Part shown: piece after piece, positions 1 through 64,000 of the stretch
How positions within the stretch are numbered: the first letter of the stretch is position 1
Layout of the letters: the number at the start of each line of letters is the position of its first letter
NCBI RefSeq assembly: GCF_003202235.1
Contig: NZ_MASU01000012.1
Location: 1 to 64,000, forward strand
Direction: 5' to 3'
Source of the DNA: Prauserella flavalba
GTDB taxonomy: Bacteria > Actinomycetota > Actinomycetes > Mycobacteriales > Pseudonocardiaceae
Length of the DNA: 64,000 nt
Program-made: the position numbers and the translations under genes
Notes under the pieces: model-generated
What the model was told of the DNA's origin: nothing
The model's input: the letters and a program-made list of their open reading frames with translations, nothing else
The model's database searches: none

Positions 1-23
1 TACTCCAGCTGTAGTTCGTGATC
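1..23. repeat. Left terminal inverted repeat of the IS701-family element
   Basis: Perfect inverted match to 1402-1424. The last bases of the transposase frame lie within it. Confidence 0.9.
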
Positions 24-1358
24 GGGTGCTGGGTTTTCGTGTCGTCGCTGGTAGTGGCTTTGCCGGGCGTGATGTTGGTGTCGTCGGCGCCAGGTGGACC
101 AGGCCAGGATGTCGGCGACGCGGCGGGCCGGCTTGAGGATGAGCTGGGCGTAGAGGTGCCTGATCTCGTTGCGTGTCAACGGGATCAGGCCCTCGTGCGG
201 TGGTGTGTGGCGGGCATGGGCGGCGGCGATGGCGAGGAAGGCGTGGGCCAGCATGACCAGCGTGGTCCAGCGATACCAGGAGGTCCAGGTGCGGACCTGG
301 TGCTCGTCCAGGCCGGTGAGTTCTTTGCCGGTCTGGAACGTTTCCTCGATCGTCCAGCGACGCCCGGCAACGCGGGCCAGCTTGGCCAGTGAGACCCGGC
401 GGGGGCTGTAACAGCGGTAGAACGCAGTCTCCCCGGTGCGCCGGTTGCGGCGCATCAGGATCCAGTGATAACCGGTGGTGCCCGCGGGGTGCAGCCGGAT
501 GCGGGCCCACAGGTAGTAGCGCCGGCCTTTCGCGCCCGCTCCGGCGGAGAGCTTCTGCCAGGCCCGTTTCGGTAGCGCGGCCGCCCGCTCATCAGCTCGC
601 ACGCTCTGCCTGCCGGGCCCGGGAATGCGATGGTCGCAGGCCACGGCCAGCACATAGGCCTGTCCGCGTTGTTCGAGCGGATCGCGCAGGCCGGCAGCGT
701 CTTTGCCGTAGGCCTCGTCCCCGGTCACCCACCCCACCCGCACGCCCGCGTCCAACGCCCGGGTGATCATGGCCAACGCGAGCCGGGATTTCGTGGTGAA
801 GCGGGTCGCGGCGGGCACTCCGGCCCGGTCCCGGCGCCGGGGGTCCTCGGCCCAGCTTTCAGGCAAATAGAGCTCGCGGTCGATGAACGTATGCCCGGCC
901 GGGGTGGAATACGTCAGGAACACCGACATCTGTGAGTTCTCGATCCGGCCCGCCGTGCCCGTGTACTGCCGCTGGACTCCGACCGACTCGGTGCCCTTCT
1001 TCAGGTCGCCGGTCTCGTCGATGACCAGCATCGCATCCTGATCACCCAGCTGCTCGACCACGACCTCGCGCAGGTCGTCACGAACCCCGTCCGCGTCCCA
1101 GCTCGCGCGCGAGAGCAGGTTCTGCATCCCATGCGGGGTCTTGTCCCCGACAGCCTCGGCGATGGTCCAGCAGTTCACCCGAACCAGCCCGGCCAGCAGC
1201 CCCTGCACGAACCGCCCCGCGCGGCGACGCGACTCCACCCGCGCGAACCGGTGCCCCATCCGCACGAACATCTCACCCAGCAGCGACTGCCACCCCGCAG
1301 GGTCTACGCTGGCAGCCGCGGCCACCACATGATCTTGAGTTGTCTTCACAAACACCAT
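1..1358 (-). CDS. IS701-family DDE transposase
   Basis: Catalyses movement of the surrounding element. Reading the minus strand from ATG at 1358 gives 452 uninterrupted codons, after which the window ends on TA, so the stop codon (TAA or TAG) is almost certainly completed by the next base. Visible blocks are LVIDETGDLKKG with the first catalytic Asp near residue 114, WVTGDEAYGKD with the second Asp, and RRWTIEETFQTGK with the catalytic Glu; the order fits an RNase-H-like DDE enzyme of the IS701/IS4 group. Length is normal for the family. No frameshift is seen, so it may be active. Confidence 0.9.
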   Translation of the reverse strand, partial: MVFVKTTQDHVVAAAASVDPAGWQSLLGEMFVRMGHRFARVESRRRAGRFVQGLLAGLVRVNCWTIAEAVGDKTPHGMQNLLSRASWDADGVRDDLREVVVEQLGDQDAMLVIDETGDLKKGTESVGVQRQYTGTAGRIENSQMSVFLTYSTPAGHTFIDRELYLPESWAEDPRRRDRAGVPAATRFTTKSRLALAMITRALDAGVRVGWVTGDEAYGKDAAGLRDPLEQRGQAYVLAVACDHRIPGPGRQSVRADERAAALPKRAWQKLSAGAGAKGRRYYLWARIRLHPAGTTGYHWILMRRNRRTGETAFYRCYSPRRVSLAKLARVAGRRWTIEETFQTGKELTGLDEHQVRTWTSWYRWTTLVMLAHAFLAIAAAHARHTPPHEGLIPLTRNEIRHLYAQLILKPARRVADILAWSTWRRRHQHHARQSHYQRRHENPAPDHELQLE

Positions 1359-1372
1359 GATCACGTGGTGGC
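1321..1372 (-). promoter_or_regulatory. Inverted repeat enclosing the transposase start codon
   Basis: GCCACCACATGATC at 1321-1334 pairs with GATCACGTGGTGGC at 1359-1372 with one mismatch, and pairing can extend a few bases outward. The transposase ATG (1356-1358) lies in the loop beside the stem. Such a hairpin in read-through transcripts could hide the start and limit transposition; that role is inference. Confidence 0.5.
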
Positions 1373-1401
1373 CGCGCCCATCTCACCGGCCCCTCCAGCA
1401 A

Positions 1402-1424
1402 GATCACGAACTACAGCTGGAGTA
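1402..1424. repeat. Right terminal inverted repeat of the IS701-family element
   Basis: Perfect inverted match to 1-23, followed by TTAG at 1425-1428, the likely target duplication. Confidence 0.9.
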
Positions 1425-1872
1425 TTAGCACATCGTTGAGTTTGACGGCCGGTTTCACCGACTCGGCAGGAAGCTTGGTGCCGCTGGGAATCGCCGCCCC
1501 GTGACCGTCGACGATCTCGACGAAGGTCTCTTCGACGAGGGTCTTGTTCCGCAGTTGGAAGGTGACACCCTCGTGCAGCGGGTGCTCCTCGTTCAGCTGG
1601 ACGGTGACCTCGGCCTCGCCGCCGTGCACCTCGATCTTCTCGACGTCGCCGACCGGGACGCCGGCGATCATCACGTCGCCGTTGTACACCAGGTTCGCCG
1701 TTTTCGGTGCGATGAAGGAAACCTGGTAGCCGGACTTGCTCAGCAGCGGGAGCTTGCCGCCCGAGTTCAGCCACAGGTAACCGAAAATGACCGAGCACAC
1801 CGCGACGAACAGGCAGAGCACCACCAGGCGGATGGCCGGTAGCGCGCCATGAGCTATGCGCATTTGCTTCAC
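1411..1872 (-). pseudogene. Sixth MCE-family protein, truncated by the IS element
   Basis: N-terminal fragment of an MCE lipid-transport subunit. The start is GTG 1872, overlapping the stop of the preceding mce gene (GTGA). One membrane segment near residues 12-32 is followed by an MlaD/MCE domain (VMIAGVPVGDVEKIEV). About 148 native residues remain before the frame enters the right IS repeat and ends four codons later, while neighbouring MCE proteins have 409-468 residues. The long helical part that builds the MCE needle or barrel is missing, so the subunit is probably non-functional unless the fragment is tolerated. It is the last gene of the run, so the insertion has no polar effect on the other mce genes. 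Confidence 0.88.
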
Positions 1873-3134
1873 CTACCCGGTTTCGGTGTGGACAGGAAGT
1901 TCAACAGATCGGTCGGAATCGAGGACGGCGCGATGCCGACCTGGGCACGCAGCACGCCGGCATTGCTGTCGGTGAGGCTGGTGACCGAACGGGTCTGCAC
2001 GACGAACGCGCCCAGATCGTTCAAATAGGACACCAGATTTCCGGTCACCGGATCCAGGTTCTTCGTGATCGAGCCGAGCGCCGGCAGTGCTTCGTTCAGC
2101 TTCCCGACGAACGGGCGCAGGTCGGCGACCACCGGGCGGGCCTTGGCCACCACGGGTGCCGCCGCGTCCACCGTGCTGCCGACCCGGTCGACGGTGCTCG
2201 TCAAGCGGGACAACGAATCCGGCAGCGTGCCGGTGGCCTTGTGCAGGTTGTCCAGCGTCGGGTCGAGCTGGTCGCTCAGTCCCTGCACGGCGTCGGTCGC
2301 CTGCTTGAGCTGGCTGGTCACCTCCGGCAGCGTGGCCAGGGTCGCGTCGAGCGAATCATTGCGCCTGCCTACTGTGTCCAGCGTTCGCTGCAGGGCCGTG
2401 GCCAGCTCGGAAAGCCGCACATCGTCACCGCCGACGCTGCTGGCGATCTGCTGGAGCGAGGTGACCAGCTTGGCCAGCGTGTCCTTCCTGGTCTGCAACG
2501 CTTCCGTGACCGGGCGCAGGTTCCTGACGACCTGGTCGGTCGCGTCCACCCCCGCCGGCAGCTGTTCCGGCGCCTTGGCGAGCGCCACATCGGACTCGGA
2601 CAGCAGGCTGGTCAACGCCTCCCGGGTGTTGACGTCGAGGTGCCCGAGCACCTCGTCGACCTGAATCGGCCGCGCCGAGTTGGCCACCGGGAGCACGTCG
2701 TCATCCTTGAGCTCCTTGCCGGGCGGGCCGCCGGGGTTGAGCTCCATGTACATCTCGTTCACCGGGCTCTTCGGGCGCAGCACGACCTTCGCGTTGTCGT
2801 AGACGTGGTACTGCGGGTCGATCGCCAGTCCCAGCTTGGCGTCGCCGTGGTCGTCCACCTCGACCGACCTGATGTCGCCGACCTGGACCCCCGCGATGCG
2901 CACCTCCTGCCCGTTGCCCGGGCTCACCCCCGGGCTGCTCTGCAGGGTCACGTAGAAGGTGAATTCGTCCTCCCACGGCCAGTTGAACCGCTGGTTGGTC
3001 AGGATGATGCCACCGGCAACGCCGGCCAGTACGAAGAGCGCAACGGTGACCGCGACATTGCGGCCGAGCCCCGGCTCGTTCTTCATCCGCTCCCACGCCC
3101 GGAACAGGCGGCGGGGCTTGCGCTGCGTGCTCAT
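1869..3134 (-). CDS. MCE-family protein (fifth of six)
   Basis: Subunit of a multi-protein Mce transporter that moves lipids or other hydrophobic molecules through the envelope. The chosen start, ATG 3134, overlaps the previous stop by 4 bp and gives 421 residues. One membrane helix (about 27-47) anchors the protein. The MCE domain follows (VRIAGVQVGDIRSVEV), then a long helical region rich in Leu, Ala and Val with repeated LRP and ATLPEV motifs, typical of actinobacterial MCE proteins. It is translationally coupled to both neighbours. The substrate cannot be read from the sequence. Confidence 0.9.
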   Translation of the reverse strand: MSTQRKPRRLFRAWERMKNEPGLGRNVAVTVALFVLAGVAGGIILTNQRFNWPWEDEFTFYVTLQSSPGVSPGNGQEVRIAGVQVGDIRSVEVDDHGDAKLGLAIDPQYHVYDNAKVVLRPKSPVNEMYMELNPGGPPGKELKDDDVLPVANSARPIQVDEVLGHLDVNTREALTSLLSESDVALAKAPEQLPAGVDATDQVVRNLRPVTEALQTRKDTLAKLVTSLQQIASSVGGDDVRLSELATALQRTLDTVGRRNDSLDATLATLPEVTSQLKQATDAVQGLSDQLDPTLDNLHKATGTLPDSLSRLTSTVDRVGSTVDAAAPVVAKARPVVADLRPFVGKLNEALPALGSITKNLDPVTGNLVSYLNDLGAFVVQTRSVTSLTDSNAGVLRAQVGIAPSSIPTDLLNFLSTPKPGR

Positions 3135-4465
3135 CGGGGACCACCTTCCGGCTTCTGCACCTGCATCTGGATCAGCTGAGAGACCAGTTGCTCGAAGCTG
3201 ATGGGCAGCCCGCCGACCGAGCCAGGCCCGACCCCGGCGTGCGCCATGATGACGTGTCCGTTGCGATCGGAGACCACCGCTTCCCGCACGAGATTCGCCG
3301 CGAGGAAGGCGACTTCCTGGTAGAACGGCCGATCGGAACCCGAACCCGTGTAGGGCCCGGTGCCGTTCCACGGTGAGAGCACGAACTTGTTGATCGGACC
3401 GTTGACGCGGTCGAGCACCGGGCCGTTCAGCCCGCGCAGCACGTCGGTGGTCCGCTGGCTGGCCGGCACCAGGTCCTGCACCAGCGGGCGGGCGTCCACC
3501 AGCAGGTTCTTGACGTCGCTGACCAGTGGCCTTGCCTTCACCAGTACCGGATCGGCGTGTTCCAGTGTCTTGTTCAGCTCCCTGGCGACCGGCCGCGCCG
3601 AATCCGCGGTGTCCCGCAGCTTGCCGAGCGTGGTGTCCAATCGGGACAGACCGGAGTTCGCGCTGTGCAACGTGTCCGGCAGCGTCTCGATCGCGGACGC
3701 GATGTCTCGTGCCCGGTTGCCGAGCACCGAACTGGTGGACGAGAGATCCCGCACGATGGAGTCGAGCCTGCCGTCCTGCTCAGTGAGAACCCGGCCGGTG
3801 GATTCCAGGTTATGCACCAGGTTCGGCAGATCCGTGCGCGGATTCGTGCCCTGGGCCGCGGTCAGCACCTGGCCGGCCGGCACCAGCACGGGCGGGGCGT
3901 CGGCAAGCAACTCGTCGATGGCGGCCGTCCCGCCGTTGTCGAGTGTCTTGTCCAGCTGCGCGATGGTCGAGCGCGCACCGTCCAACGCCGACGGCTGCAA
4001 CGCCCTGGCCACCTTGTCCAGCTCCACCGGGACCGTGGTGCGCGCGACCGGGATGTCCCCGTCCGGAGTTCCCTTGTCTCCGCCGGGAACCAGGTCGACG
4101 TAGTACTTGCCGCCGAGCAGCGTCACCGGGCGGATCGCCGCGGACGGGCTCTTGCCGAGCTTCCCCCGCACCCCGTCGTCGATCTTCACCTCGACCATGG
4201 CGGTGCCGTCGCCGTTCTCCTCGACCGAGCTGACCCGGCCGACCGGCACACCGGCGACCTTCACGTCGGTGAGGTTCTCCCGCAGCTTGTAGTCCTGCGC
4301 GAAGTTGATGCGCATCACGTCGCCGGGGCTCAGCATGGTGGCGATGCGGTCCTTGTTGAACAGGGCGACCCCGATCGCCACGGTCACCACCGCCATCAGG
4401 ACACCGATTTTCGCCGGCGCCATTTTCCGCCGGCCGCCGGCGCCTTTCCTACCGAACATTCGCAT
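3131..4465 (-). CDS. MCE-family protein (fourth of six)
   Basis: Mce transporter subunit of 444 residues. An N-terminal basic stretch and membrane helix (about 15-36) precede the MCE domain (VKVAGVPVGRVSSVEE, about 68-83). The helical tail includes VPVELDKVARALQPS and several ARPL repeats, and the C-terminus is the conserved globular end seen in MceD-type subunits. Its stop overlaps the ATG of the next gene; the upstream gene ends 6 bp before its ATG. Expected to assemble as one chain of a hetero-hexamer with the other five MCE proteins. Confidence 0.9.
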   Translation of the reverse strand: MRMFGRKGAGGRRKMAPAKIGVLMAVVTVAIGVALFNKDRIATMLSPGDVMRINFAQDYKLRENLTDVKVAGVPVGRVSSVEENGDGTAMVEVKIDDGVRGKLGKSPSAAIRPVTLLGGKYYVDLVPGGDKGTPDGDIPVARTTVPVELDKVARALQPSALDGARSTIAQLDKTLDNGGTAAIDELLADAPPVLVPAGQVLTAAQGTNPRTDLPNLVHNLESTGRVLTEQDGRLDSIVRDLSSTSSVLGNRARDIASAIETLPDTLHSANSGLSRLDTTLGKLRDTADSARPVARELNKTLEHADPVLVKARPLVSDVKNLLVDARPLVQDLVPASQRTTDVLRGLNGPVLDRVNGPINKFVLSPWNGTGPYTGSGSDRPFYQEVAFLAANLVREAVVSDRNGHVIMAHAGVGPGSVGGLPISFEQLVSQLIQMQVQKPEGGPR

Positions 4466-4471
4466 GCCGAC

Positions 4472-5755
4472 TCACTTTCCCGCTCGGGTACCGAAGGGGC
4501 CGTTCTCCCGGTCCTTGGCCGCCTGACCCGGTGCCGGATACGCATCACGCGACGCGGTCGGGTCCGCGATCGGCAGGGTGCCGAGCACCGACTCGGCGCC
4601 GACGTTGAGGTAGATGCGCAGCCAGTGCCCGGCGGCATCGCCGTTGCTGAGCGCGCTCGAAGCGTTGTTGAAGAACGAAGCGATCTCCGGTGCGTACGGC
4701 TTGAGCACGGCGAGCGGGACCTGCAGGTCGCCGAACGCCTTGGTCAGTACGGGCGCCAGTGGCCGCGTCTCGGCGAAGGTCTGTTCGAGGTCGGAGACCG
4801 CGGGTTCGGCACTGCCGGCCACGCCGGGGACCTTGTTCAGCGGGCCGACCGCCTCGCGCAGCACGCCCCGGACATCCGGGGTCGCCTGCCCCAACGACAC
4901 CGCGCCCGGTTCGAGCTGCCGTGCCGCGGACGCGGTCTGCGCCAGCGGACCGCGCAGGGTCTGCAGCGCGCCACGGACATCACGAAGCGTCTCCGGCGCC
5001 CGCTGCAACGCTTCCGACAGCGGCTTACCGTTGTCCACCGACACCGCACGCATGGTGGTGTCCAGCTGCCCGAGCAGCTCACCGAGCTGCTGCTGGCGGC
5101 CGGCGAACCGGCTGGCCAGGCTGTTCGCGGTGGCCAGCACCGCGCGGAGGTCGGCCCCGTTGTCCGCGCTAAGTGCCCGCGCGACCGTGCCGAGGTCCGG
5201 CAGCATCTGCGGAGCCGCAGCAAGCACGTCGCGGACGTCCTGGCTGTGCCCACCGGCGCCACCGCCGAGTTCCCGGACGGCGGTGCCGAGCCCCTTGCGG
5301 GTCGGCTCGTCGAGCACCCTGAGCACATCGGACAACTCGTTCGCGTCCGTGGTCTTCACGGCCGGCAGGGTGTCGTTCGGGCCGAGCTGGCCGGCACTGG
5401 CGTCACCAGGGTCGACGTCGATGAACTTCTGCCCCAGCGCGGAACGCTCGTCCACCACCGCGGTGGCGTTGCGGTAGATCTTGCGGTCGTCGTCGAAGGT
5501 GAGCACGACAAGCGGCCGGCCGTCGACCAGGTCGATCTCCTTGACGTGGCCGACCCGCACGTTCGCGATCCGGACGTCGTCGCCGGTCTGCAAGGCACCG
5601 ACGTTGTTGAAGGCGACCTTCAGCTGGGTGCCCGTCTGCCACGGCACGCCGTAGGTCGCGTTCACCGCCAGCAGCAGGGAGGCCACGAACACGGACAGCA
5701 CCCCGATGCCGATGAGCACCGCGCGACTCGGTCGCGCCCTGCGTATCGCTGCCAT
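4472..5755 (-). CDS. MCE-family protein (third of six)
   Basis: Mce transporter subunit of 427 residues with an N-terminal membrane helix (about 11-32), an MCE domain (VRIANVRVGHVKEIDL) and a long helical region. The ATG shares one base with the TAA stop of the upstream gene (TAATG), which implies coupled translation. The tail ends in a short polar segment. Function is inferred from family and operon position. Confidence 0.9.
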   Translation of the reverse strand: MAAIRRARPSRAVLIGIGVLSVFVASLLLAVNATYGVPWQTGTQLKVAFNNVGALQTGDDVRIANVRVGHVKEIDLVDGRPLVVLTFDDDRKIYRNATAVVDERSALGQKFIDVDPGDASAGQLGPNDTLPAVKTTDANELSDVLRVLDEPTRKGLGTAVRELGGGAGGHSQDVRDVLAAAPQMLPDLGTVARALSADNGADLRAVLATANSLASRFAGRQQQLGELLGQLDTTMRAVSVDNGKPLSEALQRAPETLRDVRGALQTLRGPLAQTASAARQLEPGAVSLGQATPDVRGVLREAVGPLNKVPGVAGSAEPAVSDLEQTFAETRPLAPVLTKAFGDLQVPLAVLKPYAPEIASFFNNASSALSNGDAAGHWLRIYLNVGAESVLGTLPIADPTASRDAYPAPGQAAKDRENGPFGTRAGK

Positions 5756-7161
5756 TACAACCCTCCAAGGAGGAAGCCGAGGACGCCGGATTCTTGTTGC
5801 TTGCTCAGGCCGGTGACGCCGCCGTCCGGCTGCGGTTGCTGGCTGAGCAGGCCGAGCGGGGGCAGCGGGCCGAGCGGACCAGGCTGCGCCTGCTCGGACT
5901 GGGGTTGCTGGACCCCGGTGGTGAGCAGCTTGCCGACACCCAGGTCACCCTTGAGGCCGGGAACGGTGCCGGTCACGGTGAAGGGAGTCGCGATGACGCG
6001 GCCACGGAAGTAGTGCGACACCCCGTCGTGCCCGGTGGTGCACAGCGCCCAGTTCCTGATGAACGCCATCACGCCCGCGATGTTCTGGGTCAGCTGGGAC
6101 ACCAGCGGGTCCGCCGACTGGATGCTCGCCGCCAGGTCCGGGCCCGCCTTGCGCAGCTCGGCCGCCACCGGTTGCGCCTGGTCGAGCATGCCCTGCGCCT
6201 TGGCGAGCACCGGTTCCGCGGAGGCCAGCGCCGGGTCGGCCGAGTCGGCGAACCTCTTCAGCTCCTCGCTGATCTCGGCAAGGTTGTCCGTTGTCGGGCG
6301 CAGCGCCGCGAGCATCGGCGTCGTCGAATTCGCGGTACCGACCACCTCGGCCAGCGTCGACCGCGCTTCGTTCAGCGTCGAAGGAAGTTCCGCCAGCGTC
6401 GACTCGAATGCCTGCTGCTGCGCCGAAGTCGTGCCGAGCAGCTGGTGCGCCGAGCCCACCAGTCCGTCCAGCGTCCTGCCCTCGTCTCGGGCGAGCGCAC
6501 CGGCGACCGGTGCCACGTTGTCGACGACGCTGTTGAGCAACTGGTTCTGCTCGTTGAGGATTCTGACCAGGCCGTCGGTGTCCCGCATCGCCGGACCCAG
6601 CGCCTTGATCGTCGCCTGGATGTTGGCGCCGTTTCCGCGAGCCCCCTCGCCGAGCATGGTGACCAGCGCGGCCAGCGACTGCCCGGTGGGGTCGTCGACG
6701 GTGTTGAGCACCTCGTCCAGATCGGTGTTGCGGCCGGTCCGCTCCAGCGGGATCGTGGCGCCTGGCGCCATCACCGGCGCCGAGGGCGTGCCCCGGTCGA
6801 GCTCCAGGTAGCGCTCGCCGAGCAGGCTGACCGGGCGGATCGTCACCTTGGCGTCGTCGTGCAGCGGCAACGCCTCCGGGTCAAGTTCCATCGTGACGGC
6901 CGCTTTCCCGTCCCTGGCCTTGATCTCCGCGATCTCGCCGACCTTGACGCCGTCCACCTTGACGTCGTTGCGCACGAGCAGCGGGCTGGCGTCGGCGAAC
7001 TCGGCGACCACCAGGGTGCCGCCCGGTTCGGAACTCTGGTGTATCCCCCAGCTCGCGATGGCCGTCACGCCGATGAAGATCACCGCGGCGATGACGCGTG
7101 CTTTCGAGAAGATCGGTTTCTTTGCAGGGAGCTCCCGCACTGTGGCGGTGTTCGCTGTCAT
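5755..7161 (-). CDS. MCE-family protein (second of six) with Pro/Gln-rich tail
   Basis: Mce transporter subunit of 468 residues, the longest in the set. ATG 7161 is chosen because it overlaps the previous stop (ATGA); a longer upstream frame exists without better support. It has a membrane helix near 33-50, an MCE domain (VKVDGVKVGEIAEIKA), the helical region, and a C-terminal low-complexity segment rich in Pro, Gln and Gly. Such tails are common in one subunit of actinobacterial Mce complexes and may span or contact the cell wall. Confidence 0.9.
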   Translation of the reverse strand: MTANTATVRELPAKKPIFSKARVIAAVIFIGVTAIASWGIHQSSEPGGTLVVAEFADASPLLVRNDVKVDGVKVGEIAEIKARDGKAAVTMELDPEALPLHDDAKVTIRPVSLLGERYLELDRGTPSAPVMAPGATIPLERTGRNTDLDEVLNTVDDPTGQSLAALVTMLGEGARGNGANIQATIKALGPAMRDTDGLVRILNEQNQLLNSVVDNVAPVAGALARDEGRTLDGLVGSAHQLLGTTSAQQQAFESTLAELPSTLNEARSTLAEVVGTANSTTPMLAALRPTTDNLAEISEELKRFADSADPALASAEPVLAKAQGMLDQAQPVAAELRKAGPDLAASIQSADPLVSQLTQNIAGVMAFIRNWALCTTGHDGVSHYFRGRVIATPFTVTGTVPGLKGDLGVGKLLTTGVQQPQSEQAQPGPLGPLPPLGLLSQQPQPDGGVTGLSKQQESGVLGFLLGGL

Positions 7162-8387
7162 CGCACTCCACTCCCGAAGGCGTCGGTCCATGGCTGCCGC
7201 CCGGCTTCACCCGGGAAGGGGTAGGGCCGGTAGGTGAAATCGGGCGGAAGCATCACGCCGGGATTCAGGTTGACGGTTTCCGGGCTCACCGAGATGTGCA
7301 GCCGTGCGTAATGGCTGTTCTGGTCGTAGTTGGCCATCGCGCTGCCCCAGGTCGAGAAGTGCGCGGCCAGCTCCGGGGTGTACGGGCGAAGGAACTGCAC
7401 CGCGGGCAGCAGCGCACCCACCGCGGAATTCAGGCCGGTCACCGCCGGGTGCGCACTGTCAAGCAGGCCGGGCGTGTTGTCCAGCAACACATCCGCCGCG
7501 GCCAGCGTCGGCCGCAGCTCGCCGACCAGCGGCCGCAGGTCGCGCAGTACCGGAGCGAGGTTGCCGGCGACGCCGGGCAGCCGCTCGGTTGCCGGGCGAA
7601 GGCCGTCCAGTAGCGGGACGACCTTGTCCGCCACGCCCGGCACGTTGCCCAGCGTCCGGTTCGCGGTGTCCAGCGTGCCCGGCAGCGCGGCCAGCGTGTC
7701 CGACAGCCGCTGCCGCTGCCCGGCGGTTTCCGCGGAAAGGGTGGACAGGCTGCTGACGATGGTGCGCAGATCGCCGTCCCGCGCGGTCAGCGTCTGCACC
7801 ATCGCGTTGACCCTGCCCACCATCTGCTTGATCGCCGGGCCGTCCGTGCCGAGACCACGCAGCACGTCGCCGAGCGCGGCCACCGCGGGCCCGCTGGTTT
7901 TCAGCGTCGACCGCAGATCCTGCTCATGCCCGGTGACCGTGCCGTCCAACCGCCGCACGAGCGAGGCCAACCGCGTCCTGGTCTCCGGGTCGAGCGCGGC
8001 CAGCACCTGGTCCAGCTCCATCGGCGCCGGCATGTCGCCCTTGAGCATCCCGCCGTCCGGGATCGCCGCATTGCCCGCGGGGCCGTCGGTGACCGTGATG
8101 TGGCGCTCGCTGAGCAACGCCCGCCACTCCACCTCCACCTTGGCGCCGTCGTGCAGCGGCGAATGGTCGGCGTCTATCGCCAACTCGACCCGCGCCTTCC
8201 CGTCCTGCACCCTGATCGAGGCGACCTCACCGGCTTCGAAACCGTTCATCAGCACCGGGCTGCCCTCGACCACGTTCGTCGCCGACGGCAGCAGCACGCT
8301 GACGCGATAATCGTCCGTACTCAGCGACCAGGCACCGACGCCGAACACGGCGACCGCTGCCAGCGCGATGACCATCAAACGTCGCAT
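7158..8387 (-). CDS. MCE-family protein (first of six)
   Basis: First MCE subunit after the ATPase, 409 residues. A very short N-terminus leads into the membrane helix (about 5-23) and the MCE domain (VLMNGFEAGEVASIRV). The helical portion contains repeated LRP, LPGV and TLA motifs. The start ATG 8387 lies 4 bp after the ATPase stop. The cysteine-containing lipobox seen in MceE-type lipoproteins is not evident here. Confidence 0.9.
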   Translation of the reverse strand: MRRLMVIALAAVAVFGVGAWSLSTDDYRVSVLLPSATNVVEGSPVLMNGFEAGEVASIRVQDGKARVELAIDADHSPLHDGAKVEVEWRALLSERHITVTDGPAGNAAIPDGGMLKGDMPAPMELDQVLAALDPETRTRLASLVRRLDGTVTGHEQDLRSTLKTSGPAVAALGDVLRGLGTDGPAIKQMVGRVNAMVQTLTARDGDLRTIVSSLSTLSAETAGQRQRLSDTLAALPGTLDTANRTLGNVPGVADKVVPLLDGLRPATERLPGVAGNLAPVLRDLRPLVGELRPTLAAADVLLDNTPGLLDSAHPAVTGLNSAVGALLPAVQFLRPYTPELAAHFSTWGSAMANYDQNSHYARLHISVSPETVNLNPGVMLPPDFTYRPYPFPGEAGRQPWTDAFGSGVR

Positions 8388-8391
8388 CCGG

Positions 8392-9249
8392 TCAGTCCAT
8401 CCCTAGTGGTCCGGCCGACTCGCCGGAGAGAAACTGGCGGACGAACGGGTCTTCCGAGGCGAACGCCTCTTCCGCCTCGCCGTAGTGCACGACCTTGCCC
8501 TGCCAGATCACGCCCACGTAGTCGCTGACCTTGCGCGCGCTGCGGATGTCGTGCGTCACCACCAGGTAGGTGCCCTTGTGCCTGGCGTGCATCTCCAGGA
8601 TCAGGTCGCAGAGCAGGCTGGTGCGCACCGGGTCGAGACCGGAGTCCGGTTCGTCGAACAGCACGATGTCCGGGTTCATCACCAGCGCACGAGCGAACCC
8701 CGCGCGCTTGCGCATACCACCGGAAATCTCCGAAGGCGACTTGGTGAGGGATCTCTCCAAACCCACCTCGATCAGCCGGCTCATCACGATCTCGGCGATC
8801 TCGGCCTCGGACAGGTTGGTGTGCTTGCGCAGCGGGAAGGCGACGTTGTCGAACAGGTTCATCGACCCGAACAGCGCGCCGTCCTGGAACAGCACCCCGA
8901 ACCGCTTGCGCAGCTCGTACCGCTCCTGCTCGCTGACCCGCCAGATGTCCTTGCCGAAGACCAGCACCTCGCCCGCGTCCGGTTCAAGCAGGCCAACAAG
9001 ATGCTTGATCAGCACGCTTTTCCCGGTACCCGATGGACCAAGGACCGTCGTGATGGCGTTGTCCGCGAAGTCCAGGTTCATTCCCCGGAGCACCTGGAAA
9101 TCACCGAATGCCTTGTGCACACCGCGCACCTGCATCGAGTGGGGAGCCCCGTTCGATGCGGCGCCAGAGTCCACCGGCAGCCGGCCCACGCTGGCCAACT
9201 GCGCGGTGGGCTCACCGTATTCCTGATCCGAACTCGTGGTCATCTTCAT
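8392..9249 (-). CDS. ABC transporter ATPase for the Mce system (MlaF/Mkl-like)
   Basis: ATP-binding subunit expected to sit under the two YrbE permeases and power Mce transport. It has 285 residues with Walker A GPSGTGKS, signature SGGMRKR and Walker B VLFDEPDSGLD, followed by the switch His in VVTHD. A 35-residue polar N-terminal extension precedes the ABC domain. In mycobacteria the Mkl ATPase is encoded away from mce; here it lies inside the operon, between the permeases and the MCE genes. The start could be ATG 9249 or 9243. Confidence 0.93.
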   Translation of the reverse strand: MKMTTSSDQEYGEPTAQLASVGRLPVDSGAASNGAPHSMQVRGVHKAFGDFQVLRGMNLDFADNAITTVLGPSGTGKSVLIKHLVGLLEPDAGEVLVFGKDIWRVSEQERYELRKRFGVLFQDGALFGSMNLFDNVAFPLRKHTNLSEAEIAEIVMSRLIEVGLERSLTKSPSEISGGMRKRAGFARALVMNPDIVLFDEPDSGLDPVRTSLLCDLILEMHARHKGTYLVVTHDIRSARKVSDYVGVIWQGKVVHYGEAEEAFASEDPFVRQFLSGESAGPLGMD

Positions 9250-9342
9250 GCTCGTACCGCTCTCTGGTCTGCTTCCTCAAGATTGCCGAAGGGGGCTGGT
9301 GCGCTGCCCTGCCTGGCTATTCCGAACCTCGTCTATGCGCTG

Positions 9343-9417
9343 CCGCCACACACGCGCCCGACCGCGTGTCCGCACTTGGTGATCGCGTGTCCGGCATTCC
9401 CGATCGGACGGCGGGAA
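9343..9417. repeat. Degenerate repeats of the CGCGTGTCCGC type
   Basis: The 196-bp gap between yrbE and the ATPase gene holds two adjacent copies of a unit around CGCGTGTCCG, about 22 bp apart. The same word family, in either orientation, appears at 31917-31984 and 36330-36445. No gene is seen in the gap. Confidence 0.5.
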
Positions 9418-9445
9418 TAACGCACCACCATTGCTTGCCGCGGCA

Positions 9446-10318
9446 CTAGTTCGCGATCGGGGCGTTGGGATCGAGACCCCAGAACAATTGCGTGAACAGG
9501 GTGCTCACGACGTGGATCATCACCATGTTCACCATCATCGACTTCGCGGTATTGGTACCGACGCCGACCGGACCGCCTCTCGAGTTGTACCCGTAATAAC
9601 AGCTGACAAAAATGATCACCGTTCCCATGGCCATCACTTTCGCGAGCACCATCAGGAAGTCGACCGGGCTCTGGTACAGCCAGAAAATGTAGTTGTACCC
9701 GCCTGGCGACACGACACGCAGCTGCAGCACGGTGACGAGATATTCGGAGATGTACAGCATGCCGAGCCCGATCGTGTACAGGAAAGGCATGGCGATCCAG
9801 GTGGCGAGGATGCGAGTGCCGACCAGGTAACTACGCGAGTTGACGCCCATCACCTCCATCGCGTCGATCTCATCGGTGATGCGCATCGACCCGATTTCCG
9901 CGACCAACCCGCAGCCGACCTTCGCGGCGAGAATGTAGCCCCACATGTACGGAGACATTTCCCGGAAACCGCAGTATACGTTGAAGATTCCGGAGTACAG
10001 CGGTGCGCCGATCTGCTTCAACGTGTAGCTCGCCTCGACCGCGCATACCGACCCCATGACGAACTGCATCGCCCAGATGATCAAGCCACTCGAAATGATC
10101 AGAGTGGCGGACTGGCGAAGCACTTCACCGACGTAGTGCCGCACATCGGGAATCCCGCGCACCGTTCTGGCGGAGAACTGCGCGATCTCGCCGCCGGTGG
10201 CGAAACTCTGATGGATCTTCGTGCCGATCACGCCCGGGGTGATGACCAGATCCCTCGGCTTCGGGGCGCCGCTACCCTTCGAATCCCGCCCTTGCTCCGG
10301 GCGGAGAACGCCAGTCAT
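9446..10318 (-). CDS. YrbE/MlaE-family permease (YrbE4B-like)
   Basis: Membrane permease of the Mce ABC transporter, 290 residues with about five or six hydrophobic segments. The MlaE family signature EIDAMEVMGVNSRSYLVGTR is visible, and the C-terminus ends LFWGLDPNAPIAN. It follows the other permease by 19 bp. The two YrbE proteins probably form a heterodimer in the inner membrane above the ATPase. Confidence 0.93.
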   Translation of the reverse strand: MTGVLRPEQGRDSKGSGAPKPRDLVITPGVIGTKIHQSFATGGEIAQFSARTVRGIPDVRHYVGEVLRQSATLIISSGLIIWAMQFVMGSVCAVEASYTLKQIGAPLYSGIFNVYCGFREMSPYMWGYILAAKVGCGLVAEIGSMRITDEIDAMEVMGVNSRSYLVGTRILATWIAMPFLYTIGLGMLYISEYLVTVLQLRVVSPGGYNYIFWLYQSPVDFLMVLAKVMAMGTVIIFVSCYYGYNSRGGPVGVGTNTAKSMMVNMVMIHVVSTLFTQLFWGLDPNAPIAN

Positions 10319-10337
10319 CTGCGCCTGCCTTCCAGGA

Positions 10338-11189
10338 TCACTTGTAGACGTGCATATCGGGGTTCAAACCGAGCAGGATCGTGGTGAACACCCAGTTGAA
10401 GACCCAGATCGCGGCGAACGAGATCACCACGGCCTGGTTGACCGCGCGGCCGACGCCGCTCGGCCCGCCCTCGGCACGGAAACCCTTGTAGCTGCACACC
10501 ACACCGATGATCAACCCGAAGACCGTCGTTTTCACGACGCTGCCCCAGATATCGGTGGTGGTGGCGTTGTCGAAGAAGCTGTTCACGAACGCCGCGGCAC
10601 TCGCGTCGAACACGAACACCGCCGCGATGAAGCCGCCGATCACGCCGAAGACCAGGGCGACCAGGTCCATCAGGCCGGTCATGATGGTCACCGCGATCAC
10701 CCGGGGCAGGATCAGCGTGCGCACCGGGTCGACGCCGAGCACCTCCATCGCGTCGATCTCCTCGCGGATCCGCCTGGCGCCGAGGTCCGCGGTCATCGCG
10801 GTGCCGACCACGCCGGCGATCACCATCGCGTTGATCCACGGGGCGAACTCCCGGACGCTGGCCATGATGAAGAACGAGCCGAGCCGTTCCGGCACGCCGA
10901 AGAGGTTGATGATGTTCCCGCCCTGCAGGCCGGGCGCGCCGAACCCGAACGCGATGGTGGCCACCATCATCGGCAGCCAGCAGAGCTTGAGGATCTGGAC
11001 CATCTGGTCTCGCACCTCACCCCAGTAGCCGACCGGCCGGCGCAGCGCCATCATCACAACCCGGCCACCGAGCTGGGTCATCTCGCCGGCCTGCCGGAAC
11101 GGGCTTGCCACGATGGCCAGTTGCTTCGACGTCGCCTTCGACGAGTTCCGGTGCGCTGCCGGCGGAGGTGACTGCACCGCGCTACTCAT
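10338..11189 (-). CDS. YrbE/MlaE-family permease (YrbE4A-like)
   Basis: First permease of the Mce transporter, 283 residues. ATG 11189 is chosen because it overlaps the end of the upstream membrane-protein gene by 8 bp; the longer frame reaching 11336 is antisense-like in composition. The MlaE signature EEIDAMEVLGVDPVRTLILP is present, with hydrophobic segments before and after it. It begins the classic YrbE-YrbE block and is coupled to the gene before it. Confidence 0.92.
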   Translation of the reverse strand: MSSAVQSPPPAAHRNSSKATSKQLAIVASPFRQAGEMTQLGGRVVMMALRRPVGYWGEVRDQMVQILKLCWLPMMVATIAFGFGAPGLQGGNIINLFGVPERLGSFFIMASVREFAPWINAMVIAGVVGTAMTADLGARRIREEIDAMEVLGVDPVRTLILPRVIAVTIMTGLMDLVALVFGVIGGFIAAVFVFDASAAAFVNSFFDNATTTDIWGSVVKTTVFGLIIGVVCSYKGFRAEGGPSGVGRAVNQAVVISFAAIWVFNWVFTTILLGLNPDMHVYK

Positions 11190-11631
11190 CCGACTCACCC
11201 GCCCCGGATCGGCGGCCGCGGACGAAACCCGTGAGGGCACCGACAAGCGCCGCAACCGCGACCGTGGACACGATCTGCACCGGCGAACGGCCGGCGGGCT
11301 GCAGCAGCACCAAGGGCAGTATGAGCAGGTACGCACCCACCGCGGAAACCAACCCGAACCAACGAAAATCGGCCGACATTCCCGGCTTCCACGCGGCCAC
11401 CACGAAGGCGGCGACCGCGGTGAGCACCAGCCAGAACGAACCCACCACCGGCAGGTACCGCGCCGCCGCCGGCGCGAGCAGGCCGCCGATCAGCAACACC
11501 GCGAAACCACGCCATGCGCCGCGCACCACGGCCACCGGATCGAACTTGTCCAGCCAACCCGCCAGGTCGCGCGAATCCCGTCCGGCGGAAAACCTGTGCC
11601 GGGAAAGCTGAGAAATCTGAGAAAGTCGCAT
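11182..11631 (-). CDS. Small membrane protein between the sigma factor and yrbE
   Basis: A 149-residue protein of unknown function. ATG 11631 is preceded by AGGTGAGGG, which overlaps the sigma-factor stop codon. The N-terminal 40 residues are polar; three or four hydrophobic segments follow (about 42-60, 63-82, 90-112, 118-138), and the C-terminus is basic and acidic (FVRGRRSGAGESDE). Its place between an ECF sigma factor and the permease suggests either an anti-sigma-like membrane partner or an accessory transporter subunit. No anti-sigma zinc motif is visible, so both ideas are inference. Confidence 0.75.
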   Translation of the reverse strand: MRLSQISQLSRHRFSAGRDSRDLAGWLDKFDPVAVVRGAWRGFAVLLIGGLLAPAAARYLPVVGSFWLVLTAVAAFVVAAWKPGMSADFRWFGLVSAVGAYLLILPLVLLQPAGRSPVQIVSTVAVAALVGALTGFVRGRRSGAGESDE

Positions 11632-11635
11632 ACCC

Positions 11636-12352
11636 TCACCTGATCCCTTTCGCGAAGAGGTGGTTCGTGGCCCGCTCACCCACCGGCACCCGGTCACGAG
11701 CGGGCGGCCGAGGCTGGTCGATAAGCTCCGCCAGCCTGCGGACCGCCCGGTGCTGCAACGCCCGGATCGAGCCGACATTGCGCCGCATGATCGCGGCGGT
11801 TTCCGCCACCGAGCGGTCCTCGTAGAACCGCAGGACGATGCACTGCCGCTGTGCGCCGGTGAGCTGCTCGATGCCCGCGCGCAGCTCCGAGCCGGCCACC
11901 CGCGACAGCACCGCCTGTTCCGCACTGTCGGCCAGGACGTTCGCCGGTTCCAGGTCATCGCTGGCCAGCTCGTACCGCGAGTAGGCCGACCGCTGGTGAT
12001 CGATCATCACGTTGCGCGCGATGGTGATGATCCAGGCCCGCACCGCACGGCCACGAAACTCCACCGACTCGATCCGGCGGAAAGCACGCATGAACGTCTC
12101 ACTGGTCAGGTCTTCGGCCAGCGACGCATTTCTCGTGCGCTGCAGGACATAGGCGTACACCAAACGGTAATTGTTGTCGTACAGCCGGCCGAAAGCGTCG
12201 ACGTCGCCGCTTTGTGCCTGCTTCACCAGCTTCCAGTCGTCGTTTCGCGACCGCAGTACCGCGACCGCGACCGACTCGCCGGCGGTGGTCTCCTGGTACT
12301 TTTCCACCACGGTGGAGCCCGCACTGTTACCGAGATTGGTGAGTCTCACCAT
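11636..12352 (-). CDS. ECF-type RNA polymerase sigma factor
   Basis: Alternative sigma factor of 238 residues. Region 2 is visible at about 55-110 (AFGRLYDNNYRLVYAYV, AEDLTSETFMRAFRR) and region 4 near 165-212 (LTGAQRQCIVLRFYEDRS, then RRNVGSIRALQHRAVRRL). It carries a 35-residue N-terminal extension and a basic C-terminal tail. It ends 4 bp before the membrane-protein gene and begins 35 bp after the SCP2-like gene. It may drive the Mce half of the run or respond to its substrate; a self-recognised promoter could not be identified by eye. Confidence 0.88.
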   Translation of the reverse strand: MVRLTNLGNSAGSTVVEKYQETTAGESVAVAVLRSRNDDWKLVKQAQSGDVDAFGRLYDNNYRLVYAYVLQRTRNASLAEDLTSETFMRAFRRIESVEFRGRAVRAWIITIARNVMIDHQRSAYSRYELASDDLEPANVLADSAEQAVLSRVAGSELRAGIEQLTGAQRQCIVLRFYEDRSVAETAAIMRRNVGSIRALQHRAVRRLAELIDQPRPPARDRVPVGERATNHLFAKGIR

Positions 12353-12387
12353 TGAGATCCGTCCCGCTTTCCACCGCGACCTGTGCG

Positions 12388-12810
12388 TCAGGCTCGCTCG
12401 TCGTCGAGTACGCGCGGCTCCAGTTCGATGAGCTTGGCGATGATGTAGTTGAACTGCGGGATGTTCTTCATCAAGGGGCCCATCTTTCCCTTGACCGAGA
12501 TCTGCTTGCTGACCAGCGCGATGTTCACGCTCAGCTCGCCGGTCATCAGCATCCGCTCCCAGTTCTTGCTGTCCCCGGAGAGCACGAATTCACTGCTCGG
12601 CACGTCCGCGACATCGTCGAACACGGTGACATCGGACATCACGCCCTCGGTGAAGTTCATCCGGACGACGAGCGGAAGTTCTCCGGTGTAGACATGGGTC
12701 ATCCCGAACGTCATCTTCCCGGCCTTCTTGCGCCAGACCGGATCACCATTGAGCGTTTCCGCGAGCGCGTCGTAGAGCTCACGAGTTCCGAAAGTGGGCC
12801 TGCTGGTCAT
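12388..12810 (-). CDS. SCP2 sterol-carrier-like protein
   Basis: A 140-residue soluble protein with the SCP2-like alpha/beta pattern and no catalytic motif, expected to bind a hydrophobic ligand. Residues such as RMNFTEGVMSDVTVFDD and VLSGDSKNWERMLMTGEL fit the SCP2 core. The start is ATG 12810, 41 bp after the dehydrogenase stop. It lies exactly between the dioxygenase genes and the sigma/mce genes, so a role as an intracellular carrier for the imported substrate is plausible but inferred. Confidence 0.75.
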   Translation of the reverse strand: MTSRPTFGTRELYDALAETLNGDPVWRKKAGKMTFGMTHVYTGELPLVVRMNFTEGVMSDVTVFDDVADVPSSEFVLSGDSKNWERMLMTGELSVNIALVSKQISVKGKMGPLMKNIPQFNYIIAKLIELEPRVLDDERA

Positions 12811-12851
12811 TGATTTTTCCTTTCCCTTTCAGAGCCGGGACTTACCTCGTC

Positions 12852-13664
12852 CTACAGATCGTTTCCGCCGGCGACCTCGGCGAGGCCGCGAACACCCATC
12901 CCGCCGTCACAGTTGATGATCGCGCCGGTCGACGCAGACGAATTGCTCTTCGACGCCAGCAATACGTAATTCCCGGCGTAGTCGGCGGCTTCCGGCAGCT
13001 GTTGCAATACCGTGCACTGCTTGACCAGATCGGCAAGGGGAACCGAAGAAATATTGGTCTCGCCGAGGCCGAGTGCACCCGGCCCCCTCAGGTCGGTGAG
13101 CATGCCGCCGGGTGCGACCCCGTTCACCCGGATCTTGGGTGCCAGTTCGAAGGCCAGTTCCTTGATCAGCCCGACCACCGCGTGCTTGGACGCGGTGTAC
13201 AGCGGGCCGCCGCCACCGGGATAGAACCCGGCGTTGGACACCGTCAAAATGATCGATCCGCCGGTAGCGGCCAATTCCCGAACGGCGGCCTTGGCACCGA
13301 GCAGATAGCCCTTGACATTGATGTGGAACATCTCGTCGAACAGCTTGTCCAGGCTGTCCTCCGGCATGTCGACCAACTTGGTGGAGAAGTCCCAGATCGC
13401 CGCGTTGGCGACAAAGGTATCGAGCCGGCCGAATCGCGCCACGGTTTCGCCGACGACCCGGACATTGTCCTGATAACTGGTCACATCACCGTGGACGCCG
13501 ACAACGGCGTCGCCGAGATCGGCTTCGAGCTTGGCGAGTTTTTCCGCCGACCGCTCCAGGACACCGACCTGCGCGCCTTCTGCCAGGAATCGCTCCACCA
13601 CGGCCCGGCCGAGGCCGGAACCACCGCCGGTGACAACAGCAACGTTGCCCTGCAACCAACCCAT
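12852..13664 (-). CDS. cis-2,3-dihydrodiol 2,3-dehydrogenase (BphB/HcaB type SDR)
   Basis: Short-chain dehydrogenase that oxidises the cis-dihydrodiol made by the dioxygenase to a catechol with NAD+. It has 270 residues, cofactor motif TGGGSGLGR (about 12-20), NAG-type ANAA (86-89) and the catalytic set Asn115, Ser143, Tyr156, Lys160. The ATG at 13664 follows AAGAGGT at good spacing. It resembles the BphB group by its WDFS motif and length. It lies after the ferredoxin reductase in the same run. Confidence 0.87.
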   Translation of the reverse strand: MGWLQGNVAVVTGGGSGLGRAVVERFLAEGAQVGVLERSAEKLAKLEADLGDAVVGVHGDVTSYQDNVRVVGETVARFGRLDTFVANAAIWDFSTKLVDMPEDSLDKLFDEMFHINVKGYLLGAKAAVRELAATGGSIILTVSNAGFYPGGGGPLYTASKHAVVGLIKELAFELAPKIRVNGVAPGGMLTDLRGPGALGLGETNISSVPLADLVKQCTVLQQLPEAADYAGNYVLLASKSNSSASTGAIINCDGGMGVRGLAEVAGGNDL

Positions 13665-13709
13665 GTCTGACCTCTTATCGCTTGTCTGAGCTGTCACACT
13701 GCTGACCTG

Positions 13710-14972
13710 TCACGCTTCTGCCGCTCGCACCGCGGTGTCCGCGCTCCTGATCGCGGTCCGGATGTCGACCGACTCGTCCCGCACGGCGTCGACGTCGACG
13801 AGCGCTTCCCGCGCCAACGCGCGGCGCACCGCCCGCAGCTCCCGGCGCCGGTTCACCGCCACCGCGCCCTGCACGCGTCCCTGCTCGGAGAAGACCCACA
13901 GCGCGCCTTCGGCGCTGTCCGGGTCCCCCCGGCGAACCACGTCCGTGCCGAGCATCGGCAGCCCGGCGATCTCCCAGCGCCGACCGTGCTGCTCGGTCCA
14001 CGCCCAGGGAATGTCGTCGTAGGGCTCGTCATGACCGAGCATCGACTCGACCGCGTTCGCGGCCTGGTTCTGCGCGTTCTGCCAGTGCTCGACGCGAAGC
14101 CTGCGGTTGAAGGCCCGGCTGGGGAACCGTGCCAAGTCACCCGCCGCATAGATCTCCGGAATCGAGGTGCGGCTCGACGAGTCGACGACCACACCGTTAT
14201 CGACCGCGAGCCCGGCGCCGACCGCCAGGTCGACCACCGGCTCCGAACCGATGCCGATCACCACCGCGCCGGCCGGCAGCACCGTCCCGTCCCCGACTTC
14301 GACCGACTCCACCCGGTCGAACCCGTTGATCGACTTCAGCGGTGACCGCGCCAGGACCCGTACCCCGTTCTCGCGGTGCCGGCCGAGCAACCAGCGCGCG
14401 GCCTCCTCCCCGAGCGCGTGCCGCATCGGCAGGTCACCGGCCATCAGCAGGGTCACGTCGGCACCCTGCTCGGCCAGGGTCGATGCCAGCTCCGAGCCGA
14501 TGAAGCCCTCTCCGACCACGACCAAGGGCACGCCACGCTCGATCACTTCCCGCAGGGCCTGCGCGTGCTCAAGGTCCCGCAGGTGGTGGACCCCGCTCAG
14601 CCACTCACCTGGCACCCCGGCCGAGCGGGGGCGCACGCCGGTACCCAACAGCACGCGGTCCGCGCCGATCCGCGTACCACCGGCCAGCTCGACCGCGCGC
14701 TCGGCCGGGCGGAGCCGGGTCGCCGGCCGCCCGAGCACCAGTTCGATTTCCCACTCCGCGTACGCATCGGCGGGATGAACCGCCAGCCGCTCCGCAGGCA
14801 GGTCACCGCCGAGGAACTCCTTGGACAGCGGCGGGCGCTCGTACGGCAGGTGCGATTCCGCGCCGATCAACCGAATCCGCCCGGAGAACCCTCGCTCGCG
14901 AAGGGCAACCGCCGCGCTCGCCCCGGCCAGGCCGGCGCCGATGACGGCGACCGAGTCGAACGATGCGGTCAT
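13710..14972 (-). CDS. Ferredoxin reductase of the ring dioxygenase (BphA4/HcaD type)
   Basis: FAD/NAD-dependent reductase that passes electrons from NADH to the Rieske ferredoxin. The start ATG 14972 overlaps the ferredoxin stop (ATGA), giving 420 residues. It has an N-terminal FAD motif IGAGLAGASAA, the PPLSKEFL motif typical of this class, NAD-binding VVGEGFIGSELAS, and a second FAD motif IYAAGDLA. A C-terminal reductase domain follows. It is part of a three-component dioxygenase with the two oxygenase subunits and the ferredoxin. Confidence 0.92.
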   Translation of the reverse strand: MTASFDSVAVIGAGLAGASAAVALRERGFSGRIRLIGAESHLPYERPPLSKEFLGGDLPAERLAVHPADAYAEWEIELVLGRPATRLRPAERAVELAGGTRIGADRVLLGTGVRPRSAGVPGEWLSGVHHLRDLEHAQALREVIERGVPLVVVGEGFIGSELASTLAEQGADVTLLMAGDLPMRHALGEEAARWLLGRHRENGVRVLARSPLKSINGFDRVESVEVGDGTVLPAGAVVIGIGSEPVVDLAVGAGLAVDNGVVVDSSSRTSIPEIYAAGDLARFPSRAFNRRLRVEHWQNAQNQAANAVESMLGHDEPYDDIPWAWTEQHGRRWEIAGLPMLGTDVVRRGDPDSAEGALWVFSEQGRVQGAVAVNRRRELRAVRRALAREALVDVDAVRDESVDIRTAIRSADTAVRAAEA

Positions 14973-15340
14973 GACGCGTTCCTCGCCCCGCCGTCCGCCC
15001 ACTCCGGCGTGGTTCCCACCAGGACGACCACGGTGTCGTCCCGGATCTCCACGGCGTGCGTGCGCACCGGCTTGCTGGCCGGCAGCGAGCAGGGCCTGCC
15101 GGTGCGGAGATCGAAGCGGGAGATATGCCACGGACACTCGACCAGGTGCCCGTCGAGATCACCTTCACTCAGCGAAGCGTCCGCGTGCGAGCATGTGTCG
15201 TCGATCGCGTAGAAAACCCCGTCCACATTGAACACCGCGATCGGACGCTCCGCGTCGATCTTCCGTACTTGCCCAGGAGGCAGCTCTTCCACCTTGCACA
15301 CCACAAGGGTTTCCGAACCGGAGGGGACGGACGAGCTCAT
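14969..15340 (-). CDS. Rieske-type ferredoxin of the ring dioxygenase
   Basis: Small [2Fe-2S] electron carrier of 123 residues. Rieske ligands are Cys50, His52, Cys69 and His72 (CSHAD and CPWH). ATG 15340 is preceded by AAAGGTG; a GTG five codons upstream is possible but has no better site. It carries electrons from the reductase to the alpha subunit. Confidence 0.92.
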   Translation of the reverse strand: MSSSVPSGSETLVVCKVEELPPGQVRKIDAERPIAVFNVDGVFYAIDDTCSHADASLSEGDLDGHLVECPWHISRFDLRTGRPCSLPASKPVRTHAVEIRDDTVVVLVGTTPEWADGGARNAS

Positions 15341-15436
15341 GAGCACACCTTTCACGTAGCGCAGCTGTCATCGAGCGGATGAGCGCCGCATCGCTGCCGG
15401 GAGGAACGTCGTAATGCGCGGGTGCTTTTCCCGCGG

Positions 15437-16294
15437 TCAGACCATGGAGCCGCGGTGGCCCCAGAGGCTGGGTCCGGCGATCTCGGTCACCGTCCAGGTC
15501 GAATCGTCGACGAGCACGCCACCGTGGCCGTATTCCAACCCGAAACCCGAAGGTGTCCTGGCGTAGAACGAGAACATCTCGTCGTTCGAATGGCGACCGA
15601 GGTCCATCATGATTCCGGCACCGCCGTCGCGGCAGGCGTCGTGTGCGCGCCCGACCATGTCCACATCCGTGACCTCGACCATGAAATGGTGGATTCCCTT
15701 GGCCTCGGCCTCGATCAGCGCGACACTGTGGTGACGCGGGTTGCAGCGCAGGAAGGCGACCCTGGCCGGACCGAGGCGAAGCGTGTCACTGAGCCGGAAT
15801 CCGAGCACGTCGGTGTAGAAGCGCACGGCATCGTCGAAGACCGGGGTCATCAGCACGACGTGCCCGAGGCCGAGGCCGCCGGTGACGAAATTCGCTGATC
15901 GAGGGGAGATGAACGGTTCGACCGACTTGCGCTGGCCGTAGAAGAATTCGAGAGTGAACCCGGAGCCGTCGACCGTCTTGGCCAACCCCTGGACGTCGCG
16001 CGCGGCGGCTTCGTCGGCGCCGCACCGGGTCACCGTCAGGCCGTCCCCTTCCAATCGTGCGATGACGTCTTCGAGGCCGGCGGCGTCCGGTACTTCCCAG
16101 CCGATCCTGGTCAGTTCCTCATCGGCACCCTCTTCGAACTCCAGGCGGTAACTCCGGTCGTCGAGGCGAACCCTGGTGACGCCGTCGGGGTTGCTCTGAC
16201 AGATCTGCATGCCGAGCACATTCCCGGCGAACTTGAGCCATTCGTCCTTTTTGGACGTTGAGATCGAGAGATGACCTAGCGCATTCACTGACAC
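15437..16294 (-). CDS. Extradiol ring-cleavage dioxygenase (BphC type)
   Basis: Cleaves the catechol made by the pathway next to its hydroxyl groups. GTG 16294 follows GGAGG by 5 bp, giving 285 residues. Two vicinal-oxygen-chelate modules are visible. The Fe(II) ligands are His145 (GLGHVVL), His202 or His203 (GIHHFMVEV) and Glu254 (GFGLEYG), with a catalytic His near 189. Length and ligands fit 2,3-dihydroxybiphenyl 1,2-dioxygenase-like enzymes. Confidence 0.92.
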   Translation of the reverse strand: MSVNALGHLSISTSKKDEWLKFAGNVLGMQICQSNPDGVTRVRLDDRSYRLEFEEGADEELTRIGWEVPDAAGLEDVIARLEGDGLTVTRCGADEAAARDVQGLAKTVDGSGFTLEFFYGQRKSVEPFISPRSANFVTGGLGLGHVVLMTPVFDDAVRFYTDVLGFRLSDTLRLGPARVAFLRCNPRHHSVALIEAEAKGIHHFMVEVTDVDMVGRAHDACRDGGAGIMMDLGRHSNDEMFSFYARTPSGFGLEYGHGGVLVDDSTWTVTEIAGPSLWGHRGSMV

Positions 16295-16313
16295 GTTTTC
16301 CTCCAAGATCGTT

Positions 16314-17204
16314 TCACGAAGAAGCCAAGAAGTTGACCGTCAGCCGGTTGAACTCGTCGCGGTGCTCCAGCTGGGCCCAGTGCCCGCACCTCGGGAACAC
16401 GTGCAGCCGCGCATCCGGCATGCGCTTCAACAGGAAGAAGGCGCCGTCCAGCGGGAGCACCCGGTCGTCGCGACCCCACACCAGCAGGGTCTTGTGCTGG
16501 ATCCGGTCGACGTCCCGCCACAGTTCCTCCGGCAACCCGTCGCCGTCCGGGCCGAACGCCTGGTAGAGGCGGGTGGCATAGTCCATCGCCTCCGCGGTCG
16601 TCGCGGCCGCAAACCGGTCTTCGAGCACCTCCGGCGGCACCGTCTTCGACTCGTAGGTCATGACCTCGATGAGGTTCTTCATCCGGTCGATGCTGGGGCC
16701 CGGTGGGGCGTAGAACGAGAAGAGGACCTTGAGCCCTTCCGAGGGGTCCGCGGAGAAGAGGTTCAGCGCTCCGCCCGCGGGGCCCATCAGCACCAGCCGG
16801 TCGACCCGATCGGGGAAGTCCAGCGCTAGTTTCAGCGAGGTGCCGCCGCCGAGCGAGTTGCCGACCAGGTGCACCTGCGGAATGTCGAGCGACTCCAGCA
16901 GCGCGTCGAGCACCCTGGCGTTGAAAGTCCAGACCCCGTCCTTGACCACCGGCTTGTCGGATTTGCCGTAGCCGGGTTGGTCGACGACGAGTACCCGGAA
17001 GTACTGGGCGAGCCCGGCCACGTTCTGCGAGAAGTTGCTCCAGCCCGAGGCGCCGGGGCCACCACCGTGCAACAGCACGAGCGGTGGTCGCGCCGCGGCC
17101 GCGGCCGTACGCGCACCCGTGTCGTGATAGTGAATGCGAAGGTCCTCGAGGTCGGCGAAACGCGAGGTTTCGTCGGCGGTGAGGTTACCGCTCGTGCGCG
17201 TCAT
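16314..17204 (-). CDS. Meta-cleavage product hydrolase (BphD/MhpC type)
   Basis: Alpha/beta hydrolase that splits the C-C bond of the extradiol product. ATG 17204 is preceded by GGAGG, giving 296 residues; the frame continues upstream only because it passes through the 21-bp repeats. It has the oxyanion motif LLHGGGPGASGWSNF, the nucleophile Ser117 in GNSLGG, the acid in VWGRDDRVLP and the catalytic His in RCGHWAQLEH. The HGGGPGA motif is characteristic of this C-C hydrolase family. Confidence 0.92.
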   Translation of the reverse strand: MTRTSGNLTADETSRFADLEDLRIHYHDTGARTAAAAARPPLVLLHGGGPGASGWSNFSQNVAGLAQYFRVLVVDQPGYGKSDKPVVKDGVWTFNARVLDALLESLDIPQVHLVGNSLGGGTSLKLALDFPDRVDRLVLMGPAGGALNLFSADPSEGLKVLFSFYAPPGPSIDRMKNLIEVMTYESKTVPPEVLEDRFAAATTAEAMDYATRLYQAFGPDGDGLPEELWRDVDRIQHKTLLVWGRDDRVLPLDGAFFLLKRMPDARLHVFPRCGHWAQLEHRDEFNRLTVNFLASS

Positions 17205-17248
17205 ACTGAATGCCTCCGTAGTGCATCCGAGGTAGTGGTTTCCCGGCG

Positions 17249-17523
17249 TCGAGTTGGCCGTTACCGGCGGCGAGTTGGCCTTGCGCGGCGTCCATTTGGC
17301 CGATTCCGGCAGCGAATTTGCGTTACTGGAACCGAGTTGGCCGTTACCGGCGGCGAATTCGGGTTTCCAGGGGCGAGTCGGCCGGTTCCGACCGGCACCG
17401 GTGAACGATCCCGGTCCGGCACTGGCGAATTCGCGCACGGAACCGGCCAACTCGCCAACAGAACCGGCCAACTCGGTGACAGAACTAGCCAACTCGGTGA
17501 CGGAACCGGCCAACTCGGTGTTA
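17249..17523. repeat. 21-bp tandem repeats in two opposing halves between hydrolase and beta-subunit genes
   Basis: Four adjacent 21-bp units begin at 17440, 17461, 17482 and 17503, all close to GAACCGGCCAACTCGGTGAC. The left part (17249-17362) holds copies in the opposite orientation around CGAGTTGGCCGTTACCGG. The right end includes the TAA stop of the beta subunit (17521-17523). The region has no gene of its own, and opposing copies could fold in the transcript. This covers the 316-bp gap between the two genes. Confidence 0.85.
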
Positions 17524-18072
17524 GAGGAAGATGCTCATGTTCTTGGCGAGAATCAGGGTCTGGTCGAGGAAGATCGAGCGGCGCGCGATCAACCAGCCGT
17601 AGTCCGCGTCCTCGCTTTGCCGCAGCACGTCCTCCCGGAATCCGACGAAGAAGTCGACGTCGCGGTCGAGACGGCCCCGATAGAGCAGAATGTTGCTGCG
17701 CACAAGGAGCTCGGAGGGGGAATCCCCGAGTTCGATGATCACGTTGTGCACCATGTGCCTGGTTCGCGAAGGGGGCTCCTCCGCCCAGGCCATACCCGAC
17801 CGGATCCTGGTGACCCGCTCCTCCAGTGCCCGCTTGTTCTCGTCGAAATGCGCGACCTCGTTCGATGCCGAGAATTCCTTGTCGAGTTCGCGCTCGTAGC
17901 GAACCGTCCTGGTCGGCATCCAGTAATGCACGTCGTCGCTGAACAGGTCGAGCCATTCCTCGAACCGCCGCTCGTCGAGGAACCGTGCCTCCAGGTAGAG
18001 GAACTGTTCGATCTGGTGCTGCAGTTCGACGTCGACCGACGTTACGGGGGAACTCTCGAGTTGCGCAGTCAT
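17521..18072 (-). CDS. Ring-hydroxylating dioxygenase beta subunit (BphA2/HcaF type)
   Basis: Structural small subunit of the terminal oxygenase, 183 residues, normal for the family. Visible family features are [20 protein letters not shown] near the N-terminus, DVHYWMP and RHMVHNV. ATG 18072 overlaps the stop of the alpha subunit (ATGA), so the subunits are made together. It packs with the alpha subunit in an alpha3beta3 hexamer. Confidence 0.92.
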
Positions 18073-19397
18073 CCGGAAACCTCCACGGCTTTTCGCACCG
18101 ATGCCATCAGTTCGTCCCAGGACATGCCGCTGGCCATATCGGCCCACCGCTTGTAGAAACCGCGAGCGGCCATTTCGCAGTAGACCCGGTTCACCTTTCC
18201 CGGGAAGTCGGGGTCGTCATCCCATTCGTGGCCGAGACCCATCTGCACGTTGAAGCTGCTCCGCCTGGCGATGTGACCACGCAGCACGCGCTGGATCTCG
18301 CTCCAGTTCTCGCCGTCGTCCTGCTCGAAGAGCCCGGCCACGCTGAACGTGCGACCGGTACCGATGCGCTGTGCCTCGCGCACGTCGGCCGGAGCGTTCT
18401 TGTCCACCAGCGTCCAGGCCCAGACCTCCATCTCGTTCGGGCCCTTGGGGTGCCAGATCCGCAGCGTGTTGATTCCCGGCAGGAAGGAGAAGTTCGGGAA
18501 CAGGGTCGCGTGCGCGCCACGCATGCGCTCGGCCCGCGCGTCGCCGAGCCGCCCGATCGCCTCCGGGTTACCGCCCTGGAACCAGTCCGCCGGCTTCTGC
18601 CCGACGATGTTCGCCAGCACATCGCCGGACTCCACGAAGAATCCGGTACCGTGCCCCAGTTCTGAGCTGAACTGACGGCCCTTCGTGCCGTCCATCGGGA
18701 AGACTTCTTCGTCGACGTCCTGGTCGTCCGGGGTCAGTGCGAGCACCGCGGAGGCGTGACTGATCGGCGCGTGGTACATGTCGCTGCAGAACTGCTCCGC
18801 CGCGAACTTCCAGTTCGCCGGGAACACCCACCGGTGCGCACCGCCGATGAGTTCGGTACCGGCCTCGGTCCGGTCGGCGAATGCGTCAAAGTAAAAACGG
18901 AAATCGCCGATGTAATCGAGCAACGGCGGCGCGCTGGGGTCCCAGGTGCCAAAGATGAACCCCCGGTAATTGTCCACCTGGGGCACCTTGACGGCGCCCC
19001 ATTCGGCTTTGTTGATTTCGTTGCGGTAGGCGTCGTCCTCGCTCGGAACGCCGACGAGATTGCCGCTGAGGTCGTAGGTCCACCCGTGGTAGCTGCAGGA
19101 AAAGCTCTTGGCAGAACCCGCATCCGCCCGGCACAGCCGCATACCGCGGTGCCGGCACTGATTCATGAAGACCCCGACCGAACCGTCCCGCTTACGCACC
19201 ACCAGCACCGGGTCCTCACCCATGTACGTGGTCACATAGTCGCCGGGATTCGGAATCTGGCTGTCGTGTGCGAGGAATAGCCAGCACCGCGCGAAGACAT
19301 TCTTCAGCTCCTGCTGATAAATCTCTTCGTCGTGATAGATTCGCGGATCCACCGTTCCCTGTTTGGCATCCACCAAACCTCGGATATCCACTACCAA
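18069..19397 (-). CDS. Ring-hydroxylating dioxygenase alpha subunit (biphenyl/phenylpropionate-like)
   Basis: Catalytic subunit that adds both atoms of O2 to an aromatic ring to form a cis-dihydrodiol. It has 442 residues. The Rieske ligands are Cys81, His83, Cys101 and His104, and the mononuclear iron site has Asp206, His209 and His214 ([10 protein letters not shown]). TTG 19397 is the likely start because AAGGAGG lies 6 bp upstream; GTG 19391 is the alternative. It is the first gene of an unbroken run leading to the mce genes. The substrate could be biphenyl-, alkylbenzene- or terpenoid-like; the sequence alone does not decide. Confidence 0.92.
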
Positions 19398-19910
19398 TTT
19401 AGGCCTCCTTCGAGCCGTGCCCTTGGCCTCACGCCGTTCGCCTCGTTGCCAGCGACGGAACGGCCGGACGAGGGAGCCCTGTCAGCTGCTTCCCGCGCCT
19501 TGCCGTCGCGTTGGTTCAGCCAGTGTGGACTCGGACACAACTCCGGGCATCCGTGAATAGTACGGAAACCCACGCGGAGACGACCGGAGGTTCGTTGAAT
19601 CTTTCACCACTGTCCGGCCGCAGTGGACCCATCACAGGTCGTGACGTGCACGGCAACCCCGCACGACATCACCGGGGCACACGGTGCCGGAAGGGCTCGA
19701 CGACGGTCCCGGCGAAGAGGACGTTCGACGGACGGCAGCCACACAGGGTAACCGACGGCGACGGACCGCGATCGGCAGCGGCGCGACCATGGTGGGCACC
19801 GTGGCGCCGCGCCCGGCTACCGAGTGGTGTGGCGTGCGAAGTTCCGCCCAGGCCCGCACCTCGGACCGAGCCAGGTCCACCCGCTCGACGGTCGTGGCGC
19901 GGAAAACGAA
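19398..19910. other. 513-bp region with no recognisable gene
   Basis: Upstream of the dioxygenase alpha subunit. Frames on both strands are open but have the composition of GC-rich noncoding sequence and no recognisable motif. It must hold the dioxygenase promoter. A possible weak dyad, TGTG-8-CACA, lies near 19523-19540. A decayed gene cannot be ruled out. Confidence 0.5.
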
Positions 19911-19951
19911 CTGCGGGCGGGGACCGACGTGTTGACGGTCCCCGCCCGCAG
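19911..19951 (-). terminator. Strong hairpin after the SMP-30-like gene
   Basis: CTGCGGGCGGGGACCG pairs perfectly with CGGTCCCCGCCCGCAG (16-bp stem, 9-base loop). It lies 87 bp beyond the stop of the minus-strand gene at 20039. There is no clear T-tract, as is common in actinomycetes. Confidence 0.75.
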
Positions 19952-20038
19952 CGGCCTCACCCTCGTGATCACGGCACGCGGCGGGGCTCGGACGGCGCCG
20001 GCCGCCGCGCCCGTCCCGGTTCGGATCGCGGCGCGGAG

Positions 20039-20938
20039 TTACGGCAGCCCGGCGTGCGGGACGTCGACCCTGGTCGACAGCAGCCGGCCGAGCCGGCTCG
20101 ACTTGCGTTCGGTCTCATCGAAATTCGGTGCCACGCACAGGAAGAGCGTGCGGCCGTCCGCCCCGCCGAGCGCACAGGCGAACACGCCGTCCTCCCCGGT
20201 GCTGATCTCTTCGAGCACGGCACCGCCCTCGGCCACCCGCACCACCCGGTGATGGATGGCGTCGGCGACCCAGAGTGCGCCCTCGGCGTCGAGCGAGTTG
20301 CCGTCGGGGCCGATCGCGGAGGCCCCGACGAGGTCGGCGACGACGTCGGTGTCGGGTAGTGGCCCGAAGTCGGCCCAGTCGCGGCGCGGGCCGAGCGTGC
20401 CGTCTGGGCGGATGTCGAACGCCGACACGCGGTTGCCGAAGGTCTCGTCCACGATCAGCGTGCCGCCGTCCGGGGTGATGACCGAGCCGTTCGGGAACTT
20501 CAGGCCGTCGGCGACCACCGACGCGGCGCCGTCCGGGTCCACCTTGACCAGGGTGGCCGCCTTGAACGCCGCGCCGCCCATCAGGTCGAAGCCGAAGTTG
20601 CCAACGTAGGCCCGCCCCTGCGCGTCCACCACCATGTCGTTGATGTGCCCGGTGACCAGGTGCGAGAGGTCGGCGTGCTCGACCAGCTCCCCGGAATGCT
20701 CACGCCGCAACAGCTTGCGGTCCTTCATGGACACGATGAGCAGCCGGCCGTCCGGTAGCCAGCCGAGCCCCGACGGCTGCTGTGGCACGGTGGCGACGTC
20801 CTCGGTCGTCCCGTCCGGTGTCACCGTGAACACCTTGTGGGTATAGAAGTCCGACACCCACAGCTTCCCGTCGTGCCATCGCGGCCCTTCCAGGTAGGAG
20901 TAGCCCTCCACCACGGTGCTGAGAGTCCGTTGCGTCAT
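20039..20938 (-). CDS. SMP-30/gluconolactonase-family hydrolase
   Basis: Six-bladed beta-propeller lactonase, 299 residues. Family motifs are YLEGPRWHDGKLWVSDF, with the metal-ligand Glu near residue 17, VTGHINDMVVDAQGRAYVG and NGSVITPDGGTLIVDET. ATG 20938 follows GGAAGGG. It is transcribed away from the CoA-ligase operon and shares its intergenic operators, so it probably opens a lactone made by the monooxygenase pathway. The lactone identity is unknown. Confidence 0.88.
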   Translation of the reverse strand: MTQRTLSTVVEGYSYLEGPRWHDGKLWVSDFYTHKVFTVTPDGTTEDVATVPQQPSGLGWLPDGRLLIVSMKDRKLLRREHSGELVEHADLSHLVTGHINDMVVDAQGRAYVGNFGFDLMGGAAFKAATLVKVDPDGAASVVADGLKFPNGSVITPDGGTLIVDETFGNRVSAFDIRPDGTLGPRRDWADFGPLPDTDVVADLVGASAIGPDGNSLDAEGALWVADAIHHRVVRVAEGGAVLEEISTGEDGVFACALGGADGRTLFLCVAPNFDETERKSSRLGRLLSTRVDVPHAGLP

Positions 20939-21010
20939 CTCGGTCACGCCCTTCCGCGCTCGTTCGGACGACAGGTGGCGAGAGTATCCAGCCGCGCGGC
21001 GCACGGGAAC

Positions 21011-21065
21011 TGTCCGAATACGCGACATCGACCCCGGCTGCCAACCGCTGTCTCGTATTGGGACG
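21011..21065. promoter_or_regulatory. Pair of 17-bp operators between the lactonase and CoA-ligase genes
   Basis: TGTCCGAATACGCGACA (21011-21027) and TGTCTCGTATTGGGACG (21049-21065). The second, read on the other strand, matches the first at 14 of 17 positions. The same pattern lies at 24408-24424 before the regulator gene. They are probable binding sites of the AcoR-like protein encoded at 24491. Confidence 0.65.
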
Positions 21066-21134
21066 GTTGTGTCTGCCATCACCATGGCATCGTCCTCTCA
21101 CCGCCGGAGTGCGGAAGGGAGGCGGTAGCGGGCG

Positions 21135-22715
21135 ATGGACGGTCTGATGATGGATCGGCAGCTGTTGATCAAGCGGCTGCTTTGGCGCGGCGAAAGGATT
21201 TTCGGCGACAAGCGGGTGGTGTCCCGCACGGCGTCCGGCTATCACGAGTACACCTACACCGAGTTCGGTCACCGGGTCAGGCGGCTGGCCGGGGCGTTGC
21301 AGGCTCTGGGGATCGCGCCGGGTGACCGGGTGGCGACCCTGGCCTGGAACACCCATCGGCACCTGGAGTGCTACTTCGCGGTCCCCGGTATGGGCGCGGT
21401 GCTGCACACCGCCAACCACCGGCTGTCCGAGGACCAGCTCGCCTACACCATCGACCATGCGGGTGACCGGGCCGTGTTCGTCGACCCCGATCTGGTGCCG
21501 CTACTCGAATCCATCGCGGACCGCCTGCCCTCGGTGCGGTGCTACGTGGTGCTCGGCCCGGTTCCCGAGGACACCACCTTGACCCCGGCGTTCTCCTATG
21601 AGGACCTGCTGGCCGAGGCCGCCCCGGTGGGGCTGCCCGAGTTCGACGAGAACACCGCGGCCTCGCTGTGCTACACCTCGGGCACCACCGGTGACCCGAA
21701 GGGTGTGGTGTACAGCCACCGCAGCATGGTCCTGCACGCGTTGGCGTTGTGCGCCAGGGGATCGGCGGAGATCGCCGAGGAGGACACCTACCTGGTGGTC
21801 ACCCCGATGTCCCATGTGAACGCCTGGGGCACCCCGTACGCGTGCACCCTGCAGGGCGCGACCCTGGTGCTGCCGGGGATCCATCCGAGCCCCGAGGATC
21901 TCCTGCGCACCATCCACGACCGCAGGCCCAGCACCGTGGTCGCGGCGGTCACCGTCGGCACGATGCTCAAGGACGCGCACGAAAGGACGGGCCGGCGCTA
22001 CCGGCTCGACTCGCTGCGCCGGCTCTGGCTCGGCGGCCAGGCACCACCGGCCGCGCTGACCGAATGGTGGCGGCGGAACAACGACACAGTGGTGGTCAAC
22101 GGCTGGGGAATGACCGAGACCTCCCCCATCGCCACCTTCGCCGAGAACACGCTTACCCAAGGAAAACCTTTGCCACTGGTGGAAATGCGCATCACCGGCG
22201 AAGACGGCCGCGAGCTGCCGTGGGACGGCGAGACCGTCGGCGAGCTCGAAGTGCGCTCCCCCTGGGTCGCCAGGGAGTACTACGACGACCCGCGCACCGT
22301 GGACAGCTTCCGGGACGGCTGGCTGCGCACCGGCGACGTGAGCGTGTTCGCACCGGACGGCTCGATGCAGCTCAAGGACCGGTCGAAGGACCTGATCAAG
22401 AGCGGCGGTGAGTGGATCTCCTCGGTGGACCTGGAGAACGCGCTGATGGCGCACCCGATGGTCCGCGAGGCGGTGGTGATCGCGATCCCGGACGACACCT
22501 GGCTCGAACGCCCCCTCGCCTGTGTCGAGGCGCAGGGCACGGTCACCGCCGAGGAACTGCGGAACCACCTGCGGATCAGGTTCGCCAGGTACTGGGTGCC
22601 CGACCACATCGTCTTCGTCCGGCGCATTCCCAAGACATCCGTCGGCAAGTTCGACAAGAAGCGGTTGCGCGCGTGCTACCTCGCCGACGGCCTCGACGGC
22701 GTCCGTTCCCTCTGA
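21135..22715 (+). CDS. Acyl-CoA ligase (AMP-forming, fatty-acyl type)
   Basis: Activates a carboxylic acid to its CoA thioester with ATP. It has 526 residues. AMP-binding motifs are YTSGTTGDPKGVVYSH (about 178-193), GWGMTETSP, GWLRTGD and the terminal KTSVGKFDKK with the adenylation Lys. The sequence is close to the medium/long-chain FadD group (ANHRLSEDQLAYTIDHA). It is the first gene of an operon with a VOC protein and a luciferase-like monooxygenase. Starts at 21135, 21147 or 21150 are possible. Confidence 0.9.
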   Translation: MDGLMMDRQLLIKRLLWRGERIFGDKRVVSRTASGYHEYTYTEFGHRVRRLAGALQALGIAPGDRVATLAWNTHRHLECYFAVPGMGAVLHTANHRLSEDQLAYTIDHAGDRAVFVDPDLVPLLESIADRLPSVRCYVVLGPVPEDTTLTPAFSYEDLLAEAAPVGLPEFDENTAASLCYTSGTTGDPKGVVYSHRSMVLHALALCARGSAEIAEEDTYLVVTPMSHVNAWGTPYACTLQGATLVLPGIHPSPEDLLRTIHDRRPSTVVAAVTVGTMLKDAHERTGRRYRLDSLRRLWLGGQAPPAALTEWWRRNNDTVVVNGWGMTETSPIATFAENTLTQGKPLPLVEMRITGEDGRELPWDGETVGELEVRSPWVAREYYDDPRTVDSFRDGWLRTGDVSVFAPDGSMQLKDRSKDLIKSGGEWISSVDLENALMAHPMVREAVVIAIPDDTWLERPLACVEAQGTVTAEELRNHLRIRFARYWVPDHIVFVRRIPKTSVGKFDKKRLRACYLADGLDGVRSL

Positions 22716-22737
22716 CGTACCAACGGAAGTGATCACC

Positions 22738-23100
22738 TTGACCACACTCTCGCTGCGCACCCTGCTCGTCGCGGTAACCGAGCTCGACGCCGCGCTGAAG
22801 TTCTACACCGAAACCCTTGGCCTACCGGTGAAGTTCCGCGACGGAAACCGGTACGCCGCGCTCGATGCCGGTGGCTGCACCCTCGCGCTGGTCACCGCGG
22901 CGGACCATCCCGCCCCGGAACACGGTGTGGTGCCTGCATTCAAGACCGACGACGTGTCGGCCGCGGTGCGCGACCTGGCGGCGCGCGGCGCCGAGGTGCT
23001 CGACCCGCCACGCGAGGGGCCGCACGAGGTGCGGGCGCTGCTGCGCGACCCGGCCGGCAATCCGGTCTCCGTGTACGGGCCGCCCGCCGGCGGTCGCTGA
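22738..23100 (+). CDS. VOC-superfamily (glyoxalase-like) protein
   Basis: A 120-residue single-module vicinal-oxygen-chelate protein (LRTLLVAVTELDAALKFYT, then LLRDPAGNPVSVYGPP). TTG 22738 is preceded by GGAAG at 8 bp; GTG 22729 is an alternative. It lies 22 bp after the ligase and 37 bp before the monooxygenase. Full metal-ligand sets are not obvious, so it could be an isomerase, a lyase or a ligand-binding protein. Its role is unknown. Confidence 0.75.
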   Translation: MTTLSLRTLLVAVTELDAALKFYTETLGLPVKFRDGNRYAALDAGGCTLALVTAADHPAPEHGVVPAFKTDDVSAAVRDLAARGAEVLDPPREGPHEVRALLRDPAGNPVSVYGPPAGGR

Positions 23101-23137
23101 AACCCAACTCCCGAAAGAGATCCAGGAGGTTGCAGTA

Positions 23138-24322
23138 ATGAAGTCGATCTTGTTCTACCTGCCAGCCGTTGGCAGCTACTCCCAGATGACCAAGGGCATG
23201 GCCGGTATCAACGACCAGAACTACCAGAACATGCTCTACCAGCTGACCAAGCAGTCGCAGCTGGCCGACGACCTCGGGTACTGGGGCGTGGCGTTCACCG
23301 AGCACCACTTCCACATCGAGGGCTTCGAGGAATCCAACAACCCGATCCTGCTCGACCTCTACGTCGCCATGCAGACCAAGAACATCAAGGTCGGCCAGAT
23401 GGCGAACGTGCTGCCGTTCCAGAACCCGATCCGGCTGGCCGAGGACATCGCCATGCTGGACCACATGTCCCGCGGGCGCGCGTTCGTAGGTATCGCCCGC
23501 GGCTACCAGAAGCGGTGGGCCGACGTGCTCGGCCAGACCTACCACGTCGGCGCCACCTTCTCGGACAAGTCCGCACGCGACAACGCCAACCGGCAGCGGT
23601 TCAACGAGCACTGGGAGCTGCTGAAAAAGCTGTGGACCTCGGACACCGTGAACACCCGCACCGAGCACTGGGAGGTGCCGCCGGCCGGGATCGAGTTCCA
23701 CCACGACGCGGTGCGCGAGTACGGGCGGGGGCAGGACGAGAACGGCGTCATCACCGAGATCGGCATCGCACCCAAGCCGTTGCAGAAGCCCTACCCGCAG
23801 GTGTTCCAGCCGTTCAGCTTCAGCGAGGACTCGTTCCGGTTCGCCGCCCGCGAGGGCATCGTGCCGATCGTGATGAACACCGACGACGAGGTGATCGCCA
23901 ACCTGCTCGACGTGTACCAGGAGGAGGCGGAGGCCTCCGGGCACGGCCAGCTGAAGCGCGGGCAGCGAGTCGGCATCTTCCGCGACGTGCTCGTCTCGCG
24001 CGACGCCGACGAGGCGCACTACTGGGCGCGGCGTGGCAACGGGTTCGTGTTCCCCAAATGGTTCGGCCCGATGGGCTTCGGTGAGGTGCTGCGCCGCAAG
24101 GGTGAGCAGGGCACCATCTCGCCCGACTACGAGACGCTCAACGAGCGCGGCTTCGAGTTCGTCGGCACCCCGGACCAGGTGAACCGCCAGGTGGAGAAGC
24201 TGGTGGAGCAGCACGACCCCGAGTACCTGCTGCAGTGGCAGTACTCCGGCCCGGTGCCCAACGACGTCCAGATGCGCAGCATGGAGCTGTGGCAGACCGA
24301 GATCGCCCCGAACTGGTTGTAG
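23138..24322 (+). CDS. Luciferase-like flavin-dependent monooxygenase
   Basis: TIM-barrel oxygenase of 394 residues that uses reduced flavin and O2. Family features are WGVAFTEHHFHIEGF near 50, QMANVLPFQNPIRLAEDIAMLD, and the phosphate-loop-like GRAFVGIARGYQKRW. ATG 23138 has AGGAGGT 7 bp upstream, the best ribosome site in the operon. No fused reductase is present, so it needs reduced FMN from a partner such as the flavin reductase at 27660. The substrate is probably an acyl-CoA or aldehyde linked to the neighbouring ligase. Confidence 0.88.
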   Translation: MKSILFYLPAVGSYSQMTKGMAGINDQNYQNMLYQLTKQSQLADDLGYWGVAFTEHHFHIEGFEESNNPILLDLYVAMQTKNIKVGQMANVLPFQNPIRLAEDIAMLDHMSRGRAFVGIARGYQKRWADVLGQTYHVGATFSDKSARDNANRQRFNEHWELLKKLWTSDTVNTRTEHWEVPPAGIEFHHDAVREYGRGQDENGVITEIGIAPKPLQKPYPQVFQPFSFSEDSFRFAAREGIVPIVMNTDDEVIANLLDVYQEEAEASGHGQLKRGQRVGIFRDVLVSRDADEAHYWARRGNGFVFPKWFGPMGFGEVLRRKGEQGTISPDYETLNERGFEFVGTPDQVNRQVEKLVEQHDPEYLLQWQYSGPVPNDVQMRSMELWQTEIAPNWL

Positions 24323-24336
24323 GCCCGCTGACCTGC

Positions 24337-24379
24337 GCGAACGCGGCCGGAGATCACTCATGGTCCCGGCCGCGTTCGC
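24337..24379 (+). terminator. Hairpin terminator after the monooxygenase operon
   Basis: GCGAACGCGGCCGG pairs perfectly with CCGGCCGCGTTCGC (14-bp stem, 15-base loop) starting 14 bp after the stop codon at 24322. Confidence 0.8.
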
Positions 24380-24407
24380 TTGTATCCAGAGGGTGATCGA
24401 CCCCACG

Positions 24408-24424
24408 TGTCCTATATTGGGACA
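24408..24424. promoter_or_regulatory. 17-bp operator upstream of the AcoR-like regulator
   Basis: TGTCCTATATTGGGACA, a near-palindrome matching the two sites at 21011-21065 at about 13 of 17 positions. It lies 67 bp before the regulator start, which fits autoregulation. Confidence 0.65.
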
Positions 24425-24490
24425 GTCGGTCGGCAACGACACCGTTACATTCCGTTCACCTGTAGGGCGCGATCAATGGCGAGGTGACCT

Positions 24491-26335
24491 GTGGGACGAA
24501 TCAGCGAGCCGGCTGCGACCCTGCGCCGCGCGCGGGAGCGAGTGCTCAGCGACGCGGCCAGCCTGACGACGGAACCCGATGAACAGCCGCCCGACCTCGG
24601 CGTGCGCGCGGACATCGCTTCCTCGTGGCGCCGCTGCCAGCTGATCGGCGTCGCGGCCAGCAGCGACGATGTCCCCTACAACCCCGAGTTCGACCGCCCG
24701 AGCCGCCTGCTGCGGGCCGCGGCGCCGGTGATCGACCGGCTCGCGGAGCAGCTGATGGGCGGTCCGGCCACGATCATCCTGGCCGATTCCGAGGCGCAGA
24801 TCCTGGACCGGCGGGCCGGTGGCCGGGAGCTGTCCAAGGCGCTGGACAAGGCCATGGTGGCGCCCGGTTTCCGCTACGCCGAGGAGTACACCGGCACCAA
24901 CGGCATCGGCAGCGCGCTGGAGGAACGCAAGCCGTTCCTGGTCCAGGGCGGCGAGCACTTCCGGGAGAACCTGCAGGAGTTCGCCTGCATCGGGTCGCCG
25001 CTGATGCATCCCATCACCGGCGCCGTCGAGGGCGTGCTGGACGTGACCTGCCGCTTCGACGACAGCAACGTGCTGATGAAGCCGCTGGTGCTCTCCGCGG
25101 TCCGCGAGATCGAATCCCGCATGTACGCCGACGCGTCGCTGCGGGAACGAATGCTGCTGGAGCACTTCCTGCGGGTCTCCCGCAAGACGACGTCGGCCGT
25201 GGTGTCGCTCAACCAGGACTTCATCATCACCAACACCGCGGCGTCGAAACTGCTCGACCCCTCCGACCAGGCGCTGCTGTGGGACTGGACCTCCCGGATG
25301 CTGGCCGGCCGCGAGGAGTGCACCGGGGAGGTGCGCCTCGCCCAGGACATCGTGGTGCAGGCCAGGGCGTCGAAGGTCGGCGACGGCAGCCAGCTGGCCG
25401 GCGTGCTGGTCGAGATGCGGGTCCGCCCGCCCGGCAAGACGACCCGGCCACGGGCCGCGACGCCCGCCGCTCCCCGGCGGCCCGGCCGCCCCACGACGCC
25501 GGTCGGGGACGTGCTGCCCGGCCGTAGCGTGGCCAGCGAGCGGCTGCGCCGGGAGATCGACGCCGTCGTCGAGTCCGACCTGCCGGTGCTGCTCTGCGGC
25601 GAGCCGGGGGCCGGGAAGCTGTTCGTCGCGCACCACCTGCATAAGCGGTGGGCCCCGGCCGAACCGTGCACCGTGCTGGACGGGCGGGTCGCCCGCCAGG
25701 ACCCGGACGCGTGGCTGGAACGGTTCACCGCGCGCAGCACCACACCGGGCACCCTGGTGCTGCGGCACCTGGACGACCTGCCGCCCGAGCTGTGCCCGCG
25801 CGTGCTCGGCCGCCTGGAGAGCACCGAGACCGGCCGCGCCCACCTGGTGGCCACCGCGCAGGCCCGCGGCGCGCCCGGCCCGGCCGCGCGGGTGCTCGAC
25901 CACTTCCCCGCCTCGCTGGTCGTACCACCGCTGCGTTACCGGGTGGAGGACATCGCCGACATCGCCCCGGTGATCATCAAGCGGCGCACCCCGCGCTCGC
26001 CCGCCCCGCGGCTGCAGCCGGCCACCCTGCAGACGCTGACCGCGCTGGACTGGCCGGGCAACATCCGCGAGCTGGAGACGGTGCTCACCTCGGCGGTGCT
26101 GCGCTCGATGGGCTCGGACATCGCCCAGGCGCACCTGCCGCCGGAGTACCGCTCCTCGCCGACGCGGCACCGGCTCGCCTCGCTGGAACGGGCCGAGCGC
26201 GACACCATCCTGCAGGCGCTTGCCGACACCGGCGGCAACAAGCTCGCCGCGGCGGAACGGCTCGGTATCGCGCGCTCGACCCTGTACCGCAAGCTGCGCG
26301 CGCTCGGTATCGACGACAACCGCTTCAGCGGCTGA
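24491..26335 (+). CDS. AcoR/MimR-like activator with GAF, AAA and Fis-type HTH domains
   Basis: Transcription activator of 614 residues. An N-terminal sensor of GAF type (about 75-250) is followed by a PAS-like stretch, a reduced AAA region (about 340-520) and a C-terminal Fis HTH (GGNKLAAAERLGIARSTLYRK). The AAA part keeps a P-loop-like GEPGAGK. The sigma-54 contact motif GAFTGA is absent and the Walker B region is altered (LVLRHLDDLP), as expected in actinobacteria, which lack sigma-54. The start is GTG 24491 with GAGGTGA upstream. It probably controls the flanking oxygenase operon and itself. Confidence 0.88.
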   Translation: MGRISEPAATLRRARERVLSDAASLTTEPDEQPPDLGVRADIASSWRRCQLIGVAASSDDVPYNPEFDRPSRLLRAAAPVIDRLAEQLMGGPATIILADSEAQILDRRAGGRELSKALDKAMVAPGFRYAEEYTGTNGIGSALEERKPFLVQGGEHFRENLQEFACIGSPLMHPITGAVEGVLDVTCRFDDSNVLMKPLVLSAVREIESRMYADASLRERMLLEHFLRVSRKTTSAVVSLNQDFIITNTAASKLLDPSDQALLWDWTSRMLAGREECTGEVRLAQDIVVQARASKVGDGSQLAGVLVEMRVRPPGKTTRPRAATPAAPRRPGRPTTPVGDVLPGRSVASERLRREIDAVVESDLPVLLCGEPGAGKLFVAHHLHKRWAPAEPCTVLDGRVARQDPDAWLERFTARSTTPGTLVLRHLDDLPPELCPRVLGRLESTETGRAHLVATAQARGAPGPAARVLDHFPASLVVPPLRYRVEDIADIAPVIIKRRTPRSPAPRLQPATLQTLTALDWPGNIRELETVLTSAVLRSMGSDIAQAHLPPEYRSSPTRHRLASLERAERDTILQALADTGGNKLAAAERLGIARSTLYRKLRALGIDDNRFSG

Positions 26336-26345
26336 CCTCCTCCGC

Positions 26346-26362
26346 TGTAGCGAAGTAGGACA
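26346..26362. promoter_or_regulatory. Possible fourth 17-bp operator before ribBA
   Basis: TGTAGCGAAGTAGGACA matches the 24408 site at 12 of 17 positions, with both TGT/ACA ends kept. It lies 36 bp before the RibBA start. Confidence 0.35.
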
Positions 26363-26397
26363 GCTCCGCGGGTGCGGAACTCTTTACGTTTCACAGC

Positions 26398-27663
26398 ATG
26401 CGGAACGTGGAGAAAGCACTCAGCGAGTTACGCAACGGGCTCTTCGTGCTCGTCGTCGATGACGAGAACCGGGAGAACGAAGGCGATCTGATCATCGCCG
26501 CGGAACACGTCACGTCCGAGGCGATGGCGTTCATGATCCGGCACACCAGCGGCCTGATCTGTGTTGGCATGGACGCCGAGCGGCTCGACGAGCTGCGTCT
26601 GCCACCCATGGTGGCCGCCGCCGACGATCCGCGCGGCACCGCGTTCACCGTGTCGGTCGACCTCAAGGAGGGCACCTCGACCGGGATCTCGGCGGCCGAT
26701 CGCGCGCTGACCGTGCGGGCGCTCGCGGACCGCACCGTGCCCGCTTCGGCGTTTTCCAGGCCGGGGCACATCTTCCCGTTGCGGGCCCGACCTGGCGGGG
26801 TGCTCAAGCGGGCCGGGCACACCGAGTCGGCGTTGGACCTCTGTCGGCTGGCGGGGCTGCGGCCGGCCGGCGCGCTGGCCGAGGTGACCAACGACGACGG
26901 CACCATGGCCCGCCTGCCGAGCCTGACCGAATTCGCCGGGCGGCACGGCATCACCATGATCACCGTCGCGGACATCGTGCGGTACCGGCTGCGCACGGAG
27001 TCGCTCGTGCGGCGGGTCGCGGCCGGCCGGGTGCCCACCGAGCACGGCGAGTTCACCGCGATCACCTATATGTCCACTGTGGACGATTCAGATCCCGTCG
27101 AGCATGTCGCGATCGTACTCGGCGATGTGTCCGATGTGGACGATGTGCTGGTTCGGGTGCACTCCGAATGCCTGACCGGCGATGTGTTCGGCTCCCGGCG
27201 GTGCGACTGTGGCGAGCAGCTGCGGGCCGCGATGGCCGAGCTCGCCGCCGCCGGGCGTGGGGTGATCGTGTATCTGCGCGGCCACGAGGGCCGCGGGATC
27301 GGGCTGAGCCACAAGCTCCGCGCGTACCAGCTCCAGGACGAGGGCCTGGACACCGTCGACGCGAACCTGGCGCTCGGCCTGCCGGTAGACACCCGCGAGT
27401 ACGGCATCGGCGCGCAGATCCTGGCCGACCTCGGCGTCACCTCGATCCGGCTGATGACGAACAATCCGGCTAAGTACCAGGGATTGCTCGGGTACGGCAT
27501 CACGATCACCGAGCGGGTCGGGATCAGGGTGCCGCCGAACGAGCACAACCGCGCGTACCTGAGGACCAAGGCGCACCGGCTGCACCACCTGCTCGACGTC
27601 GGCCATGCGGACGAGGCGCAGGCCCTGCACGCACCGGCACCGCTGCAGCGGGACGCGTCATGA
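26398..27663 (+). CDS. ribBA: Bifunctional 3,4-dihydroxy-2-butanone-4-phosphate synthase / GTP cyclohydrolase II (RibBA)
   Basis: Supplies both starting branches of riboflavin synthesis. It has 421 residues. The RibB half (about 1-200) has DDENRENEGDLIIAAE, GISAADRALT and PGHIFPLRARPGG. The RibA half (about 205-405) has the zinc cysteines in VFGSRRCDCGEQ with the upstream SECLTG, then GHEGRGIGLSHKLRAYQLQD and TNNPAKYQGLLGYGI. It sits apart from any other rib genes, directly before a flavin reductase with 4-bp overlap, which suggests a dedicated flavin supply for the monooxygenase. Confidence 0.93.
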   Translation: MRNVEKALSELRNGLFVLVVDDENRENEGDLIIAAEHVTSEAMAFMIRHTSGLICVGMDAERLDELRLPPMVAAADDPRGTAFTVSVDLKEGTSTGISAADRALTVRALADRTVPASAFSRPGHIFPLRARPGGVLKRAGHTESALDLCRLAGLRPAGALAEVTNDDGTMARLPSLTEFAGRHGITMITVADIVRYRLRTESLVRRVAAGRVPTEHGEFTAITYMSTVDDSDPVEHVAIVLGDVSDVDDVLVRVHSECLTGDVFGSRRCDCGEQLRAAMAELAAAGRGVIVYLRGHEGRGIGLSHKLRAYQLQDEGLDTVDANLALGLPVDTREYGIGAQILADLGVTSIRLMTNNPAKYQGLLGYGITITERVGIRVPPNEHNRAYLRTKAHRLHHLLDVGHADEAQALHAPAPLQRDAS

Positions 27664-28169
27664 CCGCCGGGGTGACACAGGACCTGCCGGCGCGTTTCCG
27701 CGAGGCGATGGCCTCGTTCCCCAGCGGTGTGACGATCGTGACAACCACGGCCGAGGACGGCACACCGTGGGGCTTCACGGCCACCGCGTTCTGCTCCGTC
27801 TCCGCCGATCCCCCACTGGTGCTGGTCTGCCTGGCCAGGACCGCGCAGTGCCACCCGCCGTTCGAACGGGCCAGGTCCTGGGCGATCCACGTGATCCACC
27901 CCGGCCACACCGAACTGGCCACCCGGTTCGCCACCAGGGGCGCGGACAAGTTCGGCGGCGGCGAGTTCGTCACCAACCCCAGTGGCCTGCCGGTGCTGCC
28001 CGGCGTGCCGGTGCTGCTGGAATGTTCCGAGTACGCCCGCTACGACGGGGGCGACCACACCATCCTCGTCGGGCGGGTACGCGACGTGGAGCTCGGCGCG
28101 GAACCACCCGCGCTGTACTTCCGGCGCGGCTTCCATTCCGACTGGCACGAACGGAAAGCAGGGCGATGA
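27660..28169 (+). CDS. NAD(P)H-dependent flavin reductase (HpaC/RutF-like)
   Basis: Makes free reduced flavin for a two-component monooxygenase. It has 169 residues with typical motifs FPSGVTIVTTTAEDG, GFTATAFCSVSADPPLVLVCL and HTILVGRVRDVE. ATG 27660 overlaps the RibBA stop, and its own stop overlaps the next ATG. The best partner in the window is the luciferase-like enzyme at 23138. Confidence 0.92.
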   Translation: MTAGVTQDLPARFREAMASFPSGVTIVTTTAEDGTPWGFTATAFCSVSADPPLVLVCLARTAQCHPPFERARSWAIHVIHPGHTELATRFATRGADKFGGGEFVTNPSGLPVLPGVPVLLECSEYARYDGGDHTILVGRVRDVELGAEPPALYFRRGFHSDWHERKAGR

Positions 28170-29572
28170 AACGCACGAAGCTCTACCTCGGCGGCGAGTG
28201 GGTCCAGCCAACCGGCTCCGACGTCCTCGAAGTGGAAAACCCGGCAACCGAGCAGATCATCGGGGTGGTGCCCGCGGCGGGCGCCGCCGACGTCGACCGC
28301 GCCGTGCACGCCGCCAGGGACGCCTTCCCCGCCTGGAGCGGGATGTCACCCCGGCAGCGCGCCGAGTACCTCGACCGGCTCTGGCAAGGCCTGCACCGGC
28401 GCCGCGACGACATCGCGCGCACCATCACCATGGAGCTCGGCACGCCGCTGAAGGTCGCCACCGCGATCCAGGCCGGGCTGCCGCTGACCGTGCTGCGGGG
28501 CTACGCGGACCTCGCGGAGAGCTACGAGTTCACCGAGCGGATCGGCCACTCCCTGATCCTCAAGGAACCCATCGGGGTGGTCGCCGCGATCACCCCGTGG
28601 AACTACCCGCTGCACCAGATGATCGCCAAGGTGGCGCCGGCGCTGCTGGCCGGCTGCACCGTGGTGCTCAAGCCCGCCGAGCTCACCCCGTTCGTCGCCT
28701 ACCTGCTGGCCGACGCCGTGCACGAGGCGGAGCTCCCGGCCGGCGTGTTCAACCTGGTCTGCGGGCCCGGACCGGTGGCCGGTGCCGCGCTGGCCGTGCA
28801 CCCCGGTGTCGACATGGTGTCGTTCACCGGGTCCACCGAGGTCGGCAAGCGGATCTCCGTGCTGGCCGCCGAGAACGTCAAGAAGGTCGCGCTCGAACTC
28901 GGCGGCAAGTCCGCCAACGTGATCCTCGACGACGCCGACCTCACCGCGGCGGTGAAGGTCGGGGTTGGCAACGCCCTGCTCAACGCCGGGCAGACCTGCA
29001 TGGCCTGGACCAGGATGCTGGTGCCGCACAGCCGGTACGAGCAGGCACTAGAGCTGGCCGCCGCGGCGGCCGGAAAGTACCCCGTCGGCAACCCGATGCT
29101 GGAGGGCACGCGGCTGGGGCCGCTGTCCTCGGCGCGCCAGCGCTCCTCGGTCCTCGCGCATATCGAAACCGGCCTGTCCCAGGGGGCACGGCTGGTCGCC
29201 GGCGGCGACGAGGTGCCGCCGCACGGCCACTACGTCCCCGCCACGGTGCTGGCCGACGTCAAACCCGACGACGTGGTGGCGCAGGAGGAGATCTTCGGCC
29301 CGGTGCTCGCGGTCATCCCGTTCGGCGACGACGATGAGGCGGTGAGCATCGCGAACAACTCGCGCTACGGGCTGTCCGGGGCGGTGTGGTCCGGCGACGA
29401 GGAACGCGCGCTGGCGGTGGCCCACCGGTTGCAGACCGGTTCGGTGGACATCAACGGCGCCGCGTTCAACCCCCAGGCGCCGTTCGGGGGCTACAAGCAG
29501 TCCGGTATCGGGCGCGAACTCGGGCGTTACGGCCTCGAAGAGTTCTTGCAGACCAAGGCGATCCAGCGATGA
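28166..29572 (+). CDS. NAD(P)-dependent aldehyde dehydrogenase
   Basis: Oxidises an aldehyde to an acid, 468 residues. It has the cofactor region PWNYPLHQMIAKVAPAL, the general-base Glu in LELGGKSANVIL and the nucleophile Cys in NAGQTCMAW. The ATG overlaps the flavin reductase stop (ATGA). The frame upstream of 28166 is unrelated sequence. With the next alcohol dehydrogenase it would convert an alcohol through the aldehyde to an acid. Confidence 0.92.
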   Translation: MKRTKLYLGGEWVQPTGSDVLEVENPATEQIIGVVPAAGAADVDRAVHAARDAFPAWSGMSPRQRAEYLDRLWQGLHRRRDDIARTITMELGTPLKVATAIQAGLPLTVLRGYADLAESYEFTERIGHSLILKEPIGVVAAITPWNYPLHQMIAKVAPALLAGCTVVLKPAELTPFVAYLLADAVHEAELPAGVFNLVCGPGPVAGAALAVHPGVDMVSFTGSTEVGKRISVLAAENVKKVALELGGKSANVILDDADLTAAVKVGVGNALLNAGQTCMAWTRMLVPHSRYEQALELAAAAAGKYPVGNPMLEGTRLGPLSSARQRSSVLAHIETGLSQGARLVAGGDEVPPHGHYVPATVLADVKPDDVVAQEEIFGPVLAVIPFGDDDEAVSIANNSRYGLSGAVWSGDEERALAVAHRLQTGSVDINGAAFNPQAPFGGYKQSGIGRELGRYGLEEFLQTKAIQR

Positions 29573-29591
29573 GCACGGGAGTGACGTGGTG

Positions 29592-30674
29592 ATGGTGAAG
29601 GCATTGGTGGCCCGCGGGGCCGGCACCGACCTGGCGGTCGAGGACGTCGAGCTGCCCGAGCCGGGGCCGGGCGAGGTCCGGGTCAAGGTGCGCGCCGCGG
29701 GCGTCTGCCACTCGGACCTGTCGATGATCAACGGGACGGTGACACCCGAGTTCCCCCTGATCCTCGGGCACGAGGCGGCCGGCGTGGTCAGCGCGACCGG
29801 ACCGGGCGTGACCCGGGTCGCCAATGGCGACCACGTGGTGGTCAACTGGTCGCCTGCCTGCCGGCAGTGCTGGTTCTGCCAGGCCGGCGAGCCGTGGCTG
29901 TGTGTGACCGCGGAGGGCGTGGCCTGCCGGCCACGGGGCACCCTCGCCGACGGTACCCAGGCCAACGTCACGCTAGGCGTCGGCGCGCTGGCCGAGGAGA
30001 TCGTGGTCGGCGAGCAGGCGGTGATCACGCTGCCCCCGCGGCTCCCGGTGGCCGAGGCCGCGCTGATCGGCTGCGCCGTGCTCACCGGGGTCGGCGCGGT
30101 GCGCAACACCGCCGGCGTGCGGCCCGGCGAGTCGGTTGCGGTGCTCGGCCTCGGCGGGGTCGGGCTGTCCACGGTGGCCGGCGCGCGGCTGGCCGGCGCC
30201 GACCCGATCATCGCCGTGGACCTGTCGCCGGAGAAGGAGGAGCTGGCGCGCGCCGCCGGCGCCACCGAATTCCTGCTCTCCGACAAGGCCCTGCCGAAGG
30301 CGATCAGGTCGCTGACCGGGGGCCGGGGGGCCGACCACGCCTTCGAATGCGTCGGTCGGGCCGCCACCATCCGGGCGGCCTGGCAGAGCACCCGTCGCGG
30401 CGGCAACTGCATCGTGGTCGGGATGGGTGCCAGGGACGACGCGGTGTCCTTCTCCGCGCTGGAAATCTTCCACTTCGCCCGGACCCTGACCTCCTCGGTC
30501 TACGGCTCGGCCGACCCCGACCGCGATGTGCCGCTGATCGCCGCCGCCGCGCTGGACGGCTCGCTCGACCTTGGCGCGCTGGTGACCCACCGGATCTCGC
30601 TGGCGGACGTGCCCGCGGCCTTCGACCGGATGCGTCGTGGCGAGGGCGCACGATCCCTGGTTCTCTTCGACTGA
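29592..30674 (+). CDS. Zinc-dependent alcohol dehydrogenase (class III/MDR type)
   Basis: Medium-chain dehydrogenase of about 360 residues. Catalytic zinc ligands are in GVCHSDLSM and GHEAAG, the structural zinc cysteines in CRQCWFCQAGEPWLC, and the NAD fold in GLGGVGLSTVAGARLAG. Starts at 29586, 29589 or 29592 are all possible; ATG 29592 is used. It follows the aldehyde dehydrogenase by 19 bp in the same operon. Confidence 0.9.
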   Translation: MVKALVARGAGTDLAVEDVELPEPGPGEVRVKVRAAGVCHSDLSMINGTVTPEFPLILGHEAAGVVSATGPGVTRVANGDHVVVNWSPACRQCWFCQAGEPWLCVTAEGVACRPRGTLADGTQANVTLGVGALAEEIVVGEQAVITLPPRLPVAEAALIGCAVLTGVGAVRNTAGVRPGESVAVLGLGGVGLSTVAGARLAGADPIIAVDLSPEKEELARAAGATEFLLSDKALPKAIRSLTGGRGADHAFECVGRAATIRAAWQSTRRGGNCIVVGMGARDDAVSFSALEIFHFARTLTSSVYGSADPDRDVPLIAAAALDGSLDLGALVTHRISLADVPAAFDRMRRGEGARSLVLFD

Positions 30675-30703
30675 CCGAACCCATCACTGCAGGAGCGACC
30701 GAA

Positions 30704-31865
30704 TGAGCGCAAGCACCCCGAACCCCCACGACTTCCTCGACCTCGACGACGAGCTCAGCGGCGAGGAACGCGACATCCGCGACGCCGTGCGCGCGTTCGC
30801 GGCCGAGCAGCTGACCCCGTACGTGGCCGACTGGTACGAGACGGGGTCGCTGCCGGCCGCCGAGCTCGCCAAGGGCTTCGGTGGCCTGGGGCTGCTCGGC
30901 ATGCACCTGGAGGGCTACGGCTGCGCGGGCACCAGCGCGGTGGCCTACGGCATCGCGTGCCGCGAGCTGGAGGCGGTCGACTCCGGGCTGCGCAGCTTCG
31001 TGTCGGTGCAGGGTTCGCTCGCGATGTTCGCGATCCACCGGTGGGGGTCGGAGGAGCAGCGCCGGGAGTGGCTGCCGAGGATGGCGGCCGGGCAGGCGCT
31101 GGGCTGCTTCGGGCTGACCGAGCCCGACGCCGGCAGCGACCCGGGCAGCATGCGCACGCACGCGGTGCGCGACGGCGCGGACTGGGTGCTCAACGGCACC
31201 AAGATGTGGATCACCAACGGCACCGTCGCGGACGTGGCCGTAGTGTGGGCACGCACCGACGAGGGCATCCGCGGGTTCGTGGTGCCCACCGACACGCCAG
31301 GGTTCACCGCCAACGAGGTCAAGCACAAGCTCTCGCTGCGCGCGTCGCTGACCGCGGAGCTGGTGCTCGACGGTGTCCGGCTCCCGGCCGACGCCGCGTT
31401 CCCCGAGGTCCGCGGCCTGCGCGGCCCGCTGTCCTGCCTGAACGAGGCGCGCTACGGGATCCTGTTCGGCGTGGTCGGCGCGGCCCGCTCCTGCTACCAG
31501 GCAACGCTGAACCGCGAACAGTTCGGCAAGTCCCTCGCCGGTTTCCAGCTCACTCAGCGCAAGCTCGCCGACCTGGTGGTCGAGGTCAACCGGGCCGGGC
31601 TGGTCGCGCTGCGCATCGGCCGGCTCAAGGACGCCGGGAAGCTGCACCACAACAGGTGAGCTTCGGCAAGCTCGCCAACGTGCGGGCGGCCCTGGATGTG
31701 GCGCGGACCGCCCGCTCGATGCTCGGTGCCAACGGCATCTCGCTGGAGTACCCGGTGATGCGGCACATGGCGAACCTGGAGACGGTGCTGACCTACGAGG
31801 GCACCGAGGAGATGCACGCGCTCTCCATCGGCCAGGCGGTCACCGGCCTGTCCGCCTTCCGCTGA
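30704..31865 (+). pseudogene. Acyl-CoA dehydrogenase (glutaryl-CoA dehydrogenase-like), frameshifted
   Basis: Flavoprotein that would oxidise an acyl-CoA. The first frame (30704-31659, 318 codons) has the FAD and substrate motifs CFGLTEPDAGSDPGSM and KMWITNGTVADVAVVW, then stops at GKLHHNR. The family normally continues LHHNQVSFGKL, and that continuation (VSFGKLANVRAALD) is present at 31656-31865 in the next frame. One C appears lost after 31653. The lost part holds the catalytic Glu of TYEGTEEMH, so the short product would be inactive. A sequencing error is an equally good explanation. Confidence 0.85.
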
Positions 31866-31916
31866 GCCCGCGTCGGCGCCGCTCGGCCACGGACGATCAG
31901 CTCGCCCAGCACCCCC

Positions 31917-31984
31917 ACCCGTACCCGAAACGCGGACACGTGCGCGCAGAACGCCGACACGCGGTCACCGGGCGCGGACACGGG
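31917..31984. repeat. Degenerate GCGGACACG / CGTGTCCGC repeats
   Basis: Three or four units around CGCGGACACGTGCGCGCAGA lie in the gap between the acyl-CoA dehydrogenase and the EthD-like gene. They belong to the same family as 9343-9417 and 36330-36445. Confidence 0.6.
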
Positions 31985-31990
31985 TGCGGG

Positions 31991-32290
31991 TCACCAGTCC
32001 TCCTGGCCGAACAGGGTGGCGCCGCCGGTGGCGAAGTTCGCCAGGTCGGCGGCCGCCGCCTCGCCCTCCGGCGAGGCCAGCGCGGCCTGCATGACCTCCT
32101 TGGTGGCAAAGGAGAGCTCCGCGACGAGGTAGTACGGCGGCGGGGTCCTGTCGAGCGAGTCGCACCGGCCGACCACGAACTTCTGGATGCCGGGCACCCG
32201 CTCCGCCAGACCCCGATGCACCGTGCGGTAGTACTCGTCGAAGGCGGTGGGGTCGGCCGGGTGTCCATAACAGATGGTGAGCCGGTACAT
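31991..32290 (-). CDS. EthD-family protein
   Basis: Small dimeric alpha/beta-barrel (DABB) protein of 99 residues (MYRLTICYGHPADPTAFDEYY). ATG 32290 follows GAAAGGT. In ether-degrading actinobacteria EthD accompanies a P450, reductase and AraC regulator, and here it lies beside an AraC gene, a reductase and a P450. Its exact role is not known even in that system; it is needed for activity. A different order of genes and no separate ferredoxin mean this is not the classical eth operon. Confidence 0.85.
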   Translation of the reverse strand: MYRLTICYGHPADPTAFDEYYRTVHRGLAERVPGIQKFVVGRCDSLDRTPPPYYLVAELSFATKEVMQAALASPEGEAAAADLANFATGGATLFGQEDW

Positions 32291-32400
32291 GGGTGACCTT
32301 TCGCTGAGCTGCGACGGAATCATCTGACGCTAACCGAATTCACCCCGCCGGCCGATCCGGATCGCGCGCCGGTTGTGCCGAAAACGCGGCCATTTCCAGC

Positions 32401-33399
32401 TCAACCATCGAGGGACAGCGTGTGCGAGGGCGCCACCCCGTACTTCTTCCGGTAGGCGGCCGCGAACCGGCCGAGGTGGGTGAACCCCCACCGGTGCGCG
32501 ACATCGGCGACCGTGCGGCCCTCCTCCGCCGCCCGGCCGAGGTCCTCGTGGGCGCGCCGCAGCCGCACCTCACGCAGGTACGTCATCGGCGACATACCGA
32601 CGTACTGCCGGAAACCCTCCTGCAGCCGCCGCACGCTGCTGCCAACGGTCGCGGCCAGGTCGATCACCGACCACGGCTCGTCCGGCCGGCTCTCCAGCAC
32701 GTCGATGGCACGCCGGACCGCTTTCGGTCGAGCCGGCGGCGGCGCCGCGGCCAGCTCGGCGTGGTAGTCGTGGCTGGTCGCCAGCAGGAAACCGGCGGTG
32801 AGCGCGCTGCACAGCTGGCCGGCAACCAGCCGGTGGCGCAGCAGCGCGTCGGTGTCCCCGAGTTGCGCGACGAGGGCGCGGACCAGGCGGAGCCAGCTCA
32901 GCCCGGTGCCGCGGCTGACATCCAGGCTCGGCGCCAGCCGCAGCGGCAGCCGGGCGGGATGCTGCAGCAGACGTTCCAGCTCGGTCTCCAGATAGGTCCG
33001 CTCGAACTTGATGCCGAACTGCGCGCAGTCCGCGCTCCACCTGGTGATCGAGGTTCGTCCCACCGGCAGGTACACCGTCGCGCGGCCGGGTCCGGAGGCG
33101 ACCTCCTCCCGCCCGCAGACGGACTCGACCTGGCCGGACGTCGGGATGTTCACCTCGTAGCCGATGCCGAGCTCGCCGCACTCCAGGCGCACGTCCGCGC
33201 CGTAGCGCAGGCGCCCGATGGTGAGCGGACCCATGGTGACGGTGCGGATGTCCATGTCCAGCGACCGCGCGCCGGGTAGCCCGCTGAGTCGGTGCGGGAA
33301 GTACGCGGCGCTGGCCGCCGCGCACGCCTCGTCCCAGCTGGTCGTCCGCAGCACGGTCTCGGCCGGGTGGATCGGCGAACCGCTTGCGGGACCGGGCAT
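32401..33399 (-). CDS. AraC/XylS-family transcription regulator
   Basis: Regulator of 332 residues. An N-terminal cupin-like ligand-binding domain (AraC-binding-like_2 type: SLDMDIRTVTMGPLTIGRLRY) is followed by two HTH motifs at the C-terminus (LAATVGSSVRRLQEGFRQYVGMSP and VADVAHRWGFTHLGRFAAAYRKKYG). ATG 33399 is used; longer frames upstream lack a clear start. It lies at the end of the P450-reductase run and probably controls it. Confidence 0.88.
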   Translation of the reverse strand: MPGPASGSPIHPAETVLRTTSWDEACAAASAAYFPHRLSGLPGARSLDMDIRTVTMGPLTIGRLRYGADVRLECGELGIGYEVNIPTSGQVESVCGREEVASGPGRATVYLPVGRTSITRWSADCAQFGIKFERTYLETELERLLQHPARLPLRLAPSLDVSRGTGLSWLRLVRALVAQLGDTDALLRHRLVAGQLCSALTAGFLLATSHDYHAELAAAPPPARPKAVRRAIDVLESRPDEPWSVIDLAATVGSSVRRLQEGFRQYVGMSPMTYLREVRLRRAHEDLGRAAEEGRTVADVAHRWGFTHLGRFAAAYRKKYGVAPSHTLSLDG

Positions 33400-33527
33400 T
33401 TCGCTCACCACCGACAGGACGTCGACCGACCGGGAACCTGGGGAAGTTCCTTTTCGTGACGGTCCAGCGTAGATCGGGCCAGGCGCCGGCGCACGCCTGC
33501 CGTTCGGCACCGCCGAACGAACGGCGA

Positions 33528-34472
33528 CTACAGATCGAGCACCAACCTTTCGCCGCGGCACCTCGATACGCAGATCATCATGCACGAGTTCTCCCGCTGT
33601 TCTGCGGCGGTGAGCACATGGTCGCGGTGGTCGGCCTCGCCTTCCAGGATGGCCGTCTCGCAACTGCCGCAGATGCCGTCCCGGCAGTCGTGCAGCACGT
33701 CGGCCCCCGCGTCGAGCACCTTCGCCAGCACACTTTCACCTGGCTGGACGAGCACGGTCTTCCCGGTCGAGGCGAGGACCACCTCGAACGGGTGGTCGCC
33801 GGCGGAGTCAACGTCATCGGTCTCGGGCGCTCTGAACAGCTCGTACCGGAGGACTTCCTCGTCGCAGCGCGCACGCACCGCATCGATGAGACCCCCCGGC
33901 CCGCAGCAGTACACCTTCGTGCCGGGTTTGAGGTCACCCAGCAGGGCATCGAGGTCAGGCAGTCCCAGCCGATCCTGCGGTACCACGGTCACCTGGCCCG
34001 GATAGGCCTCGAGCTCGTCGAGGAACGCCATCGAGTCCAGGCTGCGACCGCCGTAGAGCAGCGCCCAGCTGAGGCCGGCGCGCTGCACCTCGGCGATCAT
34101 CGGCAGGATCGGCGTGATCCCGATGCCGCCGGCCACGAACTGGTAGAACTCGGCCTCCTCCAGCCGGAAGTTGTTACGCGGCCCGCGAATTCTCAGCTCG
34201 TCACCGGCATGAACCCGCTCGTGCAGGTAGCGGGAGCCGCCCCGCCCGTCCCGCTCGAACAACACCGCGATGCGGTAGCGGGTGCGGTCACTGGTCGCGC
34301 CACACAGCGAGTACTGCCGGACGAGCGGCCCCGGCAGGACGACGTCGAGATGGGCCCCCGGCTGCCATTCCGGCAGGAGGCCGCCATCGGGGTCGACGAG
34401 GGTGAGCGCGATGACGCCATCGGCCACGGCGGTCACCGCGCTCACCCGCATCGTGCGTTCGATGCTGTTCAC
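33528..34472 (-). CDS. Phthalate-dioxygenase-reductase-type oxidoreductase (flavin, NAD, 2Fe-2S)
   Basis: Electron-transfer reductase of 314 residues, the likely partner of the P450. Order: flavin domain (RQYSLCG, about 72-78), NAD domain (GGIGITPILPM), and a C-terminal plant-type [2Fe-2S] domain with CRDGICGSCE and the fourth Cys in ICVSRC. GTG 34472 lies 20 bp after the P450 stop, preceded by GGGAACGGA. The domain order is like vanillate demethylase reductase rather than GcoB, whose iron-sulfur domain is at the N-terminus. Confidence 0.9.
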   Translation of the reverse strand: MNSIERTMRVSAVTAVADGVIALTLVDPDGGLLPEWQPGAHLDVVLPGPLVRQYSLCGATSDRTRYRIAVLFERDGRGGSRYLHERVHAGDELRIRGPRNNFRLEEAEFYQFVAGGIGITPILPMIAEVQRAGLSWALLYGGRSLDSMAFLDELEAYPGQVTVVPQDRLGLPDLDALLGDLKPGTKVYCCGPGGLIDAVRARCDEEVLRYELFRAPETDDVDSAGDHPFEVVLASTGKTVLVQPGESVLAKVLDAGADVLHDCRDGICGSCETAILEGEADHRDHVLTAAEQRENSCMMICVSRCRGERLVLDL

Positions 34473-34491
34473 GATCCGTTCCCTGCCGTCA

Positions 34492-35742
34492 TCACCAGAC
34501 AACGCGAAGCGATTCCAGGCCACGGAAGAAGTAGCTGGCGATGTAGGTCGGCCGGTAGTCCGGAGCCAGGTCGATCTGGGGCAGCCGCCGCGTCAGCGTC
34601 TCCAGCGCGACGCGAACCTCCGTCCTGGCCAGGTTGTTACCGGGACACTGGTGGATGCCGTTGCCGAACGCCAGGTGTTCCCGCACGTTGGCGCGATCCG
34701 GGTCGACCGCGTCCGGATCGGGGAACTTGCGCTCGTCCCGGTTGCCCGATCCGAACAGCAGCAGCAGCGCCGATCCGGCGGGCAGCGTCACCCCGCCCAG
34801 CTCGGTCTCCCTCGTAGTGACCCGCATCAGGCCCCGGTGCGGCGCGTCGCGGCGCAGCGTCTCCTCGACCAGGCGCGGGATGGCCTTCGGGTCCTGGCAG
34901 GCCCGGTCCCAGTGCTCGCGGTGCTGCAGCATGAGCAGGATCGCGCTGGTGACGGTGTCCCTGGTGGTGTCGTACCCGGCCACCCGCAGACCGCGGAAGA
35001 CGTACTGGATGTCCGCGTAGCTCATCGGCGGGAACGCATCCCCGTTGCCGTGCACCATGTCGGAGATGAAGTCCTCACGCGGGTGCTTCTTGCGGTCCTC
35101 GATGAGTTCGGCGATGTACTTCTCGTACTCGACCAGCCTGCGCGCGGCCTCGATCTTCCCCGGCGTCGGGGCGAGCGGGTTCCACAGGAGCACGTAGTCG
35201 TTGGTCCAGCTCTGCACCTTCGCGACGTCCTCGTCCGGGATGCCGAACACAGCGCTGACGATGGCCTGCACGAACGGGTCGCTGTACTGCGCCAGCAGGT
35301 CGGCGCTGCGGTCCGGCTCGAAGGCATCGATGAGTTCGTTGGCGCGCTTGGTCATCAGCGGCAACACGGCGCGGATGCGCCGGCCGGAGAACGCGTGGTC
35401 GAGGACCTTGCGCAACGGCAGGTGCTTCGGCTCGTCCTCGTTGACGATGGTCGATCCCTCGGCGACGCAGCCCGCCAGCTCGCGCACCACCTCTGGCGGG
35501 TTGTCCCAGATCGAGGGCAGCGCGTTCTTCGACGAATACGTGTCCGGATCGTGCACCATGGTCATCAGATCGTCGTACCGGGTGACCATCCACGCGCCGA
35601 GGGTCTCGCTGTAGCACACCGGTTGTTCCGCGCGCGCCCATTCGTAGAACAGGTGCGGGTCCTCCCGGTGCGGCGAGGTCATCGGGTTGAAGTCGGGCGC
35701 CCCGCCCGCGGTCGCGGTTGCCGTGCTCTCGTGGACGTCCAC
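34492..35742 (-). CDS. Cytochrome P450
   Basis: Heme monooxygenase of 416 residues. The I-helix motif VAGYDTTRDTV, the ExxR in EETLRRDAPHRGL, and the heme loop FGNGIHQCPGNN with ligand Cys366 are all present. GTG 35742 has AAGGAGG 8 bp upstream; the frame extends to 35808 only through the promoter palindrome. With the downstream reductase it forms a two-gene oxygenase. An O-demethylation or alkyl/aryl hydroxylation role fits the nearby aryl-kinase genes but is inference. Confidence 0.9.
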   Translation of the reverse strand: MDVHESTATATAGGAPDFNPMTSPHREDPHLFYEWARAEQPVCYSETLGAWMVTRYDDLMTMVHDPDTYSSKNALPSIWDNPPEVVRELAGCVAEGSTIVNEDEPKHLPLRKVLDHAFSGRRIRAVLPLMTKRANELIDAFEPDRSADLLAQYSDPFVQAIVSAVFGIPDEDVAKVQSWTNDYVLLWNPLAPTPGKIEAARRLVEYEKYIAELIEDRKKHPREDFISDMVHGNGDAFPPMSYADIQYVFRGLRVAGYDTTRDTVTSAILLMLQHREHWDRACQDPKAIPRLVEETLRRDAPHRGLMRVTTRETELGGVTLPAGSALLLLFGSGNRDERKFPDPDAVDPDRANVREHLAFGNGIHQCPGNNLARTEVRVALETLTRRLPQIDLAPDYRPTYIASYFFRGLESLRVVW

Positions 35743-35790
35743 TTTCTGGTCCTCCTTGACCAATCGCGTGCGTCTGATGTGGACAACGCT

Positions 35791-35808
35791 ATGTGTCCGC
35801 GAACACAT
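35791..35808. promoter_or_regulatory. 18-bp palindrome in the P450 promoter
   Basis: ATGTGT-CCGCGA-ACACAT, perfect 6-bp arms around a 6-bp centre, 49 bp upstream of the P450 start. A likely operator; the binding protein could be the AraC or IclR product nearby. Confidence 0.55.
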
Positions 35809-36330
35809 CGGTCGATCCGCGCCGCGCGCCCGGTATCCGCATTACGCGACGGATTTCCCCCGCCTCGTCGGCGGGGAGGTGGCGGCAGGTTCGCCACCGC
35901 GGTTCCGGCTGTTCAGCCCGGTCATAGGGGTTCTTGCCGCGTTCGGTGATGCTCCGGGTGTCGACGCCAGGGGAGGCCGCGCTCCGGCGTGCTGGAGAAA
36001 CCCGATGCCGACGGGAACGCGCTCGCCGCTGCTGTGCTTGCCGTGGGTCGAGCATGACGACGAACCGGTGCCGGTCGGAGCGGTGCTCGGCGTGAGGCGC
36101 GCGGGCCCGGTCTCCCCGAGACGCTGGTCCGCCTTCGTTTTCCGGCGGGCGAAGCGACGATCTACGCCACACCCGGTACGGCGTTCACGCTCTGGTACGG
36201 GCAAATTGTGGGCGAGGGAGTGGCCGAGCGGGTCGTCGATGACGTGGCCGAGTCCGAACTCGTGACGAAGACCGACCGGCGACGTTGGGCTAGCGCTGTG
36301 CGAAGCCGCGGCCGTCGGCCACGGGACGCG
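35809..36330. other. Region without an intact gene upstream of the P450
   Basis: Both strands are open in several frames but no protein family is recognisable over most of it. The exception is a possible coding remnant on the plus strand, listed separately at 36112-36312. The rest is probably promoter and decayed sequence. Confidence 0.45.
36112..36312 (+). pseudogene. Possible coding remnant of unknown family
   Basis: About 60 residues with protein-like composition (LPETLVRLRFPAGEATIYAT, TLWYGQIVGEGVAERVVDD) and no start codon. The frame then runs into the GCGGACACG repeats. It looks like the C-terminal end of a lost gene; the family is not recognised. Confidence 0.25.
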
Positions 36331-36445
36331 CCGGAACGCGGTCGCAGAACGCGGACATGCGCGCACAGAACGCTGACGCACGGTCGCAGAACGCGGACAC
36401 GTGCACGAAACGCGGGCACGCGCGCGCAGGACGCGAACACGTGCA
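36330..36445. repeat. Degenerate GCAGAACGCGGACACG repeats
   Basis: About five units of roughly 20-24 bp (GCAGAACGCGGACATGCGC, then related copies) just past the end of the IclR-like gene. Same family as 9343-9417 and 31917-31984. Confidence 0.7.
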
Positions 36446-36447
36446 CG

Positions 36448-37262
36448 TCAGGATTCCGAGCGGACGCGGGAGAGCGCGGCGGACAGTTTCCGGCTCGCCT
36501 TGAGCACGTTGGCGACCACGGCGTCCCGGCGCCCGGCGAGGACGCGCTGGGTGGGCCCGGCGATGGAGATCGCCGCGACGGACTGCATCGTCGTGCGGCG
36601 CTGGCACCAGCACCGGCGCGGCCACCGAGGACAGCCCGACCTCGAACTCCTCCTCCGAGCAGGACCAGCCGCGTTCCCTGACCTCGCCGAGCGTCGCGCG
36701 GTACGTACCTGGCCGGGTCGACGATCGTGTAGGGCGTTCGCCGTTCGAGGCCGGCGTTGAGCACGGCCTGGGCGACGAACGGGTTGAACGCGGCGATCGC
36801 CTTGCCGGAGCTCGACGAGTGCCCCGGCACGCGGCGGTAGGTCTCGGTGTGGAAGCGCAGGCCGTGGGTGCCCTCTAGCCGGTCGACGTAGAGCACCTCG
36901 GCCCCGAGCGGGATACGGAGCTGGACCGTCTCGCTGACCCTGTCCCGAAGGTCCGCCAGGATCGGCAGCGCCATTTCCTTGAGCAGCAAGCGATCCGCGG
37001 CGAGCTGGCCGTACTCGAACAGGCGCAGGCCGAGCCGGTACCGCCCGTTCGTCCGCCGCTCCAGCAGCCCGCCGGACGCGAGCGTGGCCAGCATCCGGCT
37101 CGCCGTGCTCTTGGCGATGCCCAGCTGCCGCGCGATCTCCGAGGCCCCGTTCTCGCTGACGCTGGTGAAGCACTCCAGGACGTCCATGGCGATGGAGACC
37201 GACCGCAGCGGCCCGTCCGCCCCACAGGGCCGTTCGGGCGGCGCCGGTGCCTGCCCGTTCAC
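36448..37262 (-). pseudogene. IclR-family regulator, broken by two indels
   Basis: The N-terminal winged HTH is clear (LRSVSIAMDVLECFTSVSEN, EIARQLGIAKSTASRMLATL), as is the start of the effector domain (LGAEVLYVDRLEGTHGLRFH). After VDPARY the frame shifts: the sequence GGTACGTACC holds a 4-bp GTAC duplication, and removing it restores RATLGEVRERGWSCSEEEFE. A second shift lies near 36590, after which VAAISIAGPTQRVLAGRRDA and the natural stop at 36448 follow. GTG 37262 is a tentative start. Without correction the product lacks the effector domain end. Confidence 0.8.
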
Positions 37263-37361
37263 GACCGCTCGGCGATGCTGTTCCACGCGACGAGTACAGC
37301 CGCCGGCCCGGCCGGTGTCCAGTCCCGCGATCACAATCCGGACATTATTTACGCAATCCGG

Positions 37362-38290
37362 TTAGCGGTCCAGCACGAGCCGCTGGCCGCGGGCACGCGA
37401 AACGCAGACCATCATCGTGCCGCCCTCCCTGCGTTCCTTCTCGGTGAGCACGTAGTCCCGGTGCTCGGCCTCGCCGTCGAGCACCTCAGTCTCGCAGCTG
37501 CCGCAGATCCCGTCCCGGCAGTCGTTCGGCACGTCGACGCCCTCGTCGAGCAGCGCTTCCAGGATCGAACGGTCCGGCGCGACCCGGACGGTCCTGCCGC
37601 TGCGCGCCAGCTCGACCTCGATGACCCCGCCGGGCGGCGCCTCGGCCGCCTGCTCCGGCGCGGCGAACCGCTCCACCCGCAGCCGCTCCGCCGGGCAGCG
37701 CTGCTGCACCGCGTCGATCAGCGGCGCCGGGCCGCAGCAGTAGACCAGGGTGTCCTCGCCGGCCGCTCCGAGCGCGGCGTCCAGGTCGAGCAACCCGCAC
37801 TCGTCCTGCGGCGCGAGCGTGACGCACTCGCCGTAACGCCGCAGGTCGGCGGTGAACGCCATGCTGGCGCGGTGGCGGCCGCCGTAGAGCAGCCGCCACC
37901 GCGCCCCGGCCCGTTCGGCGGCCGCAACCATCGGGACGATCGGGGTGACCCCGATGCCGCCCGCGATGAACAGGTACCCGGCCGCCGGCTCCAGCCGGAA
38001 ATGGTTGCGCGGGCCGCGCACCTCCACGAGCTGCCCCGGACGAAGCGTCTCGTGCACATACTCCGAGCCGCCCCGGCTCCGCGGTTCCCGCAGCACCGCG
38101 ACGCGATAGCTCGCGCGGTCGGCCGGGTCACCGCACAGCGAATACTGGCGAACCAGGCCGTCGGCGAACTCCAGGTCCAGGTGGGCGCCCGGTTCCCAGG
38201 GCGGCAGCTGCTCACCCGCGGGTGCCGCAGGACGATCGACAGCACCCCCTCGGCCTCCCAGGTCATCGTGTGCACGAGCAGTCGGCTCAT
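37362..38290 (-). pseudogene. Second phthalate-reductase-type oxidoreductase, frameshifted
   Basis: Paralogue of the reductase at 33528, with the same domain order: RQYSLCG, GGIGVTPIVPM and a C-terminal CRDGICGSCE. ATG 38290 overlaps the stop of the dikinase subunit. The first 25 codons (MSRLLVHTMTWEAEG) run into a shift at about 38222, where one base is missing; adding it gives HPAGEQLPPWEPG and restores the full protein. As read, only a fragment is made. No oxygenase gene lies beside it, so its partner is unclear or lost. Confidence 0.8.
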
Positions 38291-39348
38291 CGTTTGCCCT
38301 GGAACGCGTACTTACTGGCGAACGCAGCCGGGTTCCAGCCGGCCGGTGCCTGCTCCTTCACCCGCACGGTGACCGGGCGGGACTGCACGATGCACACCGG
38401 GTCCCCGGCGCGACGGTGCCGGTGGATGACCCACTCCACGTCGACCGGGTACCCGTACTGCCGCTCGATGCGGCACACCGCCTCGGCGATCGCCGTGACC
38501 TCCTCCTCGTCCAGGACCCGCGCCTCCCGCAGCCGCTCCGGCATCTCGGTCTCCACCACCCGGCCGACCTCGAAGTCGAAGGCCGACACCACGTTCTTGC
38601 TGCCGATGTCGTAACGCAGCACCCGCAGGTCGGCCTTGCCCACCTCGGCGCGGTCCGGGGTGACCAGGCCCTGCACGATGGCCTCGCCCCACCCCCACGA
38701 GCCCTCGATCACGACGCGGTCGGCCTTGCCGGAGACCGGGTGCACGGAGAACGCGACGCCGGACGCGCGCGCCTGGATCAGCTCCAGTACCCCGACGGCC
38801 ATCGGCATGTCGTGGTGCGAGATGCCCTTCTCGTGCCGGTACCGCAGGGCCCGAGCGGTGAACAGGCTGCCCCAGCACTGCCGGACCGCGTCGAGCACCC
38901 GCTGCGCCCCGGAGATGCCGAGGTAGGTGTCGAAGATGCCGGCGAAGCTCGCCTGCGAACCGTCCTCACCGGTGGCCGAGCTGCGCACCGCCACCGGCGC
39001 GTTCACGTCCGCGCACTGCGCGCACAGGTCCTCGTAGGCCGCGGTGACCGCCGCGGCCAGTGCCGGCGTCATCGGCGCGCTCTCGAAGGCGCGGCGGATC
39101 TCCGCCGAGGCCGTCTCGACCTCGGCCTCCGACGGTGCCGCCGGCAGCTCGTTGAGCACACCGTCGACGACCACGTCGAGGCCGGACTCCGCGCAGTGCT
39201 CGCGGTAGGCCTGCACGCCGAGCACGAAACCGCGCGGCACCGCGACCCCGGCCGCCAGCATCTCCACCAGCCGGCCGATCTTCGAACCGCCGACCGCCAG
39301 TGCGTTCGTCGAGGTGAGCTCGGTCAGCGCCACGACGGAGTTCGTCAC
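38287..39348 (-). CDS. PEP/pyruvate-binding (ATP-grasp) subunit of a PEP-synthase-like aryl kinase
   Basis: A 353-residue protein equal to the N-terminal nucleotide-binding domain of PEP synthase. Motifs are GGSKIGRLVEMLAAGVAVPRG at the start, VRSSATGEDGSQASFAGIFD near 115-135 and IVQSRPVTV near the end. GTG 39348 has GGAGGTGGGATC upstream and overlaps the stop of the mobile-domain gene (GTGA). Split enzymes of this design include phenylphosphate synthase and the HpeHI hydroxyphenylethanone kinase of rhodococci, which phosphorylate phenolic rings. That activity is inferred by architecture. Confidence 0.82.
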   Translation of the reverse strand: MTNSVVALTELTSTNALAVGGSKIGRLVEMLAAGVAVPRGFVLGVQAYREHCAESGLDVVVDGVLNELPAAPSEAEVETASAEIRRAFESAPMTPALAAAVTAAYEDLCAQCADVNAPVAVRSSATGEDGSQASFAGIFDTYLGISGAQRVLDAVRQCWGSLFTARALRYRHEKGISHHDMPMAVGVLELIQARASGVAFSVHPVSGKADRVVIEGSWGWGEAIVQGLVTPDRAEVGKADLRVLRYDIGSKNVVSAFDFEVGRVVETEMPERLREARVLDEEEVTAIAEAVCRIERQYGYPVDVEWVIHRHRRAGDPVCIVQSRPVTVRVKEQAPAGWNPAAFASKYAFQGKR

Positions 39349-39821
39349 GATCCCACCTCCGCGGGCTTGGCCTGCGCGTCCGCCTTCCGGAACACCGTGA
39401 CGGTGCCGTTGGTGCCGTCGACCTCGATCTCGTCGCCGTCGGAGATGGCGACCGTGGCCAGCCCGACGGCGGTCACCGTCGGCACACCGTACTCGCGGCC
39501 GACGATCGCGGCGTGGGACAGCGTGCCGCCGCCGCACACGCAGGCCGCGATCTTCGCGAAGGCCGGCGTCCAGTTCGGTGATGTCGACTCGCAGACCAGC
39601 ACCTCGCCCGGCTGGACCCGGTGCAGCTCGTCGGCGTTGGACAGCACGCGGGCGATGCCCCGCGCGACGCCCTTCGCGGCGGGCACCCCGGTCAGCGTGG
39701 TCACCTCGCCATCGGAGCCGGCGGCCTGCACGGCACGCAGGAAGTGCTGGTTGAGGCCGAAGATCTCGATCAGGATCGGGTCGGTGACCGCCTCCGGCAC
39801 GGTGCCGAGCACCTTGGGCAT
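39345..39821 (-). pseudogene. C-terminal part of the PEP-utilising (mobile-domain) kinase subunit
   Basis: About 158 residues beginning MPKVLGTVPEAVTDPILIE and containing the swivelling phospho-His domain (GGGTLSHAAIVGREYGVPTV, with the catalytic His). In related proteins this follows a 350-400-residue region. Here the expected upstream part is not on the minus strand; homologous segments lie just beyond, on the plus strand. The fragment still has an ATG and overlaps the next gene, so a short mobile domain could be made. Confidence 0.75.
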
Positions 39822-39824
39822 GCT

Positions 39825-40300
39825 CGCTGGGCCTGCAAGCAGATCTCCGAGGCGGTCGGCGCGGACGCCGCCGACGACACGATCTTCCTGTTCTGGCCGG
39901 AGCTGCTCCAGGTGGCCGAGGGCGAGCGCAAGTACGACGAGTTCCGCGGCATCGTCGAGGCAAGGCGGCAGTACTTCGACCACTGGTACGAGCGCCGGGG
40001 GCACGACACCAAGATCATGGAGACCGACCGGGCGCTCGGCGAGCTGAGCCGGCAGGCCCGCCTCGCCGGGCTCGAAGGGGTGTTCGCCGCCAACGACGCC
40101 GGCCAGGTGCGGTCCGCCGTCGCCGCGCAGGGCGGCGCCGCCTCAGCATGGCTGACCAAGTTCGATGACTTCCTGCAGGTCTACGGCTGGCGCACGGAGG
40201 GCTCGTGCGACATCGCGCTGCCGTCCTGGATGGAGGACCCCACGCCGGCCCCTCGGCATGATCAAGACGTTCCTGCAGAAGGACGAAGACCACGAACGTC
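39825..40300 (+). pseudogene. Inverted, reordered segments of the same kinase subunit
   Basis: The plus frame reads RWACKQISEAVGADAADDTI to YFDHWYERRG (39825 to about 40003) and then TKIMETDRALGELSRQARLA to SWMEDPTP (to about 40244). A one-base shift follows, after which LGMIKTFLQKDED continues. In related mobile-domain kinases the second block precedes the first, and both precede the MPKVLGT part, all in one frame. Here both are on the opposite strand from that part, so each block seems inverted in place, or the assembly is wrong. The junction next to MPKVLGT is the palindrome GCATGC. Confidence 0.65.
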
Positions 40301-40333
40301 CAGCGGGTACCAACCGCCGCCGAAGGGAGCGTC

Positions 40334-40630
40334 ATGTCCGGGAATCCCGCTCCAGCCAAGGATCCCTCGCCCTCGTTGTGGTCGCGGTGGAACCCCGCCG
40401 AGCTCGTCGGCGTCCGGCTGATCCGGCACGGGGAGACCCAGACCTACACCGCCGACCGTGGCCTGACCGAGCGTGGCCGGGAGCAGGCGCTGGCCAAGGG
40501 CCCGGCGCTGGCCGCCGGGCTCACGCCGGGCACCGTGGTGCGGCTGCCGCACGCGCCGACCAACCGGGCCGAGGAGACCGCGCTGGGGGTGCGGGAAGGC
40601 CTGCTGCGCCGCCTTCGCGACACCTGGGGA
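40334..40630 (+). pseudogene. Histidine phosphatase-family protein, truncated
   Basis: ATG 40334 follows GAAGGGAG. The frame shows the phosphatase signature VRLIRHGETQTYTADRGLTE with catalytic RHG, then TPGTVVRLPHAPTNRAEETA. After LRDTWG near 40630 the sequence becomes the antisense of cas6e, and the frame continues as meaningless sequence to 41044. The second half of the family domain, with the other catalytic His, is missing. It may have worked with the aryl kinase. Confidence 0.75.
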
Positions 40631-40648
40631 ATGGCTTTCCACCAAGGT

Positions 40649-41402
40649 TCAGGCACCACGCTCACCCACCGGCGCGAGCGTCAGCAGTCCGCAGCCGTAC
40701 GCCTTCGACGGGCCAATGCCGGCAAGCAGTTTCTCCCGCAACAACTCCGGATCGGTGATCGCGAGACGTCCTTCGAATGTCACCGCGGTGAGCATAACCC
40801 TCCCGGCCCTCTCGATTCTTACGGAAACGTTGCACATTCCGCGCGGCGATCCGCAGGTCCAGGGCCGGCTGGCCACCGTCGTCGAATCCCGGCGCTGCCA
40901 CATCGCGTCGCGCCTCGGGAACCGAGAAACCCCACTTGCTCGTTCGCCGCACGAACCAATCGAGCTGGTGAGCCGCGGTCCGGTGACTCAGCCGAAAACC
41001 GCGCCGGTTTCCCGCTTCCTGCCTCGCTTGCTGAGCGGCGGTGAGCTTGTTCGGTGTCATCGTGTTCTCGACGGGGTGCGCGGTGAGCCGGAACGCGAAT
41101 TCGCGGCCGATCGCCAGATGAGGAAAGAGCGTGCCGTAGTCACGAATCACGAAATGCTCGCCGCCGGCATGTGGCCAGCCCGCTTGCTCGACGACATGGA
41201 ACCAGTCGGGCTTGGTTTCGGTGAGCACAAGCAGGTCGGGCCGGCGGGCATCGGCGATATCCATTCGCCACAACGTGCGCTCACCGGTCGGGGGTCCGGG
41301 GATTGCCTGCGCCACCATCCCATGGACCAGCTGCGGGTCGCACATCATGGCGCGCCCCTTCTCGCGCAACGGGTTGATGCGGATCTTCGAGAGAAATGGC
41401 AT
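40649..41402 (-). pseudogene. cas6e: cas6e (casE/cse3), frameshifted
   Basis: Type I-E CRISPR RNA endonuclease. From ATG 41402 the frame reads MPFLSKIRINPLREKGRAMM and KPDWFHVVEQAGWP, as in Cas6e, through KWGFSVPEARRDVAAPGF. Near 40830-40860 the frame shifts; the C-terminus, with the Gly-rich loop GIGPSKAYGCGLLTLAP, lies in another frame and ends at 40649. It is the last gene of the remnant cas operon, 3 bp after cas5e. Confidence 0.82.
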
Positions 41403-41405
41403 GTC

Positions 41406-42185
41406 CTACCACCCCAACAAAGCGAATGGGTCGTGTGCGTGCGGACCTTCGTCCGGGTTCTCGATCCCGGTCGGGACGGTTACCCAGTCGTGCCGGACCG
41501 TCCGCCCGGTGAAGCCCCTGGCCAGCGGATCAAATGACATCGGTACGTCGAGCACGGTATCCGGGCCAGAGACGTCATCGACGGTGATCGGCAGGTCGAT
41601 GGCGCGCGGACGTGCTCCAACTCGCCTCACGTACAGGTCCCTGCCACGATCGGATGCCTGCCACGGCAACGTGCGCAGCGCATCATCGAGTCGAGGACCG
41701 TCGAAGCCGATGACCAGGCGACCGGCCGGCACACAGGATCGCCGCCCCAGCGCGAGCGGAAAGGCCGGGCCACGCACGGCATCACGAAGGGTTTCGATGA
41801 TCGGCGCTGGCCCTTCGACCCCGGCGACGAACACGGCGTCCTGCAGGTAGAACCGGTGGGTGATGTGCGTGCGCTTGTTCGCGGGTTTCTGCACGCCTTT
41901 CGCGTTCACCGCGGCGGAGGGCAGCGACCTGCCCCGGTAGTCGCTGACCGTGTGGTAGTCACGCAGCAGGACGCCCGGCTGGTCGACCCGGACGCCGAAA
42001 CGGAGCCGCAGCAGGTCCGCGATGTCGTCCTGGCGCGCCCGGCCCTGAGCCGCGGCGAGCAATCCGAGCACACCGGACTTGGTCGGTTCGGGGCGGGTGT
42101 CGCGACGGTTGAACTCGCTTCCGCCGCCCCACGACTGCAGCGGGCCTGCCAGCCGCAAGAGCAGGACGGCCGGATCGTCGGTCAT
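41406..42185 (-). CDS. cas5e: Cas5e (CasD), type I-E Cascade subunit
   Basis: Cascade subunit that holds the 5' handle of crRNA, 259 residues and apparently intact. Family features are LLLRLAGPLQSWGGGSEFNRRDTRPEPTKS in outline (LQSWGG near 16-21), SGVLGLLAAAQG, and YRGRSLPSAAVNAKG with THITHRFYLQDAVF. ATG 42185 shares one base with the cas7e stop. With cas7e cut and no cas3, cse1, cse2, cas1 or cas2 in the window, it probably has no function here. Confidence 0.9.
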   Translation of the reverse strand: MTDDPAVLLLRLAGPLQSWGGGSEFNRRDTRPEPTKSGVLGLLAAAQGRARQDDIADLLRLRFGVRVDQPGVLLRDYHTVSDYRGRSLPSAAVNAKGVQKPANKRTHITHRFYLQDAVFVAGVEGPAPIIETLRDAVRGPAFPLALGRRSCVPAGRLVIGFDGPRLDDALRTLPWQASDRGRDLYVRRVGARPRAIDLPITVDDVSGPDTVLDVPMSFDPLARGFTGRTVRHDWVTVPTGIENPDEGPHAHDPFALLGW

Positions 42186-42600
42186 CACACTTCCCCACCG
42201 CTCAGCCACCCGCCGACGGCCTCCCGGGTACGCGTGACCAGCCCGGGAAACGTCGTGGCGACCCCCAGCGCTTCGACTATCTTGTCGGCCCCGGTTTCGA
42301 CGGAGGTGTAGGCCGCAACGGTGAGCGCTGGTGACGCTCCCCAAAGCTCGGAGACCGTGGTGAACTCCTCGGCCAGTCGCACCAACGACTTCTCGACCAT
42401 GCCGCTGTGACCGGGCAGAACCGGCTTCTCGAACGCGGAGACGAGATTGACGGCTGATCGGTCCGCAATGCGACCACCACCGCCGAGGGCAAGGTGCGGT
42501 GCGCGAAGGAGTTCTGGTGTCCGGTGGGCATCGAGCGCGCGAACGCGTCGACGAACAGCTCGATCGCCTCGGTGGTCGCCCGCACCTCGCCAAGGTTCTC
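42185..42600 (-). pseudogene. cas7e: cas7e (casC/cse4) C-terminal remnant, frameshifted and cut by an IS
   Basis: The upstream part reads ATTEAIELFVDAFARSMPTG and HQNSFAHRTLPSAVVVALRT, a typical Cas7e region. At about 42452 one G is missing (QPVNLVSAFEKPVLPGHSG is expected), and the rest (MVEKSLVRLAEEF to the stop at 42185) is in another frame. The N-terminal two thirds is gone: the sequence meets the IS3 element at 42600. Confidence 0.85.
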
Positions 42601-42643
42601 TGAGGGGCCCCGATCTTCCCGGACAGCTGATTAGTGGTTTGAC

Positions 42644-43546
42644 CTACGCCGCTTGCTGCCGGTTCATGTACTCGTTGTAGACCTCGTTGGGGGTCTTGTA
42701 GCCGAGTCCTGAATGGAGACGTTGGCTATTGTAGCGTAATTCTATGTAGGTGGCGATATCTGCCATGGCCGCTTTCCGGGTGGGATAGATCACGCGATGG
42801 ACTCGCTCGTTCTTTAACATGCCAAAGAAAGATTCAGCCATCGAATTATCGAAACAAATCCCGGTCCGCCCGACTGATTGCCGAATGCCGAACGACCGTA
42901 GCGTGCCCGCAAACCGGGACGAAGTGTAATTACTGCCACGATCGGAGTGGAAGATTGCACCGGGTTTGATATTATAGTTGCGCACCGCCATCCGGATCGC
43001 CTGCTCGATGAGTTGGGTCTGGTAATTGTCGTCCATAGCCCACCCGATGACGACTCTGGTGTGACAATCAATGACCGTGGCGAGATGAACCCAGCCCTCC
43101 CAGGTCGGAACGTAGGTAATGTCACCGACCATTTTCTCGCAGGGGGCAGTCGCGGTGAAGTCCCGGCCGAGCAGGTCGGGCAGCAGGCTGGCCGAGCCTT
43201 CGGTCAGCCCCAGCCGCCAGGGTCGCGGCTGGCACGGCTCCAGGCTCAGCTCGCGCATGACACTGCGGACCAACTCCGGGGTGCAGCACTCGCCCTGCCG
43301 CGCCAGCTGCGCGTGGACACGGCGGTGCCCGTAGGTCTCGTCCGAATCCGCAAAGATCTTCGTGATCAGCTCCGCGAGATAGGCACGCCGCTGCGCGGTC
43401 ACCGATTCTGGGCGGGACTTCCACTCGTAGAAACCCGATTTCGAAACATTCAGCCACGCGCACATTTTCGCGATCGTGAATATTTTCTCACCCGAATCGT
43501 CGACCGCGTTCTTCTTCGCCTCGATGAACTCGTAAAGTTCGGTCAC
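42644..43546 (-). CDS. IS3-family transposase OrfB (integrase catalytic core)
   Basis: A 300-residue frame with an HTH_21-type region (SDETYGHRRVHAQL) and an rve DDE core: Asp in VGDITYVPTWEGWVHLATV, Asp in FHSDRGSNYTSSRF and Glu in MAESFFGMLKNERVH. GTG 43546 overlaps the OrfA stop, so a fused OrfAB would need programmed -1 frameshifting, the usual IS3 mechanism. The core looks intact. Confidence 0.92.
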   Translation of the reverse strand: MTELYEFIEAKKNAVDDSGEKIFTIAKMCAWLNVSKSGFYEWKSRPESVTAQRRAYLAELITKIFADSDETYGHRRVHAQLARQGECCTPELVRSVMRELSLEPCQPRPWRLGLTEGSASLLPDLLGRDFTATAPCEKMVGDITYVPTWEGWVHLATVIDCHTRVVIGWAMDDNYQTQLIEQAIRMAVRNYNIKPGAIFHSDRGSNYTSSRFAGTLRSFGIRQSVGRTGICFDNSMAESFFGMLKNERVHRVIYPTRKAAMADIATYIELRYNSQRLHSGLGYKTPNEVYNEYMNRQQAA

Positions 43547-43833
43547 CGATACTCGCTCGCGAAGAAGGCTGCGGCTTTTCCCAGGAACTCCTTCTCCATC
43601 CGAAGCTCGCGGACCTCTTTCTCCAGTTCCCGTAGCCGAGCGCGCTCCGACACTGTCAACGGCGGCTCGTCCGCCGCATGCTGTTCCCGGTAGCCATTCA
43701 CCCAATTACGGAGAGTCTGCTCGTTCAACTGCAACTCTCGCGCCACCGACGCGACAGGACGATTCGACTCGACTACCAGTTTCGCCGCTTCCTCCTTGTA
43801 CTCAGGAGTAAACGACCGACGATTCTTCGACAC
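43543..43833 (-). CDS. IS3-family transposase OrfA
   Basis: DNA-binding subunit of 96 residues: SKNRRSFTPEYKEEAAKLV and an HTH (RPVASVARELQLNEQTLRNWV), then a leucine-zipper-like stretch (LRELEKEVRELRMEKEFL). GTG 43833 follows AGAGAGG; the frame extends further upstream through the IS end. Confidence 0.9.
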   Translation of the reverse strand: MSKNRRSFTPEYKEEAAKLVVESNRPVASVARELQLNEQTLRNWVNGYREQHAADEPPLTVSERARLRELEKEVRELRMEKEFLGKAAAFFASEYR

Positions 43834-43907
43834 GTACACCCTCTCTTCCGGACGAAAACCCAAGTGGGTTCGCTGTCCGGAAGATCAACAGCACCTCAAC
43901 TCCCGCC

Positions 43908-44723
43908 TCACGCGGTGGGTAGGGAGAATAGGCGGGCGGCGTTGCGCCAGAGGATGTCCTCGATCATGCTCGACGGGTACGGCAGTGCGCGGAACTCCTT
44001 GGCCAGCCGGGAGATCGGCGGCGATGACGGCCAGTCGCTGCCGAACAGCACCCGGTCGGCGACCCGGTCGAGTTCGGGAAAGTACTGCGGAACGCGCTTG
44101 GCCGGCAGGCCGGAGAGCTCCATCCACACGGTGGGCCGCATGCGGGTCAGGTTGAACACCTGATCGGTCCAGAAACCCCGCCCCGCGTGCGCGCAGATCA
44201 GCGTCAGGTCGGGAAAGTCACAGGCCACCTCGTCCACCAGCAGCGGGTCGCAGTAACGCAGCTTGGCGCCGGGAAAGACGGACGAGCCGACGTGGATCGT
44301 GACCGGGATGCGCCGCTCCTCCGCTACCGCATAGAGCGGGTACAGCGAACGATCGTTCGCCGGAAGCTGGGTGCTGCACGGGTGCACCTTCAGTCCGCGG
44401 GCACCCCGGTCGATCGCGTCGGCGAACCGGCGGCACGCGGTCGGCTCGGCCCGCGGGTCGTACTGCACGAACGGCAGCAGCCTCCCCCCGCTGCGTTCCG
44501 CCTCGTCCAGGGTGTACTCCTGCACGGACTCGCGGCCGCAGGGAATCGCCACGGCGACATCGACCTCCTGCGCGCGCAGGTAGTCCAGCATCGACGGGCC
44601 GGCAGAACCGTTGCGCTCCAATACCTCCAGCGTCTCCGGGTCGGCCACGTCCGCCGCGAGCGCCAGCCCCTCCGGGATCCACTGCTCGCGCGTGCCGACG
44701 TGAAGATGGCAATCGACGATCAC
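43908..44723 (-). CDS. Amidohydrolase-2 family metal-dependent hydrolase
   Basis: TIM-barrel hydrolase or decarboxylase of 271 residues. Metal ligands are His6 and His8 (DCHLHVG), a His in ICAHAGRG and an Asp in FGSDWP; LKVHPCS supplies a further conserved His. GTG 44723 is the first codon of the conserved domain; TTG 44762 is an alternative but would place the operator inside the gene. It is divergent from the aldehyde dehydrogenase. Relatives include ACMSD-like decarboxylases and lactone hydrolases; the reaction is not fixed. Confidence 0.82.
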   Translation of the reverse strand: MIVDCHLHVGTREQWIPEGLALAADVADPETLEVLERNGSAGPSMLDYLRAQEVDVAVAIPCGRESVQEYTLDEAERSGGRLLPFVQYDPRAEPTACRRFADAIDRGARGLKVHPCSTQLPANDRSLYPLYAVAEERRIPVTIHVGSSVFPGAKLRYCDPLLVDEVACDFPDLTLICAHAGRGFWTDQVFNLTRMRPTVWMELSGLPAKRVPQYFPELDRVADRVLFGSDWPSSPPISRLAKEFRALPYPSSMIEDILWRNAARLFSLPTA

Positions 44724-44743
44724 GGTTTGACAGCGTACATTAT

Positions 44744-44765
44744 CGTTCGACTGATCAATCAAACG
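44744..44765. promoter_or_regulatory. 22-bp palindromic operator between amidohydrolase and aldehyde dehydrogenase genes
   Basis: CGTT-C-GA-C-TGATCA-A-TC-A-AACG: 18 of 22 positions obey dyad symmetry around TGATCA. It is shared by two divergent genes, 24 bp from the plus-strand start. It resembles other ATTGATC words in the cluster. Confidence 0.65.
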
Positions 44766-44788
44766 TTGCCGACACCGAGGCTGGTGAG

Positions 44789-46165
44789 ATGAGCGAACTG
44801 ATCGTCGTCGCTCCGGATGATCTGCGGGAGATCGGCCGTGCCCCCGTTGACGACGCGAAGAGCGTGGACGCGAAGGTCACGGCCGCAGCGCAGGCGATGG
44901 CAAGCTGGGCGGCCGCCAGCCCGATGCATCGGGCGGAAGCGTTGCTGGCCATCGGCGCCGCCACCCGTGAGCGCATCCCGGAACTGGCCGACGCGCTGTC
45001 CCGCGAGCAGGGCAAGACCCGCAAGGAAGCCAAGATGGAGCTGGACCGCTACGCCGGCCCGTTCCTGCAGTACGCCGGCCTCGCGACCGCGATCGGCGGC
45101 CGGCACACCCGGCTCGCCCCTGAGGTCGAAGGGCTCGTCGAGCGCGTCCCGGTCGGCGTGGTGGCCGCGATCGTGCCGTGGAACTTCCCAGCATCGCTGT
45201 TCGCCAGCAAGCTCGCACCGGCACTGGCCGCCGGCTGCGGATTCCTGATCAAACCCGCGGATACCACCCCGCTGATCACCCTCGAACTCGCCGAGATCGC
45301 CAAGCGGTTCCTGCCAACGGGCCTGCTCGACGTGGTGATCGGCGGTGCCGAGGTCGGGGAGGCGCTCATCGCGCATCCGGACATCGCTCGGGTCGCGTTC
45401 ACCGGCTCGACCGCCGTCGGCCGCCGGATCGGGGCGCACGCCGGCAAGGAGCTCAAACGGGTGAGCCTCGAACTCGGCGGATGCGACCCGTTCGTGCTGC
45501 TGGAGGACGCCGATGTGCCGGCGGCCGTGCGGTCGCTGGTGGGTACCCGGTTCTACAACGCCGGCCAGGTGTGTGTCGCGCCCAAGCGGCTGATCGTCTC
45601 GGAGCGGGTCGCCGACGAGGCCATCGAGCTGCTGTCCGGCAAGCTCGCGCGCATCACTCCGGGCCCGGGGCTGTCCGAGACCGCCACCATGGGTCCGCTG
45701 CACACCGAACAGGGCCGCACCCTGCTCGAAGACCAGGTTGCCGACGCCGCGGACCGCGGGGCCACCCTGGTCGGCGGCGGACGTCCCGATGGCGAGGACG
45801 TCGAGCGCGGCTGGTTCGCCCGCCCGGCACTGGTGGTCGATCCCCCGGCCGGCGCGCGGGTGCGGACCGAGGAGACCTTCGGACCGGTGCTGACCGTCAT
45901 CCGGGTCCGTGACGAGGACGAGGCCGCCGCGGTGGCCAACGAGACCCGTTACGGACTCGGCGCGTCGGTGTGGAGCGGTGACCAGGACCGGGCATTCCGG
46001 CTCGCTCGCCGGATTCCGGCCGGCTACACCTGGATCAACGCACTCGGCCGGGTGTACGACGAGCTGCCCTTCGGCGGCGTGCGGGACTCCGGCTTCGGCC
46101 GCGAGCACGGCACCGAGGCACTGGACTCCTATCTCGAAGACCGGACCTTCATCTACCGGGGTTGA
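44789..46165 (+). CDS. NAD(P)-dependent aldehyde dehydrogenase
   Basis: A 458-residue ALDH, slightly shorter at the N-terminus than most. It has PWNFPASLFASKLAPALAAG, the base Glu in LELGGCDPF and the nucleophile Cys in NAGQVCVAP. ATG 44789 is preceded by GGTGAGATG-type sequence without a strong ribosome site. It is the first gene of the plus-strand half of the CoA pathway, divergent from the amidohydrolase. It may act on a semialdehyde released by ring opening, as PaaZ does in the phenylacetate pathway, but it lacks a hydratase domain. Confidence 0.9.
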   Translation: MSELIVVAPDDLREIGRAPVDDAKSVDAKVTAAAQAMASWAAASPMHRAEALLAIGAATRERIPELADALSREQGKTRKEAKMELDRYAGPFLQYAGLATAIGGRHTRLAPEVEGLVERVPVGVVAAIVPWNFPASLFASKLAPALAAGCGFLIKPADTTPLITLELAEIAKRFLPTGLLDVVIGGAEVGEALIAHPDIARVAFTGSTAVGRRIGAHAGKELKRVSLELGGCDPFVLLEDADVPAAVRSLVGTRFYNAGQVCVAPKRLIVSERVADEAIELLSGKLARITPGPGLSETATMGPLHTEQGRTLLEDQVADAADRGATLVGGGRPDGEDVERGWFARPALVVDPPAGARVRTEETFGPVLTVIRVRDEDEAAAVANETRYGLGASVWSGDQDRAFRLARRIPAGYTWINALGRVYDELPFGGVRDSGFGREHGTEALDSYLEDRTFIYRG

Positions 46166-46169
46166 TCAT

Positions 46170-46204
46170 CCGGTCAATCAGTCGCTTGATTGATCGACCG
46201 AACC
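46170..46204. promoter_or_regulatory. Operator-like inverted repeat before the dehydratase genes
   Basis: CGGTCAATCA at 46171-46180 faces TGATTGATCGACCG at 46187-46200. The right arm resembles the 44744 operator. It lies about 80 bp before the dehydratase start. Confidence 0.5.
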
Positions 46205-46278
46205 AATGGATACTGGGGAAGCGTCTACCGGACCTGTCCTCAGTGAAACGGGGCGACGCCCCAGGCGAGGAGGAGCGG

Positions 46279-46692
46279 ATGGCGGTCGTTGTCGGCCACC
46301 GGTTTCCAGAACGTGAGTTCTACGTCGATCCGGTTCGCGTGGAGGAATTCGTCTTCGCGCTCGGCGTCGATCCGGAGCCCGGCTACCGGGCCGAGATTGG
46401 CGCACCGGTACCACCGGGTTTCCTGATGTATGTCACGACCTACGGCGCGGACCCGGTGCACGACGCACTCGAGTTCGACCTGCTACGCACCGTTTTCGGC
46501 GGGGTGGACGAGGAGTTCCTCGCCCCCGTTCGCCTCGGTGACCGGCTCACCGTCCGGCCGCGGATCAGTGACATCACCGAGAAATCCGGCGGCTCCGGGC
46601 GGCTGACCTTCGTCGAGGTCACCACCGAGTACCTCCTCGGCGACGGCACGGTCGCCGTGCGGGAGCGGTCCACCATAGTGCAGCGAGGATGA
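46279..46692 (+). CDS. MaoC-like (FAS1-type N-terminal) dehydratase subunit
   Basis: Hot-dog-fold protein of 137 residues (REFYVDPVRVEEFVFALGVD, PPGFLMYVTTYG). ATG 46279 follows GAGGAGGAG. This type lacks the catalytic Asp/His pair and pairs with an active MaoC subunit, here probably the next gene, which overlaps its stop (ATGA). Together they would hydrate or dehydrate an acyl-CoA. Confidence 0.8.
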   Translation: MAVVVGHRFPEREFYVDPVRVEEFVFALGVDPEPGYRAEIGAPVPPGFLMYVTTYGADPVHDALEFDLLRTVFGGVDEEFLAPVRLGDRLTVRPRISDITEKSGGSGRLTFVEVTTEYLLGDGTVAVRERSTIVQRG

Positions 46693-47111
46693 CGACACAG
46701 ATGAGCTACCAGATCGGTGACACCCTGCCGGAGATCGTCACGCCGGCCATCGACCGGATGCGGATCGCCTACATGACGGTGTCCATGCGCGACCCCAACC
46801 TGGTGCATCTGGAGGACGACTACGCCGCCAAGGCCGGCCTGCCGAGCGTGATCGCGCACGGGACGTTCGCGGTGTCCCATCTCGGCGCCGCGGTCAGCCG
46901 TGCCGTCGGGGTGGACGCGCTCACCCAGTTCAGGGTCGACCTGGTCGCGCCGGTCTTTCCCGGCGACGTGCTGCGCACCGAGGCGACGGTGACCGGCGTC
47001 GAGACCGGTGACGGCGGCACCGTCGTCTCGGTGAAGCTGTCCGCGACGAAGGCCGACGGGACGCGCGTGGCCCGCGGAACGGCCGCCTTCCGAGAGCCGG
47101 CGGCGGCGTGA
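46689..47111 (+). CDS. MaoC-family acyl-CoA hydratase/dehydratase
   Basis: A 140-residue hot-dog hydratase with the active-site segment MRDPNLVHLEDDYAAKAGL (Asp and His of the catalytic pair) and SVIAHGTFAVSHL. Translationally coupled to the genes on both sides. Likely acts on an enoyl-CoA intermediate with the preceding subunit. Confidence 0.86.
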   Translation: MTTQMSYQIGDTLPEIVTPAIDRMRIAYMTVSMRDPNLVHLEDDYAAKAGLPSVIAHGTFAVSHLGAAVSRAVGVDALTQFRVDLVAPVFPGDVLRTEATVTGVETGDGGTVVSVKLSATKADGTRVARGTAAFREPAAA

Positions 47112-47539
47112 GCGTCCTGCGCAAGCGCAAGGTCCTGGTCGGCGAGGACGACGCCTCCGGCCTGATCTACTTCGCGACGTACTTCCACTACATGAGCGAG
47201 GGCGACCAGCTGCTCTTCGACGAGATCGGCAGCCCGATCCACCGCCAGATCCGGGATCGCCTCGCCGGGCCCGCCGTCCACGTCGAGTGCGACTACCTCG
47301 CCCCGGTACGCGCCGGCGACGAGCTGACGCACGAGATCGTCATGGCGGCCGGCAAGCGGTCCAGCGTCATGACCGAGCACGAGTTCCGCCGCGGTGACCT
47401 GGTCGTCGCGCGCGGCCGGATCGTGCGCGCCTACGTCGACCTCGGCACCCTCGAAACCGTCGAGGTGCCCGACCTGATCCGTGCCGCCGCCGACTCGGAC
47501 GCCCGCCGCGTCGGCCTGGCAGCGAGGACGTCGGGCTGA
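47108..47539 (+). CDS. 4HBT-type acyl-CoA thioesterase
   Basis: Single hot-dog domain of 143 residues with the family motif VGEDDASGLIYFATYFHYMSE in outline (catalytic Asp near residue 14-15, YF and HYMSEG). GTG 47108 overlaps the previous stop (GTGA). It may release CoA from dead-end aryl-CoA products, as PaaI does, or end the pathway. Confidence 0.82.
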   Translation: MSVLRKRKVLVGEDDASGLIYFATYFHYMSEGDQLLFDEIGSPIHRQIRDRLAGPAVHVECDYLAPVRAGDELTHEIVMAAGKRSSVMTEHEFRRGDLVVARGRIVRAYVDLGTLETVEVPDLIRAAADSDARRVGLAARTSG

Positions 47540-47643
47540 TGCCACCCAGGTCACATCGATGGATAGATCAATTCCATACACGCCGGTTCCGCCCGATCAC
47601 CGTTGGGTACCATGCTGCGGTGAATGGCAAGGGAGGGTTGGCT

Positions 47644-48336
47644 GTGTCGACACACCCGGGCCGGGCGGCCTCAGCAGCGAAGCAGCAGCGCGGGAAAAGT
47701 CCCCTCACCGCCGAGACGGGGCCAGCATCATCGGGCGATTCCGGCGGGGCTTCCGCGGACATCACCGAGCACGAGCTCAAGCGGCGGGCGATCCTCGAAG
47801 GCGCGGCGGCGGTATTCGCTCGGCGGGGCTTCGTGGCAGGCACCACGAAGGAGATCGCGGCCGAAGTCGGCCTGAGCCAGCCGGCGATCTATCACTATGT
47901 CGGTTCGAAGTCCGACCTCCTGCGGGAGATCGCGCTCCAGGTCGACCGCGACCTGTTCGCCGCGCTGGAGTCCGGCATCGCCCGCTCCACCAATCCCGCG
48001 GAGCAGCTGCGCGGGATCATCGAGGAGTACACCGCGGCGGTCGTCCGCGACCGGCGCGTGTTCGCGGTGTTCTGGCAGGAAGGGCACTCCCTGCCACAGG
48101 AGATCCAGGACCGGATCAGGGAAGATCAGCGCGATTTCATCACCAGGGTAGGCAAGATCGTCGCCCGCCTGCAGCGGTCGAAGGTGCTCCCGCCCGGCCC
48201 GGTGGCCGTGATGGCCAGGGCCATCCTGAGCATGCCGAGCTGGATGTACCACTGGTACCTGCCGGAGGGCCAGATGACCGCGACCGAGATCGCCGACGTC
48301 TACTGCCGGCTGATCGGGCTCGGCGAGAGGCGATGA
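47644..48336 (+). CDS. TetR-family transcription repressor
   Basis: Regulator of 230 residues with an N-terminal HTH (EIAAEVGLSQPAIYHYVGSK, about 75-95 after a disordered lead) and a helical ligand domain with WQEGHSLP and PSWMYHWYLPEG. GTG 47644 follows AAGGGAGGG by 6 bp. It overlaps the next SDR gene. It is the only regulator in the cluster and the best candidate for the ATTGATC operators; TetR proteins of this type usually sense an acyl-CoA. Confidence 0.88.
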   Translation: MSTHPGRAASAAKQQRGKSPLTAETGPASSGDSGGASADITEHELKRRAILEGAAAVFARRGFVAGTTKEIAAEVGLSQPAIYHYVGSKSDLLREIALQVDRDLFAALESGIARSTNPAEQLRGIIEEYTAAVVRDRRVFAVFWQEGHSLPQEIQDRIREDQRDFITRVGKIVARLQRSKVLPPGPVAVMARAILSMPSWMYHWYLPEGQMTATEIADVYCRLIGLGERR

Positions 48337-49094
48337 ACCCGATCGCGCCCTTCGACGGCCAGGTCGCCGTGGTGACCGGTGCCGGGCGTGGCGTGGGGAC
48401 CGCCATCGCGCACCGCCTCGCCGTCGGCGGCGCCGACCTCGTGCTGTTCGACATGGACGCCGCGGCACTGGCCACGGTGGCGGAGGAGATCCGGGAAGCC
48501 TCCGGCCGCGCCGTGTCGTGTGTCGCCGGGGACGTCCGCGACCGCGCGGCACTCGCCGCACTGGTGGAGACCGCCGTCACCGAACGGGGACGCCTCGACA
48601 TCGTCGTCAACAACGCGGGCAAGTGGACCATCTCGCCGTTCATCGATTCCACTGTGGACAGCTGGCATGCCGACATCGGGATCAACCTGGTCGGCCCGCT
48701 GCACCTGGTCCAGCTCGCGCTGCCGGCCATGCTCGGCCGTGGCTACGGCCGGATCGTGAACGTCGTCTCCGACTCCAGTCGGGTCGGCGAGCCGAACGTC
48801 GCCGTCTACGCGGCGGCGAAGGCCGGCGTGGCGGCGTTCTCCCGCTCGCTGGCGAAAGAGGTCTCCGGACAGGGGATCACGGTGAACTGCATCTCGCTGT
48901 CCACCACCGTCACGCCGGGCGCCCATGACACGTTCACCGCGGACCAGCTCACGAAAATGCCGAAGCGGTACCCGGTCGGCCGTCTCGGCACCCCGGAGGA
49001 CGCGGCCGGCGCGGTGGCCTACTTCGCGAGCCCGGAGACGAGCTGGGTGACCGGGCAGACGTTGAGCGTCAACGGCGGCTACGCGATGCTCTGA
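48333..49094 (+). CDS. Short-chain dehydrogenase/reductase
   Basis: A 253-residue classical SDR: TGAGRGVGTA (cofactor), VNNAGKW, catalytic Ser in VVSDSSR and YAAAK, ending WVTGQTLSVNGGYAML. ATG 48333 overlaps the TetR stop (ATGA). Probably oxidises a hydroxyacyl-CoA or alicyclic alcohol of the pathway; a 2-hydroxycyclohexanecarboxyl-CoA-like substrate would suit the BadI-like enzyme, but this is inference. Confidence 0.87.
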   Translation: MNPIAPFDGQVAVVTGAGRGVGTAIAHRLAVGGADLVLFDMDAAALATVAEEIREASGRAVSCVAGDVRDRAALAALVETAVTERGRLDIVVNNAGKWTISPFIDSTVDSWHADIGINLVGPLHLVQLALPAMLGRGYGRIVNVVSDSSRVGEPNVAVYAAAKAGVAAFSRSLAKEVSGQGITVNCISLSTTVTPGAHDTFTADQLTKMPKRYPVGRLGTPEDAAGAVAYFASPETSWVTGQTLSVNGGYAML

Positions 49095-49101
49095 CGCGCC
49101 G

Positions 49102-49118
49102 GCCGCCGCTCAGGCGGC
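49102..49118. terminator. Small hairpin between convergent genes
   Basis: GCCGCC-GCTCA-GGCGGC, a 6-bp stem that overlaps the stop codon of the minus-strand ferredoxin reductase and lies 8 bp after the plus-strand SDR. Weak by itself. Confidence 0.4.
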
Positions 49119-50108
49119 GGGTGCGTCGGTCGAGTGGCCCGGGAACAGGTCCGCGCCGGGGTCGATGTGGATGGCGGCGTTGTTGACCGCGGTGGCCGAT
49201 TCGCCGAAGCCGACCGCGATCAGCCGCACCTTGCCAGGGTATTCGGTGATGTCTCCCGCGGCGTAGACCCCGGGCACGCCTGTCCACATGCGACTGTCCA
49301 CGACGATTCGGCGATCCTTGATCTCGACACCCCACTCGGCGATCGGGCCGAGATCCGCGGTGAAACCCAGGGCCGCCACCACCGCCTGCACGTCGACGGT
49401 CTCCGTCTCGCCGGTGACCCGGTGCGCGATCTCGGCGCGCTCCACCCGGTCGCGGCCGTCCAGCCGGCGCACTTCCCGGTCGGTCAGCACGCGCGCGCCG
49501 GACGCGTGCATCCGGTCCACCGAGTGCCGATGCGCGCGGAACGCCGCACGGCGGTGCACGAGCGTCACCGAGCTGGCGATCGGTTCCAGCGACAGCGCCC
49601 AGTCGACGGCGCTGTCGCCGCCCCCAACGACCAGAACGTCCTGGCCGGCGAGGCTGTCCAGCTTCGGCACGAAGTACCTCAGCCCGCGGCCGAGGAATTC
49701 CTCACCGGCCGGAAGCGGCCGCGGTGCGAAGGTGCCGATGCCACCGGTGAGCACCACCGCACGGCACTCGATCCGCCTGCCGGCGTCGGTCGTCACCGCG
49801 AGACCGGCAGGCAGGTGTTCGAGCTCGGCCGCCTGCTCGGCGAGGAAGTACCGCGGCGCGAACTGCGCCGCCTGGCCGACCAACGCGTCGACCAGATCAC
49901 GGCCACGGACAGCAGAGAACCCGGCGATGTCGTGGAGCAGTTTCTCCGGGTACAGCGCGCTGATCTGCCCGCCCGGCTCCGGCAGTGAGTCGACGACGGC
50001 GATCGACAGTCCCCGGAAACCCGCGTAGTAGGCGGCATACAGCCCGGCAGGGCCCGCCCCGACAATGAGTATGTCTACAGTGGACACTTCGGTGGCAGGG
50101 GCAGACAC
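49110..50108 (-). CDS. Ferredoxin-NADP+ reductase, thioredoxin-reductase-like type
   Basis: Flavoprotein of about 332 residues with FAD motif IVGAGPAGLYAAYYAG, NADPH motif VVGGGDSAVDWALSL and AAGDITEYPGKVRL. There is no CxxC, so it is not a thioredoxin reductase. GTG 50108 with GGGAG 5 bp upstream is preferred over ATG 50120. It closes the minus-strand operon that also codes a ferredoxin. Together they could replace the missing PaaE reductase for the PaaABCD-like oxygenase. Confidence 0.88.
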   Translation of the reverse strand: MSAPATEVSTVDILIVGAGPAGLYAAYYAGFRGLSIAVVDSLPEPGGQISALYPEKLLHDIAGFSAVRGRDLVDALVGQAAQFAPRYFLAEQAAELEHLPAGLAVTTDAGRRIECRAVVLTGGIGTFAPRPLPAGEEFLGRGLRYFVPKLDSLAGQDVLVVGGGDSAVDWALSLEPIASSVTLVHRRAAFRAHRHSVDRMHASGARVLTDREVRRLDGRDRVERAEIAHRVTGETETVDVQAVVAALGFTADLGPIAEWGVEIKDRRIVVDSRMWTGVPGVYAAGDITEYPGKVRLIAVGFGESATAVNNAAIHIDPGADLFPGHSTDAPAA

Positions 50109-50140
50109 GTGCTCTCCCATGAATCCGATGGAACGATGAG

Positions 50141-50581
50141 TCAGTCGGCCCGCTCGGCGGCGCGGGCCAGCAGGCCGGTGGTGCGGAAGGTGAGCACGAG
50201 GTCGGCGTCGCCGGCATACACCTCGAACGCCATGGTGATCAGGCCGAAGCCGCGCCGGGTGACGCGGGTCTCCTCGATCGTCACCTTCGCCCGGATCTCG
50301 GTCCCCGGGTAGACCGGCTGATGCCAGCGGGCGTCGGTGAGGCTGACCCCCGCTCGCCCGTGATCGGCCATCACCGCCTCGACCCACAGCCGCCACGCGA
50401 TGGCCATGGTCTGGTAACCGGAGGCGATCACGCCGCCGAACGCGGTGCGCGCGGCCCAATCCGAGTCGAGATGCATCGGCTGCGGGTCGTGGGCGGCCGC
50501 GAACGCCGTGACGTCCTCGGCGGTCAGCAGGTGCGATTTCGTCTCGTAGACCTGACCGACGGCGAACTCTTCGAAGAACAT
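50141..50581 (-). CDS. MaoC-family acyl-CoA hydratase
   Basis: A 146-residue single hot-dog hydratase: AAAHDPQPMHLDSDWAARTA carries the catalytic Asp/His, followed by GVIASGYQTMAI. Starts at ATG 50581. It lies next to the DUF35-thiolase fusion, the same neighbours as in the steroid side-chain hydratase-aldolase system, where a MaoC hydratase and a DUF35-bound thiolase work in sequence. Confidence 0.87.
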   Translation of the reverse strand: MFFEEFAVGQVYETKSHLLTAEDVTAFAAAHDPQPMHLDSDWAARTAFGGVIASGYQTMAIAWRLWVEAVMADHGRAGVSLTDARWHQPVYPGTEIRAKVTIEETRVTRRGFGLITMAFEVYAGDADLVLTFRTTGLLARAAERAD

Positions 50582-50624
50582 CCGGATGCTCCACTGTGGA
50601 TGGACAAAAAGGATGGATGGCGCC

Positions 50625-52220
50625 TCAGATCGCCAGCCGGAGTACACCGACGGTGCAGGCGTTGGTCTCCAGCTCCAGCACCGTGCCGCCCATGGTGTGC
50701 AGCAGGGCGACGCCGGGATCGGACAGCTGGCGCTCACCGGCGGCACCACGCAGCTGGCGGACGAGCTCGGCGACCTGCGCCAGCCCGGTCGCACCCGGCG
50801 GGTGGCCACGGGAGAGCAGGCCGCCGCTGGGATTGAGCGCCGGCTCGCCCCCGCCGCGGAAACCGCCGGCGAGCAGCCTGCCCGCCGCGGTGCCGGGCTC
50901 GGCGAGGCCAAGGTATTCGAGGTTGGTCAGCGCGCCGGGGGCGAAGGCGTCGTGCAGCTCGACCACCCCGATGTCGGCCGGGGTGACCCCGGCGGCGGCG
51001 TAGACGGCCTGGGAGAACCGGTGAATGATGCTGTCCCCGGAGAACCGGTCTTTCGCGAACCCCGCATGCAGGCCCATCGCCGCGAGCTCGACCGGCGGAT
51101 GCGGCAGCCGCGCCCGCAGCCGGTCGGCGACGACCACCACCGCGGCGGCGCCGTCGGCGTTCGGGGCGCACTGGAACAGCGTCAACGGCTCCGCGATGGG
51201 CCGAGAGCCTACTACGTCCTCCCTGGTCACCGCGGTTCGCCGGAAAGCGTCGGGGTTGGCCGCCGCCGCTGCCCGACTGCGCACCACCACTTCGGCGAAG
51301 GCGTCCGTGGCGACGTCGTAGCGGGCGCGGTAGCGGTCGCAGACGAGAGCGTAGAGCGAGGGCAGCGTCACCCCGATGCCCGCGACCGGATCGTCCCGGT
51401 CGAGCTGGATGAGCCCACCGCCGGAGCGGACCGGGGTGTCCGCGCCGACCGCGACAACGGCGTCGGCGAGTCCCGCACGCACCAGCGCGACGGCCTCGGC
51501 GAGCGCGGTACTCCCGCTGGCACAGGCGTTTTCGACGTTCACGAGCCGGCGCCCACCCCACGGGACGTGCCGCAGCATGCGCTGCCCGAGCGCGGCGGTC
51601 GAGAAGGCGCTGCCGACGATCACCGCGTCGACCTCGGCCGGCCGCAGCCCGGCATCGGCGACCGCGGCGAGGGCCGCCCGCGCGGCGAGCTGCTCGGGCG
51701 GCAGGTCGGGGCGCCCGAACTGCGTGGTGGCCACGCCGGCGATGGTGAGGCCGAGCCGGGCGGGCGTCGGCCGCAGTTCCGGCTCGGCCGGGACCGGGCC
51801 GCCCGGCCGCTCGGCCGGCAGTTCGTCACAAGGGCTGAACACCGGCCCGAAGACCGGCCGGCCGTCGTCCTCGCGCACCACCCCGCAGCCCACCCGCACC
51901 GGCGCTCCGTGCTCCGGCGCGGCATCGGCGAAGCGGGCGAAGACGTGTAGCTCGGGATAGAGCTGGACGACGCCGACGTGGTAGGAGTCGGGGTAGCCGG
52001 GCGGCGAGACGTGGATGCGCGAACGGGCCACCACCCGTCCGGTTGCCGGCAGGCCGACGCGCACCATCTCCGCACCGCACCGTCCACAGTAGGCGCGGAA
52101 CGGGAAGGAGTGGCCGCCGCAGTCGGGGCATCGCGAGCCGAGCAGGCCGTCTGCCGGATCGAACCAGTCACCGGCGCCGAGCACCCGATCCGCCGTACCC
52201 GGTCGCGCGTCCACGCTCAT
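50625..52220 (-). CDS. DUF35 (Zn-ribbon/OB-fold) fused to an SCPx-type thiolase/aldolase
   Basis: A single 531-residue chain. Residues 1-145 form a DUF35 module with zinc cysteines 31, 34, 45 and 48 (CPDCGG, CGRCG) and an OB-fold. Residues from about 155 are a non-decarboxylating SCP2-thiolase: [17 protein letters not shown] with the nucleophile Cys, [20 protein letters not shown], and [17 protein letters not shown] with the active-site His. In most systems these are two proteins (for example ChsH2 and Ltp2, or IpfE and IpfD). ATG 52220 overlaps the ferredoxin stop. It probably removes an acyl-CoA unit by thiolysis or retro-aldol cleavage. Confidence 0.88.
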
Positions 52221-52576
52221 CGCGGCACACCGTCCGCCGACCTGGCCGGCAGCCCGTGCACCATCTCGGTGTCCACCCCGATCGGCCCGATCTTGCGCGC
52301 ACCGCCCGGCGAACCGATGGGCTCGCCCCGGCCCGGCAGCGGCTGGGTGAAGAACCGCTCGTTGTCCTCGGCGTGGTGGGCCTGGTCGTCCGGAAGCGCT
52401 CGTTTCATCGAGATGGCCTCGACCGGGCACACCACTTCGCAGGCACCGCAGTCGATGCACTCGCCTGGATGGATGTAGAGCTTGCGGTCGCCCTCGTAGA
52501 TGCAGTCGACCGGGCATTCCTCCACACAGGACATGTCCGTGATGTCGACGCAGGCTTCGGCGATCACGTAGGGCAA
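52217..52576 (-). CDS. 7Fe-type ferredoxin with C-terminal extension
   Basis: Electron carrier of 119 residues. Cysteines 9, 17, 21, 25 and 40, 43, 46, 50 give the [3Fe-4S]/[4Fe-4S] pattern ([21 protein letters not shown]). TTG 52576 has AAGGAG upstream. A polar tail of about 50 residues follows the clusters. It is a likely link between the ferredoxin reductase (49110) and the PaaABCD-like oxygenase. Confidence 0.87.
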
Positions 52577-52577
52577 G

Positions 52578-53375
52578 TCAGGCTCCTTCCGCTGCCGGGT
52601 CGGTCGGCCGGAACGCCGGCGGGCGCTTCTCCACGAAGGCCCGCATTCCCTCCCGGGATTCGTCGGTGTCATGGAAGAACGTGATGAGCTCCATGCCCTG
52701 GCTGACCGCGCCGGTCAGCTGGTCGCTGCCCTGGTTGATGGCCATCTTCGCCAGGCGCAGCGCGGTGGGGCTCTTCGCCAGCAGCGACCGGCACCACTCC
52801 TCGACAGCCGCGTCGAGCTCGGCGGCCGGCACGACCCGGTTGACCCAGCCCATTTCGGCGGCTTCCGCCGCCGAATACTGCTCGCACAGGTAGACGATCT
52901 CCCGCGCGCGTTTCTCCCCGACCGATCGCGGCAGCATCTGGGTCACCCACCAGTTCGGCACGCTGCCGACGCGCGGGCCGCTGTGCCCGAAGCGGGCGTG
53001 CTCGGCCGCGACGGTCAGGTCGCACAGCATGTTCAGCTCGTTGCCCGCGCCGATGCAGTAGCCGTTGACGCGCGCGATCACCGGCTTGCCCCCGTTGCGC
53101 ATCTCGTGCGCGAGCCGGAGTAGCTGCGCGTTCATCGCGCGGTCCACCTCGACGGTGAATGCCTCGAAATCGCCGACGTCCCCACCGGTGCAGAAGGCAC
53201 GCTCCCCCGCGCCGGTCAGCACGACGACACCGACCTCGCGGTCGTCGGCGGCGGACCGGAAGCACTCCAGCATCCGCGTCGCGCCATCGATGGTGAAGGC
53301 GTTGAGCCGCTCTGGCCGGTTGATCGTGATCCGGGCGATCCCGGAATCCACTTCGTAGCGAATCTCGCCGGTCAC
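52578..53375 (-). CDS. Crotonase-family ring hydrolase (BadI/MenB-like)
   Basis: A 265-residue crotonase. Segments [54 protein letters not shown] and [20 protein letters not shown] match the BadI (2-ketocyclohexanecarboxyl-CoA hydrolase) pattern closely by eye. BadI opens a 2-keto six-membered ring to pimeloyl-CoA. GTG 53375 overlaps the PaaD-like stop. It takes the place that PaaG-type isomerases hold in the phenylacetate cluster, which suggests hydrolytic ring opening of an oxygenated ring-carboxyl-CoA. Enoyl-CoA hydratase activity remains possible. Confidence 0.82.
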
Positions 53376-53893
53376 TGTCCGCCCTCCACGCGGTCTTCTG
53401 CTTCGGCCCGGTTCCGCGGGGCGAGGCCGGGCACGGTGCCACCACTCTTGAGCGCGTCAAAGGTGCTGCCGCAGGTGCGGCACGAGAACGGCACCTTGCA
53501 CACGCTCCCGCCGAACGGCCCCGCACTGCGCACATCGGCCGAGTCACAGAACGGGCAGCTCACCGAACCGGCTCCCGGCGCGGCATACCCGATCTGCACC
53601 AGCACCTTGCTGCCCCGCGGGGTCACGTCACCGGTGTGCCACGACGACGCCTCCCAGCGCACGTCGAGCGGCACGCCCGGGGCCGCGCTCGCGGCGGCCT
53701 CGCGCACCCGGCGAGCCATCTCGTCCCTGGCCGGGCAGCCGAGCCTGGTCGGCCGGAGCACCACGCTGATCTGCTCGCCGTCGGCCTCCACCGACCGCAC
53801 CACCCCCAGGTCGACCAGTGTCACCGGGACCTCCGGGTCCTCGACCTCGCCGATGGCGGCCCGCACCGCGGCCAGCTCGGTAGTGGCGCTCAT
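53372..53893 (-). CDS. PaaD-like protein of an aryl-CoA oxygenase
   Basis: A 173-residue protein with an N-terminal DUF59/MIP18 module (DPEVPVTLVDLGVVRSVEAD) and a C-terminal zinc ribbon (CPFCDSADV ... CRTCGSTF). PaaD helps mature the oxygenase complex. ATG 53893 overlaps the PaaC stop, and its own stop overlaps the BadI-like GTG. Confidence 0.88.
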   Translation of the reverse strand: MSATTELAAVRAAIGEVEDPEVPVTLVDLGVVRSVEADGEQISVVLRPTRLGCPARDEMARRVREAAASAAPGVPLDVRWEASSWHTGDVTPRGSKVLVQIGYAAPGAGSVSCPFCDSADVRSAGPFGGSVCKVPFSCRTCGSTFDALKSGGTVPGLAPRNRAEAEDRVEGGQ

Positions 53894-54618
53894 CGGTACA
53901 CCGCCCGGACACCGTCGTCCGGGCCGACCCGCAGCGACCGGACGGTGCCCAGGGTGCGGCCGAGCTGGGCCTGCTCGCTCCCGGCCACCCGCGGTCGCGG
54001 CGCCGCACCGAGCAGCGCGACGTCCAGGTCGGCGGCGGCGAGCAGCGGGCCCAGCTCGGCGAGCCAGGACTCGTGCAGGCGCCGGCGCACCGGCCCGGCC
54101 GGCATGCCGGGGGCCGCGCCGAAAAGATCACCGGCCAGCGGCAGCAGGTCGGCGCCCCGCTTGCCGAAGTCGTCCCGGGTACGGGCGTCGCCGCCGAGCA
54201 GCCGGACCCAGCTCGTCCAGTGCGTTCGATGCAGCTCCTGCTCGGCCAGCATGGTCGAGGTCGCCTGGCGCACCTGCTCGTCGCTGTGTTCGGTCAGTCC
54301 CCGGCTCAGCAGCATCCCGGCCGAGGCGACCAGCAACCCGCGCAGCACGGTCGACGGCCAGTCGCGGTCGTCTGCCACGACGAGCCTGGACGGCCACCAC
54401 TCGCTCAGCGGGCGCTCGTAGACGAACCGGTCGCGGTCGGTCCTGTCCTGGCCCGCCAGCCCGAGCAGCGTCGCGGCGTGCGCGAGCTCCTCCTGGGCGA
54501 TGGAGCCGACGGCAAGGGACACCTCGAGGTCGACGTAGTCCACGATCCACGACGACAGCAGGTGGCCGTGCAGGAACTGGTCCTCGGCGTACCGCAGGAA
54601 GATCTCTGGTTCGTTCAT
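53890..54618 (-). CDS. PaaC-like structural subunit of an aryl-CoA oxygenase
   Basis: A 242-residue helical ferritin-like protein (FLRYAEDQFLHGHLLSSWIVD, SIAQEELAHAATLLGL). PaaC pairs with PaaA and anchors the complex. ATG 54618 overlaps the PaaB stop. It shows typical PaaC features, but the parent cluster lacks paaE, paaG and paaZ. Confidence 0.88.
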   Translation of the reverse strand: MNEPEIFLRYAEDQFLHGHLLSSWIVDYVDLEVSLAVGSIAQEELAHAATLLGLAGQDRTDRDRFVYERPLSEWWPSRLVVADDRDWPSTVLRGLLVASAGMLLSRGLTEHSDEQVRQATSTMLAEQELHRTHWTSWVRLLGGDARTRDDFGKRGADLLPLAGDLFGAAPGMPAGPVRRRLHESWLAELGPLLAAADLDVALLGAAPRPRVAGSEQAQLGRTLGTVRSLRVGPDDGVRAVYR

Positions 54619-54962
54619 GACGGTGCCCCCGCCGACTCGGTGGACGGCTGCCCGGTCCGGGTGCCCTGCGCGGCCCGCTCCCGGTCACGCCGGTGGCGGC
54701 CGGGAAAGCCGGGGGTGCGGTAGTCGAGCCGGCCGCCGGACTTCAGTGATTCGAGGTCGTCGGCGGTGCTGAACACCATGCCCGAGCGTTTCGCGATCCA
54801 CAGCACCGTGCACTCCTCGCGCCGGGTGTAGATCTCCTTGGCCGCGTGCCAGGCCAGCGTCGGTTCCGCGGCGCGGACGCTGCCGACCCACCTGATCGGC
54901 TCGGACTGCTTGCCGTACCGCGCGAAAACCTCGTAGGAGTCTTCTTCTGTGCCGGGCCTCAT
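54615..54962 (-). CDS. PaaB-like subunit of an aryl-CoA oxygenase
   Basis: A small subunit of 115 residues (YEVFARYGKQSEPIRWVGSV, LAWHAAKEIYTRREECTVLW). PaaB bridges PaaAC dimers. ATG 54962 overlaps the PaaA stop. The C-terminus carries a short polar tail. Confidence 0.9.
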   Translation of the reverse strand: MRPGTEEDSYEVFARYGKQSEPIRWVGSVRAAEPTLAWHAAKEIYTRREECTVLWIAKRSGMVFSTADDLESLKSGGRLDYRTPGFPGRHRRDRERAAQGTRTGQPSTESAGAPS

Positions 54963-55876
54963 GCCGCGCTCCGCATCAGGGCGACGTCCCGGTAGAGCGC
55001 GTTGCGTTCGAGGCTGTCGGCGATCTTCGCCCGCCACTCCTCGTGTCGCGGACCGCCTTCGCGCAGCATCTTCTTGACCGCAACCCAGTCCGGGGAGGCG
55101 AACCACCACTTGCCGGTCTCCTCGTCGACATGGGTCAGCGCCGGGTCGACGTGCACCCCGAGCTTCCGGAAAACCGGGATGATCTTCGCCAGCCACTCCT
55201 GGCGCATCGCGTCGTTCGACGAGACCTTGATGCCGAACTGGTACATCCGGTTGCCCTGGTAGGTGTCGGTGTCCGGTGGGCCGAAGTAGGCGAGGATCCG
55301 CGGCAGCCAGGTCTCGAAGGCCTGCTGCACCAGGGCACGCTGCGCGGGGGTGCCCAGCGTCATCGTCTGGTGCGTGTGGTCGAGGGCGTGGTGGTAGTGG
55401 AAGCTCTCCTCCTTCTCGATCTTGCGCAGCGCCCGCGCGTAGGGCAGGTAGGTGCCCTGGTCAAGCGCCTGGAACTGGACGATCGCGGCGCTGTTCATCA
55501 GCAGCGCCGCCGGACCGACCTCCTCCCAGGTGTCGAACCCGAAATGGAAGACGTTGAGCAGCTTGGTCCGCCCCTCGACGAAATCGAGGATGATCCGATC
55601 TCGGCTCACACCGAGGTCCTCGGCGACCCGTGCGGTGACCTGGCCGTGCCCGACCTCGTCCTGCACCTTCGCGATCAGCATCTGCTTGCGCGCGTAGTCC
55701 GGCACGCGGTCAATCCACTCGGCGAACGGCAGCACGCCGACTATTTCGGCGAGCGCCTGGAACGACGAGACGCGGGCGGCCTCCTCGCGATACCCATCAG
55801 GTAGGTCGTCCCACAGCTCGAACTTGCGGGCGAGCCGCGGGTCCGGCTCGTCTCGAGGCAGCGCACGGTCAGCCAT
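54959..55876 (-). CDS. PaaA-like catalytic subunit of an aryl-CoA oxygenase (epoxidase)
   Basis: Di-iron monooxygenase of 305 residues. The carboxylate/His motifs QDEVGHGQ and KEEESF-type EESFHYHH supply the two E-x2-H pairs expected in PaaA. Other conserved pieces are KFELWDDLPDGYREEA, WIDRVPDYARKQMLIAK and GFDTWEEVGPAALLMNSAAI. ATG 55876 has GAGAGGAG upstream. It is the first gene of a tightly coupled operon (PaaA-B-C-D, BadI-like, ferredoxin, thiolase). PaaABC(E) epoxidises phenylacetyl-CoA; here the CoA substrate is probably different because the usual downstream enzymes are absent. Confidence 0.9.
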   Translation of the reverse strand: MADRALPRDEPDPRLARKFELWDDLPDGYREEAARVSSFQALAEIVGVLPFAEWIDRVPDYARKQMLIAKVQDEVGHGQVTARVAEDLGVSRDRIILDFVEGRTKLLNVFHFGFDTWEEVGPAALLMNSAAIVQFQALDQGTYLPYARALRKIEKEESFHYHHALDHTHQTMTLGTPAQRALVQQAFETWLPRILAYFGPPDTDTYQGNRMYQFGIKVSSNDAMRQEWLAKIIPVFRKLGVHVDPALTHVDEETGKWWFASPDWVAVKKMLREGGPRHEEWRAKIADSLERNALYRDVALMRSAA

Positions 55877-55900
55877 CACCACTCCTCTCGACATGTTTCG

Positions 55901-55914
55901 ATTGATCTATCAAT
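55901..55914. promoter_or_regulatory. Operator in the PaaA-like promoter
   Basis: ATTGAT-CT-ATCAAT, a perfect 6-2-6 inverted repeat 24 bp before the PaaA start. It shares the ATTGATC word with sites at 44744, 46187 and 56011. Confidence 0.65.
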
Positions 55915-56010
55915 AGAGATTAGTCAGACACCCCGAGTCGGGTCAAGCGCGGCCGGTCACCCCGGGCGAACCCGGCTTGACGACCCCCGGACGTCATGGC
56001 ACGATCCCGC

Positions 56011-56030
56011 AATCAATCAATCGATCAATC
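56011..56030. promoter_or_regulatory. AATC-rich operator-like site before the secreted hydrolase
   Basis: AATCAATCAATCGATCAATC, tandem AATC words including GATCAATC, 75 bp upstream of the plus-strand hydrolase start. It lies in the 228-bp divergent promoter region, which holds no gene. Confidence 0.5.
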
Positions 56031-56104
56031 GCGGTCGCACCCGTGGCCGTGCTTACCGGTCCCCGATCTGCCTGTCTGATTTCTCAACGAAGAGGAGCTG
56101 GAAA

Positions 56105-57265
56105 GTGGATGTGAAACGGCGACCGTGGCGGCGTCTCATGCAGACGCTCGCCGTCGGAACCGTGGTGGCCGTGGCGCCACTGGTCGCGCCGGCCGGCGCG
56201 GCGACCGCCCAACCCGCGACCCCCGCGCTGACCGCACCCGCGCCGCGGGCCGTGACGGGGATGGCCGGACAGGTCGAGCAGACCTCGGTCGCGACCGACT
56301 TCTCCGGCAGCGGAGCGGCCTGCGGCGACTACTACTTCCCTGTGACCATGTCCGAAGGCGACCCCACCGTCTACCGGGTGTGGGGACGGCTGTGCAGCAA
56401 GACGTCGTTCACCGACCGGGCCGTCCAGGTGCTGCTGCACGGCGGCAGCTACAACCACACCTACTGGGACTGGCCGTTCCAACCGGAGAACTACTCCTAT
56501 GTCAAGGCGGCGACCGAAGCCGGCTTCGTCACCCTGACCCTCGACCGGCTCGGCTACGGCTACAGCGACCGGCCGAACTCGCTCGGAATCACCTTCCCGT
56601 CCAACGCCTGGGTTGCCCACCAGGTCGTCCAGTACCTGCGCAGGGGCGCGCTCGGCGAGCCGGCCAAGAAGGTCATCCTCGGCGGCCATTCGATGGGTGG
56701 CCTCACCACCAACATCGAGGCCGGCACGTACAACGACGTGGACGGCGTGATCGTCTCCGGGATGACCCACGTGATGAACTACCCGGTGATCGCCACGATC
56801 GCCGCCGCGCTCGTACCGGCCGAGCTGGACCAGAAGTTCGCCGGGAACGTGCCGCTGGCGTCGGCCTACACCACCACCCGAGCCGGCGTCCGCTGCCAGA
56901 TCGCGTTCTACCAGCAGGGCGCCTACGACCCGGACATCTGTGCCGCGGAGGAGAAGTACAAGGACACCATCGCGGCCGGTGAGTGGGTCACGGTGGTCAC
57001 GCACGACCCGTTACCGACACCCTCCGACCGGATCACCGCACCGGTACTGATGGCGATGGGCAACAACGACCACATGATGTGCGTCCTGACCTGCGACGCC
57101 GACCTGAATTCCCATCTGGAAGCGAGTTTCTACCCGAACGCGGCCAGTTACGAGCTCTACACCCAGCCACGCAGCGCACACGACCAGAACCTGCACTACA
57201 CCGCGCGGCAATGGTTCCAGAAGGCGATCGACTGGTCGATCGAGCATGTCGGCGTCAACACCTGA
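56105..57265 (+). CDS. Secreted alpha/beta hydrolase
   Basis: A 386-residue protein with a signal peptide (basic MDVKRRPWRRLMQ, hydrophobic core, likely cleavage near AGAATA). The serine hydrolase motif GGHSMGG lies near residue 197, and VLLHGGSYNHTYWDWPF forms the oxyanion region; a His in RSAHDQNLHY is the likely triad member. Several Cys pairs suggest disulfides outside the cell. GTG 56105 follows GAGGAG. Divergent from the PaaA-like gene, it could release the pathway acid from an ester or amide in the medium. Confidence 0.85.
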   Translation: MDVKRRPWRRLMQTLAVGTVVAVAPLVAPAGAATAQPATPALTAPAPRAVTGMAGQVEQTSVATDFSGSGAACGDYYFPVTMSEGDPTVYRVWGRLCSKTSFTDRAVQVLLHGGSYNHTYWDWPFQPENYSYVKAATEAGFVTLTLDRLGYGYSDRPNSLGITFPSNAWVAHQVVQYLRRGALGEPAKKVILGGHSMGGLTTNIEAGTYNDVDGVIVSGMTHVMNYPVIATIAAALVPAELDQKFAGNVPLASAYTTTRAGVRCQIAFYQQGAYDPDICAAEEKYKDTIAAGEWVTVVTHDPLPTPSDRITAPVLMAMGNNDHMMCVLTCDADLNSHLEASFYPNAASYELYTQPRSAHDQNLHYTARQWFQKAIDWSIEHVGVNT

Positions 57266-57361
57266 CCCAAGTCACCCACTTGGGCTCACCCAGGCGGTTC
57301 CGGGATTCGATGCGAAACCGAATCCCGGAACCACTGGCTGTTCCACTTCGGCGTCAACGAT

Positions 57362-57378
57362 GCTATCAATCAATCAAC
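57362..57378. promoter_or_regulatory. ATCAATCAATCAACC words before the CoA ligase
   Basis: GCTATCAATCAATCAAC lies about 70 bp upstream of the ligase start, in a 179-bp gap. Same word family as 56011. Confidence 0.4.
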
Positions 57379-57444
57379 CGACTATCTCGACCCGCAGGCA
57401 GTCCCCTAACCCCTCAGTATTCACGCCGCACCGGGAGAGTTTCG

Positions 57445-59145
57445 ATGAGTGATTCGTACCCGACCTTCGGCTCCATCCCCGCCGAGTGGCTTGTTCCGCC
57501 AGAACGGCAACCGCAGTACCCCGGTGGCCCCGCGGTGGCACCGGAGGACCGCCGGGCCAACCTGCCGGACCTCCTTGTCGATCGGCACGTGCGCGCCGGG
57601 CGCGGCGACGTGCTGGCGTTCGTCCACGCCGACACCGGGGAAACCTGGACCTACCGGGAGGTCGAACAGCGCACCCGCCGCGCCGCATCCGCGATGGCCG
57701 CGCTCGGTGTGCGCGCCGGAGACCGGGTCGCGATCCGTTCGAGCAACCACCCCGAGGTGGTCATGCTGTACCTGGCGGCATGGCGGTTGGGCGCCATGGC
57801 CGCACTGACCCCGCCGCAGGCCCGCCGCGGCGAAATCCCGTTCTTCGTCAAGGACACCAAGGCCAAGGTGCTCTTCGTCGCGAACAAGGGCGACTTCGTC
57901 GGCGAGACCCTCGCCTGCCTGTCCGAGCTGGACTCGCTCGACGCGGTGGTCGCGTTCCCGGAAAGCCCCGGCGAGCCGCTGCTGTCCTGGAACGAGCTGA
58001 TGGAACGGGCCGAGCCAGACGTGCCCGACCGCGAGCCCGAACCCGACGAGGTCGCCGTGGTGTGGCACACCGGCGGCAGCACCGGCGTGCCGAAAGCCTG
58101 CTACCACACGGCATACCGGCTGGTGCACGGCGCACAGCCGAGTGTGTCGGCCTACGGCGTGCGGGAGGGCGACGTCCATCTCTTCCCCGCTCCGGTCGGG
58201 CACGCCGCCGGCTGGCTGTCGCGAACGACGTTCTCCCTTCTGCCCGGGATCACGCTCGTCGAACTGGAGAACTTCGCCTCCGGGCAGGACGTGCTCAAGG
58301 CCATCACCGAGCACAAGGTCACCTGGTTCATGGCGCTCGGGGTCACTTGGGCGGGGATGCTGCACGCCTACGAAGCCAACCCGTCGGCCTACGACCTGTC
58401 CTCATTGGAACGCACTTACGCACCGTTCATCGCCGGAAGCGGCGGCTGGCTGTACGAAGCGTGGCAACGACACGGGCTCGACCTGCTCAACCCGATGGGC
58501 AGCACCGCTTTCGGGAACTGGTTCATGGTGCCGCGCCACGACGAGAAGAACCCGCCGATGACGCTCGGACGTCCGGTCGACGGCTTCGAAGCGCGCATCG
58601 TCGTGCCCTATTCCGATCCACTCGAGGACGTCGAGCCGGGAGAGGTCGGCCAGCTCGCGATCCGTGGCCCCTCCGGACTGACCTACTGGAACCGACCCGA
58701 CTTGCAGGAACGGGACAGCCGAGAAGGCTGGACGGTGATCGACGATCTCGCGCGGGTGGACGAGAACGGCAACTACTGGTACCTCGGCCGCTCGGACATG
58801 ATGATCAGCACCAGCGGCTACAAGGTCGCGCCGATGGAAGTGGAGAAGGTGATCTCCACCCATCCCGCGGTCAGTGAGGTCGTGGTGACCGCCGCGCCGG
58901 ACAAGATGCGCAGCGAGGTGGTGATGGCCTGGATCGTGCCCAAGGCCGCGGGGGACGCGACGGCCGTGCTCGCCGACGAGATCCGCCAGCATGTCCGCGA
59001 CCACGTGTCGCCGTACAAGTACCCGCGGCGCATCGCGTTCGTCTCCCAGCTGCCGCACGACCCGCTCGGGAAGATCATCGTCAAGCAGGTCGTCTCCTGG
59101 GCGCGGGGCGATCAGCAACCACCGCACGTCATCGCGGAGTTCTGA
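57445..59145 (+). CDS. Aryl/acyl-CoA ligase (AMP-forming, benzoate/2-aminobenzoate-CoA ligase-like)
   Basis: Likely first enzyme of the CoA pathway, 566 residues. P-loop-like HTGGSTGVPKACYHTAYRLV, then LLNPMGSTAFGNWF, WTVIDDLARVDENGNYWYLGR and the final GKIIVKQVVSWARG carry the AMP-binding family motifs. The N-terminal SDSYPTFGSIPAEWLVPPE and the GGSTGVPK variant resemble ligases for benzoate or aminobenzoate. ATG 57445 follows GGGAGAG. The upstream frame extension is not coding. The crotonase gene begins 1 bp after its stop. Confidence 0.88.
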   Translation: MSDSYPTFGSIPAEWLVPPERQPQYPGGPAVAPEDRRANLPDLLVDRHVRAGRGDVLAFVHADTGETWTYREVEQRTRRAASAMAALGVRAGDRVAIRSSNHPEVVMLYLAAWRLGAMAALTPPQARRGEIPFFVKDTKAKVLFVANKGDFVGETLACLSELDSLDAVVAFPESPGEPLLSWNELMERAEPDVPDREPEPDEVAVVWHTGGSTGVPKACYHTAYRLVHGAQPSVSAYGVREGDVHLFPAPVGHAAGWLSRTTFSLLPGITLVELENFASGQDVLKAITEHKVTWFMALGVTWAGMLHAYEANPSAYDLSSLERTYAPFIAGSGGWLYEAWQRHGLDLLNPMGSTAFGNWFMVPRHDEKNPPMTLGRPVDGFEARIVVPYSDPLEDVEPGEVGQLAIRGPSGLTYWNRPDLQERDSREGWTVIDDLARVDENGNYWYLGRSDMMISTSGYKVAPMEVEKVISTHPAVSEVVVTAAPDKMRSEVVMAWIVPKAAGDATAVLADEIRQHVRDHVSPYKYPRRIAFVSQLPHDPLGKIIVKQVVSWARGDQQPPHVIAEF

Positions 59146-59146
59146 G

Positions 59147-59917
59147 GTGCACCAGGTACTCCTGGAACGCGATGGTCCAGTGTGGACACTCACGTTGAAC
59201 GACGAGCGCCGGCGCAACGCGCTCGACCTGGTCATGCGGGAACGGCTACGCGACGCGCTCGCCACGGCGATGGCCGACGACCGGTGCCGGTCGATCGTGC
59301 TCACCGGCGCCGGCGGAACCTTCTGTGCCGGCGGCGACCTCGCGACCATGCCGACCGACAGGCCGGAGTCCGGCCGGCCCCGGCTCGCGGTGATCGCGGA
59401 GATCACCCGGCTGCTGCTGTGCGGGGCCAAGCCCGTCGTGGCGGCGGTCGAGGGATTCGCCTACGGAGCCGGTCTCTCGCTCGCCGCGGCCAGCGACCAC
59501 GTGGTCGCCGCGAGTGATGCGCGGCTGTGCTGTTCCTTCGGGAAGGTGGGACTGATCGCCGACACCGGTCTGCTGTGGACACTCCCGCAGCGGGTCGGGA
59601 TCGGCCGGACGAAGGAGCTGCTGTTCTTCGCTTCGGTCCTCAACGCACACCAGGCCCACGGCCACGGCCTCGTCGACGCGATCACCGAGCCCGGTGACAC
59701 GCTGGCGGAAGCACATCGCCGGGCGGCGATCCTCGCGGCGGCCGCCCCCGGCCCGATCGCGGAGACCAAACGGGTGCTTGCGGCGTGGCCCGCGACACTG
59801 GACGAGGTGCTGGCCGACGAGGCCGACACCCAGGTCCGCCTGTTCGGCAGCGCCGACTTCGCCGAGGGCAGGCCGGCGTTCTTCGACAAGCGCCCGGCGA
59901 GGTTCCTCGGCCATTGA
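59147..59917 (+). CDS. Enoyl-CoA hydratase/isomerase
   Basis: A 256-residue crotonase: NDERRRNALDLVMRERL, LTGAGGTFCAGGDLATM (oxyanion hole) and VEGFAYGAGLSLAAASDHVV. GTG 59147 directly follows the ligase stop. The usual second catalytic Glu position reads KVGLIADTG, so isomerase or dienoyl-CoA activity may be more likely than simple hydration. It works after the ligase in the same operon. Confidence 0.87.
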   Translation: MHQVLLERDGPVWTLTLNDERRRNALDLVMRERLRDALATAMADDRCRSIVLTGAGGTFCAGGDLATMPTDRPESGRPRLAVIAEITRLLLCGAKPVVAAVEGFAYGAGLSLAAASDHVVAASDARLCCSFGKVGLIADTGLLWTLPQRVGIGRTKELLFFASVLNAHQAHGHGLVDAITEPGDTLAEAHRRAAILAAAAPGPIAETKRVLAAWPATLDEVLADEADTQVRLFGSADFAEGRPAFFDKRPARFLGH

Positions 59918-59959
59918 CCGGACGATCACGGACCCCCACCGAATCATGGGAGGTTGCAC

Positions 59960-60703
59960 GTGGAGCTGCTTGGCGGACGCGCGGCGGTGGTCACCGGCGC
60001 GGCGCAGGGCATCGGCCTGGAGATCGCGCGGGTGCTCGCCGAGCACGGCGCCGGCGTGGTGCTCGGTGACCGCGACGCCGAGGCAGCCGAGCGCGCCGCC
60101 GAACGGCTCACGGCCGGCGGCGCCCGCGCACTCGGCGTCGGCTGCGACGTGACGGTCCCCGACCAGGTCACCGCGCTGGTCGAACGCTGTGTCCTGGAGT
60201 TCGGCACGCTGGACGTGATGGTCAACAACGCCGGCATCACCAGGGACGCGACCCTACGCAAGATGAGCGTCGAGGACTTCGATGCCGTCGTCGACGTGCA
60301 CCTCAAGGGCAGCTGGCTTGGCACCCGCGCGGCGTCGGTGGTGATGCGCGAGCGCAAGCGCGGGTCGATCGTCAACATCTCCTCGATCTCCGGCAAGGTC
60401 GGCATGGCCGGGCAGACGAACTACAGCGCGGCAAAGGCCGGCATCGTTGGCCTGACCAAGGCCGCGGCGAAGGAACTCGCGCACCTCGGTGTCCGGGTCA
60501 ACGCCGTCCAGCCCGGTCTCATCCGCACCGCGATGACCGAGGCGATGCGGGAGGACATCTGGGCGGCGAAGGTCGCGGAGGTGCCGATGGGGCGGGCCGG
60601 CGAACCGGCCGAGATCGCCACCGTGGTGCTCTTCCTCGCCAGCGACCTGGCCAGCTACCTGACCGGCGGCGTCCTCGAAGTCACCGGCGGCCGCCACATC
60701 TGA
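59960..60703 (+). CDS. FabG-like 3-oxoacyl reductase / hydroxyacyl-CoA dehydrogenase
   Basis: A 247-residue SDR with [30 protein letters not shown], catalytic Ser in [10 protein letters not shown] and YSAAKAG, and a closing [15 protein letters not shown] 59960 has GGGAGG 6 bp upstream. The NNAGITRD motif is typical of FabG/PhaB enzymes. Likely a beta-hydroxyacyl-CoA oxidation step. Last gene of the plus-strand operon. Confidence 0.88.
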
Positions 60704-60716
60704 ACGGGGTGGGGCG

Positions 60717-60735
60717 CCCCAATGTGGCATTGGGG
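60717..60735. terminator. Bidirectional hairpin between FabG-like and MFS genes
   Basis: CCCCAATG-TGG-CATTGGGG, an 8-bp perfect stem with a 3-base loop, 14 bp after the plus-strand stop and 18 bp from the minus-strand stop. Confidence 0.75.
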
Positions 60736-60752
60736 ACCCGCCCAGACCGCAC

Positions 60753-62015
60753 CTACCGTTCGGGAGGGCGGGTGCGCCCGGCCATGAACAATGCGAAGGC
60801 ACCGCCGAGGGTGGCGACGGCCGAGCCAGCCAGCACCGGGTTGTAGGTGCCGAAAGAGGTGATCACGGCACCGGCCAGGAACGGACCCGCCGCCCTGGCG
60901 AGCACCACGAAAACCGACAGCACCCCGTTGATGCTCCCGTAGTTCAGCACGCCGTAGTACTCGGCGACCATGGTGCCCCGCAGCAACTCGGACAGGCCGA
61001 ACCCGATCCCGAACAGCACCACGAACACGGCGACCGAAACCGTCGACAGCGGCCCGCTCCCGGTCGTGGCCAGCGGCAGGAACAGGGCAACCCCCTGCAC
61101 GGCGAAGACCACGCAGGTCGCCCGGTCATGCGACATCCTGCCGCGTGCGGTCATCATCACCAGCCGCCCGCACACCTGCAGCACCCCGATCGCCCCCGCT
61201 GCCAGGGTGGCCAGCGCCAGCGAGTAACCGCGGTCGTACAGGTAGGCCACCAGGCTGATGCCGACGGCGAACTTGGCGGCGTTGACCAGGAACAGCGAGG
61301 TCGCGATCCAGTGGAAGGACGGGGTACGGAACACCGCCGACCGCATCTTCCGCGCGGATTCGGTCGACGGCGCGCGCGCCGGCGCCGCCACGCTCTCCAC
61401 CAGCGCCGGCGCGGCCCCGTCCGGGCGCAGCCCCAGATCCGACGGCCACCGCCGCAACACGAACGCGTGGATGGGCAGGCCGACCGCGGCCACCGAGCAC
61501 GCCAGCACCAGCAGCGCCCTGCGCCAGCCGACGGACCCCACCAGCACGCCGGTCAGCGGGACGAACACCGCGTTCGACAACCCGCCGACCACGGTGATGA
61601 TCAAGACGGCGCGGGCGCGGTGGACTTCGAACCAGGAGGTCGTCACGGCGAAAGCGGGCTCGTACAACGTCATCGCCATCGCCACGCCCGCGGCGACGAA
61701 CAGCAGGAAGAACCCCGGCAGCGACTCGACATACGACCAGCAGAGGAGCACGCCGATGGTGAGCAGGCTCCCGGTGGTCATCACGCTGCGCGCACCGCGC
61801 GCGTCGAGCCAGCGCCCCACCGGCACCGCGACCAGCGCGGAAACGAGCAGCCCGCCGACGTAGGCCGACTGCATCTGCGACATCGACCAGCCGAGCTCGA
61901 CGTTCATCGGCACGACGAGCACCGAGAACCCGTAGATCAGCACGCCCCAGGACACCAGCTCCGAGACGCTCAGGCCGCCGACCATCAACCAGCCGTAATA
62001 GAAACCTCTGCCCAC
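60753..62015 (-). CDS. MFS transporter
   Basis: Major-facilitator permease of about 420 residues with some 12 hydrophobic segments; the inter-domain basic loop (APSTESARKMRSAVF) is near the middle. The cytoplasmic motif VPVGRWLDARGARSV between helices 2 and 3 is typical. GTG 62015 is the likely start; the frame runs far upstream as antisense of the next gene. Resembles oxalate/formate- or monocarboxylate-type MFS carriers. It follows the LhgO-like gene and may import a hydroxy acid. Confidence 0.87.
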   Translation of the reverse strand: MGRGFYYGWLMVGGLSVSELVSWGVLIYGFSVLVVPMNVELGWSMSQMQSAYVGGLLVSALVAVPVGRWLDARGARSVMTTGSLLTIGVLLCWSYVESLPGFFLLFVAAGVAMAMTLYEPAFAVTTSWFEVHRARAVLIITVVGGLSNAVFVPLTGVLVGSVGWRRALLVLACSVAAVGLPIHAFVLRRWPSDLGLRPDGAAPALVESVAAPARAPSTESARKMRSAVFRTPSFHWIATSLFLVNAAKFAVGISLVAYLYDRGYSLALATLAAGAIGVLQVCGRLVMMTARGRMSHDRATCVVFAVQGVALFLPLATTGSGPLSTVSVAVFVVLFGIGFGLSELLRGTMVAEYYGVLNYGSINGVLSVFVVLARAAGPFLAGAVITSFGTYNPVLAGSAVATLGGAFALFMAGRTRPPER

Positions 62016-62034
62016 TCCCGAACGCCCCCAAGGA

Positions 62035-63249
62035 TCATTGGTCGGTTTTACCGAGACACCGCCGCGCGATTTCGCGACCGATGGGAAACGATGCGGTGGC
62101 GGCCGGTGACGGCGCGTTGAGCAGGTGGACGAACCGGTCGTCCTCGGCGAAGGCGAAGTCGTCCACCAGTGTGCCGTCGTGGCGAATCGCCTGTGCGCGA
62201 ACCCCGGCAGGCGCCGCCACCAGGTCGGCGGAGCGGACCTCGGGAACCAGTCGGCGCACCGCGCGCACGAACAGCGGCTTGAGCATCGAGCGCAGCATCT
62301 CCGCCCCGCCCTGGCGCCAGTACGCCCTGGCGAGCACCCGCAGGCCCCGGTTGCTGAGAACGTCGCGCACCCCGGCCCAATCCACGGAGCTCTTGCGGTA
62401 GCCCTCCCGAGCCAGCGCGAGCACCGCGTTCGGTCCAACATGGACACCGCCGGCGGTCATGCGCGTCAGATGCACCCCGAGGAACGGGAAGGCCGGGTCC
62501 GGAACCGGGTACACCAGGTTCTTCACCAGGTACTGCCGATCATCGACGAGTTCGAAGCACTCGCCCCGGAACGGTACGATCCGCACCGAATCGTCGTGCC
62601 CGCCACGCCGCGCCAGCCGGTCGCTGTGCAGGCCGGCGCAGTTCGCGACCCGCCTGGCCGTGATGTCACCGCGGTCGGTCTGGACGACGACCTCGCGGGC
62701 GCCCCTGGCGAACCCGGTCACCCGCGTCGACGTCAGCATCAGCACGCCGCGTCCTTCCAGGACCTCCGCCAGTTTGCGAGCGACAGCACCGAAATCGCAG
62801 GTTCCGGTGGCCGGCACGTGCAGCCCGGCCAGCCCGCGAACGTAGGGCTCGTGTTCCCGGATCTGCTCCGGCACCAGCGGGTGCACCGACAGGCCGTTCG
62901 CCACACCCCGTTCGCGCAGTTTTTCCAGCCGGGGCAGCTCTTCCGGCTCGGTCGCCACAATGATCTTGCCGGACCGGGTGACCGGCAAGCCGTGCCGGTC
63001 ACAGAACTCCGCCACCTCCTGCCCGCCCTGCCTGGCCATCGTGGCCTTGAGACTGCCTAGCGGGTAGTAGATCCCGCTGTGGATCACGCCGCTGTTGTGG
63101 CCGGTCTGGTGCCGGGCCCAGCCGTCCTCCTTCTCCAGCACGGCGACCGAGCGGTCCGGGTTTGCGTCGGTGATGGCCAGCGCGGTCGTCAGGCCGACGA
63201 TCCCGCCGCCGACGATGACAATGTCGTGTGTCATACCGGGCGCGCTCAC
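62035..63249 (-). CDS. L-2-hydroxyglutarate oxidase-like FAD oxidoreductase (LhgO)
   Basis: A DAO-fold flavoprotein of 404 residues: IVIVGGGIVGLTTALAI near the N-terminus, HQTGHNSGVIHSGIYYPLGS and FRGECFELV are hallmarks of the LhgO/L2HGDH family. GTG 63249 overlaps the stop of the thiamine-diphosphate enzyme; ATG 63234 is an alternative. It oxidises an L-2-hydroxy acid to the 2-oxo acid. The upstream neighbour could then act on that 2-oxo acid. Confidence 0.88.
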   Translation of the reverse strand: MSAPGMTHDIVIVGGGIVGLTTALAITDANPDRSVAVLEKEDGWARHQTGHNSGVIHSGIYYPLGSLKATMARQGGQEVAEFCDRHGLPVTRSGKIIVATEPEELPRLEKLRERGVANGLSVHPLVPEQIREHEPYVRGLAGLHVPATGTCDFGAVARKLAEVLEGRGVLMLTSTRVTGFARGAREVVVQTDRGDITARRVANCAGLHSDRLARRGGHDDSVRIVPFRGECFELVDDRQYLVKNLVYPVPDPAFPFLGVHLTRMTAGGVHVGPNAVLALAREGYRKSSVDWAGVRDVLSNRGLRVLARAYWRQGGAEMLRSMLKPLFVRAVRRLVPEVRSADLVAAPAGVRAQAIRHDGTLVDDFAFAEDDRFVHLLNAPSPAATASFPIGREIARRCLGKTDQ

Positions 63250-64000
63250 ATCCTGATCTCGAGCAAGGCCGGCCGGTCGGCGGCCAGGATCCGGTCGAGC
63301 GGCTCGTCGAGCCCGTCGAGCGAGTCGACGACCTCACCGAGGCAGCCGAACGACCGTGCGTACTGCGCGAAATCCGGGTTGACCAGCGACGTGCCCACCA
63401 CGCGGCCGGGGTACTTCTTCTCCTGGTGCGCACGGATCGTCCCGTACATCGAGTTGTTGATGACGACCACGAGCACCGGGAGCCCGTACTGCACGACGGT
63501 GGCCAACTCGTTGCCGGACATGAGGAAGCAACCGTCGCCGGCGAACGCGACCACGGCCCGCTCCGGGAAAGCGAGCTTCGCCGCGATGGCCGCCGGCAGC
63601 CCGTAGCCCATCGACCCGCTGGTCGGCGCGACCTGCGCCGGGTAGCTGCCGAACTCGGAGTTGCGGTGCACGGAGACCGCGTAGTTCCCGGCGCCGCTGG
63701 CGATCAGCGCGTCCTGGGGAAGTTTGGCGCGGATGGCCCGAATGAACTCCGCGAGGCGGGCTGCCTCGCCCTGGTTCTCCGTCGCGATCCACTCGCGGTA
63801 CCCGGCACGCGCGTCGGCGGTCCACTCGGCCCACCGGGGCGCGGCGGGCGGTTCGGTGGTGCTCAGCTCGCCGAGGAAGGCCTGGATGTCGGCGTGGACG
63901 GCCAGTTCCAGCTGGTAGACCCGGCCGAGCTCCTCCTCCCCGACATGGACATGCACCAGTCGCTGCCGGGGCCGGGGAGCCTCCAGCAGGCGGTATCCGG
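63246..64000 (-). CDS. Thiamine-diphosphate-dependent enzyme (acetolactate synthase-like), C-terminal part
   Basis: The frame runs off the right edge, leaving about 250 C-terminal residues. The ThDP motif begins VVAFAGDGCFLMSGNELATV and ends VVVINNSMYGTIR (GDG to NN, about 30 residues), as in the decarboxylase/ligase superfamily. SGSMGYGLPAAIAAKLA precedes it. Possible activities are decarboxylation of a 2-oxo acid, acyloin formation or 2-hydroxyacyl-CoA lysis; the visible part does not decide. Coupled to the LhgO-like gene. Confidence 0.87.
   Translation of the reverse strand, partial: GYRLLEAPRPRQRLVHVHVGEEELGRVYQLELAVHADIQAFLGELSTTEPPAAPRWAEWTADARAGYREWIATENQGEAARLAEFIRAIRAKLPQDALIASGAGNYAVSVHRNSEFGSYPAQVAPTSGSMGYGLPAAIAAKLAFPERAVVAFAGDGCFLMSGNELATVVQYGLPVLVVVINNSMYGTIRAHQEKKYPGRVVGTSLVNPDFAQYARSFGCLGEVVDSLDGLDEPLDRILAADRPALLEIRM

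Follow-up and report, generated by a model that had tools for sequence, protein, structure and literature searches.

A PaaABCD-like oxygenase cluster with ferredoxin and ferredoxin-NADP reductase genes in Prauserella flavalba: a candidate aerobic CoA-dependent degradation pathway for a ring-containing carboxylic acid

What does a third gene set of the aerobic CoA-dependent type serve in the genome of Prauserella flavalba? The 64,000-nt stretch of DNA analyzed here (from NZ_MASU01000012.1; hereafter the window) carries such a set of 20 genes at positions 43908–60703. To our knowledge, only Box and Paa are well established as aerobic CoA-epoxide routes for ring acids. Canonical PaaA and PaaC are encoded elsewhere in the genome, as are PaaE, PaaZ, PaaK and, as read by eye, PaaB and PaaD, and boxB, boxC and a benzoate-CoA ligase family protein are also present; the cluster is therefore a third aerobic CoA-type locus in a genome whose own genes already serve those two routes. 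Probably, these genes form a group of catabolic operons directed at a single carboxylic acid with a ring and work like a third aerobic CoA-dependent ('hybrid') route alongside Box and Paa. Such a route, conserved across several actinobacterial genera, would, if real, widen the range of ring substrate classes and give PaaABC-type enzymes a new source of electrons. The initial annotation had taken the combination to match no known pathway, and in the literature searched we likewise met no description of a pathway combining PaaABCD with a ferredoxin.

The NCBIfam family lists comprise the best 25 matches, and the results for PaaK, BoxB and BoxC come from separate model searches. The PaaK model (TIGR02155) scored above its cut-off at three places outside the cluster, two on contig C7 and one on C17, and had no match within 43908–60703, in line with the earlier claim that a paaK-type ligase is missing from the cluster. 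The BoxB model matched only on contig 13 (C13), which was also the only contig with BoxC above cut-off, and the only BoxC match of the cluster reached 27.9 of the 712.3 bits required.

The genes on the minus strand are arranged in the order paaA-B-C-D, crotonase, ferredoxin, DUF35-thiolase, MaoC and ferredoxin-NADP reductase (FNR), and of the six junctions from paaA to the thiolase, five are overlaps of 4 bases and one is a gap of 1 base. The thiolase (50625–52220, minus strand) is an SCP2/BbsB-type enzyme fused to a DUF35 domain (ChsH2-like zinc ribbon/OB; PF12172, PF22691), which retains the Cys and His motifs and matches the benzoylsuccinyl-CoA thiolase structure PDB 7pxp with an E-value of 2.6e-56. 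On the plus strand, an aldehyde dehydrogenase (ALDH; 44789–46165, PF00171) is followed by a FAS1-like/MaoC hot-dog dehydratase subunit (46162–46692, PF13452, with a possible alternative ATG at 46279), a MaoC-type hydratase with a DPNxxH motif (MaoC1; 46689–47111, PF01575), a 4HBT thioesterase (47108–47539, PF13279), a TetR-type regulator (47539–48336, PF00440 and PF17932, with a later start possible) and a short-chain dehydrogenase (SDR1; 48333–49094, PF13561). Further plus-strand genes encode an alpha/beta hydrolase that looks exported from a signal peptide judged by eye (56138–57265, PF12697) and a FabG-like dehydrogenase (SDR2; 59954–60703) that passes NF004198 with 364.8 bits against a cut-off of 296. 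At the left end lies an amidohydrolase_2 protein (ACMSD/LigI-like TIM barrel; 43908–44762, minus strand, PF04909, E-value 1.2e-38), whose model matched 3irs, LigI and decarboxylase folds in a fold search that thus gave the general ACMSD/LigI/decarboxylase fold and no choice of function; it is 34–37% identical to the amidohydrolase directly after the box genes. Promoter-like sites numbered zero in our scan against 0.8 expected and terminator-like sites three against 5.0 expected, and an inverted-repeat search for operators in four intergenic or boundary stretches gave a single perfect pair of 14-base arms.

All genes claimed in the initial annotation (CoA ligase, PaaA-B-C-D, a MenB/BadI-like and a second crotonase, two SDRs, three MaoC/hot-dog proteins, thiolase, ALDH and thioesterase) are present, but the FdxA-type ferredoxin, the FNR, the amidohydrolase, the TetR regulator, the exported-looking hydrolase and the DUF35 fusion of the thiolase had been overlooked.

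The four oxygenase components are indeed PaaA–D homologues, and all of them fall below their NCBIfam equivalog cut-offs: the PaaA-like di-iron subunit (54959–55876, minus strand) with 222.7 of 280 bits (TIGR02156), PaaB (54615–54962, minus) with 51.4 of 85.45 (TIGR02157), PaaC (53890–54618, minus) with 67.8 of 133.35 (TIGR02158) and PaaD (53372–53893, minus) with 91.6 of 108.15 (TIGR02159). According to the excerpt of PMC4498308, the di-iron ligands of the phenylacetyl-CoA epoxidase are Glu42, Glu72, His75, Asp126, Glu155 and His158. The window PaaA keeps five of these six and carries Asn at 126; in the lysine bridge (Lys68 with Glu49, Glu72 and Asp126), Lys68 and Glu72 are kept and Glu49 is replaced by Phe (E. 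coli numbering). Across the seven members of its clade, Asp126 is always Asn and Glu49 always Phe or Tyr, whereas Asp and Glu are found in all 12 canonical sequences compared, namely the C7 copy of the same genome, E. coli PaaA and 10 of the best-scoring loci from 91 matching genomes. In a PaaA tree that included the long-branched Sulfobacillus sequence L022, the seven-member clade had a support of 66/95 (64% of 200 bootstrap trees) and the branch to the 12 canonical sequences 99/97. As judged from the tree and these residues, the window PaaA is a member of a clade separate from canonical PaaA, a point missed when the oxygenase was first described as PaaABCD-like. A simple duplication of the paa locus was rejected on the 36% identity of the window PaaA to the C7 copy and on the different active-site residues. 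Since an iron ligand has changed here in nature, what Asp126 and the lysine bridge do can be tested directly.

Sister to the window oxygenase is a clade whose genes lie in two clusters of biosynthetic appearance, together with ketoacyl synthases and 3,4-aminohydroxybenzoate genes. A tentative wider reading, which we rate as less likely than not, is that Asn126 and the loss of the lysine bridge mark a separate, ferredoxin-driven class of PaaA-type di-iron oxygenases that would oxygenate benzoyl-type CoA esters differently and take part in a degradation pathway not yet described and, in the sister clade, in an equally undescribed natural-product pathway from 3-amino-4-hydroxybenzoate.

How would such an oxygenase be reduced? 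In the genome search, the PaaE model (TIGR02160) had no match within 43908–60703, in agreement with the paaE-less cluster first described; weak matches were found 6–10 kb to the left, at 33.5–34.4 and 37.4–38.2 kb, and matches above the 420.8-bit cut-off on C7 and C17 (489.9 and 478.1 bits). The place of PaaE in the cluster is probably filled by the FdxA-type ferredoxin (52217–52576, minus strand, TTG start chosen), which passes NF045480 with 151.6 bits against a cut-off of 125, and by the thioredoxin-reductase-type FNR (49110–50120, minus strand), which matches a PDB chain named ferredoxin-NADP reductase with an E-value of 1.3e-88. Both are kept in all three closest relatives at 61–68% identity (65% for the FNR). 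In the Blastococcus assembly, the window-type PaaA/PaaC is the only such pair and the best PaaE-model match reaches 93.3 bits against the cut-off of 420.8, so a true PaaE is probably not the electron donor of its oxygenase. Nocardioides also has only this PaaA/PaaC pair, yet reductases resembling PaaE are encoded elsewhere in its genome, with below-cut-off scores of 397.7 and 367.9 bits, and the Frankiales metagenome-assembled genome (MAG) has a PaaE-type protein at 416.6 bits; any of the PaaE-type proteins in these two and in the P. flavalba genome could serve a window-type oxygenase. In a further genome, G544, an oxygenase of the same clade, ALDH and amidohydrolase were present, FNR, ferredoxin and MenB/BadI-type crotonase were not found in its 32 kb, and the best PaaE-model match elsewhere had 86.5 bits. 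On balance, electrons seem to reach the window oxygenase through the ferredoxin and FNR.

As to the substrate, the acyl-CoA ligase (57445–59145, plus strand) ranked first with a long-chain family (PRK06187, 250.5 bits) and second with benzoate-CoA ligase (TIGR02262, 224.3 bits), both below cut-off, and its nearest solved structures are anthranilate- and benzoate-CoA ligases (PDB 4wv3 and 2v7b best), as expected from the benzoate/aminobenzoate-like ligase initially proposed. It is conserved only in Blastococcus (55%), the other five comparison sets giving at most 33% identity or no match. Because the sister clade lies in clusters with 3,4-aminohydroxybenzoate genes, a benzoate-type substrate is weakly favored, and we place a benzoate-type rather than a phenylacetate-type acid just short of an even chance. 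A second phenylacetate-like pathway, acting on substituted phenylacetic or 2-arylpropionic acids by the same epoxide–oxepin chemistry, appears unlikely: Asp126 and Glu49 are changed throughout the clade and the PaaK-model match is lacking, against which all seven clade members retain Phe108, the residue that orients the phenylacetyl group, and the top family scores of the second crotonase (ECH2) and of MaoC2 are to oxepin-hydrolase and PaaZ families. Also in favor of this reading, the title of a cited paper and one passage describe the Nocardioides relative as an ibuprofen degrader, but in the literature searched we found no link between its carbamazepine or ibuprofen use and the cluster genes.

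Ring opening had been assigned to hydrolysis by a BadI-like enzyme, and this part of the original interpretation is unproven. The crotonase in question (52578–53375, minus strand) scores 261.5 bits, below the cut-offs of both BadI (467.6) and MenB (380), and shares 48.1% identity with an annotated BadI protein and 43.9% with Staphylococcus aureus MenB. It shares the GPxxGS motif with both; the Asp after GPKVGS, which we take to be catalytic, is present in S. aureus MenB and the one annotated BadI and absent in the window crotonase, where Pro-Asn-Trp-Trp replaces it, and in the four relatives compared. The gene is also disrupted in the Nocardioides relative, possibly by an assembly error. A MenB function was rejected on the missing Asp, and a true BadI on the missing Asp and the score; given the absent Asp, the low score and the disrupted gene, hydrolytic opening is not supported as claimed. 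The view that this is not the phenylacetate pathway proper stood, since active-site residues differ, subunits miss their equivalog cut-offs and canonical paaA–E, paaZ and paaK lie elsewhere.

Orthologues of paaG, paaZ and paaJ are missing as the initial annotation had stated, but candidates for their steps are present in ECH2, MaoC2, ALDH and the thiolase. The matching part of ECH2 spans 59156–59917 on the plus strand (start codon further upstream, ORF from 58991), with alternative oxepin-CoA hydrolase as top family far below cut-off (185.8 of 300 bits). No fused PaaZ was found in the cluster, which has a separate ALDH and MaoC2 (50141–50581, minus strand), the latter with the PaaZ MaoC domain as top NCBIfam match at 36.2 of 562.8 bits. 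None of these enzymes is assured as the ring-opening one.

The MenB/BadI-like crotonase bears on another reading, in which the oxygenase would hydroxylate a saturated or partly unsaturated ring of an alicyclic or terpenoid acid next to the thioester, an SDR would yield the 2-oxo acyl-CoA, and the MenB/BadI-like protein would hydrolyze the ring. SDR1 does score on BadH (195.1 bits, cut-off 431.2), acyl-CoA dehydrogenase genes are seen by eye in the relatives' clusters, and a crotonase relative on Rhodococcus plasmid pRHL3 adjoins an acyl-CoA dehydrogenase, an SDR, a thiolase with an OB-fold protein and a CoA transferase; the estrogen edc cluster, in the excerpt of PMC7793797, pairs a BadI-like protein with chsH2-like and lipid-transfer proteins. 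Such a route, however, needs no oxygenase, and with the crotonase lacking its Asp and disrupted in Nocardioides we regard this reading as more doubtful still than the phenylacetate-like one.

At a threshold of at least 40% identity over at least half coverage, 16 of the 20 genes recur in Blastococcus, 16 in Nocardioides and 11 in the Frankiales MAG, the contig of which is only 18.8 kb long, and PaaABCD-crotonase-Fdx-thiolase stand in the same order in these relatives. This recurrence in other genera rules out a chance assembly of unrelated genes. ALDH is 75, 70 and 66% and the amidohydrolase 70, 70 and 63% identical in Blastococcus, Nocardioides and G544, respectively, the TetR regulator 65–67% in three relatives and SDR2 63% in Nocardioides; ECH2 and the exported alpha/beta hydrolase are conserved in none of the six comparison sets, the hydrolase without any match. 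Beside the relatives' copies lie genes that read by eye as ABC uptake genes and acyl-CoA dehydrogenases, and another ligase gene also identified by eye. Sampled genomes other than P. flavalba gave a PaaA match at E ≤ 1e-90 in none of 199 of the family, one of 196 of the class (G016) and one of 395 of the phylum (G544). Out of 33 candidate stretches, a pattern scan of genome contigs, which can miss relatives, retained four, and three of these are close; matches lay in 203 plasmid records, of which a Streptomyces one alone was near (59.9%), the next standing at 37.8% among the matches listed. That the cluster is biosynthetic is very improbable: the nearest oxygenases outside the clade do sit in the two biosynthetic-looking clusters, but these share just three and four of the 20 genes at 40% identity, and the window set has a thiolase, a thioesterase and an ALDH and its relatives apparent uptake genes.

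For the favored catabolic route, we infer the following steps and their order. The ligase would form the acyl-CoA, and electrons passing from NADPH through FNR and the FdxA ferredoxin to the di-iron centre of the PaaABC-like complex would allow the ring of the CoA ester to be oxygenated. The oxygenated ring may then be rearranged and opened by the crotonases and MaoC2, the resulting semialdehyde oxidized by ALDH, and the open chain shortened by MaoC1/FAS1-like dehydratase, the SDRs and the DUF35-thiolase. Trapped CoA would be freed by the 4HBT thioesterase, and a side or ring product could be hydrolyzed by the amidohydrolase.

Among known systems, the AntHIJKL oxygenase of antimycin biosynthesis is related to PaaABCDE and has an anthraniloyl thioester as its substrate; it is biosynthetic, and we liken it to the cluster by description. 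BadI (2-ketocyclohexanecarboxyl-CoA hydrolase) and MenB share with the window crotonase the superfamily and its GPxxGS motif, but not the residues following that motif. The Box system (BoxABC) resembles the cluster in its benzoate-like ligase, ferredoxin-like electron carrier and same-family amidohydrolase, the latter beside the box genes of this genome, whereas its BoxB lies on contig 13 and the BoxC score of the cluster is minimal. In contrast to Paa, the cluster combines Asn126 and Phe49 in PaaA with ferredoxin and FNR in the place of PaaE, an SCP2-type, DUF35-fused thiolase, no PaaK-model match and four oxygenase subunits below equivalog level; with Paa it has in common the four homologous oxygenase components A–D, CoA activation, crotonases, and MaoC and ALDH functions.

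Twenty genes were counted in the 43908-60703 region of the window (G+C content 68.7%), which lies on contig 12 of the 8.09 Mb, 39-contig P. flavalba genome, and the gene content described in the initial annotation was thereby borne out. The paaA-like gene (55876-54959) opens a minus-strand run in which it is followed by paaB, paaC and paaD, a MenB/BadI-type crotonase gene, an FdxA-type ferredoxin gene, a DUF35-thiolase fusion ending at 50625, a MaoC protein gene (MaoC2, 50581-50141) and finally a ferredoxin-NADP reductase (FNR) gene (50120-49110). For the starts chosen, the six junctions from paaA to the thiolase gene consist of five 4-base overlaps and a single 1-base gap between the crotonase and ferredoxin genes, and because these junctions are so tight, the oxygenase transcript very probably includes the ferredoxin and reductase genes, judging from gene spacing. 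On the plus strand, 44789-49094 encodes an aldehyde dehydrogenase (ALDH), a FAS1-like dehydratase subunit, MaoC1, a 4HBT thioesterase, a TetR regulator and SDR1, and 56138-60703 encodes an exported-looking hydrolase, a CoA ligase, a second crotonase and SDR2, while an amidohydrolase gene (44762-43908) is divergent from the ALDH gene. Between the hydrolase and ligase genes, two perfectly complementary 14-base arms flank a 9-base loop (57296-57332), a candidate terminator or operator. Reading by eye, we found genes for a Cas5-type CRISPR protein and for an IS3-type transposase to the left (41406-43705), which may mark the left border of the cluster. The neighbors to the right (60753-63956) encode an MFS transporter, a FAD oxidoreductase of the DAO type and a TPP enzyme.

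The PaaA residues to be compared were taken from PMC4498308, and 20 rows (the window, 18 loci and Escherichia coli) were aligned using E. coli numbering. Asp126, an iron ligand that is also part of the lysine bridge, is replaced by Asn in all seven members of the window's clade (the window and loci L008, L019, L020, L021, L023 and L027), and the lysine-bridge residue Glu49 gives way to Phe in six of them and to Tyr in the other. Both residues are kept in all 12 canonical PaaA rows (11 actinobacterial loci and E. coli), and the Sulfobacillus PaaA (L022) keeps Asp126 with Cys at 49 and Ala at 68. Glu42, Glu72, His75, Glu155 and His158 are kept in 20/20 rows and Phe108 in 18, being Ile in the canonical L009 and Leu in L022. 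A maximum-likelihood tree set the 12 canonical rows apart with a support of 99/97, and the seven-member clade received 66/95 with the very long L022 row in the tree. At the level of sequence, the window oxygenase is a separate PaaA clade.

The window-type locus is rare. Outside its own genome, PaaA at E ≤ 1e-90 was found in 0 of 199 sampled genomes of the family, 1 of 395 of the phylum (G544) and 1 of 196 of the class (G016). Counting a gene as conserved at ≥40% identity and at least half coverage, 16 of the 20 window genes are shared with Blastococcus, 16 with Nocardioides, 11 with a Frankiales MAG and 10 with G544, and only 3 and 4 with G016 and a Streptomyces plasmid, respectively. An 11.8 kb Nocardioides contig retains the window order of amidohydrolase and ALDH through FAS1-like dehydratase, MaoC1, 4HBT, TetR and SDR1, with a thiolase gene inserted; another contig starts inside SDR1 and continues with FNR, ligase and uptake-type genes, PaaABCD, crotonase, ferredoxin, thiolase and MaoC2, from which we infer that the two contigs adjoin. 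By eye, the relatives' copies are interspersed with ABC uptake genes, another ligase and acyl-CoA dehydrogenases.

The genome search gave no PaaE-model match within the cluster; outside it, the model has weak matches at window positions 33.5-34.4 and 37.4-38.2 kb. The cluster ferredoxin scores above the FdxA_Actino cut-off, and the reductase resembles ferredoxin-NADP reductases of solved structure (E 1.3e-88 for the best hit bearing that name). Blastococcus, Nocardioides and the Frankiales MAG all have counterparts of the two proteins, at 61-68% identity. FNR and ferredoxin probably feed the PaaA-type oxygenase, for which the best evidence is that the Blastococcus aggregatus assembly has a single PaaA/PaaC pair, the window-type one, and PaaE-model matches of at most 93.3 bits against a cut-off of 420.8. 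On the other hand, Nocardioides, also with this PaaA/PaaC pair alone, encodes at other sites two PaaE-like reductases that fall just short of the cut-off (397.7 and 367.9 bits), the Frankiales MAG has a canonical PaaA/PaaC and a PaaE-like protein (416.6 bits), neither FNR nor ferredoxin is present in the 32 kb of G544, and P. flavalba itself has two PaaE above the cut-off, on contigs 7 and 17.

The MenB/BadI-type crotonase scores 261.5 bits against each of the BadI and MenB models (cut-offs 467.6 and 380). Compared with an annotated BadI and Staphylococcus aureus MenB, it keeps GPxxGS, but Pro followed by Asn-Trp-Trp replaces the common Asp, which we take to be catalytic in both enzymes. The P-x-W-W motif is shared by the counterparts from Blastococcus and the Frankiales MAG and by proteins of Miltoncostaea and the Rhodococcus jostii RHA1 plasmid pRHL3. 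In the plasmid (10409-20175), the crotonase is accompanied by a thiolase, an OB-fold protein, an acyl-CoA dehydrogenase, an SDR, a CoA transferase and an ALDH, with no Paa oxygenase annotated there, and this cluster is possibly another ring pathway. In Nocardioides carbamazepini (L020, 11126-11592), the crotonase gene is disrupted, its internal part gone and the frame shifted, and since the assembly has no match to this crotonase at E ≤ 1e-50, the enzyme may be dispensable there, barring an assembly error. Given the scores below cut-off, the absent Asp and this disruption, the BadI-based hydrolytic opening proposed in the initial annotation lacks support in that form, and ring hydrolysis by this crotonase would be a possibility alongside an oxepin-type opening, which is conceivable because MaoC2 best matches the PaaZ MaoC domain among NCBIfam families (36.2 bits, cut-off 562.8) and the second crotonase an alternative oxepin-CoA hydrolase family (185.8, cut-off 300). 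The thiolase has its Cys and His motifs, with benzoylsuccinyl-CoA thiolase as the closest solved structure by sequence. The amidohydrolase was modeled with a mean pLDDT of 84.0, and the matches of this model to 3irs, LigI and several decarboxylases are too broad to assign the enzyme a reaction.

Among solved structures, the closest to the ligase are anthranilate- and benzoate-CoA ligases, although the NCBIfam family that it matches best is of the long-chain type. The sister clade of the oxygenase is located in two very similar biosynthetic gene sets, one on the plasmid of Streptomyces sp. Mut1 (L023, 17913-39053) and one in G016 (L024 and L025), the latter holding 18 of 20 tested plasmid genes at 64-91% protein identity. 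Their PaaABCD oxygenase is of the Asn126 clade, and its PaaB and PaaC share a reading frame. Both sets contain two ketoacyl synthases III, a ligase, a crotonase, an SDR, P450s and 3,4-aminohydroxybenzoate genes, presumably those for 3-amino-4-hydroxybenzoate. The ligase kinship and these genes weakly favor a benzoate-type ester as the substrate. The Nocardioides relative is termed an ibuprofen degrader in one passage and one cited title, which is only a lead.

Searches of open-access literature, with few subscription papers in scope, gave no description of the window gene set. For the PaaA-, PaaB-, PaaC- and PaaD-like proteins, the NCBIfam equivalog models gave 222.7, 51.4, 67.8 and 91.6 bits, short of their respective cut-offs of 280, 85.45, 133.35 and 108.15, and the window locus is predicted not to be the PHENYLACETATE pathway. 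Contig 7 carries canonical PaaA and PaaC, with PaaB and PaaD identified by eye; scoring there took in PaaE (490.2 bits), PaaZ (1016.1) and PaaK (702.0), all above cut-offs, and a 3-oxoadipyl-CoA-type thiolase (516.8, below the cut-off of 597). With the subunits below cut-offs and canonical paa genes elsewhere, the earlier view that this is not the phenylacetate pathway proper holds. PaaK had no match in the cluster and exceeded its cut-off twice on contig 7 and once on contig 17. One of these copies lies at 8927-10183 of contig 7. The contig 17 copy and the second PaaE, both above family cut-offs, lie ~2 kb apart within 19856-23969 of a contig on which the PaaA/PaaC search gave no match. On contig 13, where scoring covered boxB, boxC and the ligase, boxB (743.8 bits) and boxC (845.3) both exceeded their cut-offs and a benzoate-CoA ligase family protein scored 510.3. 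BoxB matched contig 13 only, with none in the cluster, and BoxC exceeded its cut-off only on contig 13, the window crotonase being a weak 27.9-bit match. In this contig, boxC, boxB, the ligase and an amidohydrolase stand in a row (7007-12592), and the amidohydrolase directly after the box genes is of the same family as that of the window (34-37% identity). What gives the window locus its significance is the altered di-iron site together with the probable ferredoxin supply, not the BadI argument, and, given the canonical paa genes on contig 7 and the box genes on contig 13, it is a third aerobic CoA-type ring locus in one genome.
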